From Crambe crambe (Eukaryota; Porifera; Demospongiae; Poecilosclerida; Crambeidae), in assembly GCA_963924555.1 (NCBI GenBank), contig OZ004591.1:3658001-3722000 (forward strand): a DNA stretch of 64,000 nucleotides. The letters are read 5' to 3'. Of the stretch, positions 1 through 64,000 are shown piece by piece (the stretch's first letter is position 1; each line of letters begins with the position of its first letter). The notes below the pieces were generated by a model, which did no database searches, was not told where the DNA came from, and worked only from the letters and a program-made list of their open reading frames with translations. The translations under genes were made by a program, and so were the position numbers.

Positions 1-1
1 A

Positions 2-822
2 AGCAGTGCCTTTGTTTACGGTTGGGTTCTATTTGCTGATCGTCTTTCCAATGGAGTAGGAGTGTGGACCATCCAATATTTAACCCCTGCACAGGATTTG
101 TGAGTCAGAAAATTGTACAATTTATATAGAGGCCAAAGAAAAAAATCAAAAATCATACACCTAACCAACCATTTAAAATTGCATAGTAGAGTACAGTTGT
201 GGTCAAATTATAAGGTAAGTCTTTGACTATTATGTTATAGGGTAGGTTCATTGAAGGCCAAGCAAACTTTTTATCTCATCCAATTTCGTCAGCAAAGTAT
301 TGAATTTTGACGAGGCATTTCAGTAATAACCAAAAATTAGCAGCATTTCCCCCTAATTAAGTAGCTAGACTTGGCATCCAAAGTTCAGTAAAACTGACAT
401 CAAATATTGACCTCCCTCCCTCATGGAAATCTTGTGATGATAAATAGCAAATTTTAGTGTGTGTGGCTTAAGTGTTTCGTATTTTTTTAATGTTAATTTC
501 ATAGACGAGGTGAATACTACCGACATGTACTAGTGTATGTCCCATTTGTGGGGTCAGGTCTAGGACTGCTAATATTGATCATTTTTGCTCTCCTTGATAT
601 GAAGAAAAGAAAGCAAGCTGATACAATTGCTGTAAGTCTAACAGACATACTTTACTAGTTAAAATCATAAACACTAATTTTCAGAGAACTTCTGATCAGC
701 AAGTAGCCATTGAAAGCGAAGAAAGCAAATCTGTTTCCTCACTTGTTAATTCTGTGAATTATGGAATAAATAGTACCACTGAAAACGTGCAGATAAATCT
801 TTCTTTTGAAGATTCTGGATAG
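2..822 (+). CDS. MFSD12: MFSD12-like major facilitator transporter, 3' end (partial)
   Basis: This is the last part of a gene that enters from the left edge. Exons are <2-99, 505-631 and 685-822 (stop TAG 820-822), joined by GT-AG introns that keep phase. The first segment encodes FADRLSNGVGVWTIQYLTP, which matches the late-membrane-segment motif of MFSD12 proteins (DKLSNG...IQ.L.P) as I know it. The second encodes a basic YYR followed by a hydrophobic helix (VPFVGSGLGLLILIIFALLD) and a positive-inside KKRKQ stop. The third is a polar, serine-rich cytoplasmic tail. MFSD12 is a GPH-type MFS protein needed for cysteine import into lysosomes and melanosomes; that function is known from vertebrates and is inferred here. 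Only the C-terminal sixth or so is present. It converges on the receptor gene that ends at 1084. Confidence 0.7.
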
Positions 823-1083
823 GCAAAAAGACGTTTGCAAATGTAGAGCTGCTGGATTGTCATGTGCGTGATTAATACTTAGTTTATTTCGTGTGCATAC
901 ATTATTTTTCAAGGAGTCTAAATGTTTTGTAGTTCAATTTTTTTTGTACAAATATTTATTTTGAACAATGAGTACTGAAATTAAAAATTATCAGTGCAAT
1001 AATGCATACTTTTTTATTTGGCACAAGCAAACAAAAAGTAAGTCATAAAAATGATTACAAACATAATGGTGTCCATGCTTCAC
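823..1083. other. Convergent intergenic spacer
   Basis: AT-rich 261-bp gap between the stop codons of two convergent genes. It must hold both 3' UTRs. No canonical AATAAA is seen on the plus strand for the MFSD12-like gene. Confidence 0.6.
1013..1018 (-). terminator. Poly(A) signal AATAAA of the beta-helix receptor gene
   Basis: TTTATT on the plus strand reads AATAAA on the minus strand, 66 nt past the stop codon at 1084. The position suits a 3'-end processing signal. Confidence 0.5.
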
Positions 1084-4000
1084 CTAGCTTATACGTGAAT
1101 ACTGCAACTGAGAATGTAATACTTCTCTGTTCTCATCCATCGTATATTCCTCAAGATTTATTTCTGATAAGGTCGGCTTTCTTTCTACTCTCCCAAAAAT
1201 ATCGGAGTCAGAAAAGGCATATTTCTCATTTGCAACATCATGGTGAGAAGTCTTGCGAACTAGTTTCCTAGCAATAAAACAAAACATTAACTACCAAAAT
1301 TAAGAAATTATGGAGGAAGATCATGGAAGTCTTTAGATAACAGTAACTGAGTTAACAAAATCACCACTCATTACATGAGCAAGTTCATAAGTTGCTATAA
1401 GGGAGGAAAAGTCTGGTATATGATAATACATACAAGTAGGGGTGACTACACTAAAAATCCAGTCTTAAAAAGGACTATTATGTCTGGCATGACTTCTACT
1501 TAAAATTTTCAAAATTAATGTGGTTGTATCCATTCATTGGTTATTTTATCTTCTCTGTTTCTAACTGCTTATCAATTGCCTTTCTTTAAATGATTATTCA
1601 AAGCTTCATTGTTCGTGTACTTCTTGATGTCCTCTTACTTCCACTATGACTAGTAATCTTGAAGTTTCAGGTGTATGAAAGCTAAGAATTATTGTTGGTT
1701 TGGTGTCCTACACAGACTTCAAGTTAGAGTAGGTAGGTAGGAAAATATTTTAAAATAAATAATGCTGGTACTTGGAATGAGAGAAAACATGTTTAGCAGG
1801 TGCATGCTAGCCTTCTGCTGCTTTTAATGAAATCATACACTATCACTGTCACAAAAAATACAGAATCTTAATTTTTTTGGATGAAAAGTAGGCAAATTCA
1901 GACTAGTGTTCTTTGGAAGCTTGGAACCACATCACTTTTTGTACTGGGCATGCTCAGTAGTTTAAATTATTGGTCAAAAAATGGGTAGGTAGGAGGACAC
2001 CAAACCAATGATTAATTTTATTAGTGATGGCCTAATAGTCAAAATTCAAATTGATCGTTTAATTTTCTTGGGGTATATACATTGCTCTTGTGTTGCCCCA
2101 TTGTGCATGCTCGCATGCACAGAAAGGGGTTATAGTCAGGCGGATATGTGCACTGAAATACAAGAATCGTTCCATTTTGGGTTACAAGTGTCAAACTTGG
2201 TATAAGTAAAGATTATGGGATCAGAAACAGTTTTGGAAGTGGAGCCACCTGCAAAAATGTTTTGATCTGAGAATTTTCCAGCACTTCTCATAATAACGTT
2301 TTCACGAAAATTAAAAAATTTCGCTCACCATATACTTTCAATGCACGAAATTAAAAACGCAAAAATATTTTGTCAGTATCATACACAATAGGTAACACAT
2401 TTTCATGCTTGCCATGCACTGGGCAGCATTAGGCTCTATTCCCTGCACTAGGCAGATTCATTCATGCACTAGGCACTATAGACCCTAGTGCACATTTGCA
2501 AGTATCTTGCAGTCACGTGATGGTAGCTAATCTGGATGAATTTTTCAGCCATGAGAACCAAGTATGTCCTCCTTCACTGTTCCAGCATGGTTGGGAAACA
2601 AAGCTGACCTTTTGCACTGTCTGGAGAACTGCATAGAGCTGAATGATAAACCAGAAGCAGGGTAACTACAAAAATAAGCTCATTGCTCATAATTAAAATA
2701 CCTCACCCACATGCAGATTTCACTTGTCCTTTATCCCACTAGTTGAATTATAGTCTACCAGTCAGTTTCTGTGGATAGATGCTAACAATTTGCTTTCTTG
2801 GTGAAGCATATGTCACAGATGGTGATTACCAAGCAGATAGTTACTACAAATGGTTCTGAAGTTTGTGCATCCCTACATAGGACACCAATGGTTTGCCCCG
2901 GCCCCCCTTGTGACTATGAGGAGGCTGATACACGGATTCAAAATCGATGAAGCTTGCCGAGAATTGTTCATCAAGAACTAAAATAATTTTTGCGTTTTTA
3001 ATTTTGTGCATTGAAAGTATATGGTGAGCAAAAATTTTAATTTTTGTGAAGACCGTTATTATGAAATCCTCAGATCAAAAAAAATTTTTGCAGGTGGCTC
3101 CACTTCCAAAACTGTTTCTGATGCCATAATCTTTAGTTTGACACTTGTAACCCAAAGGGGAACGATTTTTTCACATATCCGCCTGACTATTAAGAAATCA
3201 GTTGGATTCACTATATTATGTCTGTGGCAGAAAAATTTGAAAACTTGTAAAATACGCACTAATTTGACACTTATTGTCATACTAACGTTATATAATGTTG
3301 ATTGCATAAAAAAAAACGCTCTCTTGGTAGCTGGCTCTGCCTCCAAAGCTATCAGTTTCGATCCTGTCGGATATTAATAATAATAGATTGCATGTGGATT
3401 TTAATGATCATTCAATCCTTAATAAATTGGGAGCTGAACAAGGTTGTACCACCTAGGCTAATGCTACAGGCTTATACAGCGTGGCATTGAACTCTATGAG
3501 CTCTAGTTTTTGTCTGCCAGACATTTTACCTGTTGCAGCTAATGACACCCCCTGCCTCTTAGAATCATGATTCAAGTGTGCATTTTCAATCCTGAGATGG
3601 CCCTTAAGCTAAGGGTTTTATAATATGAATATGTAGGTGGAGGACAGATTAATTGATCTGGGTTTGCCTAACCATCTGGCCAGCTTCTTGTCATCTGACT
3701 GGTAATTATTGGAACCAGTCTATTCTAGTTAGCTATCTCCAGCTGACCCGCTAGCTCCATCAGTGAAACCAACGGAGACACAACTCCTCTTTGAACCAAT
3801 CAAGCCTAGCTAAGACACTTGATAGCAAAGACTCTTTCAAGTTGCATTGGTAGCCATACGAACACATTACTTCCTTCATCAACAGCTTGCACAGAATGAG
3901 GTGAGTAAATCTAGCACTGGAAGAGCAAACTTTGAATGCATCTTATTGCTCAAATAATGATGATGTAACTTTTATTACGATTTGTTGCATGAAAATATAG

Positions 4001-7000
4001 TGAGTCCCTTTAATTCAAGGACTGGAGTGCATGTGCATGCAATTTATACCAGCCCTTTTGCTTTCCTCCACTCTGCAAAAAAAAAAGTGAGCCAGGGTAT
4101 GAGGCTAGTCAAACAGCTTGTGGTGGTCTAATTATTATTTTTTCATGAAGTGAAACTCTTGAAATCGATGTGGATTTGATTACTGCTAAATTGCTATAAT
4201 GCCGGCAATGAACTTTGAAGAATGACAAACTTCATAAAAAGTACGATCTGGTTGAGTGGACCCACATTATGTCTTGTGTCACCAGCTCTCCCTCTATGAT
4301 GACACAGACTACAATAAGTTGCATGCTCATACTTAGGGAAAATTTAATTAGTCACCACCTATTGGTAAAGGGTGAAGTGCATGCTAAGCAGACCTTAATT
4401 AGTGTTCATATGTACCTTGTAGAGCATGCCATCCAGATGCATATTCCAATGAGTGTTATTAGTAGAGGGGAGTAATAAAAAGGCAGCAAAGTGTACGATA
4501 GACGTGATAAGTCAAGCTGGTAATCCAGACATGAGTCGGTAGTGTTCAATTTCTTGAAGAATACATTGTTCAACTCTTCCTTAGCTTGAGTGGTGTTTCT
4601 GATGAAGAGTAGGATCAACACATCAGTGCAAATTACTGCTTCAAGAATATTGCTGATGATATTTGCATAGGGCCAAACCAGTCCAGTGATAACCATAGCA
4701 ACTGAAAGAACCAACATGGTGGGATACTGCAAATGAATTAATTTCAGCAATGTGAATTCAATGCACATATGGGTTGGCAGGGATTTTAAGGAAGGGGGGC
4801 GCTAATTAAGGAGGGGGGAGGGGGAGCTAAGTGCTGGCTGCTGACAAATATTATTGGGGTTAGCTCAGGGAGGGGCAAAATGCCCCCCTCCCCTGGCCCC
4901 ACCTAAAAAAAAATCCGAGTGAACTCCATGCCCAAGTTGTAAACTGTGGTCTTGGGCTGAAGCATCTTCCATAATGAAAATAGCTAGCTACAGAATACCA
5001 GCTAAGTGGGAAGTGGGTACAATTTTAAAGTGGGTCTTCAATGGGATGTAAGAGTGATCATAGCATGGCCAGTGGTTGCTATGGGCCAGCTACATGCACT
5101 CTATTTTGAATATATCATTCGACTGATTGTATAGATATGCAGGGGTATAATCTTGATATTTTATTTGGTCAGGCTATCCTGACCACACAGTGTGCAAAGT
5201 GCACCATCTAGGGGGCTCTGGGAGCATCCCCCCCCCCCCCCCCCCCCCCCCCCGGAAAATTTTGTGATTTAGGGTCTGTTTTAATGTCCAGCAATGCAAC
5301 ATCTTTGAGATTCAAAGATTCAGTGAATCTCAAAAAAATATTCATCCGGCCAAAGCTGGACTGGCATTAATGGAGATCACCCCCCTGATATATCAGGTGA
5401 GCTATCATATGATTCTGTTGTCCCTTCCCAATACACACATGTGAATGCATGCACATCACATGCACATCACATGCACATCACATGCACATAGCTAATGTGT
5501 AGCTAGCTACTCTCATGCAGGCGAACTTACATCATTGGCTGGAAAGATAACAATGGCAATGACCAATATAAATCTTTTAGCAAGTTCAACAGCTGGCCAC
5601 CATTTATACTGATCTTTGAACGGACTGGAAAGTGGGATTATAAGATGACGTTCAATTTGAAAATACCTTATCTATAAATGATGAAAACACGTATACCAAC
5701 TGCCATAAAATACCAACTGCCATAAAGGACCTGTACCTTTCCAATTGCAATTGCAGCCACTAAAGGAATGGAAAGAAGACAGACAATCAGTATGAATATG
5801 GCAAAAAGAGCCAGAGGAAGATGATGGCCTTGGTAACACTCAATGTCTCCACTCACATACCATCTCTGCGAGCATATATGAGATAACAGTGGATGGAGTT
5901 GTGGTGTATGCAGTACACAACTCACCCATGAGAACACAGACATTGCTATGGATATTTTAGGACAATAGATGATTGATATTGATGTGTATACGATATGAAT
6001 ATACATGAGGTTCATTATCCACCATAAGCCATGCCACTCCTTTGCACATAATTTAAATTGATGACATTTGCAGTATCTGAAACAGGAATTGAAAATGAAA
6101 CCATTAGGTTATGTAGCTAATCATTATTATGCAATTTGGTGAGAAATTTTGAACAGAACATTACCTCATGCTGAACAGCACAAATGGACACACGAGAAGA
6201 GCTACGAGCAAAGGGATATATCTGATGAAGTAAGACAGAAGAGGGCTTAGTTGCTCAGACAAACAGAAGTCATATGCAAAATAGAAACTGGAAGCACCAG
6301 TTATGTATTTGAGCTGAAAGAAAAAATTATTAACATGAACTAGCTAATATTAACTAATTAACTAGCTAGAATACTAGTCAATATTAGTAAACTCTAATAA
6401 TTAATATCAACTAGCTAGTAAACTGGTAGTATACTCTTACCGGGATGTAGACTTTTTCAAATGTTGGTGGGAAATCTTCAGCAATATAAGGAAGAATCTA
6501 AGTAACAGTTATAGTGAATTCGACAGTTGCCGTGATGATAATAGCCATAGAAACATACTTGCAAATAACAGATGCAGGGAAATAGCCAGGCTGGAAACTG
6601 AATGCTAACAATCATCAATATGACAAACACAGCAGCATCAGCGATTACTGCAATACAGAGCAGAGAAAGATGATAAATTTAAGTGGTGTTCTGATACGAG
6701 AAAGCGAGTCCTTTTTACTAGCGACTGCATTGCGTGACATGGGCACAGGTCTATTCATGAAGCTATAATATGGTGCATGCTGTTGGATAATTGCAGTGTC
6801 CACTCACTCAATCCAAAGATCCACAGAATAGAAGTATTTGAGCATGACACACAGTGATTAAGAAGTGAACTGAATCCCATTCCACTTCTACAGCTTCCAC
6901 AAAGTATGCCTACAATGTGTATATAAGTAAGGCAACGTGGTTTGGGAAGAACCTGTTGGCATGTTTACGTAGGCTGTTTTATGGTCTTACTAGCACTTTC

Positions 7001-10000
7001 TAAAATGATAAAGCAGCCATTCTTACTCATTAGAGAATCAGTTCATTGTTTGGCTATAACATCTCATTCTGTCATTTTATGCACATGAAAGAATAACCAC
7101 AACTACATGTGTACATACATGCAACATGTACCTTGTCTATTGCAAGTGCATTGGCTCTTGGGATTGCTCCCATTGAAGATGTTGGAGCAATACTGCTTTC
7201 CAGTACTGCTGATCCCTATAGAGCACCGACAGTATTGGAAAGGACAAGGGTAGGTAAGGAGAGTGGAAGCACTGGCCCAGTACCCATTCTAAACAATAAA
7301 GAGTGAGTGGTTAATCCTTTATTATGTATGTAGAACATGCACCATCATAAAACATCCAAGTTGAAAGGTGTCTAATGACATAATTGTAATGCAGGCACAC
7401 ACAGGCATGCGTAGTATGTGTCTCAAGTTCACAAAACATTTAAGTTGAAAGGTGTCTAATGACATGATTGTAATGCAGGTATGTATCTCAAGTGCTTCTA
7501 TAAAATGGTGAAATGTGCTGAGGACTATCCACTGAATCCCCCCAAAATTTTTTAAAAAGTCGCTTCTACCTCACTTATTCCACTTACTCTGATTTGAATA
7601 TCAGTACCATTGCAATTCACAATTCCATCATTCTGGAGGTCACACTGACAAGTATATGATTCTCTTGAAATGTCACTTTGTAGGATATACCCAGCAGGAC
7701 ACGGAGAAATAGTGATGTTAAAAACTTCACTCATAGAGTACTAGAAAAAATATCATAGCTTGAAACCTGTTAACTAGTCTATATTAGTAGCCTCATACCC
7801 AGGCCCCCTGGGAATGAGGCTAACATTATAGATGTACCTTCGCTAGTACTGATTCAACAAGGACTTGATTAGAGGTATTTATCAATGAGGCTGAAGATAT
7901 GTGAATGGACAGTCCAACACCATCTTGATTAGCATTAGTCAGTGAAATCACAGAAGGATCAAATCTGGTCTCCTATGCAGGGATGGGTGCACAAATCAAT
8001 TACTCTATTAAGTTATATAAAGCAGCTGCCACAAAGGAAAAAAAAGAAGAAGAAGAAGAATGTATCAGGCCCATGTGCAGTATACAAAGGTGTGCCATAA
8101 ACCCTTTCCCCCATGGCTTGAGTGCATGTGTTTTCCACCCTGTACCGGTTTTGTATGTACATATCACAACTCAAATTTACAGCGTAACTATATACATGCA
8201 TACTTGAGAAACTTCTCCAGAAACTCTCGTCATTTTCACATCAGAGAATCGCAAGACTGAAATAGTGGATTGGTTAAGCTCATCATAAACTTTGACACTG
8301 ACTTGTACACGTTCTCCTGGATATGCTGTCACCTAACCAGGGTATTGATGCAAAACATAAGAAGATGGCATTAGACTGCTATAGCCAATAACTCACATTA
8401 TCACTTGAGACCTGTAACCGTCCTTCATGTGTTTGGACATACCACTTGGGGTCAGTTGCATTGGGAGAATGGGCAGAATTCACATTATCATTGCTATGTG
8501 TGCCACATATAAATAAAAACGTGACTTACTGCATTCACTTGATACCTAGATCATTCACCATTAATTAAAAACCAGCTCATAGAGTGGTTGATCAGCTTGG
8601 TCAAGAATTGAGTTAGAGCAGATATAGCGAATGATCAAAGGATCAAGTGAATGCAATAAAACATACATAGACACCAAGTCAACAGATATAATATGGGAGA
8701 CCAAAAAAAAAAAAAAAAAAAAAGATACCAGTGCTGACCATAACTATAATAATTGTTATCATCTATTCTATTCTTACTGTACCTGTAAGTAATAGATTTC
8801 CATCTGAATGCTTGAGAACGATTAAAGAATGGCCTTTGTCCTCCCTCCACTCCAGTCCATGAGCACAACCCAATTTGATTAGTATACACTGCTGATCCCA
8901 GACGTGCTCTATTCCCAGAAAAAAACACAGATACCTGTGTACAAAATTAATATGAAATCTAGAATTAACCCTGAATAGAAAGAAGTAAAATCTAGCATTA
9001 ACCCCAAATAATGATGGGGAAAAACACATAAACAGAAAGAAATGAACGAATGCTTGACACTTGTATTGTGAACTGCGTAGTAATCGAAGTTAAACTTTGT
9101 TGTTTGTGTTTGTGTTTTGTACTGGTCCCTATCATTATTTCAAGCACTTGGCTAGATTTCATTTCTTTCTGTTCATGTGTTTTTTCCCACCATTATTCCA
9201 CCCTTGAAGTGCACACTATTCAGTTATGTGTGCAGAGTGTTGAACATACCTGGCTCGGGTCTTTCTTGCTGAAAGATTCTGTCCGATCCTCCAGCAGTAA
9301 GACACAAAGAGGGTTGTATATGAGCTCAGTATAAAGTTTAGGGACATATATAGAGTTAACTACTATCCCTGCACCAAGGCTGCATAAATTTTATAATTAT
9401 TACAATTCATAAGCTTATAGGACTAAATTACTAACTTTCCAGAATTATTAAGAAAAAGTAGCTCCGATTCATCAGCAAGTTCGAGTTGTCCCAGAGAAAT
9501 GGCATAGAGTGCTCCATTATCACTACTTGTAGCTCCATTATTCAGGAACAGAAGTTGACCATCCAAGCGTACCAATGTTCCCAGAATCTATGTAGCAATC
9601 AGTTGGCAATTAGCTGTTATTTATACTTATAATCTGCTAGTGACTGACCGCTAAGGAATGTCCTTTGTTTCCAATGAAAGTGCTTGTTCCATGAAAATGG
9701 AGGGGAACATAGCTAGTACTAACAGTCCCTCCTCTTCCTCCATCATTATCAATGAAAGAGCTGCAACATTATGAATGAAAGTTCATTCTTTATAGGAATA
9801 TTGCTGCAGTTATTACTAGCCTCGTTCCACAGGCTCTCAGTGAAACAGGAAATGAGAGCCTGGGAACGAGGCTACAGTTGCTATGTCTACTAGATCAAGA
9901 TACATGTATCCTTCATATGAAATCTTTGAAATAATTATATATGGTCTATCTTTATCTAGCTATATCTTTTAAGCTTGGACAAGTGAATTTCAAGCTATTA

Positions 10001-11686
10001 AATGTATTTGAATACACAAGCAACAGTCAACACTTTCGGTATGCATAATAGAATACACAAACAAGTCCTAGAGCAAAGAAGAAGTATATAAAACTTGGCT
10101 TATAATAATGTGGTTAATAGTAATTCATGTACAGTATACACAAATCAGACTTTAGCCAGCGTACATGTGAGCCCTTGTTGATAGAGTTGACAATTTCTCA
10201 CATAATTACTGCCATATATTAAGTGAGTTACTCACCAGTTATTAAACTCCATTGGCTGTATGTTATCTCTGTTATCAAATATCACATTGGCAGAGGGTAT
10301 AATGAGTCCCACTGCTCCACCATACTCCACTGCCGTATTTCCTTCATATATGCAATTTTGGAAGCTGACAAAATTTCCAATTGCTCCTCCTTGAATCGAT
10401 CTAGCTGAAAAAGGAAACTGACATATTTTATTGAACCATTTCTGAATACAATGCAGCTTGATAGAGTTATTGCTCTTAACTCACATGCAATGAAAACATA
10501 ATTGCCTCCTCCAAAAGTAGCCTTATTGCGTATGAAATGGAGATCGTATGCGAACACTTTGTTGGTACTCCTTTCTGTTCCTCCTCTGGCGAATCCAATT
10601 TCAAGTCCCCCAGCACCACCAGGTGTTTCATTCTCAATGAATACTGTTTTATTCAGTGTAGTCACATGACCAGCTACCCCTCCCCAGCCCATGTAAAGCC
10701 CACCTCCATACGTCAATGCATAATTACTCTCAAAAGTACAACCATCAACTAGAACATGAACGGATACAACAGAATTCACATTGATAGCACAACCACCTCC
10801 TCGGCCTGTTGGAATGAAGTGTTGTAGCAGTTGAGATGTACTCTGCTGACCACCAACAGAAGCAAGGACTGAGTTATTACGGAAGATGTTATTTCTTACA
10901 ACAGAAGAGAAATTAGTATTGTCTGACTCTAAGTAATTGAATGCTATTGATAAACCACCAGCATGGCCACGCCAGTCATAGAGTTTCGTGACCATTACTG
11001 GACCATTATCTTCAAATATACAGTCAGAGACCACCACCTGTTGGCTGTTATATATATCCACAGCTCCTTGCAAAAAGTACCTGGATCAGTTATAATTTAG
11101 CTATCATACAACTTCAGAGCTAGCTACAGATAAAACTGCACTCAGCTCTTTATTAGATTATGTACCGGAAAGATGAGTTGGTCAATATCACTTCAGTTAC
11201 ATTGTCAAAGCCAATCACGCCATCACTTCCAGTGAAGTTCACATTCGATATTCTAACAGAGTGAGAGTTTCGAAAAGAAAGAGCGTAGGTGAACACAGGA
11301 GGTTTCTGTGATGGAGTTTGTAAATCGATCGAGACAGAATTTGGTTCATTAGCATGGATATACAAGTCCTTTGATATGATTACAGTGTCTTCAATTACAT
11401 GACTTCCTTGGTTGATAACTACTTCTATACAGCCTACATAAGCTGTATCTCTAGACAGAAGGAGTAATACATCACTGATATTGTTGCAGGTGAGATTGCG
11501 TTGTATTGATTCTGAGCCTCTGCAATATTCACCAAACACCTCATCAACCGTGATTACAGAAATGCATGAAGTGAAGTCAGTTTGATCACAACTGGTTTTA
11601 CAGACAACCTGGGAGAAGATAATTGTTAAAAAGATCACTTCGGTTCTATGCAGTTCCATTCTGGCTATTGGCCTCGATAGCCCCAC
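1084..11686 (-). CDS. Beta-helix ectodomain, multi-pass membrane receptor-like protein (21 exons, 1,254 aa)
   Basis: Exons (high to low): 11659-11166, 11080-10485, 10404-10236, 9760-9649, 9587-9436, 9379-9250, 8934-8783, 8493-8397, 8332-8204, 7972-7838, 7740-7588, 7288-7132, 6909-6808, 6647-6559, 6497-6441, 6313-6165, 6076-5926, 5865-5714, 5624-5531, 4726-4416, 1267-1084. Summed length is 3,765 nt, in phase at every junction. I prefer the ATG at 11659 because it puts a signal peptide (MELHRTEVIFLTIIFSQVVC) first; the ATG at 11686 adds nine residues. Residues about 90-510 are Asn/Gly-rich parallel beta-helix repeats (GGA, NNS, FxxN motifs). Residues about 735-850 form a Cys-rich neck ending GILCGSC. 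Residues about 855-1190 hold roughly seven hydrophobic helices with motifs ILPYIAEDFPPTFEKV and WYVSGDIECYQGHH. A 60-residue polar tail follows. Function is unknown; surface sensing or adhesion is an inference. The exon 18 donor lies in a 15-bp direct duplication, so that junction is the least certain. Confidence 0.78.
1695..2008. repeat. Small inverted-terminal-repeat (MITE-like) element
   Basis: The ends are inverted copies: TTGGTTTGGTGTCCT at 1695-1709 and AGGACACCAAACCAA at 1994-2008. GTAGGTAGGA occurs near both ends (about 1730 and 1985). About 314 bp long with no open reading frame of note. No clear target-site duplication was found. Confidence 0.45.
2131..3192. repeat. Foldback element with arms of about 215-245 bp
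   Basis: The left arm (2131-2373) and right arm (2981-3192) are imperfect inverted copies. Shared blocks include AGTCAGGCGGATATGTG, the TCAGAAACAGTTTTGGAAGT region, and ACCATATACTTTCAATGCAC. The 600-bp loop repeats TGCACTAGGCA-like words around 2415-2500. The transcribed intron could form a long hairpin. Confidence 0.7.
4781..4916. repeat. Short G/C-rich inverted-repeat element
   Basis: GGATTTTAAGGAAGGGGGGC at the left and GCCCCCCTCCCC...AAAAATCC at the right are roughly inverted. It lies in the intron between exons 19 and 20 of the beta-helix receptor gene. Probably a small non-autonomous element. Confidence 0.4.
5228..5253. repeat. Poly(C) tract, about 26 nt
   Basis: Uninterrupted run of C in an intron of the beta-helix receptor gene. 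Its length is likely polymorphic or error-prone in sequencing. Confidence 0.9.
5445..5489. repeat. 11-bp minisatellite (CATGCACATCA) x4
   Basis: Four consecutive copies of an 11-bp unit, in the intron between exons 19 and 20 of the beta-helix receptor gene. Confidence 0.85.
7351..7490. repeat. 84-bp direct duplication
   Basis: The words AACAT..AAGTTGAAAGGTG and TCTAATGACAT.ATTGTAA occur at 7351 and again at 7435, with period 84. The duplication lies wholly within the intron between exons 11 and 12. Confidence 0.75.
7788..7822. repeat. Short palindromic hairpin element, copy 1
   Basis: TAGCCTCATACCCAGG and CCTGGGAATGAGGCTA form an almost perfect inverted repeat with a 3-nt loop. It is the same family as 9817-9874, and a half-copy (AGCCAGGGTATGAGGCTA) sits near 4090-4107. 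Confidence 0.7.
9817..9874. repeat. Short palindromic hairpin element, copy 2
   Basis: Inverted arms begin TAGCCTCGTTCC.CAGGCTC and end GAGCCTGGGAACGAGGCTA, with a loop of about 13 nt. It is in the intron between exons 3 and 4 of the beta-helix receptor gene. Confidence 0.75.
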
Positions 11687-11964
11687 CCATACAATAGATT
11701 GTACGTAGTCTGTATACGGTGGATTGCAGGTTGCTTGACATATACTTCAGCCAGCAAGGTCACATGGACCAATCAGATTCATGCTGACATCATTGCCTGC
11801 AAATCTGATTGGTCCATGTGACCTCCGTGGCTGAAGTACTAGTGTCAAGCAACCTGCAATCCACTGTACACAATCTACGGTTATTGCTTCGCAAGTAGCC
11901 TCTACTGCGCATGCACAATAATTGGGGTCGAAGGGCACGTTGTAGCGTAGTGTAACAAGGGGAG
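11660..11964. promoter_or_regulatory. Divergent promoter shared by the two receptor genes
   Basis: Only 305 bp separate the two start codons, and the genes are transcribed away from each other. Most of the interval is the foldback element at 11690-11880. This carries a CCAAT box on each arm: GGACCAATCAG at 11766-11776 and its inverse at 11805-11815. Both match the NF-Y consensus RRCCAATSRS. No TATA box was recognised. Promoter function and any co-regulation are inferences from position and motif. Confidence 0.5.
11690..11880. repeat. Foldback element in the divergent promoter
   Basis: Arms of at least 60 bp (about 11719-11780 and 11802-11864) are inverted copies separated by a loop of about 20 bp. 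Weaker similarity extends to TAGATTGT at both outer ends. Confidence 0.8.
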
Positions 11965-14900
11965 ATGACTGAGATTTGTGTTGATTCTGATAGAAATGGA
12001 GATTCTCTTCTCCAGTCAAGTAACCTGCAGTCCAGCTCCTCAATCCAGATGTTGGGATTCGCTGCAGATGGAGCACCTCAACCAACCAAGGCTAGTGGCA
12101 GTGCTTCTCTCAACCACAACCACTTAATCCACAAGGAGAGGAAAGAGAGAGCCAATTCCAAGACATCAGTCCACACCAGTGCGCGAAGCGAACCAGATCT
12201 GGACACCATAATGCCCCTGCCTGGATCAGGGTTCTACAGGGGGAACCAGGCTGCATATCAGCGCTTGCCCTTGGAGGATGGATCTGACTCTGGCACTGAG
12301 AGTGATAGTGGGAGCAAAGAGGGAGAAGGGCCATGCAGTCCTCAGATTGCCAGTTTCACCACTGTGGAGGTTGGTTATCATCCCCCCCCCCCCCCGACCC
12401 TTTCCCGTTACATTCCCACACAGAGGGAAAGGGTCTGGCATAATCACGTCAAGCACATCTCACCTTCTGAGTTCCTACTGAAGTCGATGAATCTGATCAA
12501 AATATGCATATGAATACAAGATGGCTGCAAGTGCAGAAGTTATTATTGATAATGTGATCATCTACCTCCAGATAATTACTATTAATTTTCCAATGGAGCT
12601 GATTATCTTTCTTGTATAATTATGTTCAGCACCCCATGATGGGTCAGCATATCTTTGGGAATGACCTCACAGCTAAAGCTCTGGAGACATGCAAGAAGAC
12701 TGTTTTGCATCCTTACCTGGCCTTCCTCAAAGTGGTAAGTTCCTGTAATCAGATATCAACTGCCCCAGAATTTATCGAAGGCAGGGGCATGATCATCATG
12801 AAGGAGGAGGGGCCCAATGATTATGAGTGTTCTAAGATGGTTCCTGGTGTAGAGGCTAGTCACCATTAATGGGTAATATGGAATAAGGGGAAGAACTGAA
12901 GGGGAAGGCACTGAAGGCATATTGGCATGGTATGCAGGACCATCCTTTTATGCACTGATGGAACGTTTGCCACACTGATGTGACATTTTATTGCAAGTGT
13001 GTAATGCCTTTAATGCTGGAACAAAAAAATTCTCTTGCTCCATGAGATAGAAATCTTAATCTTGATACACTTAGATTGGTTGGAGGAGATTTCACCCAAA
13101 GCGTTATGACCTTCGTACCCCAGCATGGCTAGTTGTACTGAACATTTTGTGGCCGACTGTTGTCTGTCTGCTGCTGGTAGCTTCATGTGTCACTCAAATC
13201 AGCACTTGCTTCAGAAGGGACACGGTGAGTTGGTTCTAATGTTTTCCATTCACTTAAAATTCTCACATGGTGAAAATTCTCTCTTCTTTCTTTAATACTC
13301 TTTTTTGCTCTTCTTCTTACCAGATATTTCTATGGAGTGTTCAATACACACAGGTTGTCCATTATATACTCAACCTCAGCCTTTTATTTAAATTTTTTAT
13401 TCTATTAATTATTTTTTTCCCTACTAAGTCTCCCATGGTTACTAACAGGCCAGGTACATACATGAGATTGAACAGTGATAGTTGCTGTTTGACATTCAGG
13501 CATTGTCAGCACAGCATTTGTTTGTGGGTTACCTATATCCTCCTACTACATTGTGTGCAATGCAAATGACTTGTAAACACAGAAATAGTACTTGGTGAAG
13601 ACCCTTTATCTATCATTTTCCCACCAACTTAACTTGTCCATCCAACCCCCTAGATTCCCTTGACCCCACGACTGAATCTCTCTACCAACAAAACAGTGTA
13701 TGAAGTGAGATGTGAAGAACATATCTTTACAACATTCGTCATCCCTGACATTCTCCTTATCCTTTCTTTTGCCTATGGTCTCTACATCTTTCGTTGGGTC
13801 CAGACAGAACAGTTGTCAACACTCACGGAAGCTGTGAGTATGGTGCAGCACAAATAATTATTCATTGCTCTATGACATATATGCGAAATAGATCCGAATA
13901 ATATTCATAAATGAACCCCATGACCTTACAGGATGAACCTTTAATGTGCTAAGTAGTGTTATTGTATTGCATGTGTAGGTGTTTCTTGGTTACATCACAC
14001 GACATGGAAGGTACTCCCATAAGAGACTGACAAGAACATTACAGTAAGGTTACAAGCCTTCTTTTTTTTTTAGTTTTAGGAGTAAGAGCAAAAACCCCAT
14101 TCAATATATGGTTCATAGAATAATAATAATAATTTTTTTTTGAGATTTCCTACCATGGATTGCAGTCATCACTTGACCAGTTTCTGCAATTCACACTGTG
14201 TTATCCATGTCTATGTACTTTAGATTACTGATTTGTCTTGGAGTTGTTTGGATTACATTCTCCTTAATGGTCAGTGTTGGCAGGGCTTATACCCTACACC
14301 TGGTCGAGAGGGACACAAAAATCCAGTGGCTGCCTTCTGCTTTTGAGTAAGTGGTCATGGAGCAGTACATGTAGATACTAAACAAGTGTGGTGAGTGCAT
14401 CAAAGTCTGTGTGGTGGGCACTTGACCTTCTATGCATTAGCATGACCACATTGTAGAAAGTCTTCTGCCAACTCACTAGTGTGGAGGTAATGGTTATTTT
14501 GCTGATCCAATAGAGCAGAGTATGTGATTCGATGGGTGTTTGTCTCCATCACTATCCTTGGCTTCGTGTTGTTGGACATAGCATACACAGCAGTGGTAGT
14601 GAACTACTGCATCCAGTGTCAGCTGCTCATCTACTTACTTCGCAGCATATGCGAGCGGACAAAGGCCAAGGAGTGGGAAATTGATAGGGCCATTAAGGTG
14701 AGTTTCTCCATTGAGTACTAAGTATATTTTGTTGTGGGTATCAAACAATCCACTTCAGTGCCTATGTATGTCAGAACAAGCTAAAGTAAAATTTTTCCTT
14801 TGCAGGAAATTCAGAACAGCCGTGATTTCCTGAGTAAACTGAACAGTCATCTCTCCAGAGCTATTTCCATTCTCCTCTTTATATTCCTCACCTCCTCCAT

Positions 14901-15688
14901 AAATGGTCTGGAACCTTCCATTGCTACTCACCAGCTCTTTACTCTCTCTTTCTCTTTCACTGCAGCTATTTATGGTTTACATCAAGTGGACTCTCATGAC
15001 ACACCCTCTCACTTGATCTCAATGCTAGGTGTCCTGGCTGCCATTCAGTGGCTCTTCATACTAGCACTGCCTCTTATTCAGGTAAGTTAAACATCTGGAC
15101 TGGACACCGAAATCACCTACCATGTTAGGAGATATTTCTGGCACATTTATTTCACATCAATAATAGGTTTCACTATCTCCTTTCCAAATTGAAATTGTTT
15201 TCTATTTGTCACTTGCTTAGGCTGCTAGAGTGACTCGTTCATGCTCCTCTTTGAAGAAGACTGCCACAGAAGTAAGGTCGCGGCCATATAGTTACAAGGA
15301 CACATCTCAACTGGACTTGGACTCTGTTGTCATCTATACATCTGGGCTCAGTATGAGTGTAAGTCCTATGGCTGCCATCCATCATTTTGTCCAACTTTTT
15401 CAAAGACCACATATAGCAGCGGTTATTTGTTTGTTGTTGTTGTTGTTTGTTTTTTTTTGTTTGTTTTTTTTTGGGGGGGGGGGGGGGGAAGGTGAAATTT
15501 ATTTCACTCCTTAATTTTATGCTTTCACTATGGTAACCATGTATCATGTTTTTCCTCTCAAACTCTAGGCCAAGTTGATCAGCATTCCAGTGTCTCCAGG
15601 TTTAGTAGCAGGACTGTTCTTTGCCACTGGACTGATGTTGTTCCTCATCTTTCAGTATGGAACTTACAGTTGGGCAAAATGGCTGTGA
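11965..15688 (+). CDS. Seven-helix membrane protein resembling the Gr/Orco/DUF3537 superfamily (11 exons, 591 aa)
   Basis: Exons: 11965-12369, 12630-12734, 13075-13224, 13324-13353, 13654-13833, 13979-14043, 14224-14346, 14514-14697, 14806-15081, 15221-15358, 15569-15688. Total is 1,776 nt, in phase throughout. Residues 1-150 are polar, Ser-rich and probably disordered. Hydrophobic helices lie near residues 186-212, 255-280, 312-335, 358-385, 430-450, 475-503 and 558-582, with a very short C-terminus. The loop after helix 1 has two N-glycosylation sequons (NLS, NKT), which places the N-terminus in the cytosol. A cytosolic N-terminus, an EWEIDRAIK..N..HLSRA segment after helix 4, and the best-conserved-looking part at helices 4-7 fit the insect chemoreceptor superfamily. 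That family call is inference from topology and motif flavour. Least certain are the exon 1 donor (GAG|GTTGGT) and the 30-nt exon 4. Confidence 0.6.
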
Positions 15689-16051
15689 TAATCTCCTGAT
15701 TGTATTTTCAGTCATGCTTCATTCTTTTGAACTTCCTTTATACAATGGTTTCTCAATCTCATCATGGCATCATGGCTGAACATGAAATTAAGGAGATAGA
15801 TTTTGTACTACTAAGTGAAAATAGCATAAAGTTACTGTAGCCAAATGAATGTGTCTATCCCCATGTGCAATATGTCTCTTACATTGAGAGTTCACATTGA
15901 AGGTTCCCATATTGTTCGAGGACACCACCCTTTGCACCTTATGGCCTCTAAAATTAACCTTTTCAGTATAATTCAGATAAAACTATAATTGCTGATGTAG
16001 TGTTCTGTGATGTGATATCACGACTGCATGTGGTGTAGAAGTGTTCAATTT
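15689..16051. other. Convergent spacer with two 3' UTRs
   Basis: The seven-helix gene and the TBL1XR1 gene end here tail to tail. No canonical AATAAA was recognised for either, and no other feature is visible. Confidence 0.5.
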
Positions 16052-19028
16052 TCAACTCAGTCCTCTTAAGTCCAGCACACAGACCTTAAATTTATACAAG
16101 AAAAAAATGTTACAACAGGAATACACAACACTTGGAAATTTCTGCAGAATGCAATTTTCATGGGTAAAATTTCTGGTGTCTGTGCATAAAAACCTTCCTG
16201 CTATATGGTCTAAAGAGAAAGGAATCCTTTACTTACAGTGTTGTTGGAGAAGCAGGCTGCCAGTTTCCCACCTTCTTTATCCCAGCAAACTTCAAAGATA
16301 CCACTGGACCCTCGGTACTGCTTGACCAGAGCTCCATCTTGCACTGACCACACATACAGCCACTTATCAAAGGACCCACTAGCAAGGAATTTTCCATCAG
16401 GACTGAAGGCAATGGAGTACACAGGGTCGACATGTTTGCGAAGAGTGTGGAGACAAGTTCCTTTGTCTATTTCCCAAAGACGAACAGTAGAATCAAAGGA
16501 TGCCCTACATGAAGCAGAAGAAACTGAATATCAAGTGCTGATTAGCCGACCTCATTTGTGACAAAATTCTAAATAAAGCACATTAGCCTGTCCATGCCCC
16601 TCCCCTACAATAATTACAATGCTTCATGGGTGTACTTACGTGGCCAGTACAGGTATGGCATTAGGGTTTGCGGACCCAGGACCAGTGGGGCTCCACTGAA
16701 GGGTATAGATATCTCCAGAGTGCTGGCAAAAGTCATGGAGACAGGAGTCCTGCTTCATGCTCCATACCTTGGCAGTGTGGTCATCAGAACATGAAGCTAA
16801 AAGTGAACCTGAAGGATCCCACTTCACAGCATTCACTCCATTCTACATAAAATGAAGATACAGGGTCATGTTCAAGCCTTGTGATTACTATCCATTATTT
16901 CAACTATAATGTATGTATGCTGTAGACTTGGCCACATTACTGATATACTTAGCTACCAAAATTGTATATATTTGCTTCCTAGTTTGCCAGCCATTCATGT
17001 TATTCTTACTTAGTGCACCTGAACACTAATACCTGCCAAATTAGCATGTGGCAATCTGTGTGTATCAAGGCCTCAATTATTGAATGGAAAAATGCCCTTC
17101 TCATTTTCATGTGATCAAAAGCTAAGTGGTTTCTAGACTTCAATAGTTAATTATAGCACATAACCCTTCCTGCACAGGTAATGGAAGAGAGAATACAATG
17201 TACCTTGTGACCTTGAAAAGTCCTAATTGGTTTATCAGAGCCAAGCTTGCACACATGTATGAGTTTGTCAGTAGAACATGAGGCAAAGCAGCTGTTATTT
17301 TGCCAGTCCACATCAAGTGTTGGTTCTTTATGGAAGCTAAACTGCTGTTTCACACCCCCAGTTCCAACATCCCATACCACTGCTGTCTTATCCACACCTC
17401 CTGTCACAATATAGTTCCCCTTGTGGTTCCACTTCAGAGCAAAAATAGGGCCAGAATGGTGAACTAGTGTGGTCTTCAGGGTCCCCTCTGTGGTCCAAAG
17501 TCGGGCAACACCATCATACGAGCCTGTGGCTAGTAAGCTTCCCTCAGACTGTAAAGTAATGAAGAATTTGAGTGTAGCTTAGAAGCTATTACTGGAAAAG
17601 GGTGGGTGATCAAATGGGGTGATCTGCTGTATTGAACGGCAGAGCTTATGATAAGAGCCTGACACCCACCTGACATTTTCTGGCCAATATTGCATTATTA
17701 TGCCTGGTCATTATTTGTTTGTCAGGACAAAAGTACTGGTCAAAATGCACACTGATGCAATGTCTGGGGACATCATGTCCAGTCAATATCAATTTATCAT
17801 AAACACTGGAACAGGGTCACTGGTCCGGTGTTTCTCCCCTTCGTTTCTTAGCAACAGAGAGCCAAAGATTGAATGTGGCTATGATAAGAGAGGGAGGTTG
17901 TATCTACGTACATACATGGGAATTTTACCGTACACCTTCATAGGTCCAAATATTCACTCACGTTCCAATGGACAGTGGTAACATCTCTGTTGCACTCCTG
18001 TGAGGCTGAGCCCACTGGTTCATGTGGAAGTACAATGGGAGAGTCCTGTGATCCATCATCATCGAGATGCCAAAGACGTGCAGTTGAATCGCCAGATCTA
18101 ATACATAAGGGTAGTTTAACCAGGAACCTTCGATTGATTTAATTATAGATTTCATGTGTCTCCTTACCCAGAGACTATGATATCTCCTTGAGGACTCCAT
18201 CCACAGGTAAACACTTCAGATTGGTGTCCATGTAGCACCGTGACCTTCGAGGAAGGGAGGTCTAGAGTGGATGTGCCACTTTCAGTAGAGGTAGCTGGGT
18301 AGGTATGGCGATCGATCTCCATAGGATATCCTAGGAACACAAAGGTAGTACACTAAAAATGAATGTAAAAAGATGTTTAATAACCTTCTTTGGACACCTG
18401 TTCTCTCCTCCCCTCATTGAAGTTGCCATGGGTTACCTCTTGAGAGCTGGTGGGCTCAACTTTGGTTTGTGAGGGGCGGAGTTTGAGGTTGCTGCTATGG
18501 TGAATTACGGCATCCACCAAGGATAAATTGGCAATGTCCTTGTCATCCAAAACTGTACCACCCTATTCATAGGGATAAACAAATTATGTATGCCCCAGTT
18601 TTCCAGCCCTTTTTGCTCTGCATCAACCTCAAAGTACTGAGCAGTGAAAAATTTCAGGGGAGAAAAGTAAAAATTTGAAGTCCCTAGGCTCACTGTGAGG
18701 GTGAATTGAAAGATTCATCCTATTTGTCCAACTACCATATAAATCTGGATGCCCTACCAATTTACACTCATATCTGCTGCCTCCTTGATCTCTAATATTG
18801 ATTTTTCCTCTGATGAATTCATACCTCTGTAATACTAACTTCAGCCTCAATATATTGCAATCCTTTCTGGAGGACGGACACTAAAGCACCTGGAGGGATG
18901 ATGGAACCATTGATACTGGTTTGATGAATGTGACTCTCTAGGCCAAACGTGAAGGCACTGTGCTGGAAACCAGATTCTAGCAGGTAACGGTACACAAGAA
19001 AGTTCACCTCATCACTAGTGATGCTCAT
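16052..19028 (-). CDS. TBL1XR1: TBL1X/TBL1XR1 (ebi) orthologue, LisH and WD40 corepressor subunit (8 exons, 509 aa)
   Basis: Exons: 19028-18825, 18562-18385, 18330-18168, 18097-17962, 17548-17204, 16842-16640, 16504-16237, 16084-16052. Total is 1,530 nt, all in phase; human TBL1XR1 is 514 aa. The N-terminus [20 protein letters not shown] is the LisH tetramerisation motif, followed by the F-box-like helix ending [12 protein letters not shown] variable Ser/Thr linker leads to WD40 blades with clear GH..WD signatures ([28 protein letters not shown], [14 protein letters not shown]). The C-terminus VCVLDLR matches vertebrates. In vertebrates and flies this protein belongs to the NCoR/SMRT-HDAC3 corepressor complex and helps exchange corepressors for coactivators in the nucleus. 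The gene is intact. Confidence 0.96.
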
Positions 19029-19290
19029 GACTTGAATTTTTCTATGGTGTGCTCTGATTAGAAATGAAAACCATCACCCTATCGCCATATTTATTAGTTG
19101 AATAAATCTCACTTTGAGAGAAGAATGGACCACAGTCTTGGAAATGGAATAGGATGTCACCATAATGGAGTACTAGAGTACCATAAATTCAAAAATTAAC
19201 ACGTGATCATCCAAACGCGCGCGCACGTGCACACGAAAGAAGCGAAGAAGAAGAAGCGAAGCAGCGCTGCTAGAACCAGAGCTGCGCAGC
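19029..19290. promoter_or_regulatory. Divergent promoter of TBL1XR1 and the SR protein gene
   Basis: A 262-bp interval separates head-to-head start codons. It holds a CpG-rich stretch (about 19215-19290) and a CACGTG E-box at 19224-19229. No TATA box was recognised. Both neighbours are housekeeping nuclear genes, which suits a bidirectional promoter. Confidence 0.5.
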
Positions 19291-20959
19291 ATGGCCGAAC
19301 AACTCTTTATAGGTCGGCTTCCCAGAACCTGTAGAAGTAAGGATTTGGAGGACATTTTCTACAAATATGGTAGAATGACTCGTTGTGATGTGAAGCAAGG
19401 TGAGTGCGTTGGGTAGTTGCTAGATAACTGTTTCAGGTAGTATAATCTATACGCTATTTTATTTTTTTATCATTCACTTGGATGTTTGGATGCTGCAGGA
19501 CTCAAAATGTGTAAGTGGGTGATTATTCTAATTGGTGCACACTTTATATTGCCTTCTCCAACAGCATATGGTTTCATCGAGTATGAAGATACTAGAGATG
19601 CTGAGGTAAATCTGTGCTGTTGGCTTTTATATTCGAATCAGTTGTACACAGTTTGTGTGCAGTTCGTTCCAAATTTGATAGATCTATTTTCACAGTTGCC
19701 ATAACTACCCCCTACCAAACCATATTGTTTGACACTACCTTCCCTGCTTGACCACACCACACCCACGATCTCCTCCTGTTATCCTCTACTCCTTCGAGTC
19801 CTCGTGCAAGTTTTGCTCTCTAAGTTCTCTTGGACATGGAGAAAATTGCCTTGAGCTTTCTACTGATAGAAATGCCAAAAAAGTATCAAAAAGATACATA
19901 ATGGTTGCTTTTTATAGTAACTAGAATTTAGTGCATGTCATGAATGAGGTTATTCTTATTCCTACACAACTGTATACTGAAAAAAAAGGGGGAGGCCACT
20001 GTCATCTATCTCTGATAGCATTAATTTTAATGAGATTCAGGTATGACCAAAATTTAACAAGAATGTCCCAGAAATTGATGGCATGGGAAGGAAATCCCTT
20101 AGTTTGTATGAGTGTTAACTGGCTCCTCTTTTATTGAATAGTACATAATTTTTTATAGTTGTTAATTCCATTAGGATGCTATTCATAATGAGCATGGAAG
20201 GGACATGAGTGGTTCTCGGATTGTCGTTGAGTGGGCTCGTGGTCCAAAGGTGAGTGGTATATGTTGCAACAAAGTATCATTTGAAATTGTTATTGTTTAT
20301 AGTATGACTATCGTCGTGACCGTGAACGTCACAGAGCTGAAAGATCTGATCGAGGTATCATACTTGCTATTTTTGTGTTAAAAAATGTTATTCAGTTGTA
20401 AAATTTAATGTGTTTAGAGTATCGTCGTGATAGATCAAAGGATAGGATCAGAAGACGGTCACGATCACGTGACCGAAGCTATAAGCGGCGATCCCGTTCA
20501 CGTTCATATGAAAGACGAAGGTCTCGTTCAGGGTCACGTGATCAAAGTCACAGACGCCGTTCATATGACAGACGACGATCTCGTTCAAGGTCACTTGACC
20601 ATCGTAGGTCCCGTTCCAAGTCACATGATCACAGTGATAGAAGAAGAAGAACCCGTTCCAGATCATGTGACCGTAAATCACGTTCTGGATCAAGGAATCA
20701 TGATCTCAATACAGAGCGCTCTCGTTCGAGGTCACATGATGGCAATAGGAAAGAGCAGCAGTCTTATTCTAAGTCTACTAAGACAGAGGTAAATAGAGCA
20801 GTATCTGGATCACCACCCAATATGAGAGATTCCAGGTCTAAGTCACCGTACTATGAGGAGAAAGTTATCGATTTTGTATCTCATGAGACAAATAATACAA
20901 GGTCGCAGTCTAGGTCACCTGATCATGGTGCTGAAGATGGAATTGAGGATGAAGACTAA
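19291..20959 (+). CDS. SR-family splicing factor, one RRM plus RS domain (272 aa, optional 4-aa microexon)
   Basis: Exons: 19291-19399, 19565-19605, 20175-20249, 20303-20354, 20418-20959 (819 nt). The RRM spans residues 1-75: RNP2 is LFIGRL and RNP1 is the degenerate YGFIEYED typical of SR proteins, ending SGSRIVVEWARGP. The rest is an RS domain of RSRSRD, RRRS and SRSYERR repeats to residue about 270, with an acidic C-terminus (EDGIEDED). SR proteins bind exonic enhancers and recruit spliceosome components; RS serines are targets of SRPK and CLK kinases (family knowledge). The arrangement is closest to SRSF4/5/6-type first RRMs but there is no second RRM, so I give no specific symbol. A 12-nt microexon at 19499-19510 is also in phase and would insert GLKM(S) before YGF. 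Confidence 0.9.
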
Positions 20960-21254
20960 GACAAATACGTAATGCACTTTTAAGTTTAGTCTTAACTGAA
21001 GGTAGTTACTTCAGTGATTTACCTTAGTTAATGCTGCACTTGTTTATCGCGGGTAAATATTATTAATGAAATAGTTTAATATGTCACTTCAATGACAATA
21101 TCATAATGACAATAACTAGCTACAGTTCATAAAACTCAAAAAAATTTCATGTTCAATAAAGTGTAAAGAACTCGACTCTAGTAATATAAGAACTATTATC
21201 ATTGTTCACTAGCTAAAAGACTACACAAGATTAATTCACAAAGTAACAATTATA
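20960..21254. other. Convergent spacer between the SR gene and the giant filamin gene
   Basis: A 295-bp AT-rich gap with both 3' ends. The filamin strand has only an ATTAAA-type signal (TTTAAT near 21076-21081 on the plus strand). Confidence 0.5.
21155..21160 (+). terminator. Poly(A) signal AATAAA of the SR protein gene
   Basis: Canonical hexamer 196 nt after the stop codon. The SR transcript therefore ends less than 100 bp from the filamin stop codon. Confidence 0.65.
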
Positions 21255-24200
21255 TCAGTTAATAGTAATTTTGAAGGGGCTGTTAAGAACTTGCTTTTCA
21301 TTCCATGTCACTTGAATGGTGTAAGTCCCAGGCTTCTGAGCTAAATAGCTGGCTAACAGAACATGCTTCCTTGCTGGATCTTCTTGTAAGTTGACTTGGA
21401 ACTGTCCTGGTCCGGTGACATTCATCATGATGGTTCCATATCCAGCTCCTTCGGTTTCAATGGTAAAAGTGCCTTCTTTTCCGACCATTCCTCCTTGCAG
21501 TCCAGGTCCATAAACCTTTACATTCTCAGGTTTGGAGGATTGAAGCACATCAATTTCAAACGGTGTTCCTTCAATGATTGTTCCATTCCAACTCACTTGA
21601 ACTACATATCTCCCAAGGTGTTCAAGGTGAAGCATGCAGTCATAGAAGCCTTTGCCAGTTACCTGGTAAGACCCCACAACCTGTCCAGCTTTTTTCGAAT
21701 AAGCAGTGACTTCTAGTTTTCCTTTAGATAGACGGATCTTGGGCTTGAAAGAAAACTGAATAGCTTTTCCTTGTTCAGCAGATGTTGGCAATTTGAGGGA
21801 TTTTTCAACTTTTATGATATTTTTTGGTGAAGAACATTCAACATTGAAGGGGCATCCTTGAATAGGCTTGCCATTCCAGTAGAGTGAGATCTTGAAACTC
21901 CCACTTTTCTTGACCAGATATTTGACTTCATACTTGAGTGATGATGGCTCAACAAGATTGAGAACCGGATCTGAGGCAATAGAATCCTCATCATCAAAAG
22001 ACACGGTTAGTTGTCCAGCTTCTTTTGTATGAACTACAAAGCTGCTCCATGAACCCACAACTCCTCCTGCTATGCCATCACCGTCAACTCTGCACTGAGT
22101 TTCATAAAGCGATTCTGTGAAGTAGCTGAGTGAGAAATTTCCCCCACCAAGTTGTACCTCTTTTGGTTTTATCTTTACCATGCATTTTACGGTCAGAAGA
22201 TACTCCAACTCATCAGTTGGCACATATTCAAGTGAGTACTGACCTCCCAGCAGTTGACCAAGTTGTACTGGTATTTTCTGATTGGTAGAGGAAGTCTCCA
22301 TGCTTGCAGACATGTTGGAGAGCTCTGTTCCCGCTGGAGGAGTGAACCCAAACGAGATGTTTGAAGAAGGTTGAACAAAGTTTACATTGAAAGGACTACC
22401 AATTACATCATATCCATTATATTTAACAGAGATGGTAGTTGCTCCAGCTTGTTTAGGAACGATAGCACAGATGTAGGCTTGTTCTTCACTACTGAAAGAG
22501 GTCTTGATATCTGCAAAATCTTCCGTACAGGCTACTTCCAGCTTTCCTTCTTGCAATTGGTTGCAAGCAGCAGTGAACTTGTATGATACACCCACTTGAA
22601 GAGTTTCTCCTTCAAAGTCCACCCCAGCGATTCCACTGAAATTAAAGAATAGGGGGTTTCCTTGTACTTTCTCATCGTTCATGAAAATGTCAAGCCTACA
22701 TGATCCCATAACAGTGGGCTTGATGGTGCAAATGTAGATGTCATTTCCCATCCCCTTCAGATTTATGTCTGCTTTCCCTTGGCCATTCTGATAGATTTTA
22801 AGGATACCACTGCTGACGTTCTTTGCTTCAATGTAAAATTTGATAGTGTTTCCAAGAGGTGTAGATTCTTTGGGGATGTCTGAAAATTTGAGATTCTTGA
22901 TGCTCCCATTTGGTACACCTATGATGTATACAGAACTCTCTATACCCATTTTGATATCTTCAATGTTTTCATGAACATTGCTTGTATCACTTGTAGGACT
23001 TTTATCAGGTTCTTCGATAGCAGCAACTACTACTGAGAACGGACTGCCTGGAATATCTTTCTCTGACCACTGGACATTAAATATGTGGTCTCCAGACACA
23101 TTGGGTACAAATTCTACAGCATATGTGGCATCTTTGTTGTCAGTAACGTGGAATTCTGGTTCTGGCTCATCTGGGTTCGTGCTTGGTACTGTCACATTGA
23201 GCCGAAGCTTACCAGTACCAGCTTCTTTGGCATCTACTATGAAAGATATGGGTTCATCCACAATGTTAGAAGTGGTGAGATCCCTAAGTTGGCAATTTTC
23301 AGCTCTTGGTGGATTCGGTAGAAATTGGAGGTCAAATGGACTACCTCGAATATTCTCACCATTCAGGAGCAAATACAAGGAGCAAGTTCCAGGGACTATA
23401 GGTGTAATCTTGCAACTAAAGATGCCCTCTCCCACATGGATGATTCGCACATCAGCCTTTCCTTCACCTTTCTGCTCCACCTTCAGTGTTCCATAGGCAA
23501 TATTGGTGGAACCGATATCAAGGTCTATTGTTGTACCAATGGGTATGGGCTTTTCAAGTTTAGTCAAGCTGATTGGGAGAATGAATACTTTCCCTGACTC
23601 TGACAATTGCTTTGTTGCAACGATTTTGAATGGGCTGTTTTTGATGTTGCTGCCATTCTTCTTGGCACTAACCAGATAATCCCCAGGGACTGTAGGAATG
23701 AAATTCAAACCATAAGAGCTCTCGATTTGTTCGATTATGTTGAAAGTGCAAGGACCTTCTGGCCCATCAATGTAAATGACCATGTTTTCGAGTGTCAAGG
23801 TATTGTCTCGTGGGATGAGAAGACAAGTAGGCTGCTTGTATTCCACATCACTTGGAAGTGCTTCTTTTGGGTGTTTGAAATCAGGTGACAGATGCTTGAG
23901 ATCTACTGCCTTAATGAGGAATGGGCTATCTCTGACTCCATCTTCATGAATGAGTAAATTGAGAATGTAGTCATCTGCCACAGTAGGAGTGAATCGGATT
24001 GAGCATTTCTTGTCTCTCATTTGTATGACTGGACGATCCCTGCTTTTTGTCTTCTGTGGTTCCACTGTAACTTTGATGAAATCAGCTTCTTCATGCCTCC
24101 CAACATTTAACACGTCAAAGCACACAGTTTGACCGACTGGTACAATGGTGGTGTAAGGACCGAGGTTACTCTTGATGAAAGGTACTCTCTTGCCCACTTC

Positions 24201-27200
24201 CACTCTGAATGGTGAATGAGGAATCCTCCTGTCATTCCAAGTGATATCAAACATATGGATTCCAACTACTTCTGGCACGTGCTGAACGGTGTGAGTGCCG
24301 TCATTATTGTTGGTGACAGTGAGCTCTCCAGCTTTCCCTTTCTTGGGAGGGATGACTTTCACCTTCAGTTGAGAGATGCCTGCATTGGTGGTGTCCACAA
24401 TGAAACTGGAAGGCTCGAGTATATAAGCTTCTGCTTGAACTTCATGTACAACTACCGCATGAGGATTTGGTGCAGAAGCATAGCGAATGGAAATAGGACT
24501 GTTTGGAATTTCTTTTTTCCTCAAATAGATGTGAAGAGAATAGAGCCCTGGTGTTTTGGGTCTGAAGAAGAAACTGAACTTGCCCTTCTCCACTTTGGTG
24601 ATGGTGCCCTTGAGGCGGACACCAGAATCATTGTGGATAACTTGGCAGCTTAGGTCAGCCAATATGGCATCCAAATACACTATGTGTGTGATGTGTTTGC
24701 CATTGGGATACACAGGAATGGGTTCAACTTGAAACAAGAGGGGTGAGTTAGGAATTTCCTCACCAGACCAAGCCAAATTTAGAGTGTGTGTACCGGGAGC
24801 ACTAGGAATGTAAGTAACGTCTAGTATGTGCTTCTCCATGGGATTAGGTTTAGCTTCGAGAATGGATTCACCGCTGGGAGACTTATCTCTGATAGTAAGC
24901 TTTCCATTTCCAGCTAGCCTTGTATCCACCATGAAGACAATCTTATTTCCCACATAAAATGAAGATGGGAGGAGTTCCAGGCCCTGTATCTTGCATTTAG
25001 GTGCAGCAGGAGGAGCATTCTTGATCTCTACCCGCAGAGGTGTGTTTGGTACTTGCTTATCATCCAATTTGGCATTGATTTCATAACATCCAGTGATTGC
25101 TTCAAACAGCGATTCAAAGGTATCATCGCCTACCATCATTGTTTCAACATCGAAAGTCTCTCTGGTCTTGGTATTAGTAGCTGTGACAACCAGGGCTCCA
25201 TTTTTCTGCTGGATTGTCCTGGCCTTAATGGAAATAACGATCACTTGATCTGCAGTGGTAGAGATGTTACCAGAGGTAGGAAATTGTATATTCTGCCTTT
25301 CTCCTGTGCGGTCCATTAAGTAGAGCTTAGCAATCATTTGCTTATCTGCAATTTTCTTAACTTCCAGCTTGAATGGACTGTTGGGGATGGGTATTCCTGA
25401 CCAGAGTATGAGGATGGTGTAGGAGTCTGCAGCATCTGGAATGAAGACTATGGTGTAAGTTCCATCTCCATTGTAGCTCACCCTTGCACTTCCTTTCTCT
25501 TTCTTTTTTGATCCAATGGTTTTTACTTGTAGTTCCCCATCACCTGCTTCTTTAACATCAATAACAAACTTTAGTTCTTCCCCTACAAAGCAGTGGTTGT
25601 CGAGACCTATGACCTTGCAGGCCTCAGGTTTGGCAGGTTTCCCATACTGGATAACAAAAGGGCTGATGGGTAGTTCCTGTTCATTTGAATATATGTATAT
25701 GAGATACAATCCGGAGATCTCAGGACTGAAGCTGATCTGGTACTTTCCCTTTTGAATTTTGCTAAATTGTCCTTTCATTTGTGCTCCAGTATTGTTGCAG
25801 ATGATCTTGACTTTGAGGTCACTCTGCTTGCTGTCTGAATAGAATTCTTTGACAACAGTTTTTCCATAGTAGAAGAGCTCTGTTTTGCTCACATTAAAGG
25901 AAAAGAAGTCGAAACTAGATCCTGGTATTGGTTTTCCAGCCCAAGTGAAATCAAGATAGTGGTAGCCATGTGAGTAGGGAATGTACTCGATTTCAATAAT
26001 GGCTTTCTCTCCAGTTCTTTCACGAGTTTTGAGGATGGATTTGTTATTATCATCTGCTGGGCGACGTGAAATGACTTCCAGTTTACCATCTCCTGCATCA
26101 CTGGTGTCAATCAAGAGAGTAATTCGCTTCCCCATTTCGATAACTCCAGATAAATCTTCACGGCCAATGATCTTGCACTTGGAGGGATCAGTTCGAGGCA
26201 TCACATAGACGACTACGAATGGAGTGTTGGGCACGTCAATGCCATTGAGTTTGATGGTCACTAGGTAGCGGTCAGGCTTCGATGGATTGAAGCGAACGAG
26301 GAATGTTTCATCAGGAGGCCTTGAGATATTCACCAATGCTTCTCCAGTCACATCTCCAATGATAGTGGCTGTCAGCTTCCCATTCCTCTGTTCTTCACTC
26401 TCTGGTGTGACCTTGATGTGAAGAGTTTGGCCAATAAACTTGGTGACCTCATTGAGCAGATTGTATTGAGGGATGTGCTCTTCCACATTTTCATCTATAG
26501 GAACCACTATAGAACCCCTTGGACGAGATTTTCCACCCTTTACTTCCTTTTCAATAACAGACACATTGAAAGGACTGCCTGGAATATTCTCATCTGACCA
26601 CTGGACATTGAATATGTGCTCTCCAGGTACATTGGGTACGAACTCCACATCAAATGTTTTATCTTTATTTTGCACAACATGGAATTCTGGTTCTGGCTCA
26701 TCTGGAATTGTGCTTGGTACTGTCACATTGAGGCGAAGTTTACCAATGCCAGCTTCTTTGGCATCCACTGTGAAAGATATCGGCTCATCTACAACATATG
26801 AAGTTGTGAGATCTCTCAACCTGCAATTTTCAGCTCTAGGTGGGCTTGGTAGGAATCGAAGATTGAAAGGACTTCCCTGAATGCTTTGGCCATTCAAAAG
26901 CAAGAAGAGAGAACACATTCCAGCAACTATAGGTGTGATCTTACAGGTGTAGATGCCATTACCCATATGGATAAGTTGTATATCAGCCTTTCCATCACCT
27001 CTCTGCTCCACCTGAATGGTTCCATGGCTAGCACTGGTTGCGTCTATCTTCACCTCCACTGTTGTACCAATAGGTATGGGATTTTCAAATACACTCAAGC
27101 TGATTGGGAGAATGAATACTTTATCTGACTCTGATAATTGCTGTGTTGTGACGATTTTGAATGGGCTGTTTTTGATGTTGCTGCCATTCTTCTTGACACT

Positions 27201-30200
27201 AACCAGATAATCCCCAGGGACTGTTGGAATGAATTTTAAACCATAAGAGCTTTCGATTTGGTTGACTGTGTCAAAAGTGCAAGGACCTTCTGGCCCATCA
27301 ATGTAAATGACCATGTCTTCGAGTGTCAAGGTATTGTCTCGTGGGATGAGAAGACAAGTAGGCTGCTTATATTCCACATCACTTGGAAGTGCTTCTTTTG
27401 GGTGTTTGAAATCAGGTGACAGATGCTTGAGATCTACAGCCTTAATGAGGAATGGGCTATCTCTGACTCCATCTTCATGAATGAGCAAATTGAGAATGTA
27501 GTCATCTGCCACAGTAGGAGTGAATTGGACTGAGCATTTCTTGTCTCTCATTTGTATGACTGGACGATCCCTGCTTTTTGTCTTCTGTGGTTCCACTGTA
27601 ACTTTGATGAAATCAGCTTCTTCATGCCTCCCAACATTTAACACGTCAAAGCACACAGTTTGACCGACTGGTACAATGGTGGTGTAAGGACCGAGGTTAC
27701 TCTTGATGAAAGGTACTCTCTTGCCCACTTCTACTCTGAATGGTGAATGAGGAATCCTCCTGTCATTCCAAGTGATGTCAAACATATGGATTCCCACTAC
27801 TTCCGGCACGTGCTGAACGGTGTGAGTGCCGTCATTGTTGTTGGTGACAGTGAGCTCTCCAGCTTTCCCTTTCTTGGGAGGGATGACTTTCACCTTCAGT
27901 TGAGAGATGCCTGCATTGGTGGTGTCCACAATGAAACTAGAAGGCTCGAGTATATAAGCTTCTGCTTGAACTTCATGTACAATAACTGCCTCAGGATTTG
28001 GTGCAGAAGCATAGCGGATAGAGATTGGACTGTTAAGAATTTCTTTCTGCTTCAAATAAATGTGAAGAGAATATAGTCCAGGTACAGTAGGTGTGAAGAA
28101 GAAACTGAACTTGCCTTCTCCCACTTTGGTGATTGTGCCCTTGAGTCGGATACCAGAATCATTGTGGATAACTTGGCAGCTTAGGTCAGGCAATATGGCA
28201 TCCAAATACACTATGTGTGTGATGTGTTTGCCATTGGGATACACGGGAATGGGTTCAACTTGAAACGAGAGAGGTGAGTTAGGAATTTCCTCACCAGACC
28301 AAGCCAAAGTTATGGTATGTGTACCAGGAGCATTTGGAACATAAGTGACATTAATCATGTGCTGTTCAGAAGTACGTGGCTTTGCTTTGATGATTGCAGG
28401 TGACTTGCTATTGATGATAAGCTCTCCATTGCCGGCTAGCCTGGTATCCACCACAAAGATGATCTTGTTGCCCACATAAAATAGAGATGGGAGAAGGTCC
28501 AGACCAAGAATCTTGCACCTGGAAGCAGCTGGGGAGGCAATCTTGAAATCCACTCCGAGTGGTGTGTTTGGAACTTGCTTGCTGTCCAGTTTAACATTGA
28601 GGACATAGCTTCCAGCAATGGAGGTGGTAAAGAGCACCTCAAAGGTATTGTCGTTGACCCTCACAGTTTCAACATCAATGCTCTCCCTGGTGGCTGTATT
28701 TGTTGCAGTAGCAATGATAGTTTCATCCTGCTGATAAACAGTTTGAGATTTCATGGTTAGAACTATTGTATTATCAGCAGTAGTAGAAATATTACCACCT
28801 ATTGGAAAGTTGATTTGCTGCCTTGTTCTTGCACGATCCATTGAGTAGAGTTTGGTGATAAGCTGCTTATCCATCATCTCTTCGACTTCCAAGTGGAATG
28901 GGGCATTTGGGATGAGATTATCGGACCAGAACACATATATATCGTAGCTACCAATTGTGTCTGGAGTGAAAACTACAGTGTAGGTTCCATCTCCATTATA
29001 GATCAATCTCACAGTTCCTTCAAGTTTTGTTTTGGATGCTATAGGTGTTACTCGCAGCTCGCCATCACCTGCCTCCTTGACGTCAACGATGAACTTGAGC
29101 TCTTCCCCCGAGAAGCAGTAGTTGTCGAGGTTAACAACTTTACAAGCTTCTGGTCTCGCAGGTCTCCCGTACCTGATGACATAAGGACTGGATGGAAGCT
29201 CTTTGTCATTGGCATAAAGGTGAACCAGGTATAGCCCAGACATCTCTGGACTGAAACTGATCCTGTACTTCCCCTTCTGGATCATGGTGATCTTTCCGTC
29301 TACAAGCTTGCCAGTTTCGCAGAAGATAATCTTGAACTTGAGGTCACTTAGTTTGTAGTTTGAGTGGAATTCCCTCGATGCAGCCTTTCCATTTATAACG
29401 AGATCTGTTTTGCTGGTGTCGGATGAAAAGAAGTAAAAACTGGACCGTGGAATTGGTTCTCCATCCCAAGTGAAGTCAATATAGTGGTAACCATGTGATT
29501 TGGGTGTGTAGTTTATTTCAAATACGGCCATCTCTCCAGGTCTCTGATGAATGTCCAGGATGGATCGGTTGCTATCATCTGCTGGTCGGCGGGTAACAAC
29601 CTCCAGTTTACCTGATCCTGCATCACTGGTGTCCACCAAGAGGGTGATTTGTCTTCCTACTTCAATCAGTCCATGGAAATCTTCACGGCCAATGATCTTA
29701 CACTTGGAGGGATCAGTTCGAGGCAGTATGTAAACAACTATGAAGGGAGTGTGTGGTATGTCAATACCATTGAGTTTGACGGTCACGAGGTAGCGATCGG
29801 GCTTTGATGGATTGAAGCGAACGAGGAAAGTTTCATCAGGAAGCCTTGAGATGTTCACCACAGCCTCTCCAGTCTTATCTCCAATGACGGTGGCTGTCAG
29901 CTTTCCATTCCTCTGTTCTTCACTCTCTGGTTTGACTTTGATATGAATGGCTCGGCCGATGTATTGAACGATCTCCTTGGTGGAGGATTGAGGGATGATC
30001 TCTTTAGTACCCTCGTCAATCTCGGGTTTCACTGGCTCATCTTCTTTTCCTGGAGAAGAGTAGCGAATGTGGATTGGACTGTTTGGGATCTCCTTCTTGT
30101 TGAGATAAATGTGAAGAGAGTAGAGTCCAGGGACTGTGGGTGCAAAGAAGAAATTGAATTTTCCCTTTCCTACTCTAGTGATAGTTCCCTTGATATGGGT

Positions 30201-33200
30201 GCCAGAGTCGTTGTGGATAATCTTACAGCTCAGTTCGCTCAAAATAGCATCCAGATAGATTATGTGAGTGATGTGCTTGCCACTGGGATATGTGGGAACA
30301 GGTTCAACCACAAAGGAAAGTGGTGAGTGAGGGATTTCTTCTCCAGACCAAATCAAACTCAGTGTGTGCGTGCCGGGGACAGCTGGAGCATATGTGACAT
30401 CAATGATGTGCTGGTCTGAGGGACGTGGCTTCGCTTCAATGTAGGCTTTGCCTTCTGATGTCTTGCCATTGATGACGAGTTCTCCACTGCCAGCCAACCT
30501 GGTATCCACTGTAAAGGAAATCTTGTTGCCCACGAAAAATTGTGCAGGAAGGAGTTCTAGGCCAAGAATCTTGCACCTGGAGGCAGCTGGGGAAGCGATC
30601 TTGAACTCTACTCCAAGTGGCGTGTTTGGTACTTGTTTGTCATCCAGTTTCACATCAAGTACATAGCTTCCAGCGATGGAGGTAGTAAAGAGAACTTCAA
30701 AGGTGTCATCGCTAACCATCACCGTTTCAACTTCAGTACTCTCTCTGGTGGACGTGTTTGTAGCCACTGCACTAAGGACCCCATTTCTCTGCTGTTCTGT
30801 TCTGGTCTTGATGGAGAAAACAACGGTCTGATCCGATGTTGTGCTGATGACACCTGCAGTTGGAAATTCTAAGTGCTTCCTTGTTCCAGCACGGTCCATC
30901 GAGTAGAGTTTGGTGATAAGTTGCTGTTTCACACTTTCTCTCACCTCCAGTTTGAATGGGCTGTTGAGGATGGGCATTCCTGACCAGAGTATGAAGATGG
31001 TATAGGTATCTGCGGTGTCCGGTTTGAAGATCACTGTGTAAGTTCCATCTCCATTGTAGATGACTTTGGCACTTCCTTCCACTTTCGTTTTTGATGCAAT
31101 GGTCCTGATTCGTAGCTCACCATCGCCTGCTTCTTTGACGTCTACAATGAATTTGAGCTCTTCCCCTGAGAAGCAGTGATTGTCGAGGTTAACGATTTTG
31201 CAGGCTTCTGGTCTGGCTTGTCTCCCGTACCGGATGACGAAAGGACTGGATGGAAGTTCCTCGTCATTGGCATAAAGGTAAACTAGGTACAACCCAGAGA
31301 TTTCTGGACTGAAGCTGATCCTGTACTTCCCCTTCTGGATCTTGGTGATCTTTCCGTCCACGAGTTTTCCAGTTTCACTGAAGACAATCTTGAATTTGAG
31401 GTCACTTAGTTTGTAGTCTGAGTGGAATTCCCTCGATGCAGCCTTTCCATAGAAGAAGAGTTCTGTTTTGCTGGTGTCAGCTGAAAAGAAGTGGAAACTA
31501 GACCCTGGAATTGGTTTTCCGTCCCAAGTGAAGTCAAGGTAGTGGTAACCATGTGATTTGGGCGTGTAGCTTATTTCAAACACGGCCATCTCTCCAGGTC
31601 TTTGACGAATGTCCAGGATAGATCTGTTGTTGTCATCTGCTGGTCGGCGAGTAACAACCTCAAGTTTGCCAGTTCCTGCATCACTTGCATCAACCAACAG
31701 AGTGATCAGTCTTCCAAATTCGATCAGTTCATGGAAATCTTCACGACCGAGGATCTTGCACTTGGAGGGATCAGTTCGAGGCATCTTGTAGATGACTACA
31801 AAGGGAGTGTGTGGCACATCAATACCATTGAGTTTGACAGTCACGAGGTAGCGATCGGGTTTTGATGGATTGAAGCGAATGAGGAAAGTTCCATCAGGAA
31901 GTCTCGAGATATTCACCAATGCCTCTCCAGTCCTCTCGCCAATGACAGTGGCCATCAGCTTTCCATTCCTCTGTTCTTCACTTTCTGGTGTGACTTTGAT
32001 GTTAATAGCTCGGCCAATGTATTGAATGATCTCCTTGGTGGAGGACTGAGGGATGATCTCTTTGGTACCCTCGTCAATCTCGGGTTCCACTTGCTCATCT
32101 TCCTTTCCTGGAGAAGAGTAGCGAATGTGGATTGGACTGTTTGGGATCTCTTTCTTGTTGAGATAAATGTGAAGAGAGTAGAGTCCAGGAACCGTGGGTG
32201 CAAAGAAGAAACTGAACTTTCCCTTTTCTACTCTAGTGATAGTTCCCTTGATATGGGTGCCAGAGTCATTGTGGATAATCTTACAGCTCAGTTCGCTCAA
32301 AATAGCATCCAGATAGATTATGTGAGTGATGTGCTTGCCACTGGGATATGTGGGAACAGGTTCCACCACAAAGGAGAGTGGTGAGTGAGGGATTTCTTCT
32401 TCAGACCAAATCAAATTCAGTGTGTGCATGCCAGGGACGGTTAGAGCATAGGTGACATCAATGATGTGCTGGTCTGAGTGACGTGACTTTGCTTCAATGT
32501 AGGCTTTGCCTTCTGATGTCTTACCGCTGATGACGAGTTCTCCACTGCCAGCCAACCTGGTATCCACTGTAAAGGAAATCTTGTTGCCCACGAAAAATTG
32601 TGCAGGAAGGAGTTCTAGGCCCAGAATCTTGCACCTGGAGGCAGTTGGGGAAGCGATCTTGAAATCTACTCCGAGTGGCGTGTTTGGTACTTGTTTGTCA
32701 TCCAGTTTCACATCAAGTACATAGCTTCCAGCGATGGAGGTAGTAAAGAGAACTTCAAAGGTGTCGTCGCTGACCATCATAGTTTCAAGGTTGGTACTCT
32801 CTCTGGTGGACGTGTTTGTAGCTACTGCACTAAGGACCCCATTTTTCTGCTGTTCTGTTCTGGTCTTGATGGAAAGAACAATGGTCTGATCCGATGTTGT
32901 GCTGATGACACCTGCAGTTGGAAATTCAAAGTGCCTCCTTGTTCCAGCACGGTCCATCAAGTAGAGTTTGGTGATAAGCTGCTGTTTCACATTTTCTCTT
33001 ACCTCCAATTTGAATGGGCTGTTGAGGATGGGCATTCCTGACCAGAATATGAAGATGGTATAGGTATCTGCGGTGTCCGGTTTGAAGATCACTGTGTAAG
33101 TTCCATCTCCATTGTAGATGACTTTGGCACTTCCTTCCACTTTCGTTTTTGATGCAATGGTCCTGATTCGTAGCTCACCATCGCCTGCCTCTTTGACATC

Positions 33201-36200
33201 TACAATGAATTTGAGCTCTTCCCCTGAGAAGCAGTGGTTGTCGAGGTTAACGATTTTGCAGGCTTCTGGTCTGGCTTGTCTCCCGTACCGGATGACGAAA
33301 GGACTGGATGGAAGTTCTTCGTCATTGGCATAAAGGTGAACTAGGTACAACCCAGAGATTTCTGGACTGAAGCTGATCCTGTACTTCCTCTTCTGGATCA
33401 TGGTGATCTTTCCATCCACGAGTTTTCCAGTTTCACTGAAGACAATCTTGAATTTGAGGTCACTTAGTTTGTAGTCTGAGTGGAATTCCCTCGATGCAGC
33501 CTTTCCATAGAAGAAGAGTTCTGTTTTGCTGGTATCAGCTGAAAAGAAGTGGAAACTAGACCCTGGAATTGGTTTTCCGTCCCAAGTGAAGTCAAGGTAG
33601 TGGTAACCATGTGATTTGGGCGTGTAGCTTATTTCAAACACGGCCATCTCTCCAGGTCTTTGACGAATGTCCAGGATGGATCTGTTGTTGTCATCTGCTG
33701 GTCGGCGAGTAACAACCTCAAGTTTGCCAGTTCCTGCATCACTTGCATCAACCAACAGAGTGATCAGTCTTCCCAATTCGATCAGTCCATTGAAGTCTTC
33801 ACGACCGAGGATCTTGCACTTGGAGGGATCAGTTTGAGGTATCACGTAGACGACTACAAAGGGAGTGTGTGGTACGTCAATACCATTGAGTTTGACGGTC
33901 ACGAGGTAGCGATCGGGCTTTGATGGATTGAAGTGAACGAGGAAAGTTTCATCAGGAAGCTTCGAGATGTTCACCACTGCCTCTCCAGTCCTCTCTCCAA
34001 TGACAGTGGCCGTCAGCTTTCCATTCTTCTGTTCTTCACTCTCTGGTTTGACTTTGATGTGAATGGCTCGGCCAATGTATTGAACGATCTCCTTGGTGGT
34101 GGACTGAGGGATGATCTCTTTGGTTCCTTCGTCAATCTCGGGTTTCACTGGCTCATCTTTTTTTCCTGGAGAAGAGTAGCGAACATGGATTGGACTGTTT
34201 GGGATCTCCTTCTTGTTGAGATAAATGTGAAGAGAGTAGAGTCCAGGAACTGTGGGTGCAAAGAAGAAACTGAACTTGCCCTTTTCTACTCTAGTGATAG
34301 TTCCCTTGATATGGGTGCCAGAGTCGTTGTGGATTATCACACACCTCAGTTCGCTCAAAATGGCATCCAGATAGATTATGTGAGTGATATGCTTGCCACT
34401 GGGATATGTGGGAACAGGTTCCACCACAAAGGAGAGTGGTGAGTGAGGGATTTCTTCTTCAGACCAAATCAAACTCAGTGTGTGCATGCCAGGGACGGTT
34501 AGAGCATAGGTGACATCAATGATGTGCTGGTCTGAGTGACGTGGCTTTGCTTCAATGTAGGCTTTGCCTTCTGATGTTTTACCACTGATGACGAGTTCTC
34601 CACTGCCAGCCAACCTGGTATCCACTGTAAAGGAAATCTTGTTGCCCACGAAAAATTGTGCAGGAAGGAGTTCTAGGCCCAGAATCTTGCACCTGGAGGC
34701 AGCTGGGGAAGCGATTTTGAAATCTACTCCGAGTGGCGTGTTTGGTACTTGTTTTCCATCCAGTTTCACATCAAGTACATAGCTTCCAGCGATGGAGGTA
34801 GTAAAGAGAACTTCAAAGGTGTTGTCGCTGACCATCACCGTTTCAACATCAGTGCTCTCTCCAGTGGATTTGTTTGTAGCCACTGCACTAAGGACCCCAT
34901 TTCTCTGCTGTTCTGTTCTGGTCTTGATGGAGAAAACAACGGTCTGATCCGATGTTGTGCTGATGACACCTGCAGTTGGAAATTCTAAGTGCTTCCTTGT
35001 TCCAGCACGGTCCATCGAGTAGAGTTTGGTGATAAGCTGCTGCTCCACACTTTCTCTCACCTCCAGTTTGAATGGGCTGTTGAGGATGGGCATTCCTGAC
35101 CAGAGTATGAAGATGGTATAGGTATCGGCGGTGTCCGGTTTGAAGATCACTGTGTAAGTTCCATCTCCATTGTAGATGACTTTGGCACTTCCTTCCACTT
35201 TCGTTTTTGATGCAATGGTCCTGATTCGTAGCTCACCATCGCCTGCCTCAGTGACGTCTACAATGAATTTGAGCTCTTCCCCTGAGAAGCAGTGGTTGTC
35301 GAGGTTAACGATTTTGCAGGCTTCTGGTCTGGCTTGTCTCCCGTACCGGATGACGAAAGGACTGGATGGAAGTTCCTCATCAGTGGCATAAAGGTGAACT
35401 AGGTACAACCCAGAGATTTCTGGACTGAAGCTGATCCTGTACTTCCCCTTCTGGATCATGGTGATCTTTCCGTCCATGAGTTTTCCAGTTTCACTGAAGA
35501 TAATCTTGAATTTAAGGTCACTTAGTTTGTAGTCTGAGTGGAACTCCCTCGATGCAGCCTTTCCATAGAAGAAGAGTTCTGTTTTGCTGGTGTCAGCTGA
35601 AAAGAAGTGGAAACTAGACCCTGGAATTGGTTTTCCGTCCCAAGTGAAGTCAAGGTAGTGGTAACCATGTGATTTGGGCGTGTAGCTTATTTCAAACACG
35701 GCCATCTCTCCAGGTCTTTGACGAATGTCCAGGATAGATCTGTTGTTGTCATCTGCTGGTCGGCGAGTAACAACCTCCAATTTTCCAGTTCCTGCATCAT
35801 TTGCATCAACCAACAGAGTGATCAGTCTTCCCAATTCGATCAGTCCATTGAAGTCTTCACGACCAAGAATCTTGCACTTGGAGGGATCAGTTCGAGGCAT
35901 CTTGTAGATGACTACAAAGGGAGTGTGTGGCACATCAATACCATTGAGTTTGACAGTCACGAGGTAGCGATCGGGTTTTGATGGATTGAAGCGAATGAGG
36001 AATGTTTCGTCAGGAAGTCTCGAGATATTCACCAATGCCTCTCCAGTCCTCTCGCCAACGACGGTGGCTGTCAGCTTTCCATTCCTCTGTTCTTCACTCT
36101 CTGGTGTGACTTTGATGTTTATAGCTCGGCCAATGTAGTGAATGATCTCCTTGGTGGAGGACTGAGGGATGATCTCTTTGGTACCCTCGTCAATCTCGGG

Positions 36201-39200
36201 TTCCACTTGCTCATCTTCCTTTCCTGGAGAAGAGTAGCGAATGTGGATTGGACTGTTTGGGATCTCTTTCTTGTTGAGATAAATGTGAAGGGAGTAGAGT
36301 CCAGGAACTGTGGGTGCAAAGAAGAAACTGAACTTTCCCTTTTCTACTCTAGTGATAGTTCCCTTGATATGGGTGCCAGAGTCATAGTGGATAATCTTAC
36401 AGCTCAGTTCGCTCAAAATAGCATCCAGATAGATTATGTGAGTGACGTGCTTGCCGCTGGGATATGTGGGAACAGGTTCCACCACAAAGGAGAGTGGTGA
36501 GTGAGGGATTTCTTCTTCAGACCAAATCAAACTCAGTGTGTGCATGCCAGGGACGGTTAGAGCATAGGTGACATCAATGATGTGCTGGTCTGAGTGACGT
36601 GACTTTGCTTCAATGTAGGCTTTGCCTTCTGATGTCTTACCACTGATGACGAGTTCTCCACTGCCAGCCAACCTGGTATCCACTGTAAAGGAAATCTTGT
36701 TGCCCACGAAAAATTGTGCAGGAAGGAGTTCTAGGCCCAGAATCTTGCACCTGGAGGCAGCTGGGGAAGCGATCTTGAAATCTACTCCGAGTGGCGTATT
36801 TGGTACTTGTTTGTCATCCAGTTTAACATCAAGCACATAGCTTCCAGCGATGGAGGTAGTAAAGAGAACTTCAAAGGTGTCGTCGCTGACCATCATAGTT
36901 TCAAGGTTGGTACTCTCTCTGGTGGACGTGTTTGTAGCTACTGCACTAAGGACCCCATTTCTCTGCTGTTCTGTTCTGGTCTTGATGGAGAGAACAATGG
37001 TTTGATCTGATGTTGTGCTAATGACACCTGCAGTTGGAAATTCTAAGTGCTTCCTTGTTCCAGCACGGTCCATCGAGTAGAGTTTGGTGATAAGCTGCTG
37101 TTTCACACTTTCTCTCACCTCCAGTTTGAATGGGCTGTTGAGGATGGGCATACCTGACCAGAGTATGAAGATGGTATAGGTATCGGCGGTTTCTGGTTTG
37201 AAGATTACTGTGTAAGTTCCATCTCCATTGTAGATGACTTTGGCACTTCCTTCCACTTTCGTTTTTGATGCAATGGTCCTGATTCGTAGCTCACCATCGC
37301 CTGCCTCAGTGACGTCTACAATGAATTTGAGCTCTTCCCCTGAGAAGCAGTGGTTGTCGAGGTTAACGACTTTGCAGGCTTCTGGTCTGGCTTGTCTCCC
37401 GTACCGGATGACGAAAGGACTGGATGGAAGTTCCTCGTCATTGGCATAAAGGTGAACTAGGTACAACCCAGAGATTTCTGGACTGAAGCTGATCCTGTAC
37501 TTCCCCTTCTGGATCATGGTGATCTTTCCATCCACGAGTTTTCCAGTTTCACTGAAGACAATCTTGAATTTGAGATCACTTAGTTTGTAGTCTGAGTGGA
37601 ATTCCCTCGATGCAGCCTTTCCATAGAAGAAGAGTTCTGTTTTGCTGGTGTCAGCTGAAAAGAAGTGGAAACTAGACCCTGGAATTGGTTTTCCGTCCCA
37701 AGTGAAGTCAAGGTAGTGGTAACCATGTGATTTGGACGTGTAGCTTATTTCGAACATGGCCATCTCTCCAGGTTTTTGACGAATGTCCAGGATAGATCTG
37801 TTGTTGTCATCTGCTGGTCGGCGAGTAACGACCTCCAATTTTCCAGTTCCTGCATCACTTGCATCAACCAACAGAGTGATCAGTCTTCCCAATTCAATCA
37901 GTCCATTGAAGTCTTCACGACCGAGGATCTTGCACTTGGAGGGATCAGTTTGAGGTATCACGTAGACGGCTACAAAGGGAGTGTGTGGTACGTCAATACC
38001 ATTGAGTTCGACGGTCACGAGGTAGCGATCGGGCTTTGATGGATTGAAGCGAACGAGGAAAGTTTCATCAGGAAGCTTCGAGATGTTCACCACTGCCTCT
38101 CCAGTCCTCTCTCCAACAACAGTGGCCGTCAGCTTTCCATTCTTCTGTTCTTCACTCTCTGGTTTGACTTTGAGGTGAATGGCTTGGCCAATGTATTGAA
38201 CGATCTCCTTGGTGGTGGACTGAGGGATGATCTCTTTGGTTCCTTCGTCAATCTCGGGTTTCACTGGCTCATCTTCTTTTCCTGGAGATGAGTAGCGAAT
38301 ATGGATTGGACTGTTTGGGATCTCCTTCTTGTTGAGATAAATGTGAAGAGAGTAGAGTCCAGGAACTGTGGGTGCAAAGAAGAAACTGATTTTTCCCTTT
38401 TCTACTCTAGTGATAGTTCCCTTGATATGGGTGCCAGAGTCGTTGTGGATAATCTTACAGCTCAGTTCGCTCAAAATAGCATCCAGATAGATTATGTGAG
38501 TGATGTGCTTGCCACTGGGATATGTGGGAACAGGTTCCACCACAAAGGAGAGTGGTGAGTGAGGGATTTCTTCTCCAGACCAAATCAAACTCAGTGTGTG
38601 CGTGCCAGGGACAGTTAGAGCATAGGTGACATCAATGATATGCTGGTCTGAGGGATGTGGCTTCGCTTCAATGTAGGCTTTACCTTCTGATGTCTTGCCA
38701 CTGATGATGAGTTCTCCACTGCCAGCCAACCTGGTATCCACTGTAAAGGAAATCTTGTTGCCCACGAAAAATTGTGCAGGAAGGAGTTCCAAGCCTAGAA
38801 TCTTGCACCTGGAGGCAGCTGGGGAAGCGATCTTGAACTCTACTCCGAGTGGCGTGTTTGGTACTTGTTTTCCATCCAGTTTCACATCGAGTACATAGCT
38901 TCCAGCGATGGAGGTAGTAAAGAGAACTTCAAAGGTGTTGTCGCTGACCATCATCGTTTCAACATCAGTGCTCTCTCCAGTGGATTTGTTTGTAGCCACT
39001 GCACTAAGGACCCCATTTCTCTGCTGTTCTGTTCTGGTCTTGATGGAGAAAACAACGGTCTGATCCGATGTTGTGCTGATGACACCTGCAGTTGGAAATT
39101 CTAAGTGCTTCCTTGTTCCAGCACGGTCCATCGAGTAGAGTTTGGTGATAAGCTGCTGTTTCACACTTTCTCTCACCTCCAGTTTGAATGGGCTGTTGAG

Positions 39201-42200
39201 GATGGGCATTCCTGACCAGAGTATGAAGATGGTATAGGTATCTGCGGTGTCCGGTTTGAAGATCACTGTGTAAGTTCCATCTCCATTGTAGATGACTTTG
39301 GCACTTCCTTCCACTTTCGTTTTTGATGCAATGGTCCTGATTCGTAGCTCACCATCGCCTGCTTCTTTGACGTCTACAATGAATTTGAGCTCTTCCCCTG
39401 AGAAGCAGTGGTTGTCGAGGTTAACGATTTTGCAGGCTTCTGGTCTGGCTTGTCTCCCGTACCGGATGACGAAAGGACTGGATGGAAGTTCCTCGTCATT
39501 GGCATAAAGGTGAACTAGGTACAACCCAGAGATTTCTGGACTGAAGCTGATCCTGTACTTCCCCTTCTGGATCTTGGTGATCTTTCCGTCCACGAGTTTT
39601 CCAGTTTCACTGAAGACAATCTTGAATTTGAGGTCACTTAGTTTGTAGTCTGAGTGGAATTCCCTCGATGCAGCCTTTCCATAGAAGAAGAGTTCTGTTT
39701 TGCTGGTGTCAGCTGAAAAGAAGTGGAAACTAGACCCTGGAATTGGTTTTCCGTCCCAAGTGAAGTCAAGGTAGTGATAACCATGTGATTTGGGCGTGTA
39801 GCTTATTTCAAACACGGCCATCTCTCGAGGTCTTTGACGAATGTCCAGGATAGATCTGTTGTTGTCATTCGCTGGTCGGCGAGCAACAACTTCCAGTTTT
39901 CCAGTTCCTGCATCACTTGCATCAACCAACAGAGTGATCAGTCTTCCCAATTCAATCAGTCCATTGAAGTCTTCACGACCGAGGATCTTGCACTTGGAGG
40001 GATCAGTTTGAGGTATCACGTAGACTACTACAAAGGGAGTGTGTGGTACGTCAATACCATTTAGTTTGACGGTCACGAGGTAGCGATCGGGCTTTGATGG
40101 ATTGAAGCGAATGAGGAAAGTTCCATCAGGAAGCTTCGAGATGTTCACCACTGCCTCTCCAGTCCTCTCTCCAACAACAGTGGCCATCAGCTTTCCATTC
40201 TTCTGTTCTTCACTCTCTGGTTTGACTTTGACATGAATTGCTCGGCCAATGTATTGAATAATCTCCTTGGTGGAGGACTGAGGAATGATCTCTTTGGTTC
40301 CCTCGTCAATCTCAGGTTTCACTGGCTCATCTTCTTTTCCTGGAGAAGAGTAGCGAATGTGGATTGGACTGTTTGGGATCTCCTTCTTGTTGAGATAAAT
40401 GTGAAGAGAGTAGAGTCCAGGAACCGTGGGTGCAAAGAAGAAACTGAACTTTCCCTTTTCTACTCTAGTGATAGTTCCCTTGATATGGGTACCAGAGTCA
40501 TTGTGGATGATCACACAGCTCAGTTCGCTCAAAATGGCATCCAGATAGATTATGTGAGTGATGTGCTTGCCACTGGGATACGTGGGAACAGGTTCAACCA
40601 TAAAGGAGAGTGGTGAGTGAGGGATTTCTTCTCCAGACCAAATCAAATTCAATGTGTGCGTGCCGGGGACAGCTGGAGCATATGTGACATCAATTATGTG
40701 CTGGTCTGAGGGACGTGGCTTCGCTTCAATGTAGGCTTTACCTTCTGATGTCTTGCCACTGATGATGAGTTCTCCACTGCCAGCCAACCTGGTATCCACT
40801 GTAAAGGAAATCTTGTTGCCCACGAAAAATTGTGCAGGAAGGAGTTCCAAGCCTAGAATCTTGCACCTGGAGGCAGCTGGGGAAGCGATCTTGAACTCTA
40901 CTCCGAGTGGCGTGTTTGGTACTTGTTTTCCATCCAGTTTCACATCGAGTACATAGCTTCCAGCAATGGAGGTAGTAAAGAGAACTTCAAAGGTGTTGTC
41001 GCTGACCATCACCGTTTCAACATCAGTGCTCTCTCCAGTGGATTTGTTTGTAGCCACTGCACTAAGGACCCCATTTCTCTGCTGTTCTGTTCTGGTCTTG
41101 ATGGAGAAAACAACGGTCTGATCCGATGTTGTGCTGATGACACCTGCAGTTGGAAATTCTAAGTGCTTCCTTGTTCCAGCACGGTCCATCGAGTAGAGTT
41201 TGGTGATAAGGTGCTGTTTCACACTTTCTCTCACCTCCAGTTTGAATGGGCTGTTGAGGATGGGCATTCCTGACCAGAGTATGAAGATGGTATAGGTATC
41301 TGCGGTGTCCGGTTTGAAGATCACTGTGTAAGTTCCATCTCCATTGTAGATGACTTTGGCACTTCCTTCCACTTTCGTTTTTGATGCAATGGTCCTGATT
41401 CGTAGCTCACCATCGCCTGCTTCTTTGACGTCTACAATGAATTTGAGCTCTTCCCCTGAGAAGCAGTGGTTGTCGAGGTTAACGATTTTGCAGGCTTCTG
41501 GTCTGGCTTGTCTCCCGTACCGGATGACGAAAGGACTGGATGGAAGTTCCTCGTCATTGGCATAAAGGTGAACTAGGTACAACCCAGAGATTTCTGGACT
41601 GAAGCTGATCCTGTACTTCCCCTTCTGGATCTTGGTGATCTTTCCGTCCACGAGTTTTCCAGTTTCACTGAAGACAATCTTGAATTTGAGATCACTTAGT
41701 TTGTAGTCTGAGTGGAATTCCCTCGATGCAGCCTTTCCATAGAAGAAGAGTTCTGTTTTGCTGGTGTCAGCTGAAAAGAAGTGGAAACTAGACCCTGGAA
41801 TTGGTTTTCCGTCCCAAGTGAAGTCAAGGTAGTGATAACCATGTGATTTGGGCGTGTAGCTTATTTCAAACACGGCCATCTCTCCAGGTCTTTGACGAAT
41901 GTCCAGGATAGATCTGTTGTTGTCATTCGCTGGTCGGCGAGCAACAACTTCCAGTTTTCCAGTTCCTGCATCACTTGCATCAACCAACAGAGTGATCAGT
42001 CTTCCCAATTCAATCAGTCCATTGAAGTCTTCACGACCGAGGATCTTGCACTTGGAGGGATCAGTTTGAGGTATCACGTAGACTACTACAAAGGGAGTGT
42101 GTGGTACGTCAATACCATTTAGTTTGACGGTCACGAGGTAGCGATCGGGCTTTGATGGATTGAAGCGAATGAGGAAAGTTCCATCAGGAAGCTTCGAGAT

Positions 42201-45200
42201 GTTCACCACTGCCTCTCCAGTCCTCTCTCCAACAACAGTGGCCATCAGCTTTCCATTCTTCTGTTCTTCACTCTCTGGTTTGACTTTGACATGAATTGCT
42301 CGGCCAATGTATTGAATAATCTCCTTGGTGGAGGACTGAGGGATGATCTCTTTGGTTCCCTCGTCAATCTCAGGTTTCACTGGCTCATCTTCTTTTCCTG
42401 GAGAAGAGTAGCGAATGTGGATTGGACTGTTTGGGATCTCCTTCTTGTTGAGATAAATGTGAAGAGAGTAGAGTCCAGGAACCGTGGGTGCAAAGAAGAA
42501 ACTGAACTTTCCCTTTTCTACTCTAGTGATAGTTCCCTTGATATGGGTACCAGAGTCATTGTTGATGATCACACAGCTCAGTTCGCTCAAAATGGCATCC
42601 AGATAGATTATGTGAGTGATGTGCTTGCCACTGGGATACGTGGGAACAGGTTCAACCATAAAGGAGAGTGGTGAGTGAGGGATTTCTTCTCCAGACCAAA
42701 TCAAACTCAATGTGTGCGTGCCGGGGACAGCTGGAGCATATGTGACATCAATTATGTGCTGGTCTGAGGGACGTGGCTTCGCTTCAATGTAGGCTTTGCC
42801 TTCTGATGTCTTGCCACTGATGATGAGTTCTCCACTGCCAGCCAACCTGGTATCCACTGTAAAGGAAATCTTGTTGCCCACGAAAAATTGTGCAGGAAGG
42901 AGTTCCAAGCCTAGAATCTTGCACCTGGAGGCAGCTGGGGAAGCGATCTTGAACTCTACTCCGAGTGGCGTGTTTGGTACTTGTTTTCCATCCAGTTTCA
43001 CATCGAGTACATAGCTTCCAGCGATGGAGGTAGTAAAGAGAACTTCAAAGGTGTTGTCGCTGACCATCACCGTTTCAACATCAGTGCTCTCTCCAGTGGA
43101 TTTGTTTGTAGCCACTGCACTAAGGACCCCATTTCTCTGCTGTTCTGTTCTGGTCTTGATGGAGAAAACAACGGTCTGATCCGATGTTGTGCTGATGACA
43201 CCTGCAGTTGGAAATTCTAAGTGCTTCCTTGTTCCAGCACGGTCCATCGAGTAGAGTTTGGTGATAAGCTGCTGTTTCACACTTTCTCTCACCTCCAGTT
43301 TGAATGGGCTGTTGAGGATGGGCATTCCTGACCAGAGTATGAAGATGGTATAGGTATCTGCGGTGTCCGGTTTGAAGATCACTGTGTAAGTTCCATCTCC
43401 ATTGTAGATGACTTTGGCACTTCCTTCCACTTTCGTTTTTGATGGAATGGTCCTGATTCGTAGCTCACCATCGCCTGCTTCTTTGACGTCTACAATGAAT
43501 TTGAGCTCTTCCCCTGAGAAGCAGTGATTGTCGAGGTTAACGATTTTGCAGGCTTCTGGTCTGGCTTGTCTCCCGTACCGGATGACGAAAGGACTGGATG
43601 GAAGTTCCTCGTCATTGGCATAAAGGTGAACTAGGTACAACCCAGAGATTTCTGGACTGAAGCTGATCCTGTACTTCCCCTTCTGGATCTTGGTGATCTT
43701 TCCGTCCACGAGTTTTCCAGTTTCACTGAAGACAATCTTGAATTTGAGGTCACTTAGTTTGTAGTCTGAGTGGAATTCCCTCGATGCAGCCTTTCCATAG
43801 AAGAAGAGTTCTGTTTTGCTGGTGTCAGCTGAAAAGAAGTGGAAACTAGACCCTGGAATTGGTTTTCCATCCCAAGTGAAGTCAAGGTAGTGGTAACCAT
43901 GTGATTTGGGCGTGTAGCTTATTTCAAACACGGCCATCTCTCCAGGTCTTTGACGAATGTCCAGGATAGATCTGTTGTTATCATTCGCTGGTCGGCGAGC
44001 AACAACTTCCAGTTTTCCAGTTCCTGCATCACTTGCATCAACCAACAGAGTGATCAGTCTTCCCAATTCAATCAGTCCATTGAAGTCTTCACGACCGAGG
44101 ATCTTGCACTTGGAGGGATCAGTTTGAGGTATCACGTAGACTACTACAAAGGGAGTGTGTGGTACGTCAATACCATTTAGTTTGACGGTCACGAGGTAGC
44201 GATCGGGCTTTGATGGATTGAAGCGAATGAGGAAAGTTCCATCAGGAAGCTTCGAGATGTTCACCACTGCCTCTCCAGTCCTCTCTCCAACAACAGTGGC
44301 CATCAGCTTTCCATTCTTCTGTTCTTCACTCTCTGGTTTGACTTTGACATGAATTGCTCGGCCAATGTATTGAATAATCTCCTTGGTGGAGGACTGAGGA
44401 ATGATCTCTTTGGTTCCCTCGTCAATCTCAGGTTTCACTGGCTCATCTTCTTTTCCTGGAGAAGAGTAGCGAATGTGGATTGGACTGTTTGGGATCTCCT
44501 TCTTGTTGAGATAAATGTGAAGAGAGTAGAGTCCAGGAACCGTGGGTGCGAAGAAGAAACTGAACTTTCCCTTTTCTACTCTAGTGATAGTTCCCTTGAT
44601 ATGGGTACCAGAGTCATTGTGGATGATCACACAGCTCAGTTCGCTCAAAATGGCATCCAGATAGATTATGTGAGTGATGTGCTTGCCACTGGGATACGTG
44701 GGAACAGGTTCAACCATAAAGGAGAGTGGTGAGTGAGGGATTTCTTCTCCAGACCAAATCAAACTCAATGTGTGCGTGCCGGGGACAGCTGGAGCATATG
44801 TGACATCAATTATGTGCTGGTCTGAGGGACGTGGCTTCGCTTCAATGTAGGCTTTGCCTTCTGATGTCTTGCCATTGATGACGAGTTCTCCACTGCCAGC
44901 TACCCTGGTATCCACCATAAAGATAATCTTGTTGCCCACAAAAAATTGTGCTGGAAGGAGTTCTAGGCCCTGAATCTTGCATTCGGATGCAGCTGGGGAA
45001 GCGATTTTGAACTCTACTCCGATGGGCATGTTTGGCACTTGCTTGTTGTCTAGTTTCACATCGAGTACATAGCTTCCAGTGATGGAGGTAGTAAAAAGAA
45101 CTTCAAAGGTGTCATCACTGACCATCACAGTTTCAACATCAATATTCTTTCCAGTGGACTTGTTTGTAGCCACTGCACTAAGGACCCCATTTCTCTGCTG

Positions 45201-48200
45201 TGTTGTTCTGGTTTTGATTGAGAGAAGAATGGTCTGATCCGATGTTGTGCTGATGACACCTGCAGTTGGAAATTCTAAGTGCCTCCTTGTTCCAGCACGG
45301 TCCATCGAGTAAAGTTTGGTGATAAGCTGCTGGTCCTTGCTTTCTCTCACCTCCAGTCTGAATGGGCTGTTAGGGATTGGCTTTCCTGACCAGAATATAA
45401 AGATTGTGTAATTATCTGTTGTGTCTGGAGTGAATATCACTGTATAAGTTTCATTTCCATTGTTTATTACTCTTGTTTTTCCTTCTGCTTTTGTTCTAGA
45501 TGCAATTGGTATTACTCGTAGTTCTCCATCACCTGCTTTTTCGACATTCACGATGAACTTCAATTCTTCCCCATAGAAGCTGTGATTGTCAAGGTTTATG
45601 ACTTTACAGGCTTCTGGTCTTGCAGGTTTTCCATAACGGATGACAAAAGGACTGGATGGTATTTCCTTATCATTGGCATAGAGGTGTACCAGGTACAACC
45701 CTGGAATTTCAGGACTGAACTTGACTCTATACTTTCCCTTTTGGATCATGTTGATTTTCCCATCAACAAGCTTTCCAGTTTCACTGAAGATGATCTTGAA
45801 TTTGAGGTCATTGTAACTGTGATTTGAGTGGAATTCCTTCACTGCAGCCTTTCCATAGAAGACAAGATCTGTTTTGCTGGTTTCGGCAGAAAAGAAGTGG
45901 AAACTAGATCCTGGAATTGGTTTTCCATCCCAAGTGAAGTCTAGGTAGTGGTAACCATGCGATTTGGGTGTGTAGCTTATTTCGAACACAGCCATCTCTC
46001 CAGGTCTCTGATGAATGTCCAGGATGGATCGGTTGTTGTCATCTGCTGGTCGGCGGGTAACAACCTCCAGTTTACCAGGTCCTGCATCACTGGTGTCCAC
46101 CAAGAGGGTGATTTGTCTTCCTACTTCAATCAGTTCATAAATATCTTCACGGCCAATGATCTTGCACTTGGAGGGATCAGTTTGAGGCAGTATGTAGTTA
46201 ACAATGAAGGGAGTGTGTGGTACATCAATGCCATTGAGTTTGACAGTTACTTGGTAACTGTCAGGCTTTGTGGGATTAAACTGAACCAGAAACGTTTCAT
46301 CAGGAAGCCTTGATATATTTACGATAGCCTCTCCTGTCATTTTCCCAATGACAGAGGCTGTCAATTTTCCATTCCTTTCTTCATCACTCTCTGGTCTGAC
46401 TTTTATGTGTAAAGCTCTGCCAATGTATTGAGTGACCTCCTTAACAGAAGGGTCTGGAGGAACAATTACTTTCTCATTTCCCCATCCACCTGTTTGTGGC
46501 TTTGGAACTGCAGGAGTAGGACGTTCAGCAGCAGAATAGTAGTGCACGTAAAATGGACTAGAAGCTACCTCAGCTCCATTCAGTAGGATATTGATAACAT
46601 AGTGATCAGCTTTTGATGGATTGAATTTGATTGAAAATATTCCTTCAGAATCTTGACTGATATTTACTTTCCCAAGACCAGTGTTCTGTCCAATTACTTT
46701 AGCTTCTATGGTACCATTTCTTTGTTGAATATTAAGAGGCTTGACTTTGATTGAGAGTGTTTCACCAACTTCCATCTCCATTTCATTTTTGCTGTCACTA
46801 GCATGAGGATCAGAAATACTTGGTACATGAACCATGAGCTCACTCTTTAGAACTTCAATTCCATTCACTTCGACAGAAATTGTATAAAGATCTGGACTAG
46901 ATGGGTTACAGATGATATCAAAAGTGTTGTATGATTGCTTCACAATTTTGGGCTTTAAAAGTCCTGTTGATCTCCCAGTGATATCAGTAGTGATTTTTCC
47001 ATCTCCCATATCATCTCCAAGCTTAACACGAATAATGGTGACTTCATTGATGGTCATTTTCACTGCTTGTGTAAAGTCAACTCTTTTCTCTACTTCCGTG
47101 CATTTCCCCAAGTTTTTCACAGTAAACATTTCTGTGTCAACTTCAAATGCTTGGGCAAGCACTGAGAATGGGCTTCCTGGTATACTTTTGCCTCCCCAAG
47201 TGATGGTAAAGCTGTGAAGACCCAGAGAATATGCAGTGTAGGTTATAAGATGAGTATCATCCCCATTATCAGTGATTGTGTAACTATATCTCTCTGTCTT
47301 GAGCTTTGATTTGATAGCTAGCTCACCTGTACCAGCACCAGATGTATTAACAAGAAAACGTAAGGGATGATTGAGATAGCATTTGCCACTAAATCCCTCA
47401 ATGGTGCATGCTTCTGCTTTTCCTGGCTCATTATAATTGAGAATGAAGGGACTACCAGGTAGTGGGCTATCTTTGATGGAAACGTGAATGAAATATAATC
47501 CAGGGTCACGTGGATCGAAGGAGAGTTTGTACTTGATTCCACTGAACTTGACGATCTTGACTTTGAACTGTGCTCCAGTATCATTGTGGACAGCATGTGC
47601 TTTCAAATCTCCTAATTCACAATCAGCATCAATGTCATAGCTGATAGTCTTACCATAGGAGAATCTTCCAATAGTTTTGCTGTCCAGTGCCTGGATTCGA
47701 AGGAGGGCCCCTGGTATTGGCTGTTTGGACCAGAAAACGGTAATGCTGTATGAACCAGATGTTTGAGGTTTGAAAATAATATCATACAGCCCTCTCTCTG
47801 GTCTTTCAACTATGTAGATTACTGGTTGTTTATCTTTGACTTGAGGGCCATCAACTTCAACATAAAGCTCACTTGAACCAGCATCTTTGGTATTGATAGT
47901 GAAGATTATTGGTCTATTCACAAGAACGATATCTTCAATGCGAGGAATGCGAACCACATTACATTTTGAGGCATCTGCAATAGAGGCTTCTATTTCACCC
48001 GTTTCTGGCTCAACACCAGGACGCATATCGATTAAGAAGGGTGATCCTCTCACATGCACGTCATTGTATGTAACGTTCAAATGGTACAAGTCTGCACTCT
48101 GAGGATTGAAAGTGACCGTAAATGTCCTTCCACAACACTTGGTCACATTCACAGGTGTTTCACCAGTTTTTCCCCCTGTACAAGTGGCCTTAAGCTCACC

Positions 48201-49771
48201 AGATCCAGCACTTAATGCATCAAGAAGAAGCTGAACTTCTTCACCTGGAATTGTGTAAATTGGAAGGGCACACTCCACTGCTTCTGGCTTTGCAGGAGGA
48301 AGGAGATCGATTGTGAATGGTGAACCAGGCACTGGTTCCCCATCCCAATTCACATCCAATGTATAGATATCAGCACTGGGTGGTTTGAAAGTGAGTTTGC
48401 ATTCCTCTTTATTCTCTTGGTCAACTTCCAGAGACACAGGGCCACAGGTTTCACCCACTGCATTGGCACTAAACCTCCCCCACAGTACATCTACAGTGTA
48501 GATATCAGGTATAGGAGGGGCAAATGAGATGACGTATGTTCCATTAGACTCCAGCTGCACCTTGATTGGCACCTTTCCTTTGATGTCACCACTGGCATTG
48601 GCTTTCAATTTACCAGAACCAGCATCAGCAGTATCAAAGGCAATGGAGACATCATCTACAGCTTTCTTTGGGGCTGAAGTCTCGACGTGTTTCACTTTGG
48701 TGGGATCTGGTGGATAGAGGTTGACCAGGAAAGGTGACCCAGGGATGTGCTTGTCAGCATAAAAGATGGATAGATGGTAGACGTCAACTTCAGGAGGCGA
48801 GAAGAGGATGTGGTATCGGTTGCACTCACCCATTTCATCATTAATTTCCTTCACAGTGGTGGGCACGTTCCCCACCTGATTACCATGCACCTCAGCTCTC
48901 ACAGCGCCATTGCCAGCATTAGAAGTGTCCAGCTCTACCCAAACGTATTTCCCTTCACCTACAGTTCTGGGAATCTGGAGTTGTCCCACTTCTACTTTGT
49001 CAGCTGCAGGAGGGATCAAGACTCGAGTGCTAACTCCCTGGATTTTAGAGCGGTAGAACTGAGAGAGGTAGCTAAGCCGAGTTGCCTGATTCAGAGTGGA
49101 ACTGGCAAACTGCTCAGCTGAGACTATCCGGCGTATGCCCAGAATCTTTTCAGCTGCAAGCATGCTTTTTCCTACCTTGTCAGTGGGATTGAGATTCTTC
49201 AGTTCAGTTTTGGGTTGGAATTTCCCTCCAGACACAACACTCACAAGGTCCCCAAGAAGTTTTCCATCTGTCCAGTCCTGAGAGAAATTTTCCACTTTGG
49301 TGTTTGGAATAAGTGCTTTGATCCATTCCAACAGGACCTTCTGTCCATAAGGAATGAAGTAAGACAGGTAAGCTAGAATGCTGCGCTCATCTGACTTTCC
49401 AGATACAAAATCTTCAACATCAACTAGTTGAGGGATCCCCAACTGCATCTCAGCAAGATTCATTGCATTACGGACATTGGTCAACGCATCAGAGAGTTCC
49501 AAGGTGTCATATTCCGGAATGCAGTCAGGGCAGCAGTAATTGAGGAGTGCTAGGAGCATGCATCCATCTTTCCAATCAGAGTCAAAGTTGGTAACTTTGA
49601 AGTCAGTTAGGATGCAGTTAATCCAAGTAAGAAGATCTCGTTTGATGCCTGTCATCACAACATCCTGTGTTGCAGCAGGTGGAATGATGTAACGCAGTCC
49701 ATAATGGACGATGAGGCTCCACATGAGGTTCAAGATGGCACATTGATTGTGCTCCAGGATATCACAAGGTT
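21255..49771 (-). CDS. Giant filamin/jitterbug-like actin cross-linker, main exon (9,504 codons)
   Basis: One open exon of 28,517 nt, from acceptor CTATAG|AA at 49771 to TAA at 21255-21257. Numbering from codon 49733: residues 1-20 end CH1 (ILNLMWSLIVHY); about 25-125 is CH2 (LLTWINCIL, DWKDGCMLLALL); about 130-235 is CH3 (LLEWIK, DWTDGKLLGDLV). About 94 filamin Ig repeats follow, recognisable by DAGxGxL near the start, F.P..xDxYxxxV in the middle and IPGSPF-like endings. They fall into eight N-terminal repeats, nine seven-repeat units (about 1093-7264), five repeats, a tenth seven-repeat unit, five repeats, and six C-terminal repeats. Three CH domains recall Drosophila jitterbug; ordinary filamins have two CH and about 24 repeats. 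The rod would be over 1 MDa, cytosolic and actin-linked (family inference). No TM segment or frameshift was seen. Confidence 0.93.
22940..29990 (-). repeat. 12-repeat block present twice, 3,531 bp apart
   Basis: Super-repeat 9 plus five distinct filamin repeats is followed by a diverged tenth unit plus the same five repeats. Matching landmarks lie at 27747 and 24216 (3,531 bp, 1,177 residues). Within it, 23.75-24.45 and 27.28-27.98 kb are close to identical, while the flanks differ much more. Confidence 0.85.
27940..46455 (-). repeat. Nine-unit tandem array of 2,058-bp (686-residue) super-repeats
   Basis: The same landmark inside the second repeat of each unit falls at 46008, 43950, 41892, 39834, 37776, 35718, 33660, 31602 and 29544, exactly 2,058 bp apart. 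Each unit encodes seven filamin repeats in fixed order plus an acidic linker (SPGKEDEPVKPEIDEG). Units at about 38.8-44.9 kb are almost identical at the DNA level. The outermost units (1 and 9) are clearly diverged. Confidence 0.95.
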
Positions 49772-51059
49772 CTATAGTATTATAATTACAAAGTAACTAT
49801 CAGTTTACTAGGGAAATGCAAAGCATTGTGGGGTGAGCATGCATGCTCAGTTATGTCAACCGTATATTGGAACTGGAAGAACGTATGCGCCCTCTCATTC
49901 CACTCTCTAGTGTGAGGTGAATGAAGTGAGCCCCAATAAAAGAAGTAAATAACCCCCCACTGCTGATTCAGGGGATAGAAAACATCGAACTAGAGCAATA
50001 ATTGGAGATTTCACACCCTGGTCAGCAAGCAAGCAAGTAAGTAAAATATTCCCATGCCTTTAGAGCCGATAGGCTCCAACTTATTTATGGTTCGTTATCT
50101 ATATCCGGGGGGATTTTGTAGACATAGATTATAATCATAATCTACATCTTCAGTGATTCATGACCCGAGAGTTAGCTTGGTCACTGCATAGCTAAGCCTA
50201 AGGAGATAAAGCACACACAAATGAGTTGGTACTTTACTTGCTCTTACAAAAATTGAGACAGAAGTACGTTGCTTTGCTCACCAAATGAACACACCCTTCA
50301 TAGTGGCACTTTTCTTTATGGTGGTATGTACATATAGCATACCGCACGTTCATGTACATCCATGTGATACATTGCATGTGTAAAAAAAAAAAGAAAAAAA
50401 AAAAGAAGAGTAGGACTACCATGTAGCTACCAGAAACAACAAGCTAGTAGATTCAAGCAGAACACGTGGAAATTTCAGAGAATTGACCAAAGAGACAGTG
50501 AGAAAGTAACGGACAGAAACAGCAGAGATGACAGTTTGGTAGCGTGCTTCAGGCCATGAGCTACAGGCCATGAAAAAAGCCGAAAGCCAGGAGCACTGAG
50601 AGAACATAGACTAAAGTAAAAAACAGAGACAACAATCTAGTTGAATAAGAAAGCCAGGACAATTATAGCCAGACCACAGAGCACTGACCAGTGAATATAG
50701 GTTGAAAACTCATTACAGGAATTGACATTGAATCATCTAACTCATTTGACATTTACATGCATGAGCCCAGACCTTTCATTAATTACAAAAACAATTTCAA
50801 CTGTGTGCACTAAATATAGCTAGTTACCAGTGCTGAGGCATATAGTCTTTTAAAGACTTATTTCATAGCTCAGCCTCGGAGTTTCACTATTTTAGGACCT
50901 TCAAGCTGTTGCCTATGATGACCTCAGGCTTCGCCCTCGGTCACCATAATAGCAACAGCTTCCTAAAAATTAATAGTGAAACTCCTCGGCTTCGTGCAAT
51001 AACCTACAGGATAGGAATCCAAACTGGATTATTTGAAGAAAGTTAAATTTTTAGACCAC
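49772..51059 (-). other. Intron of the giant filamin gene
   Basis: AT-rich, with a foldback element at 50875-50990 and an A-rich tract near 50382-50405. No coding segment was recognised in it. Confidence 0.5.
50875..50990. repeat. Foldback element, about 115 bp
   Basis: GGAGTTTCACTATTTTAGGA...AAGCTGTTGCCTAT is mirrored by ATAGCAACAGCTTCCTAAAA...AATAGTGAAACTCC, with CCTCGG at both outer ends. The loop is GC-rich. Confidence 0.75.
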
Positions 51060-51140
51060 TAAAATTTGGAGCTATATTATTTGTCTGCAAAAAATTAATA
51101 GCTGATATACCCCTCTTAATTGTCACTTGCTTTGGATAAT
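51060..51140 (-). CDS. Giant filamin gene, second coding exon (middle of CH1)
   Basis: The minus strand encodes YPKQVTIKRGISAINFLQTN followed by NIAPNF. The 3' junction (TTT A|GTGGTC to CTATAG|AA CCT) gives NFKPCDILEHNQ and then ILNLMWSLIVHY. This reproduces the CH1 pattern of filamins (NV..AL.FL...., DI..GN, LGLIW.LILHY) with almost exact spacing. The upstream junction is not resolved: the acceptor at 51140 needs phase 1 and a duplicated acceptor at 51162 needs phase 0, but exon 1 ends in phase 2. The exon call rests on CH1 homology and the good downstream join. Confidence 0.6.
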
Positions 51141-54100
51141 CTGTAAAATTGCTTTGGATAATCTGTAAAATAGTTATTATTATCATATCTAATATGCATG
51201 TACTAGCCTGCCTAACTAAGTCAGCAATTGCAATGAAACAATTAGTGGGCATTAACCGACTTAGACTATGGCCGGCTAAGCGCCCTTACAACATAATGTA
51301 GGTATTCAGCAGTCTTGTTGGGTTTCTACAGGATGTAATTAGTGATCAAGAATATGATTCATTTTTATTTTTGCTGTACACTTTTCTATGTAGTTTTTGA
51401 TTTTAAAGAAATGAAATATAATCATATTCATATACAAATAATTGCATTCTTTTAAAACCACAATGAAACAAAGCATACATAGTCTAATTTCTAAAAAGTC
51501 ATGAAAATTTTCCAATGCAGGCTGTAACCAACAGCAGTTTAGTAGGATGAATCAAGTGTTTACAAACTCTCTTCCTATCTCTCTACCTGCTTCATATTCA
51601 CCCCTTTCAAACTTCATAAGTAGTACTCAGTCATTCGACAATAAGCATAATATTCACCCCATTCAAACTTCTTAAAGTACTCAGTCATTCAACAGTAAGC
51701 ATAATGTACTTTGAAACCATCATCCACTTTACTCTTACCTCCTTCTGATGGCAAATTATTACTTGAGTCCATAGTAAAGAGGACCAACTAGGCCTGCATT
51801 TAGGATTTGACTAAAGGGGCTCCAACATGACTAAGCCGCATGCACAACTAACAGTAAGAATGCACAATCACTAAAATATTATGGAAAACAGACGACTTGA
51901 AAAACCGCAAGAAGGTTAGGAATGCAACTTTGTGCAGGTGGTACACTGACACGAGCAGGTTATACATTTAATAGCATGTAGCTATGATTGTTATAATAGC
52001 TAGTAGGGCAGAAGGCTATAGCTTCAGAGCATAGCTGGTGTTACCAGAACCCTAACTCCAGAGCCTAACCCTTGCCAACTGGTATAAAGACATGTTGAGA
52101 TCTAGATGAGTCAGTGTTGAGAGAGATTACTCACAATCGAAAGTCACGACACCGCATGGTGTATCTGGCTGGATAGCTATAAAATCTTAATAGTGGGTGG
52201 GGCTGGGCTATGGGCTGGACTATCACTGAATTTTTACAAGTGTCTGTAAATGCAGAAGGGTCTGTACTGGGCATATTGTTTTTTCAGATCATGACATCTA
52301 CGGAGGGGATCTGGAAGTACTGAAGTGATCAGTGCTTTCTATATATGCGTGTATCTAGCTAGTTGTCTTATATTAAGTATGCAAGGAAGGAACACAAAAA
52401 GAAGTGTTAGCCTCTCTATAACTGCCACTAGTTCTTGGGAGATTAGCGACCATAGATAAGTTTCCATTGTGGTCTTCATAGCTTATGTGTGTAGTCTCAA
52501 TATCAATCCTAGCTATCTGCAAAACAAGTGGGGGGGGGGGGATTCGGAGCTCAGACAAAAATAGCTGCTTTGGTATCTTTTCGGGGGGTTAGTGAAAATT
52601 TGGAGCCACATGGTATTCACATCTGGATAACTTAAACCACAGTTGTTTTTGTTTTTTTTTTGCTTTTGTTGTTATATTTTCTATAACTTTTTTGTCTCCT
52701 CTGCTTTTTCTCAAGGTATAGGCGAGAAAATCTGATCAGCATTATTATTGTGGTGTTATAAAGAGAAAATCTACTTGGAACAAAAGTACTACCAAGTTTC
52801 ATTTAACACATAACTTATTTTTCTAGTTGTACAGTACTTAAAATTACTGTATAGCATAAGCCACCAATTATCAATCATACTTTACCCCTCGGACCATAGC
52901 TCCCTTACCAATGATCGTCAAAGTCTCAAACAGCAACCATAGAAAAGATAATTTCATCCTCTATAACGTCATATGAATTGTTTTTCTTACAATTGGATAG
53001 AAAATTTTGCTATGCTGAATTTACTACGTCAACTAAAAAATCATTAATTGACAATTTCCGACCAATAATTGTTAATATCAATCATTGCCTCGTTCCATTC
53101 GTTCTTTTAGTTTATAAAATACAATCGTATAAAAAATGGACGAATCTTCTGCTTTACAATTTAATGGTGGAATGGAACTGCTTCAGAATTAAAATGGTTG
53201 TGGTGCATGTATTAATAATTACAATGAGGTTCTGGATAAACAAGGCAGTCTTCATTGGTCTGTGTTTCATATTCCTACAGAATCCAGTCATAACTTATCC
53301 ATACAGTCCTCACTAAATAAGCACCAAATTAAACTCTAAGTTGATAGCTCTCAAGTGATCTTCTTGAATCGTGGCGATGGGTAACATGAGCTAGTAACTT
53401 ACTTTCATACTGCAGTTGATAAAACTTGCTGTTGACGTCCTGTTTTCTCTCTAGAGCTTTAATGCACCATTTTCTTCGACTTCGTTTTACTACCGTAGAC
53501 TTTCCGTATACTAAGTAGTTGATAATAGGTGCTGCAACGGATAGTCTGTAGCTTACACTATATAACTAACAATTGCCATGATCAATTGATATAAAACATC
53601 ACTTAAATATATTGCATGTTGATGTAACCTTCACTCCAAACACAGTGGATAAGTATTCTCTCCAAGTACTGTGGTCGGAAAAGCCAGTTCCTCACAGTCC
53701 CTTCAAACTATCAAGGTAGCTTCCTAAAGTGTCATTATCATGCTTGTGATTGAACTTCAAAGGAAGTGATAACTACACTTAGCAGCACATGAATATCATT
53801 GGTAGTCAAAATGGAACAGATGCTTCATGGTGTTTAAAAATGTGGGGTGATTATCATGAGAACTTGATCACACAAAGGAAAACTTGATCACACTAAGGAA
53901 CATAGGTCTAGACACAACCTCATACATCCCAATTGGCAGATGCATTCGGTGGTTTTGCATGCATCCCAATGATAAATCAATTTTGTAACTACAATTTGGT
54001 TGCATAGATACTCTATGCCTCCTGACATGGATTAGAACAGAAGTTGTGGCATCTTCAACAAGTTCCCTAAATCACATGTTCCTGCTTTTGTAAGGACTTT

Positions 54101-55036
54101 ATTTTATTATCTTAGTCATGGAACAGTCAACTATATTTATGTGCGCATATAACGTGATAAGTAAAGGTCATCAATATTGAATATACCAATGGGATCCCAC
54201 CAGCCTCGCTGAACTATTTGTTTTCCATGTAATGGCTGAGAAATAGATGGTAGCACATGCTTGCTGCAACTTAATATACAGTTTGCTCTTGGAGAAAAAA
54301 CAACAACAAAAAACAACAACAAAACAACAAAACAACATGTATATAGCTAGAAGGTCAAACATAGGGGATAGAGGGGAGGCATCATGTATTTTAGCTAGGA
54401 GTTATGTTATAATTATAAGCACTTGTGCATTGATGTAGACTTTTGTAAGAGAATTTTACTTGTACATAGCTTATTTGCATTATGACACAATGGGTAAATC
54501 CCTATGCTCACTACTAGGGCAATGTGCAACATTTGACAGTGAGCGAACAAGCATTATTTAGTGCTTCAACTCTTTAGAATTTAACAAAGTACTTAAATAA
54601 GCCTAGAGCCTCTACAACTACTACTATAGAATGTGCAGCATTTGACAGTAAGCAAGTGAGCAGGCTCCAGTGCTTGATATTGCTGTCAGAGACAAGAGTC
54701 ATGTAAGTTGTGGTTCCAACAGGGAAGCTCCATACATAGAAAGCTGTAAATACTTACAAGCACTTAGATAAGCCAAGCGCCTACAATCTATTTAGATAAG
54801 CCTAGCGCCTCTATGACAAAAGGCTGTAGAAAACAATCTAGGATTGGAGCATACGCATTATGCACTCGCGCAGCGCTATTATTTATTTTTTCACAATGAT
54901 ACATAATACTTACGCCTAGTCGACCTAGATATACAATTTCAATGAGTCATGACAGCTCGCTCGCTGCAATAAGCCATTGTATTCATTTATACATGATCAA
55001 GTTATAGCTAGCTAGCTAGCTCTTGCATGATTATAC
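51141..55036 (-). other. Large first intron of the giant filamin gene
   Basis: AT-rich and without recognisable coding sequence. It holds a 56-bp direct duplication (ATTCACCCC units at 51596 and 51652), a G tract near 52530, a CAA/CAAA-rich tract at 54298-54340, and imperfect duplications around 54511-54660 (ATGTGCA.CATTTGACAGT) and 54766-54820 (AGATAAGCC.AGCGCCT). Confidence 0.5.
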
Positions 55037-55263
55037 CTTCCAGGCATTTTTTTGACAGGAGCAAGACATTCAAGGAGTTTTATCAAAATGACTCCACTTT
55101 CCAAGTCACTGTCCAAGTTCGTGATCTTTAGTGACTTGCTTTTCAGAGAGTAGTTAACCCAATTGATGGTAGTGCGGGTTTGAGCAGCCAAGCTGTCATC
55201 ATCTTTGCTATGACCAAGTGATAGCATGTTCCTGGACAAGGTGCTGCTTTTGTAAGACATCAT
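55037..55263 (-). CDS. Giant filamin gene, first coding exon (start of CH1)
   Basis: ATG at 55263, with an in-frame TGA just upstream, so this is the likely true start. It encodes about 75 residues: a polar Ser-rich leader, then TRTTINWVNYSLKSKSLKI and LDSDLESGVILIKLLECL, the classic first half of a type-1 CH domain (W.N..L.....I.DL..DL.DG..L..LLE). The donor GGAAG|GTATAA at 55037 leaves phase 2. Together with 51060-51140 and the 28.5-kb exon it completes a three-CH actin-binding region. Confidence 0.75.
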
Positions 55264-57335
55264 TCTTCAGGGAAGAGGTTTTGCTAGACAACAAAGACTA
55301 ACGAAACCTGCATATGTAGACACACAAAAGGAATGGTTAGCTATAGATCTGTATGACACACATATATATACATAAGACTGATCAGCACATTATAGCTATT
55401 CAGCTCATACTCAGGACATTGCATAAGGATACATTTCAACTATTCATTGTAGTTAGCTATTAATGCTTATCTAATACTGCAGCTTTACCCTTGACTTCTT
55501 CTCTTCTTCTTCAGTGATTTTGAGATTTGTAGCTTTTTATCGCTTTGGTTTGTTGCAAAATACTACCGATTAACAGCTTTAAGTTTTACCGAAGGCAGTA
55601 TGAGCACAGGTGAAAGTTACATCTCTTTTTATACTAGACGTCTATAATTATTATGCGCGTGGAATGCAAATTGCGCATGCGTACGCGTGCACTTTGAGCA
55701 TGCATTTTTTACGGCTAGATAATAAACAATCCCCAGAATTGACTTCATACATGTGTATCCTCCTTTTATTCTGGGAATACTTATTTGTGGGATATTAATA
55801 TTAAGGGAGGAAAAGCCTTTTACAAGCAACTCCTCCAAGGAACAGTTGTGTTGTAGAATTAGGGATGACTTGCTGCAAGGAGCTACTTTCTTAGCAGATA
55901 TATAAAGACATACACATAATCATGAGTAGTAAAGTGTCACACTACAGTTATCAATAAGAGGCAGTTCAGTGCTATCATCATGGTTGACTGTTAGTGGGTA
56001 ACTATAGAATCCATGGAGAATCCAAATGCTCGAAAAATAATGCTTAGGATAACAGTGTAGAATTATGTGATTAATTTAAATCATCTTGAAGTGTACATGC
56101 AGTGGTCTGTATTTTACTAAGTGCAAAGCATTGCGAATTTAATAGCTATGTAGCTAGCTGCAATATAGTCTGGCGGCGATCGCTCGGGGCTGGTGATTAG
56201 TGGTAAGGCAGTCAAGAGGTTTCTTACCAAGAAGTTGTTTTAGCTGACTTCCTTATTACTACGTGTCCGTTTATAGTGGGGCTGGTGATTAGTGGTAAGG
56301 GAGTCAAGAGGTTTCTTACCAAGAAGTTGTTTTAGCTGACTTCCTTATTACTACGTGTCCGTTTATAGTGGTCTACTCTCACGTAGCCGGCCAGACGAAA
56401 GAGAACTCCTATACGGTGACTTTGTTCTGCTGAGCTGAGTAAGCAGCAGTGAGCGCGCGCCGCGCCGTCGAAATAGTGCGAGTAAAAATATGGCTCAAGA
56501 TTTCTTGAAGCTATGGACCTAGTCCTAGGCTTGGCTATTCAATTCTAAAAGGCATACAAATAGAAGCAGTAAGCTTTTTTCTTGTATTAATTAATGCAGG
56601 CATGCCCAATAAGGAGTGGCCGGGCAGTTTATATTGCGTTTCCAATCCCGGTTACGTAGTCTAGACAATCTGCACACGCAGAACGCGCGCGTAGTCTTTC
56701 TTGGCAAGCAGATAAATTGCTGCCTCTTTATCTAGCTGCATGCAATCAATAGCGATTGTCCTTTCATGAAGGAGACAATTAATTATCAAATTTGGGTGTT
56801 ATTTGTGCAGCCATTGATCCTGGTGATTTCTTTCAGGTTCTTCTTCACCTCTGCACCTTCTTGTTCTCTGCCCAAACTATGAGTGAAGATATTGAAGCCT
56901 CCCTCTCAGTCGATCATCCCTGAGGAATATAATATTAAAAATTAATATACTCTAATCATTGAGCTTTTTCTCGGCAAGGGAATGCATACATTTGGAAAGC
57001 ATAGGTGGAGGGCATGAAGGAATAACTACTTGTTATGAATATAAATTGGGGTCACTAGAAACAACTTCACTTTTTCAAAAAAGGTACGCAAAGACACACC
57101 CAGCAAATGTGAACTATTGGCTGAAACTCTTGAATACATGCAAAGTTCACTACATTTTAGGTATGAGGGCATGAAGTAGACTGTACACTAAACTCTGAAA
57201 CTGTAAGTTGAATATTTACTCTTTCATGTAAGAGGATACAGGTACACAAAGCCAAAGCAGGCTAAAACAGGCTGGTATGGGTGTCCTAGCATAGATATAT
57301 GACACGGAACACTTCTCCAATTAACTTAAGTTTAA
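55264..57335. other. Upstream region of the giant filamin gene, mostly unassigned
   Basis: Probably holds the 5' UTR and promoter of the filamin gene. A CpG-rich stretch lies at about 56380-56480 (GAGCGCGCGCCGCGCCGTCG at 56451-56470), just beside the 92-bp duplication. Further CpG-rich words occur near 56680. No coding region is convincing. Confidence 0.4.
56186..56369. repeat. 92-bp tandem duplication
   Basis: Two adjacent, almost identical 92-bp copies begin GGGGCTGGTGATTAGTGGTA at 56186 and 56278. I saw only one difference (GGCAGTC versus GGGAGTC), so the duplication is recent. Confidence 0.95.
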
Positions 57336-57858
57336 CTAATGAACTAATGCATCCGGGCCTCCAATTTCTTCATATTTCAGAACAGTGGACGGATCTGGTG
57401 GATAGAGAGGGGTCTCATTTACATCAGTGACACTATGTTCTCCTTGTTTGCTGCCATGGAAGTAGAGTTGAGGTCCCTTCCTCCCATTTCTGCATGCAAA
57501 CAGTTCATTACATTATGTGTATAGCTTGCATGTATCCACTATTTATAGGACTCTTTAAAGAACCTGTGCTTATTCTGGTTAAAAGGTTATTCTAGGAAGT
57601 GTCTTTATCATAAATTTCTCACAAACCAGCTATTGTAGTAAAGCAGCATTTTCTACACTTTTTCATGTTCTTACCTATTCTCAAAACCTGACAGAAAGTC
57701 TGGCACACCCCCACAAAGTAATTACAACAACGGCCATTGCAAACAACGTTGTGGGGTAACAATTTGTGACAACAAGGATGGCACGTGTGGAAAAGTATTA
57801 GTTCATGCGTGAGTGACTCATCAGTCTCCAATCCTGTTCCGTGTCATATATCTATGCT
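57293..57858. repeat. Segment bounded by 21-22-bp inverted repeats
   Basis: CATAGATATATGACACGGAAC starts at 57293 and its reverse complement ends at about 57857. The sequences diverge immediately outside and inside. The 565-bp segment between could be a small TIR element or a captured gene piece. Confidence 0.6.
57336..57489 (-). CDS. Candidate terminal exon of an unrecognised protein
   Basis: On the minus strand, after acceptor GCATGCAG at 57490, one frame runs to TAG at 57336-57338. It encodes a polar tail with proline and tyrosine motifs (VNETPLYPPDPSTV, LKYEEIGGPDALVH) like a cytoplasmic receptor tail. An open Cys-rich stretch upstream (57668-57831, CHPCCHKLL..., GRCCNYFVGVCQTFC) ends at a plausible donor, but its frame does not join this one. 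I do not recognise the family. It may be a relic inside the inverted-repeat segment. Confidence 0.3.
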
Positions 57859-57969
57859 GTTATCATACAACCAGGAGTGAAAAAATCAGGAGTGTGCTGA
57901 ACGCACACTATGACATATAGCTAGATGTTAATCAAGTCCCATTCACCATGGCATGCAACCTGGCCACAG

Positions 57970-58255
57970 ATTATCTAGGTTCAGTTAATCCTGATCTGCA
58001 AGAAATAATCTATGGTAACAAATTCCACTTCATCAATCACACTATAAAGTACCTCCATACTAACCCCCTGGTATCTTACATCAGTAATTTCTTCCAAGAT
58101 AGCCAAGTAGCTAGCTACATCATCAGTATCAAGTTAGGCCATTTTAGTGCTCTTTTTAATCCAATCTAAACATAGCTACAGTGTATTTGTGAGCACCCAG
58201 TTCTCACATCCATACAGAAGCACTGGTAGTACACATGTTTCTATAACAGATTGCG
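57970..58255 (-). pseudogene. Degenerate non-LTR retrotransposon fragment
   Basis: The minus strand near 58180-58250 reads ETCVLPVLLYGCENWVLT, the motif that follows the reverse transcriptase domain in many LINE elements (LLYG.E.W.L). A shifted frame then gives KRALKWP, another typical downstream motif. Stops and frame changes show it is dead. Confidence 0.5.
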
Positions 58256-59168
58256 ATGAGAGGGTGGGGCTTAAATCTCCCTTCTAACACATGCTACATG
58301 TGGGAAGTGGCTTGGTTGTAGAGTGGAAGTATATAGGTTGGGATGGAAAAATGGTGGAAGAAAATTGCTAATCTATACCTTATCCAAATATGTGTTGTGA
58401 GATAGTATGTGCTTGGTATAAACAATTATAAGGTGCAATTATGGGGTGTGTATGTTGGCTATAGCTATGATGATCTAATTTTTGAACAATGATATTAGAA
58501 ATTTACTGTTCTAATAATCAAGCAAAGCGTGCACAAACACATATAGGTCTTTTAATTTAATTAGTGAATGACATTGTTGTTTTAGAGTTCATGAGATAGC
58601 ATGTGGCATGTTATTAGGTTAATAGCTACATACATAGCCCATCAATTATCACGATTCAAAATTCAAGAACATAGTTCACATAATAGATCATCGATTTGTT
58701 ATGCATAACCCTTATGAAATGGTAGCTATAAGACTTAAGGGATGGACTATTGGGAGGAGCAAGCAGTTATTAGTAGCACTATTATAACAGTTATAACTGA
58801 CTCTTCAGTATTAGATTAGTATTAGATATAGCGAGTGACAAATTATTATCTAAGTCTTGTAATAATCATATGCACTTCACTAGGCTGTCAACTATTATGG
58901 TCAGATTGCAATTAAGTAGTTAGCTACCACAGTGGGAGTTAGGTCATCTGAGTTGTGCACAGGAATTCAGATTAGGAAGCTTGAGGTGGCAGATAAAGAT
59001 AATCATGAGGTTATTGTGGACAACCAGGCCAATTAATGTGGAAGTATTGGAAGCTATAGGTATGAATAAACTTTCAAGACTTATTCTTATGAATATCCTA
59101 ACTGCTGCAATTGGTACAACATCAGGTCAGCACTATATAGCTACTTCAGGATGACCCTGAGATGAGTA

Positions 59169-59199
<31 letters not shown>

Positions 59200-60287
59200 T
59201 CCCACATTAGGAGGAAGCTAGGTCAGGCCATGCATATCATAGTGAAATATAACACAATTAGGGGGTCTGGGGGCTTTTTGACCCCCTTGGATTGCCTTTG
59301 TGAGGCACAACTTGGGTTGGTTGAAGGTAAGTCAGGTATACTGTCATACACCATAATTATTAAATACCTGACCTGCCTGACCACCTATTCATGGGGCTGG
59401 GTTACATCACCTTATAATTAATCAAGTCCAAAGTTTAGAGTATTAAGAGTTGTACCTCAATTTTCAACACTGCCCTTGCCAATAAACTCACAGAAAAGCA
59501 ATTATTCCCCCTTGCAATTAGGTAGAGGTCATGATTACATGTGGATAGCAACGTAAGACCTTCAGGGAAGTAAATATTAGAGCCTGCCTTACTATCAGAG
59601 CCTTCCAATAGGTACACAAATATAAACAATTTGCCCTAGCTAACTATGAACAAATTAAATAACTTCAAGAAAAAATAATTATGAATAGGTATAGAGGATT
59701 ACTATGGTTCATACTTCAAGCAAACCATGAAAATTTACCCCACAAAATTCACACACTCAAAATTTTCTTGAAGTTATGATAATAACCAAGCTCTACGTAT
59801 AGAGCATTTTTGTCATGCCATGCCAGTAAAAGGACATACTCCAGCAGTCACAAGATGTGCCTAATGTGAATGAATAGCTAGTTAGCTAAAGTATAGACAG
59901 CTCAGCCTCTAGAGCTAGTTTAGATGCTTGCATTTTAGTTCTATGGATTATATTCTCAATCAGTCCCATCTTTCTAACTGTCACTCAAAGATCAGAGCAG
60001 GAGGACACGGGGATTCACGCAGAGCTAGGCATGAGTGATCAGACACCTAATTAAGAGTGATCAGGGAGTCACTGCTAACTATGACACCCCTTCTTTTAAT
60101 GGCAGCAAGAGCCCCTTCCACTATTAGTCAAGGTGTGCACATTGTTAACCACTGTGTATATAATAGTCAATAACTAACATAGTGGTTAGCACAGCAGACC
60201 TCTCCATTTCTTGCAGGTGTAACTGTCCAGCACCTGAGGGCATGATCATAAGTCAGTTCCAGGCTTTGTGAGAGTAATGCTTACTTG
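58256..60287. other. Intergenic region without recognisable genes
   Basis: AT-rich sequence with the C tract at 59169-59197 and a G/C hairpin-like stretch near 59261-59286 (GGGGGTCTGGGGGC...GACCCCC). Nothing else is supported. Confidence 0.5.
59169..59197. repeat. Poly(C) tract, about 29 nt
   Basis: Uninterrupted run of C. Confidence 0.9.
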
Positions 60288-60392
60288 TAGCTCAGAGAAG
60301 CCACTTATTGTTCTGAGCTCTCTGTTACCACAGAGCCTAGTACATATATGAGCAAGGAAACCCAGTCATGTCTGTGTTCTTGGAAAAGAGCA

Positions 60393-62072
60393 CAGGGGGG
60401 AGGGGAAGGGAAAATTTTGCCTTGGCCACGCCCACTTTTGCCTAACTACACCCTTTTGGATATCAAACCATGCCCACTTGTAAGGGAAGATTTTGTTAGT
60501 GTAGAAAGAATTACTGGTGAAATAATAGCTTCTAAACTTAAAGAAATCTTGATCTTCAGGACTGTCGAGGGCAGGGATATGATGGTGCAACAAATATGTC
60601 AGGTGCTTCTGGTGTTCAAGGACGACTGACTTCCGAAAATCCTAAAGCCACATATATTCATTGTAATTCTCACATACTTAATTTATGCATAGTTCAATCA
60701 TGTAGTTTACAAGCAATTAGAAATATGAATTCTACTGTAACAGAAGCAGCCTACTTTTTCCATAATAGTGCCAAGAGGCAGCATTTCCTTGAAATGGTTG
60801 TAGATAAACAAACTAAAACAGTTAAGAGTAAAAGACTTGTGTAGAACTAGATGGGTATATCGCCATGAAGCATACGAAAATTTTGGAATACTTTTCAAAT
60901 ATCTTGTGAAAGTAATGACAGCTATAACTGAACATGACTCTTCTTATGGTGACATGAATTGGGACAGCAAGACTATTGTTGCTGCTAATGGCTTACAAAA
61001 AATGTTTACTTCTTTTAATTTCATCATATCATTCAGTGCAACTATGAATGCAATGGCTATTATCAAGCCTATTAGTGTAAAACTTCAAAAAAGAAATAAT
61101 GATATAATCAATGCATACACTGAAGTTGAAGTAGTAATTAAGGAGTTAAGTAGTATTCGTGGCAGTGCTGAATTACTTCACTCATGGTATGTCCAGGCAG
61201 AAGTATTTGCTACAGAAGTTGGTGTAGTACCAGATGTACCACGTACAGCGTCTCGGCAGCGCAATCGTGACAATGTAGAATATAATACAGCAGAAGAATA
61301 TTATCACAGATCAATTATACTTCCATTACTAGATAATTTAATACAGCAAATGAAAGAAAGGTTTGGTCATTCCCAAGCTATTGCATCTAAATTTCTCCAT
61401 CTTGTACCTTCAGTAATGTGTAATTCTACTATAAATACTTCTTTAGATGACTTAGTTACCTTTTATAATGATGATATATGTAATACTTCACTCCTTACAA
61501 CTGAGCTCTGGAGGTGGAAGACAAAATGGGAGGAACAGGATGCATCTAATCATCCATCTACTCTCGAGTCTGCTCTGAAGTCTTGCGATCCGGACTACTT
61601 TCCTAATCTCAATGCACTCCTCCGTATTGGTTGCACGCTCCCTGTAACTTCATGTGAGAATGAGAGGGCTAACAGTGTCCTCAAGAATCTGAAGACATTC
61701 TTAAGAAGTACCATGGGACAGGAGAGACTTTCATCACTTTCTTTAATGCATATTCATTATAGATTACCAGTAGATCTTGATAATGTAGTAGTAGATAGGT
61801 TCAAAATGAAATGTAATCGAAGAATAATTTTATATTATTTGCTAGCACCTACAAATCAGCTTAGTGTAATCATGTTCCTTCATTCATTGCTGTTGATTTT
61901 TTCATAATTTTTTCAAGAATAAATTAGTAAGCTTATAATCTGTGGCTTTATGCAATAACTAATTAAAGTGGGCGTTTCCAATCAAAAATGGGCGTGGTTT
62001 AAAAAATTTTCAGCGCGCTTATGCGCGCAGATATCCAAGAACCCCCTTTCAAAATTCCTAGATCCGCCCCTG
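60393..62072 (+). mobile_element. Defective hAT-superfamily DNA transposon
   Basis: The right end CCTAGATCCGCCCCTG is the typical hAT terminus (inverse CAGGGGCGGATC). The left end CAGGGGGGAGGGG at 60393 is a degenerate match. Subterminal GGCCACGCCCAC on the left and GGGCGTGGTTT on the right are inverted. The 1.68-kb length and the absence of the N-terminal zinc finger and first half of the transposase indicate internal deletion. No clear 8-bp target duplication was found. Confidence 0.75.
60489..61907 (+). pseudogene. hAT transposase (P52rIPK/ZMYM1-like) remnant with frameshifts
   Basis: Three frames carry consecutive parts of one transposase. 60489-60555 has EDFVSVERITGEIIA. 60558-60844 has QDCRGQGYDGATNMSGASG, a catalytic-core landmark, and THCNSH-like HCNSHILNL. 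60837-61907 has CRTRWVYRHEAY and the C-terminal dimerisation region with LPVTSCENERANSVLKNLK and FLRSTMGQERL. The breaks are near 60556 and 60840. The N-terminal DNA-binding region is missing, so no active enzyme is expected. Confidence 0.8.
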
Positions 62073-62818
62073 TACATGCAACATGTAGCTGGAATCTTTA
62101 TTGTTGATCTACTGGTATCATAACCTCATGGGTGTGTGTGATTGCCACATCATGTCCAGGGGTGTTAATGGAGTATTATTATAATTTACAATGAAAATTT
62201 TTGTGGGGGAAGCTGGAAGTTTCCCTCAGTAGATAGAACCCTGTTGAAGGCATCTCCATTTCTCACTTTCCATTCAGTATTGCAGACATGACTTGGTTTC
62301 CTTTGCTCATGAATGTACTAGGCTCTGTGGCTGTATATTATAACAGAGAGCTCATGGCTTCTCTGAGCTACTAAAATATACGAGGAAGCATTAGCTATGA
62401 CAATTCGAGGTCTTAATAGACTTGGTACCATAGGTGGATATCTGCTGGCAATTGATGAAGGACTTGGAAAGATTAGCTAAAAAAGTTTAAATCAACTCTC
62501 ATCATCAGTGGAAGAGAACTCCAGTCAAGACATGCATGAAGCATACTCTATTACAGCCTAGCTAGCTATGTATCTAGTCAGAAATGGCAAAAGGAACAAG
62601 TATCAGTCTTCACATCTAACGCCCGCCGAGTAAGCTACACTGATGCAGCATGCTTTAGTTGTAAACAGGGTTGCGCAATAAACAAAATTAATAGCTATAA
62701 AATACATGATAGCACAACTAGCTAGATACAATGAAAATCAGCAACTAATAAAATAATCGCACATAAAAATGGCTGTTTTTTAAATTTATACACACAGCTA
62801 CTAAGTTAAGTTTGATAG
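62073..62818. other. Spacer 3' of the second filamin gene
   Basis: Holds the right arm of the inverted repeat (62286-62372) and the presumed 3' UTR of the gene at 62819. No other feature recognised. Confidence 0.5.
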
Positions 62819-64000
62819 TTAGATAGTAAGAGTGAAGGGGCTATCTGGGACTTGCTCTCCATTCCACATCACTTCAATAGTGTAAATCCCGGACACTTGA
62901 GGTAGATAGCTAGCCAACAAATTATGTTTCTTCACTGGATCTTCTCGTAAGTCCACTTGGAATTGTCCTTCTGGTCCAGTGATATTCACTGTTGTGCTTC
63001 CATATCCAGCCCCTTTGGTTTCAATGGTAAAAATACCTTCTTTTCCGACCATTCCTCCTTGCAGACCAGGTCCATAAACCTTCACATTCTCAGGCTTAGA
63101 GGATTGAAGCACATCAACTTCAAACGGTGTTCCTTCAATGATTGTTCCATTCCAACTCACTTGTACTAAATATCTCCCAAGATGCTCCAGGTGAAGTATG
63201 CAGTTGTAGTAGCCTTTCTCTGTTACCTGGTGAGACCCCATAGTCAAACCAATCTTGTTTGAATAAGCAGTGACTTCTAGTTTTCCACTTTTAGATAGGT
63301 GACTTTTGGGCTTGAAAGAAAACTGAAAAGCTTTTCCTTGTTCGGCAGATGTGGGAAATACGGGGGAGTCTTCAATTTGTATTACTTTTTCTGGTAAAGT
63401 GCATTCAATGTTGAAGGGACATCCTGGAATCTGCTTACCATTCCAGTAGAGTGAAATCTTGAAAGTGCCACTTTTCTTGACGAGATACTTAACCTCATAT
63501 TTGAGTGATGATGGTTCAATATGATTAATAACTGGATCTGAGGCAATTGAATCATTGTCATCAAAGTCAACAGTTAATTCTCCAGGCCCTGAATCGTCTG
63601 TATGAATTACAAAGTTGCTCCATGAACCTACCACTCCTCCTGCTATACCATCACCATCAACAGTACATTCCGTTGCATAAAATGACTCTGTGCTGTAGTT
63701 GAGCATGAAATGACCTCCACAGAGTTCTACTTCTTTGGGTTTTATCTTCACCATGCATTTTATAGTCAAAAGGTACTCCAGTTCGTGAGTTGGCACAAAA
63801 TCAAACGAGTATTGTCCTCCCAGCAGTTGACTAAGTTGTACTGGTATTTGCTGATTGGTAGAAGAAGTCTCCACGTTTGCAGACATGTTGGAGAGCTCTG
63901 TTCCTGCTGGAGAAGTGAGTCCAAACGAAATGTTTGAAGAAGGTTGAACAAAGTTGACATTGAAAGGACTACCAATTACGTCATATCCATTATATTTAAC
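62819..64000 (-). CDS. Second giant-filamin-family gene, C-terminal end (partial)
   Basis: Open on the minus strand from the window edge (64000) to TAA at 62819-62821. It encodes about four filamin repeats, starting inside one (YNGYDVIGSPFNVNFVQPSS) and ending NGEQVPDSPFTLTI. It aligns end to end with the last repeats of the gene at 21255 (same GDGIAGGVVGSWS, LEHLGRY.VQVSWNGTIIEG, VYGPGLQGGMVGKEG), with scattered substitutions and a two-residue indel. Same strand and same C-terminus about 41 kb upstream show a tandem paralogue. The rest, including any CH domains, lies outside the window. The reading frame is intact and looks functional. Confidence 0.93.
   Translation of the reverse strand, partial: VKYNGYDVIGSPFNVNFVQPSSNISFGLTSPAGTELSNMSANVETSSTNQQIPVQLSQLLGGQYSFDFVPTHELEYLLTIKCMVKIKPKEVELCGGHFMLNYSTESFYATECTVDGDGIAGGVVGSWSNFVIHTDDSGPGELTVDFDDNDSIASDPVINHIEPSSLKYEVKYLVKKSGTFKISLYWNGKQIPGCPFNIECTLPEKVIQIEDSPVFPTSAEQGKAFQFSFKPKSHLSKSGKLEVTAYSNKIGLTMGSHQVTEKGYYNCILHLEHLGRYLVQVSWNGTIIEGTPFEVDVLQSSKPENVKVYGPGLQGGMVGKEGIFTIETKGAGYGSTTVNITGPEGQFQVDLREDPVKKHNLLASYLPQVSGIYTIEVMWNGEQVPDSPFTLTI

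Follow-up and report, generated by a model that had tools for sequence, protein, structure and literature searches.

A predicted megadalton filamin of jitterbug type, encoded largely by a single 28.5-kb exon, in the sponge Crambe crambe

In the filamins described so far the repeat count is 6 for Dictyostelium, 20 to about 23 for the nematode and 24 for people, according to the accessible part of PMC3143143. The vertebrate filamins A, B and C share with the gene analysed here (gene A) a homologous CH2 domain and homologous Ig-like repeats, but differ from it in having two CH domains, 24 repeats, a hinge between two rods and a C-terminal dimerisation repeat 24. In the accessible text of PMC3143143, jitterbug and C. 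elegans FLN-2 are described as having three CH domains, filamin repeats and a last repeat that is not of the dimerisation type, as is the case here, where the three CH domains are complete in a neighbouring gene, B, while CH1 is incomplete in A. FLN-2 has at least 23 repeats in 3,747 aa, as against 94-95 in A, and for the super-repeats and the 28-kb exon of A no counterpart in FLN-2 was found in that part of the source.

Like the exon of gene A, those of titin and the mucin VNTRs are very long and built from repeated units. Titin, however, combines Ig/FN3 repeats with a kinase, whereas no kinase or FN3 family appeared among the 20 and 17 Pfam families listed (E<0.01) for the two halves of A. 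The available portion of a preprint describes a human GRIN2B exon of 27,303 bp and MUC12 proteins reaching 23,080 aa, whose repeats lie in a single exon (PMC13345508).

Open frame and exon structure of gene A

The window, the whole stretch of 64,000 nucleotides analysed here, comes from Crambe crambe, a demosponge and an animal without muscle; a sponge host had been supposed in the initial annotation. Its minus strand holds a stop-to-stop open reading frame of 9,513 codons at 21255-49796. The remaining five frames contain 236-805 stops each across this interval, and a chance or antisense origin was rejected on this ground. The likely splice acceptor, read from the sequence as ATAG/AACC, yields a giant last exon whose length is identical to that first reported for an intronless minus-strand exon:

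21255..49771, minus strand: giant last exon of gene A, 28,517 nt including the stop codon TGA
55037..55263, minus strand: exon 1 of gene A, with ATG and the first part of CH1, ending in phase 2 before GTATAA

Across the 28.5 kb of the giant exon we found no stop and no frame change, and the joined 244 kb contain no ambiguous bases (N). Inter-repeat linkers were checked for excess length as a sign of hidden introns in the array and none was large; the greatest excess, 41 aa near residue 8922, leaves no space for a sizeable hidden intron between repeats. A viral or bacterial origin was also discarded, as scans of viral_contigs and genome_contigs with a 1,170-residue query returned no relative.

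With exon 1 counted and exon 2 left out, the predicted product has a mass of 1,062 kDa. The proposal of a protein above 1 MDa is thus borne out, but 'titin-scale' was too strong a term, since titin has roughly three times this mass. The longest exons of MUC16 and titin are indeed shorter than that of gene A. It does not surpass every human exon, since the coding exon of human MUC12 alleles can exceed 28,517 nt in the accessible part of the preprint (PMC13345508).

Repeat arrays of gene A, its neighbour B and their relatives

A filamin-type Ig-like repeat of about 96 aa forms an array in A. The Pfam CH and Filamin search that had been suggested as a check, run on the two halves of A, returned 44 + 44 Filamin stretches and 2 CH domains. 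A local filamin profile, with A and B themselves in its training set, recovered 95 repeats, 94 of them with a domain E<1e-3, in agreement with the family assignment and the count of about 94 first given. Three regions can be distinguished:

46179..49004, minus strand: N-terminal cap and next repeats, about 10 filamin repeats outside the array (residues 265-1206)
27657..46178, minus strand: array of nine 686-aa units of seven repeats each (residues 1207-7380)
21258..27656, minus strand: second-tier block and C-terminal cap h-m-o-n-p-k (residues 7381-9513)

Among core copies 2-8, 0.6-5.2% of sites are different; for the outer copies the figure is 15-33%, and the outermost units are the most diverged. 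The predicted structure of one unit is a string of beta domains with a mean pLDDT of 67; its pTM of 0.35 means that the packing of the domains is not fixed by the model, which was too uncertain for packing to be read from it. A Foldseek search with the predicted unit gave titin as first match, with filamin chains among the best matches.

Upstream of A, within a filamin cluster, lies a second giant, gene B, with an open frame of 9,238 codons on the same strand; only its end falls within the window, 7.6 kb from exon 1 of A. Both genes exceed ordinary filamins well over threefold in length, and in both nearly all of the protein comes from a single exon. The cluster also holds a shorter member, gene C:

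62819..64000, minus strand: 3' end of gene B, which continues past the window to C14:3753611 (window coordinate about 95611)
C14:3810738-3819065, same strand and same cluster: gene C, 2,776 codons, 26 repeats

Gene B is built from about 5 copies of a 1,439-aa unit, compared with about 9 copies of the 686-aa unit in A, and the pair carry 88 to 95 filamin repeats each. Both trees join A and B as a fully supported sister pair; the C-cap tree leaves their nearest relative undecided. Over 575 columns, the five B blocks nearest to the unit of A share about 55% identity with it. A mixed tree of A and B units was dropped, as short local matches had been mixed with full copies. In both A and B, growth came from a multi-repeat block that was amplified in frame between single-copy caps.

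Arrays of this kind are prone to over- or under-counting, the copies in B are 99.7-99.9% identical across 4.3-kb units, and the copy numbers of both genes come from one assembly. It is nevertheless very unlikely that the array length of A is an assembly product concealing an ordinary, or merely large, filamin with fewer copies: its copies diverge to the extent given above, the assembly combines HiFi and Hi-C data at QV 58.1 (PMC12166358, accessible part), and giants occur in other assemblies too. The misassembly concern voiced at the outset carries little weight for A, whose core copies are up to 5% different; for B it is a real one as regards copy number.

These giants are seven database proteins from public assemblies (P0002-P0008; 5,403-7,863 aa, 52-76 repeats), which have the same modules and the same caps or close variants, but are shorter than A and B and differ in unit length. 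A common domain grammar joins all nine, and the N-cap order l-g-g-e-b-c-a is present in seven of them. The longest protein among the matches listed has 7,995 aa and none of those listed is the size of B, which could reflect a ceiling near 8,000 aa in the database or the end of a contig. The database contains gene C with 100% identity (P0026, on a contig of 1,008,879 bases), and the 2,852-aa Filamin-C of Geodia barretti is 49% identical to C. Gene C resembles A in its three-exon head plan, its cluster and strand, and in the domain order of its C-terminal part, l-g-e-d-b-c-a-i-.-h-m, but has no super-repeat array. The giant paralogue next door, the super-repeat architecture and the relatives in other assemblies had all been missed by the initial annotation.

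The A locus could instead yield several shorter proteins, through internal promoters or exitron-like splicing, and not one megadalton chain. Other filamin genes do have internal isoforms (FLN-1C and FLN-2C/D, in the accessible part of PMC3143143), but the single uninterrupted frame with repeats throughout, and a frame likewise open in B and in the seven database proteins of 5.4-7.9 kaa, make this rather unlikely. What we regard as probable, from the sequence, is that A is a protein-coding jitterbug-type filamin, made giant by about nine in-frame copies of a seven-repeat block in one very long exon.

The CH head, the last repeat and selection

Ahead of the repeats, A has CH2 and CH3 whole, and of CH1 just the first part and the tail:

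49341..49643, minus strand: CH2 domain, matching the second CH of filamin A and alpha-actinin actin-binding domains
49050..49343, minus strand: CH3 domain, by CH match
49772..55036, minus strand: stretch between exon 1 and exon 3, in which no CH1 middle exon is detectable

Exon 1 has a CH match of 31.4 bits (cut-off 26) over profile positions 3-46/109. In gene B, CH1 is spread over three exons with matching phases, which when joined give a full CH match (57.8 bits, profile 5-107/109), and CH2 and CH3 are also matched; these matches point to a head of the three-CH jitterbug type, whole in B. The middle exon is present in all five cluster paralogues examined (B, C, E, F and G) at 54-68 bits, with leave-one-out scores of 19-47 bits for B, C, E and F, whereas the same profile reached 0.9 bits at best between exons 1 and 3 of A, against a shuffled maximum of 7.2. 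A hand-picked candidate near window 51057-51140, of weak likeness and with the wrong acceptor phase, failed the profile test against shuffled controls. Splicing exon 1 directly to exon 3 is out of frame, with a stop at codon 79. A whole actin-binding CH1-CH2 pair is thus absent from the gene model of A, though present in B. The CH domains first noted are confirmed as two whole ones, in a head that looks to be of the three-CH and not of the two-CH filamin type; with the middle exon of CH1 not found in A, 'actin-binding' is not secured as a description.

The actin-binding head of A may therefore be incomplete, or its start may be internal. Either an unrecognised exon would complete CH1, or translation would start in the giant exon, where ATG codons lie near CH2 at ORF residues 25 and 48, in which case A would rely on CH2-CH3 alone, the full head being retained in B.

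Among copies of A, dN/dS is 0.15-0.35 in all 36 pairs of nine fixed-phase copies, which places them under purifying selection. For core copies 2-8, dN/dS is 0.15-0.31 at a dS of 0.02-0.14; by these distances they are younger than the A-B split, or have been homogenised since. Between A and B, dN/dS is 0.25-0.37 in four of five regions, exon 1 giving 0.37; the highest value, 0.67, falls in the 40-codon CH1 tail, with just 17 differences.

The raised value in the CH1 tail, the frame-breaking exon 1 to exon 3 splice and the middle exon kept by every paralogue examined would all suit an A that has lost CH1 and starts near CH2, acting as a spring or ruler that is anchored through binding partners of the rod and not through actin, by analogy with the FLN-2C and -2D isoforms of nematode FLN-2, which lack the actin-binding domain (PMC3143143, accessible part). 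We hold this to be unlikely though credible: exon 1 looks constrained and keeps its CH match, and an exon 2 that is very short or diverged might go undetected by the profile. It is quite unlikely that A is a recently dying gene, with the loss of CH1 exon 2 as first lesion and the frame open by inertia. The neighbouring copy, gene G, is already disrupted by stops in each of the three frames, but the low dN/dS kept by the core copies of A and its intact 28.5 kb speak against such decay.

At the other end, the last repeat of A matches rod chains (6e-17 for the best single repeat, up to 3e-30 for three-repeat chains) better than dimerisation chains (3e-9 at best, to 2e-7), whereas in a control the tail of a canonical Crambe filamin found dimerisation repeat 24 first (3cnk, 9e-16). 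By this comparison the last repeat falls outside the dimerisation type; dimerisation through it is unsupported, and A probably makes no V-shaped dimers by this route.

A long rod and its meaning for sponge filamins

Under the preferred reading, a protein-coding giant of jitterbug type, the product would be cytoplasmic and rod-like, with about 94 Ig-like repeats in a row. Its length would be about 300 nm, by simple scaling from filamin A, whose 24 repeats span roughly 80 nm. With the CH region as its N-terminal anchor, such a rod could present the same binding faces many times over and might act as a long scaffold that bears force in the actin cortex or in contractile bundles.

Among the matches listed from titles and abstract starts of the open-licence literature we found no description of giant filamins, which does not prove absence. 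New here are the giant B, the block amplification, the selection on A copies, the seven related proteins, the three-CH head, the non-dimerisation last repeat and the missing CH1 exon. The relatives have no protein name in the database, so such genes may be overlooked elsewhere.

We tentatively suggest that sponges have a class of megadalton filamins in which the caps are conserved and rod length is set by lineage-specific, still active block amplification, with A possibly a headless elastic scaffold, lacking the actin-binding CH1, beside a headed B. If so, rod length would be an evolvable, perhaps polymorphic, trait. A filamin pair of 88 to 95 repeats, together with its relatives from several further assemblies, would show that megadalton cytoskeletal giants exist in an animal without muscle, and that a rod can be lengthened by duplicating blocks within a single exon, and would provide a tractable case for the effect of extra length on a mechanosensing scaffold.

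The giant filamin gene and its genomic surroundings

On the minus strand, an open reading frame (ORF) of 9,513 codons occupies window 21255-49796, where the other five frames contain from 236 to 805 stops. Counted from a splice acceptor read from the sequence (ATAG|AACC, 49772/49771), the last exon of this gene, gene A, measures 28,517 nt including its TGA, exactly the intron-free length proposed in the initial annotation, and the host is, as supposed there, a sponge (the demosponge Crambe crambe). Pfam recognised 44 filamin stretches per half, together with two calponin-homology (CH) domains. A local filamin profile, which was built from filamin repeats of the Crambe genome and was therefore partly trained on A and its neighbour B themselves, gave 95 repeats (94 with E<1e-3), close to the earlier figure of about 94. 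The chain comprises 9,580 residues (1,062 kDa) if exon 1 is included and no exon 2 is assumed.

The last exon exceeds those of MUC16 and titin, and this part of the original comparison stands. A 2026 preprint (PMC13345508) describes an exon of 27,303 bp in GRIN2B and MUC12 proteins reaching 23,080 aa, and holds that in some people no coding exon is larger than the one with the MUC12 repeats; on that account the exon of A is very long but not the longest known.

The assembly analysed (143.14 Mb in 119 contigs, with the window at C14:3658001-3722000) differs in its totals from the published odCraCram1.1 (143.20 Mb, 124 scaffolds; PMC12166358), and is thus a slightly incomplete or slightly different version. 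The published data combine PacBio Revio and Hi-C (QV 58.1), and the term 'gene annotation' is absent from the main text of that paper (PMC12166358). Next to A lies a second giant filamin gene, B, the last 393 codons of which form the open frame at the window's right edge; its ORF ends 7.6 kb from A exon 1.

Features of the window and of the filamin cluster
10285-11085 and 11159-11746 (-): open frames; a beta-helix match to the first is weak and falls short of the cut-off
20402-20956 (+): 185-aa RS-rich ORF in convergent orientation to A, whose 3' end is about 300 nt distant; no Pfam match at E<=0.001
21255..55263 (-): gene A (exon 1, 55037..55263; last exon, 21255..49771)
60804-61907 (+): hAT transposase fragment (Dimer_Tnp_hAT) between A and B
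C14:3720822-3748535, same strand as A: gene B, ORF of 9,238 codons, 87-88 filamin repeats (local profile)
Beyond B, same strand: gene D, ORF of 1,319 codons, 13 repeats
Beyond B, same strand: gene C, ORF of 2,776 codons, 26 repeats
Beyond B, same strand: gene E, ORF of 1,534 codons, 13 repeats
Beyond B, same strand: gene F, ORF of 1,653 codons, 14 repeats
C14:3848162-3855621 (about window 190162-197621): G, a broken filamin copy beside F, with 64, 231 and 88 stops in three frames over 7,460 nt; the middle exon of its first CH domain (CH1) is still recognisable

Outside the cluster, the longest filamin-matching ORF listed has 2,907 codons (150 of 624 candidates scored). An ORF of this length at C10:5618289-5627712 belongs to a separate three-CH filamin, ordinary-sized and jitterbug-like. 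Among the same 150 of 624 candidates, many filamin-matching ORFs of some 700 aa lie on C1, C3, C5, C9, C10 and C17, and would form a large, possibly TRIM-like gene family.

Probable repeat amplification between conserved ends

The repeat period is 686 aa in A, whose nine units (residues 1207 to 7380) each hold seven repeats, and 1,439 aa in B, with five units of fourteen. Repeat types were defined by clustering 685 repeats from eleven proteins at a single threshold, and their order was compared in nine giants: A, B and P0002-P0008, the database giants in which the grammar of A was checked. All nine share the N-terminal order l-g-g-e, followed in seven by b-c-a; the C-terminal order is h-m-o-n-p-k in six, with the variants m-n-s-k, h-m-o-n-k and h-m-o-n-s-k in the other three; and the middles use the same modules in differently composed units. 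Gene C, which is not a giant, has l-g-e-d-b-c-a-i-.-h-m-v-n-s-k once, at its end. Compared one repeat at a time, A and B show 72-97% likeness over the first seven (one exception, 66%), 44-71% across the middle and 73-84% over the last five. We read this as different blocks having been amplified separately in A and in B between conserved ends. The first filamin repeat (A residues 264-359, B 289-384) is 97% identical, most later ones being about 45-70% identical, and here gene conversion is possible.

For nine copies of the A unit, taken in a fixed phase from residue 1101, dN/dS lay between 0.15 and 0.35 in all 36 pairs. Core copies 2-8 are 94.8-99.4% identical to one another and 83-85% identical to copy 1; copy 9 is 67-71% identical to the other eight, and its pairs are less trustworthy, as this copy contains indels and the comparison was ungapped. 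The four full, in-phase B copies used are 99.7-99.9% identical; as no pair shows more than 13 differences, their dN/dS values (0.04-1.17) carry little meaning. Between A and B, dN/dS was 0.37 in exon 1, 0.67 in the CH1 tail (40 codons), 0.34 in CH2-CH3, and 0.29 and 0.25 in the single-copy ends flanking the array (N-cap and C-cap). The values for A copies and A-B regions are those that would be expected from a working protein; they do not in themselves prove expression.

Giant relatives in other assemblies

Residues 1-1100 of A retrieved 24 proteins, 15 of them with filamin repeats (5,403-7,863 aa) and nine nesprins, and residues 7100-9513 retrieved 13 at E<=1e-50, including four new ones, of up to 7,995 aa. 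Together these give 19 different giant ORFs in which filamin repeats occur; at E<1e-3 the count is 52-75 in 18 of them and just 23 in P0016. A and B were joined in both cap trees, with full support in the N-cap tree, where P0003 was nearest (82/86); in the C-cap tree P0003, P0005 and P0007 stood beside them without resolved order. Gene C is 62% identical to P0082 over 60% of it, 49% identical to Filamin-C of the sponge Geodia barretti and, among the 120 matches listed out of 253, 23-26% identical to proteins of named animals other than sponges. We infer that the giant relatives come from sponges.

In all nine giants, the median likeness of repeats within a protein (74-100%) exceeds that to the best-matching repeat in a different assembly (53-68%; gene C, the C10 gene and A-B comparisons left out), which fits repeated, lineage-specific amplification or homogenisation. 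P0009-P0012 are ORFs of about 6,700 aa with CH domains and about 67 filamin repeats. Each closes at its C-terminus with a further CH1, cut off after two-thirds of its length at KLVNIGK or KLVNIGE, as though the next gene of a tandem array began there in the same frame; these may be fused filamins. In the giant ORFs P0013 and P0015 the tail is canonical-filamin-like, and super-repeats recur every 474 aa (82% identity at this lag) and 473 aa (79%), respectively; the rod thus seems to have been amplified in a further filamin class as well.

Head, tail and possible role of the protein

Exon 1 of A encodes the first part of CH1, and the giant exon (exon 3) begins with the CH1 tail, followed by CH2 and CH3. 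In B, a 101-nt middle exon of matching phases links exons 1 and 3, and once the three are joined CH1 is matched in full (57.8 bits). Seven filamin genes of the Crambe genome supplied a profile of the middle exon, and the corresponding introns of B, C, E, F and G scored 54-68 bits against it; with B, C, E or F omitted from the model in turn, the scores were 19-47 bits. Because G, although not used for the model, is closely similar to F, it is no independent control. The best score in the matching intron of A was 0.9 bits (100 shuffles: median 2.9, maximum 7.2), and the best on both strands of a wider 12.3-kb neighbourhood was a chance-level 7.4 bits, from an 11-residue match lying beyond exon 1. 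Since the middle exon went undetected and splicing exon 1 directly to exon 3 brings a stop at codon 79, the CH1 of A is probably incomplete. Filamin CH1 carries the primary actin site (PMC3143143), and the incomplete CH1 is the strongest result against naming A an actin-binding filament absent further proof.

Against human filamin chains, the last repeat of A matched rod repeats (multi-repeat chains to 3e-30, a sum over repeats; best single repeat 6e-17, 2di9) better than the dimerisation chains 8pa0, 1v05, 3cnk and 2eed (3e-9 to 2e-7), the first three of which we take to be filamin repeat 24. As a control, the canonical Crambe filamin tail near C14:5.22 Mb matched 3cnk best, at 9e-16. According to PMC3143143, 2eed is filamin repeat 24, the last repeat of FLN-2 is without dimerisation residues, and FLN-2 shares with jitterbug a set of three CH domains. 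In A the last repeat is likewise not of the dimerisation type, and the head would follow the three-CH plan but for its probably incomplete CH1; A would therefore work most like a jitterbug-type filamin.

Structure prediction for one 686-aa A unit, from an alignment of nine window copies, gave beta domains throughout (mean pLDDT 67, pTM 0.35). Foldseek placed a titin I-band fragment first, then filamin A 3-5 and 19-21, with TM-scores that are low because domain packing is unsure; the predicted unit supports an Ig-like fold only.

Coding potential, domains, selection, a paralogue and relatives of A are all documented in these data, and its product may act in the cytoplasm as a long scaffold that bears force and has multiple sites. 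Sponges are contractile animals, and their contractile actin bundles sit in pinacocytes (PMC9287330, the main text of which does not mention filamin); in Halisarca, filamin is highest in adults, in an account that leaves giants unmentioned (PMC13291127). Together these make it plausible, and nothing more, that A acts at the contractile cortex.
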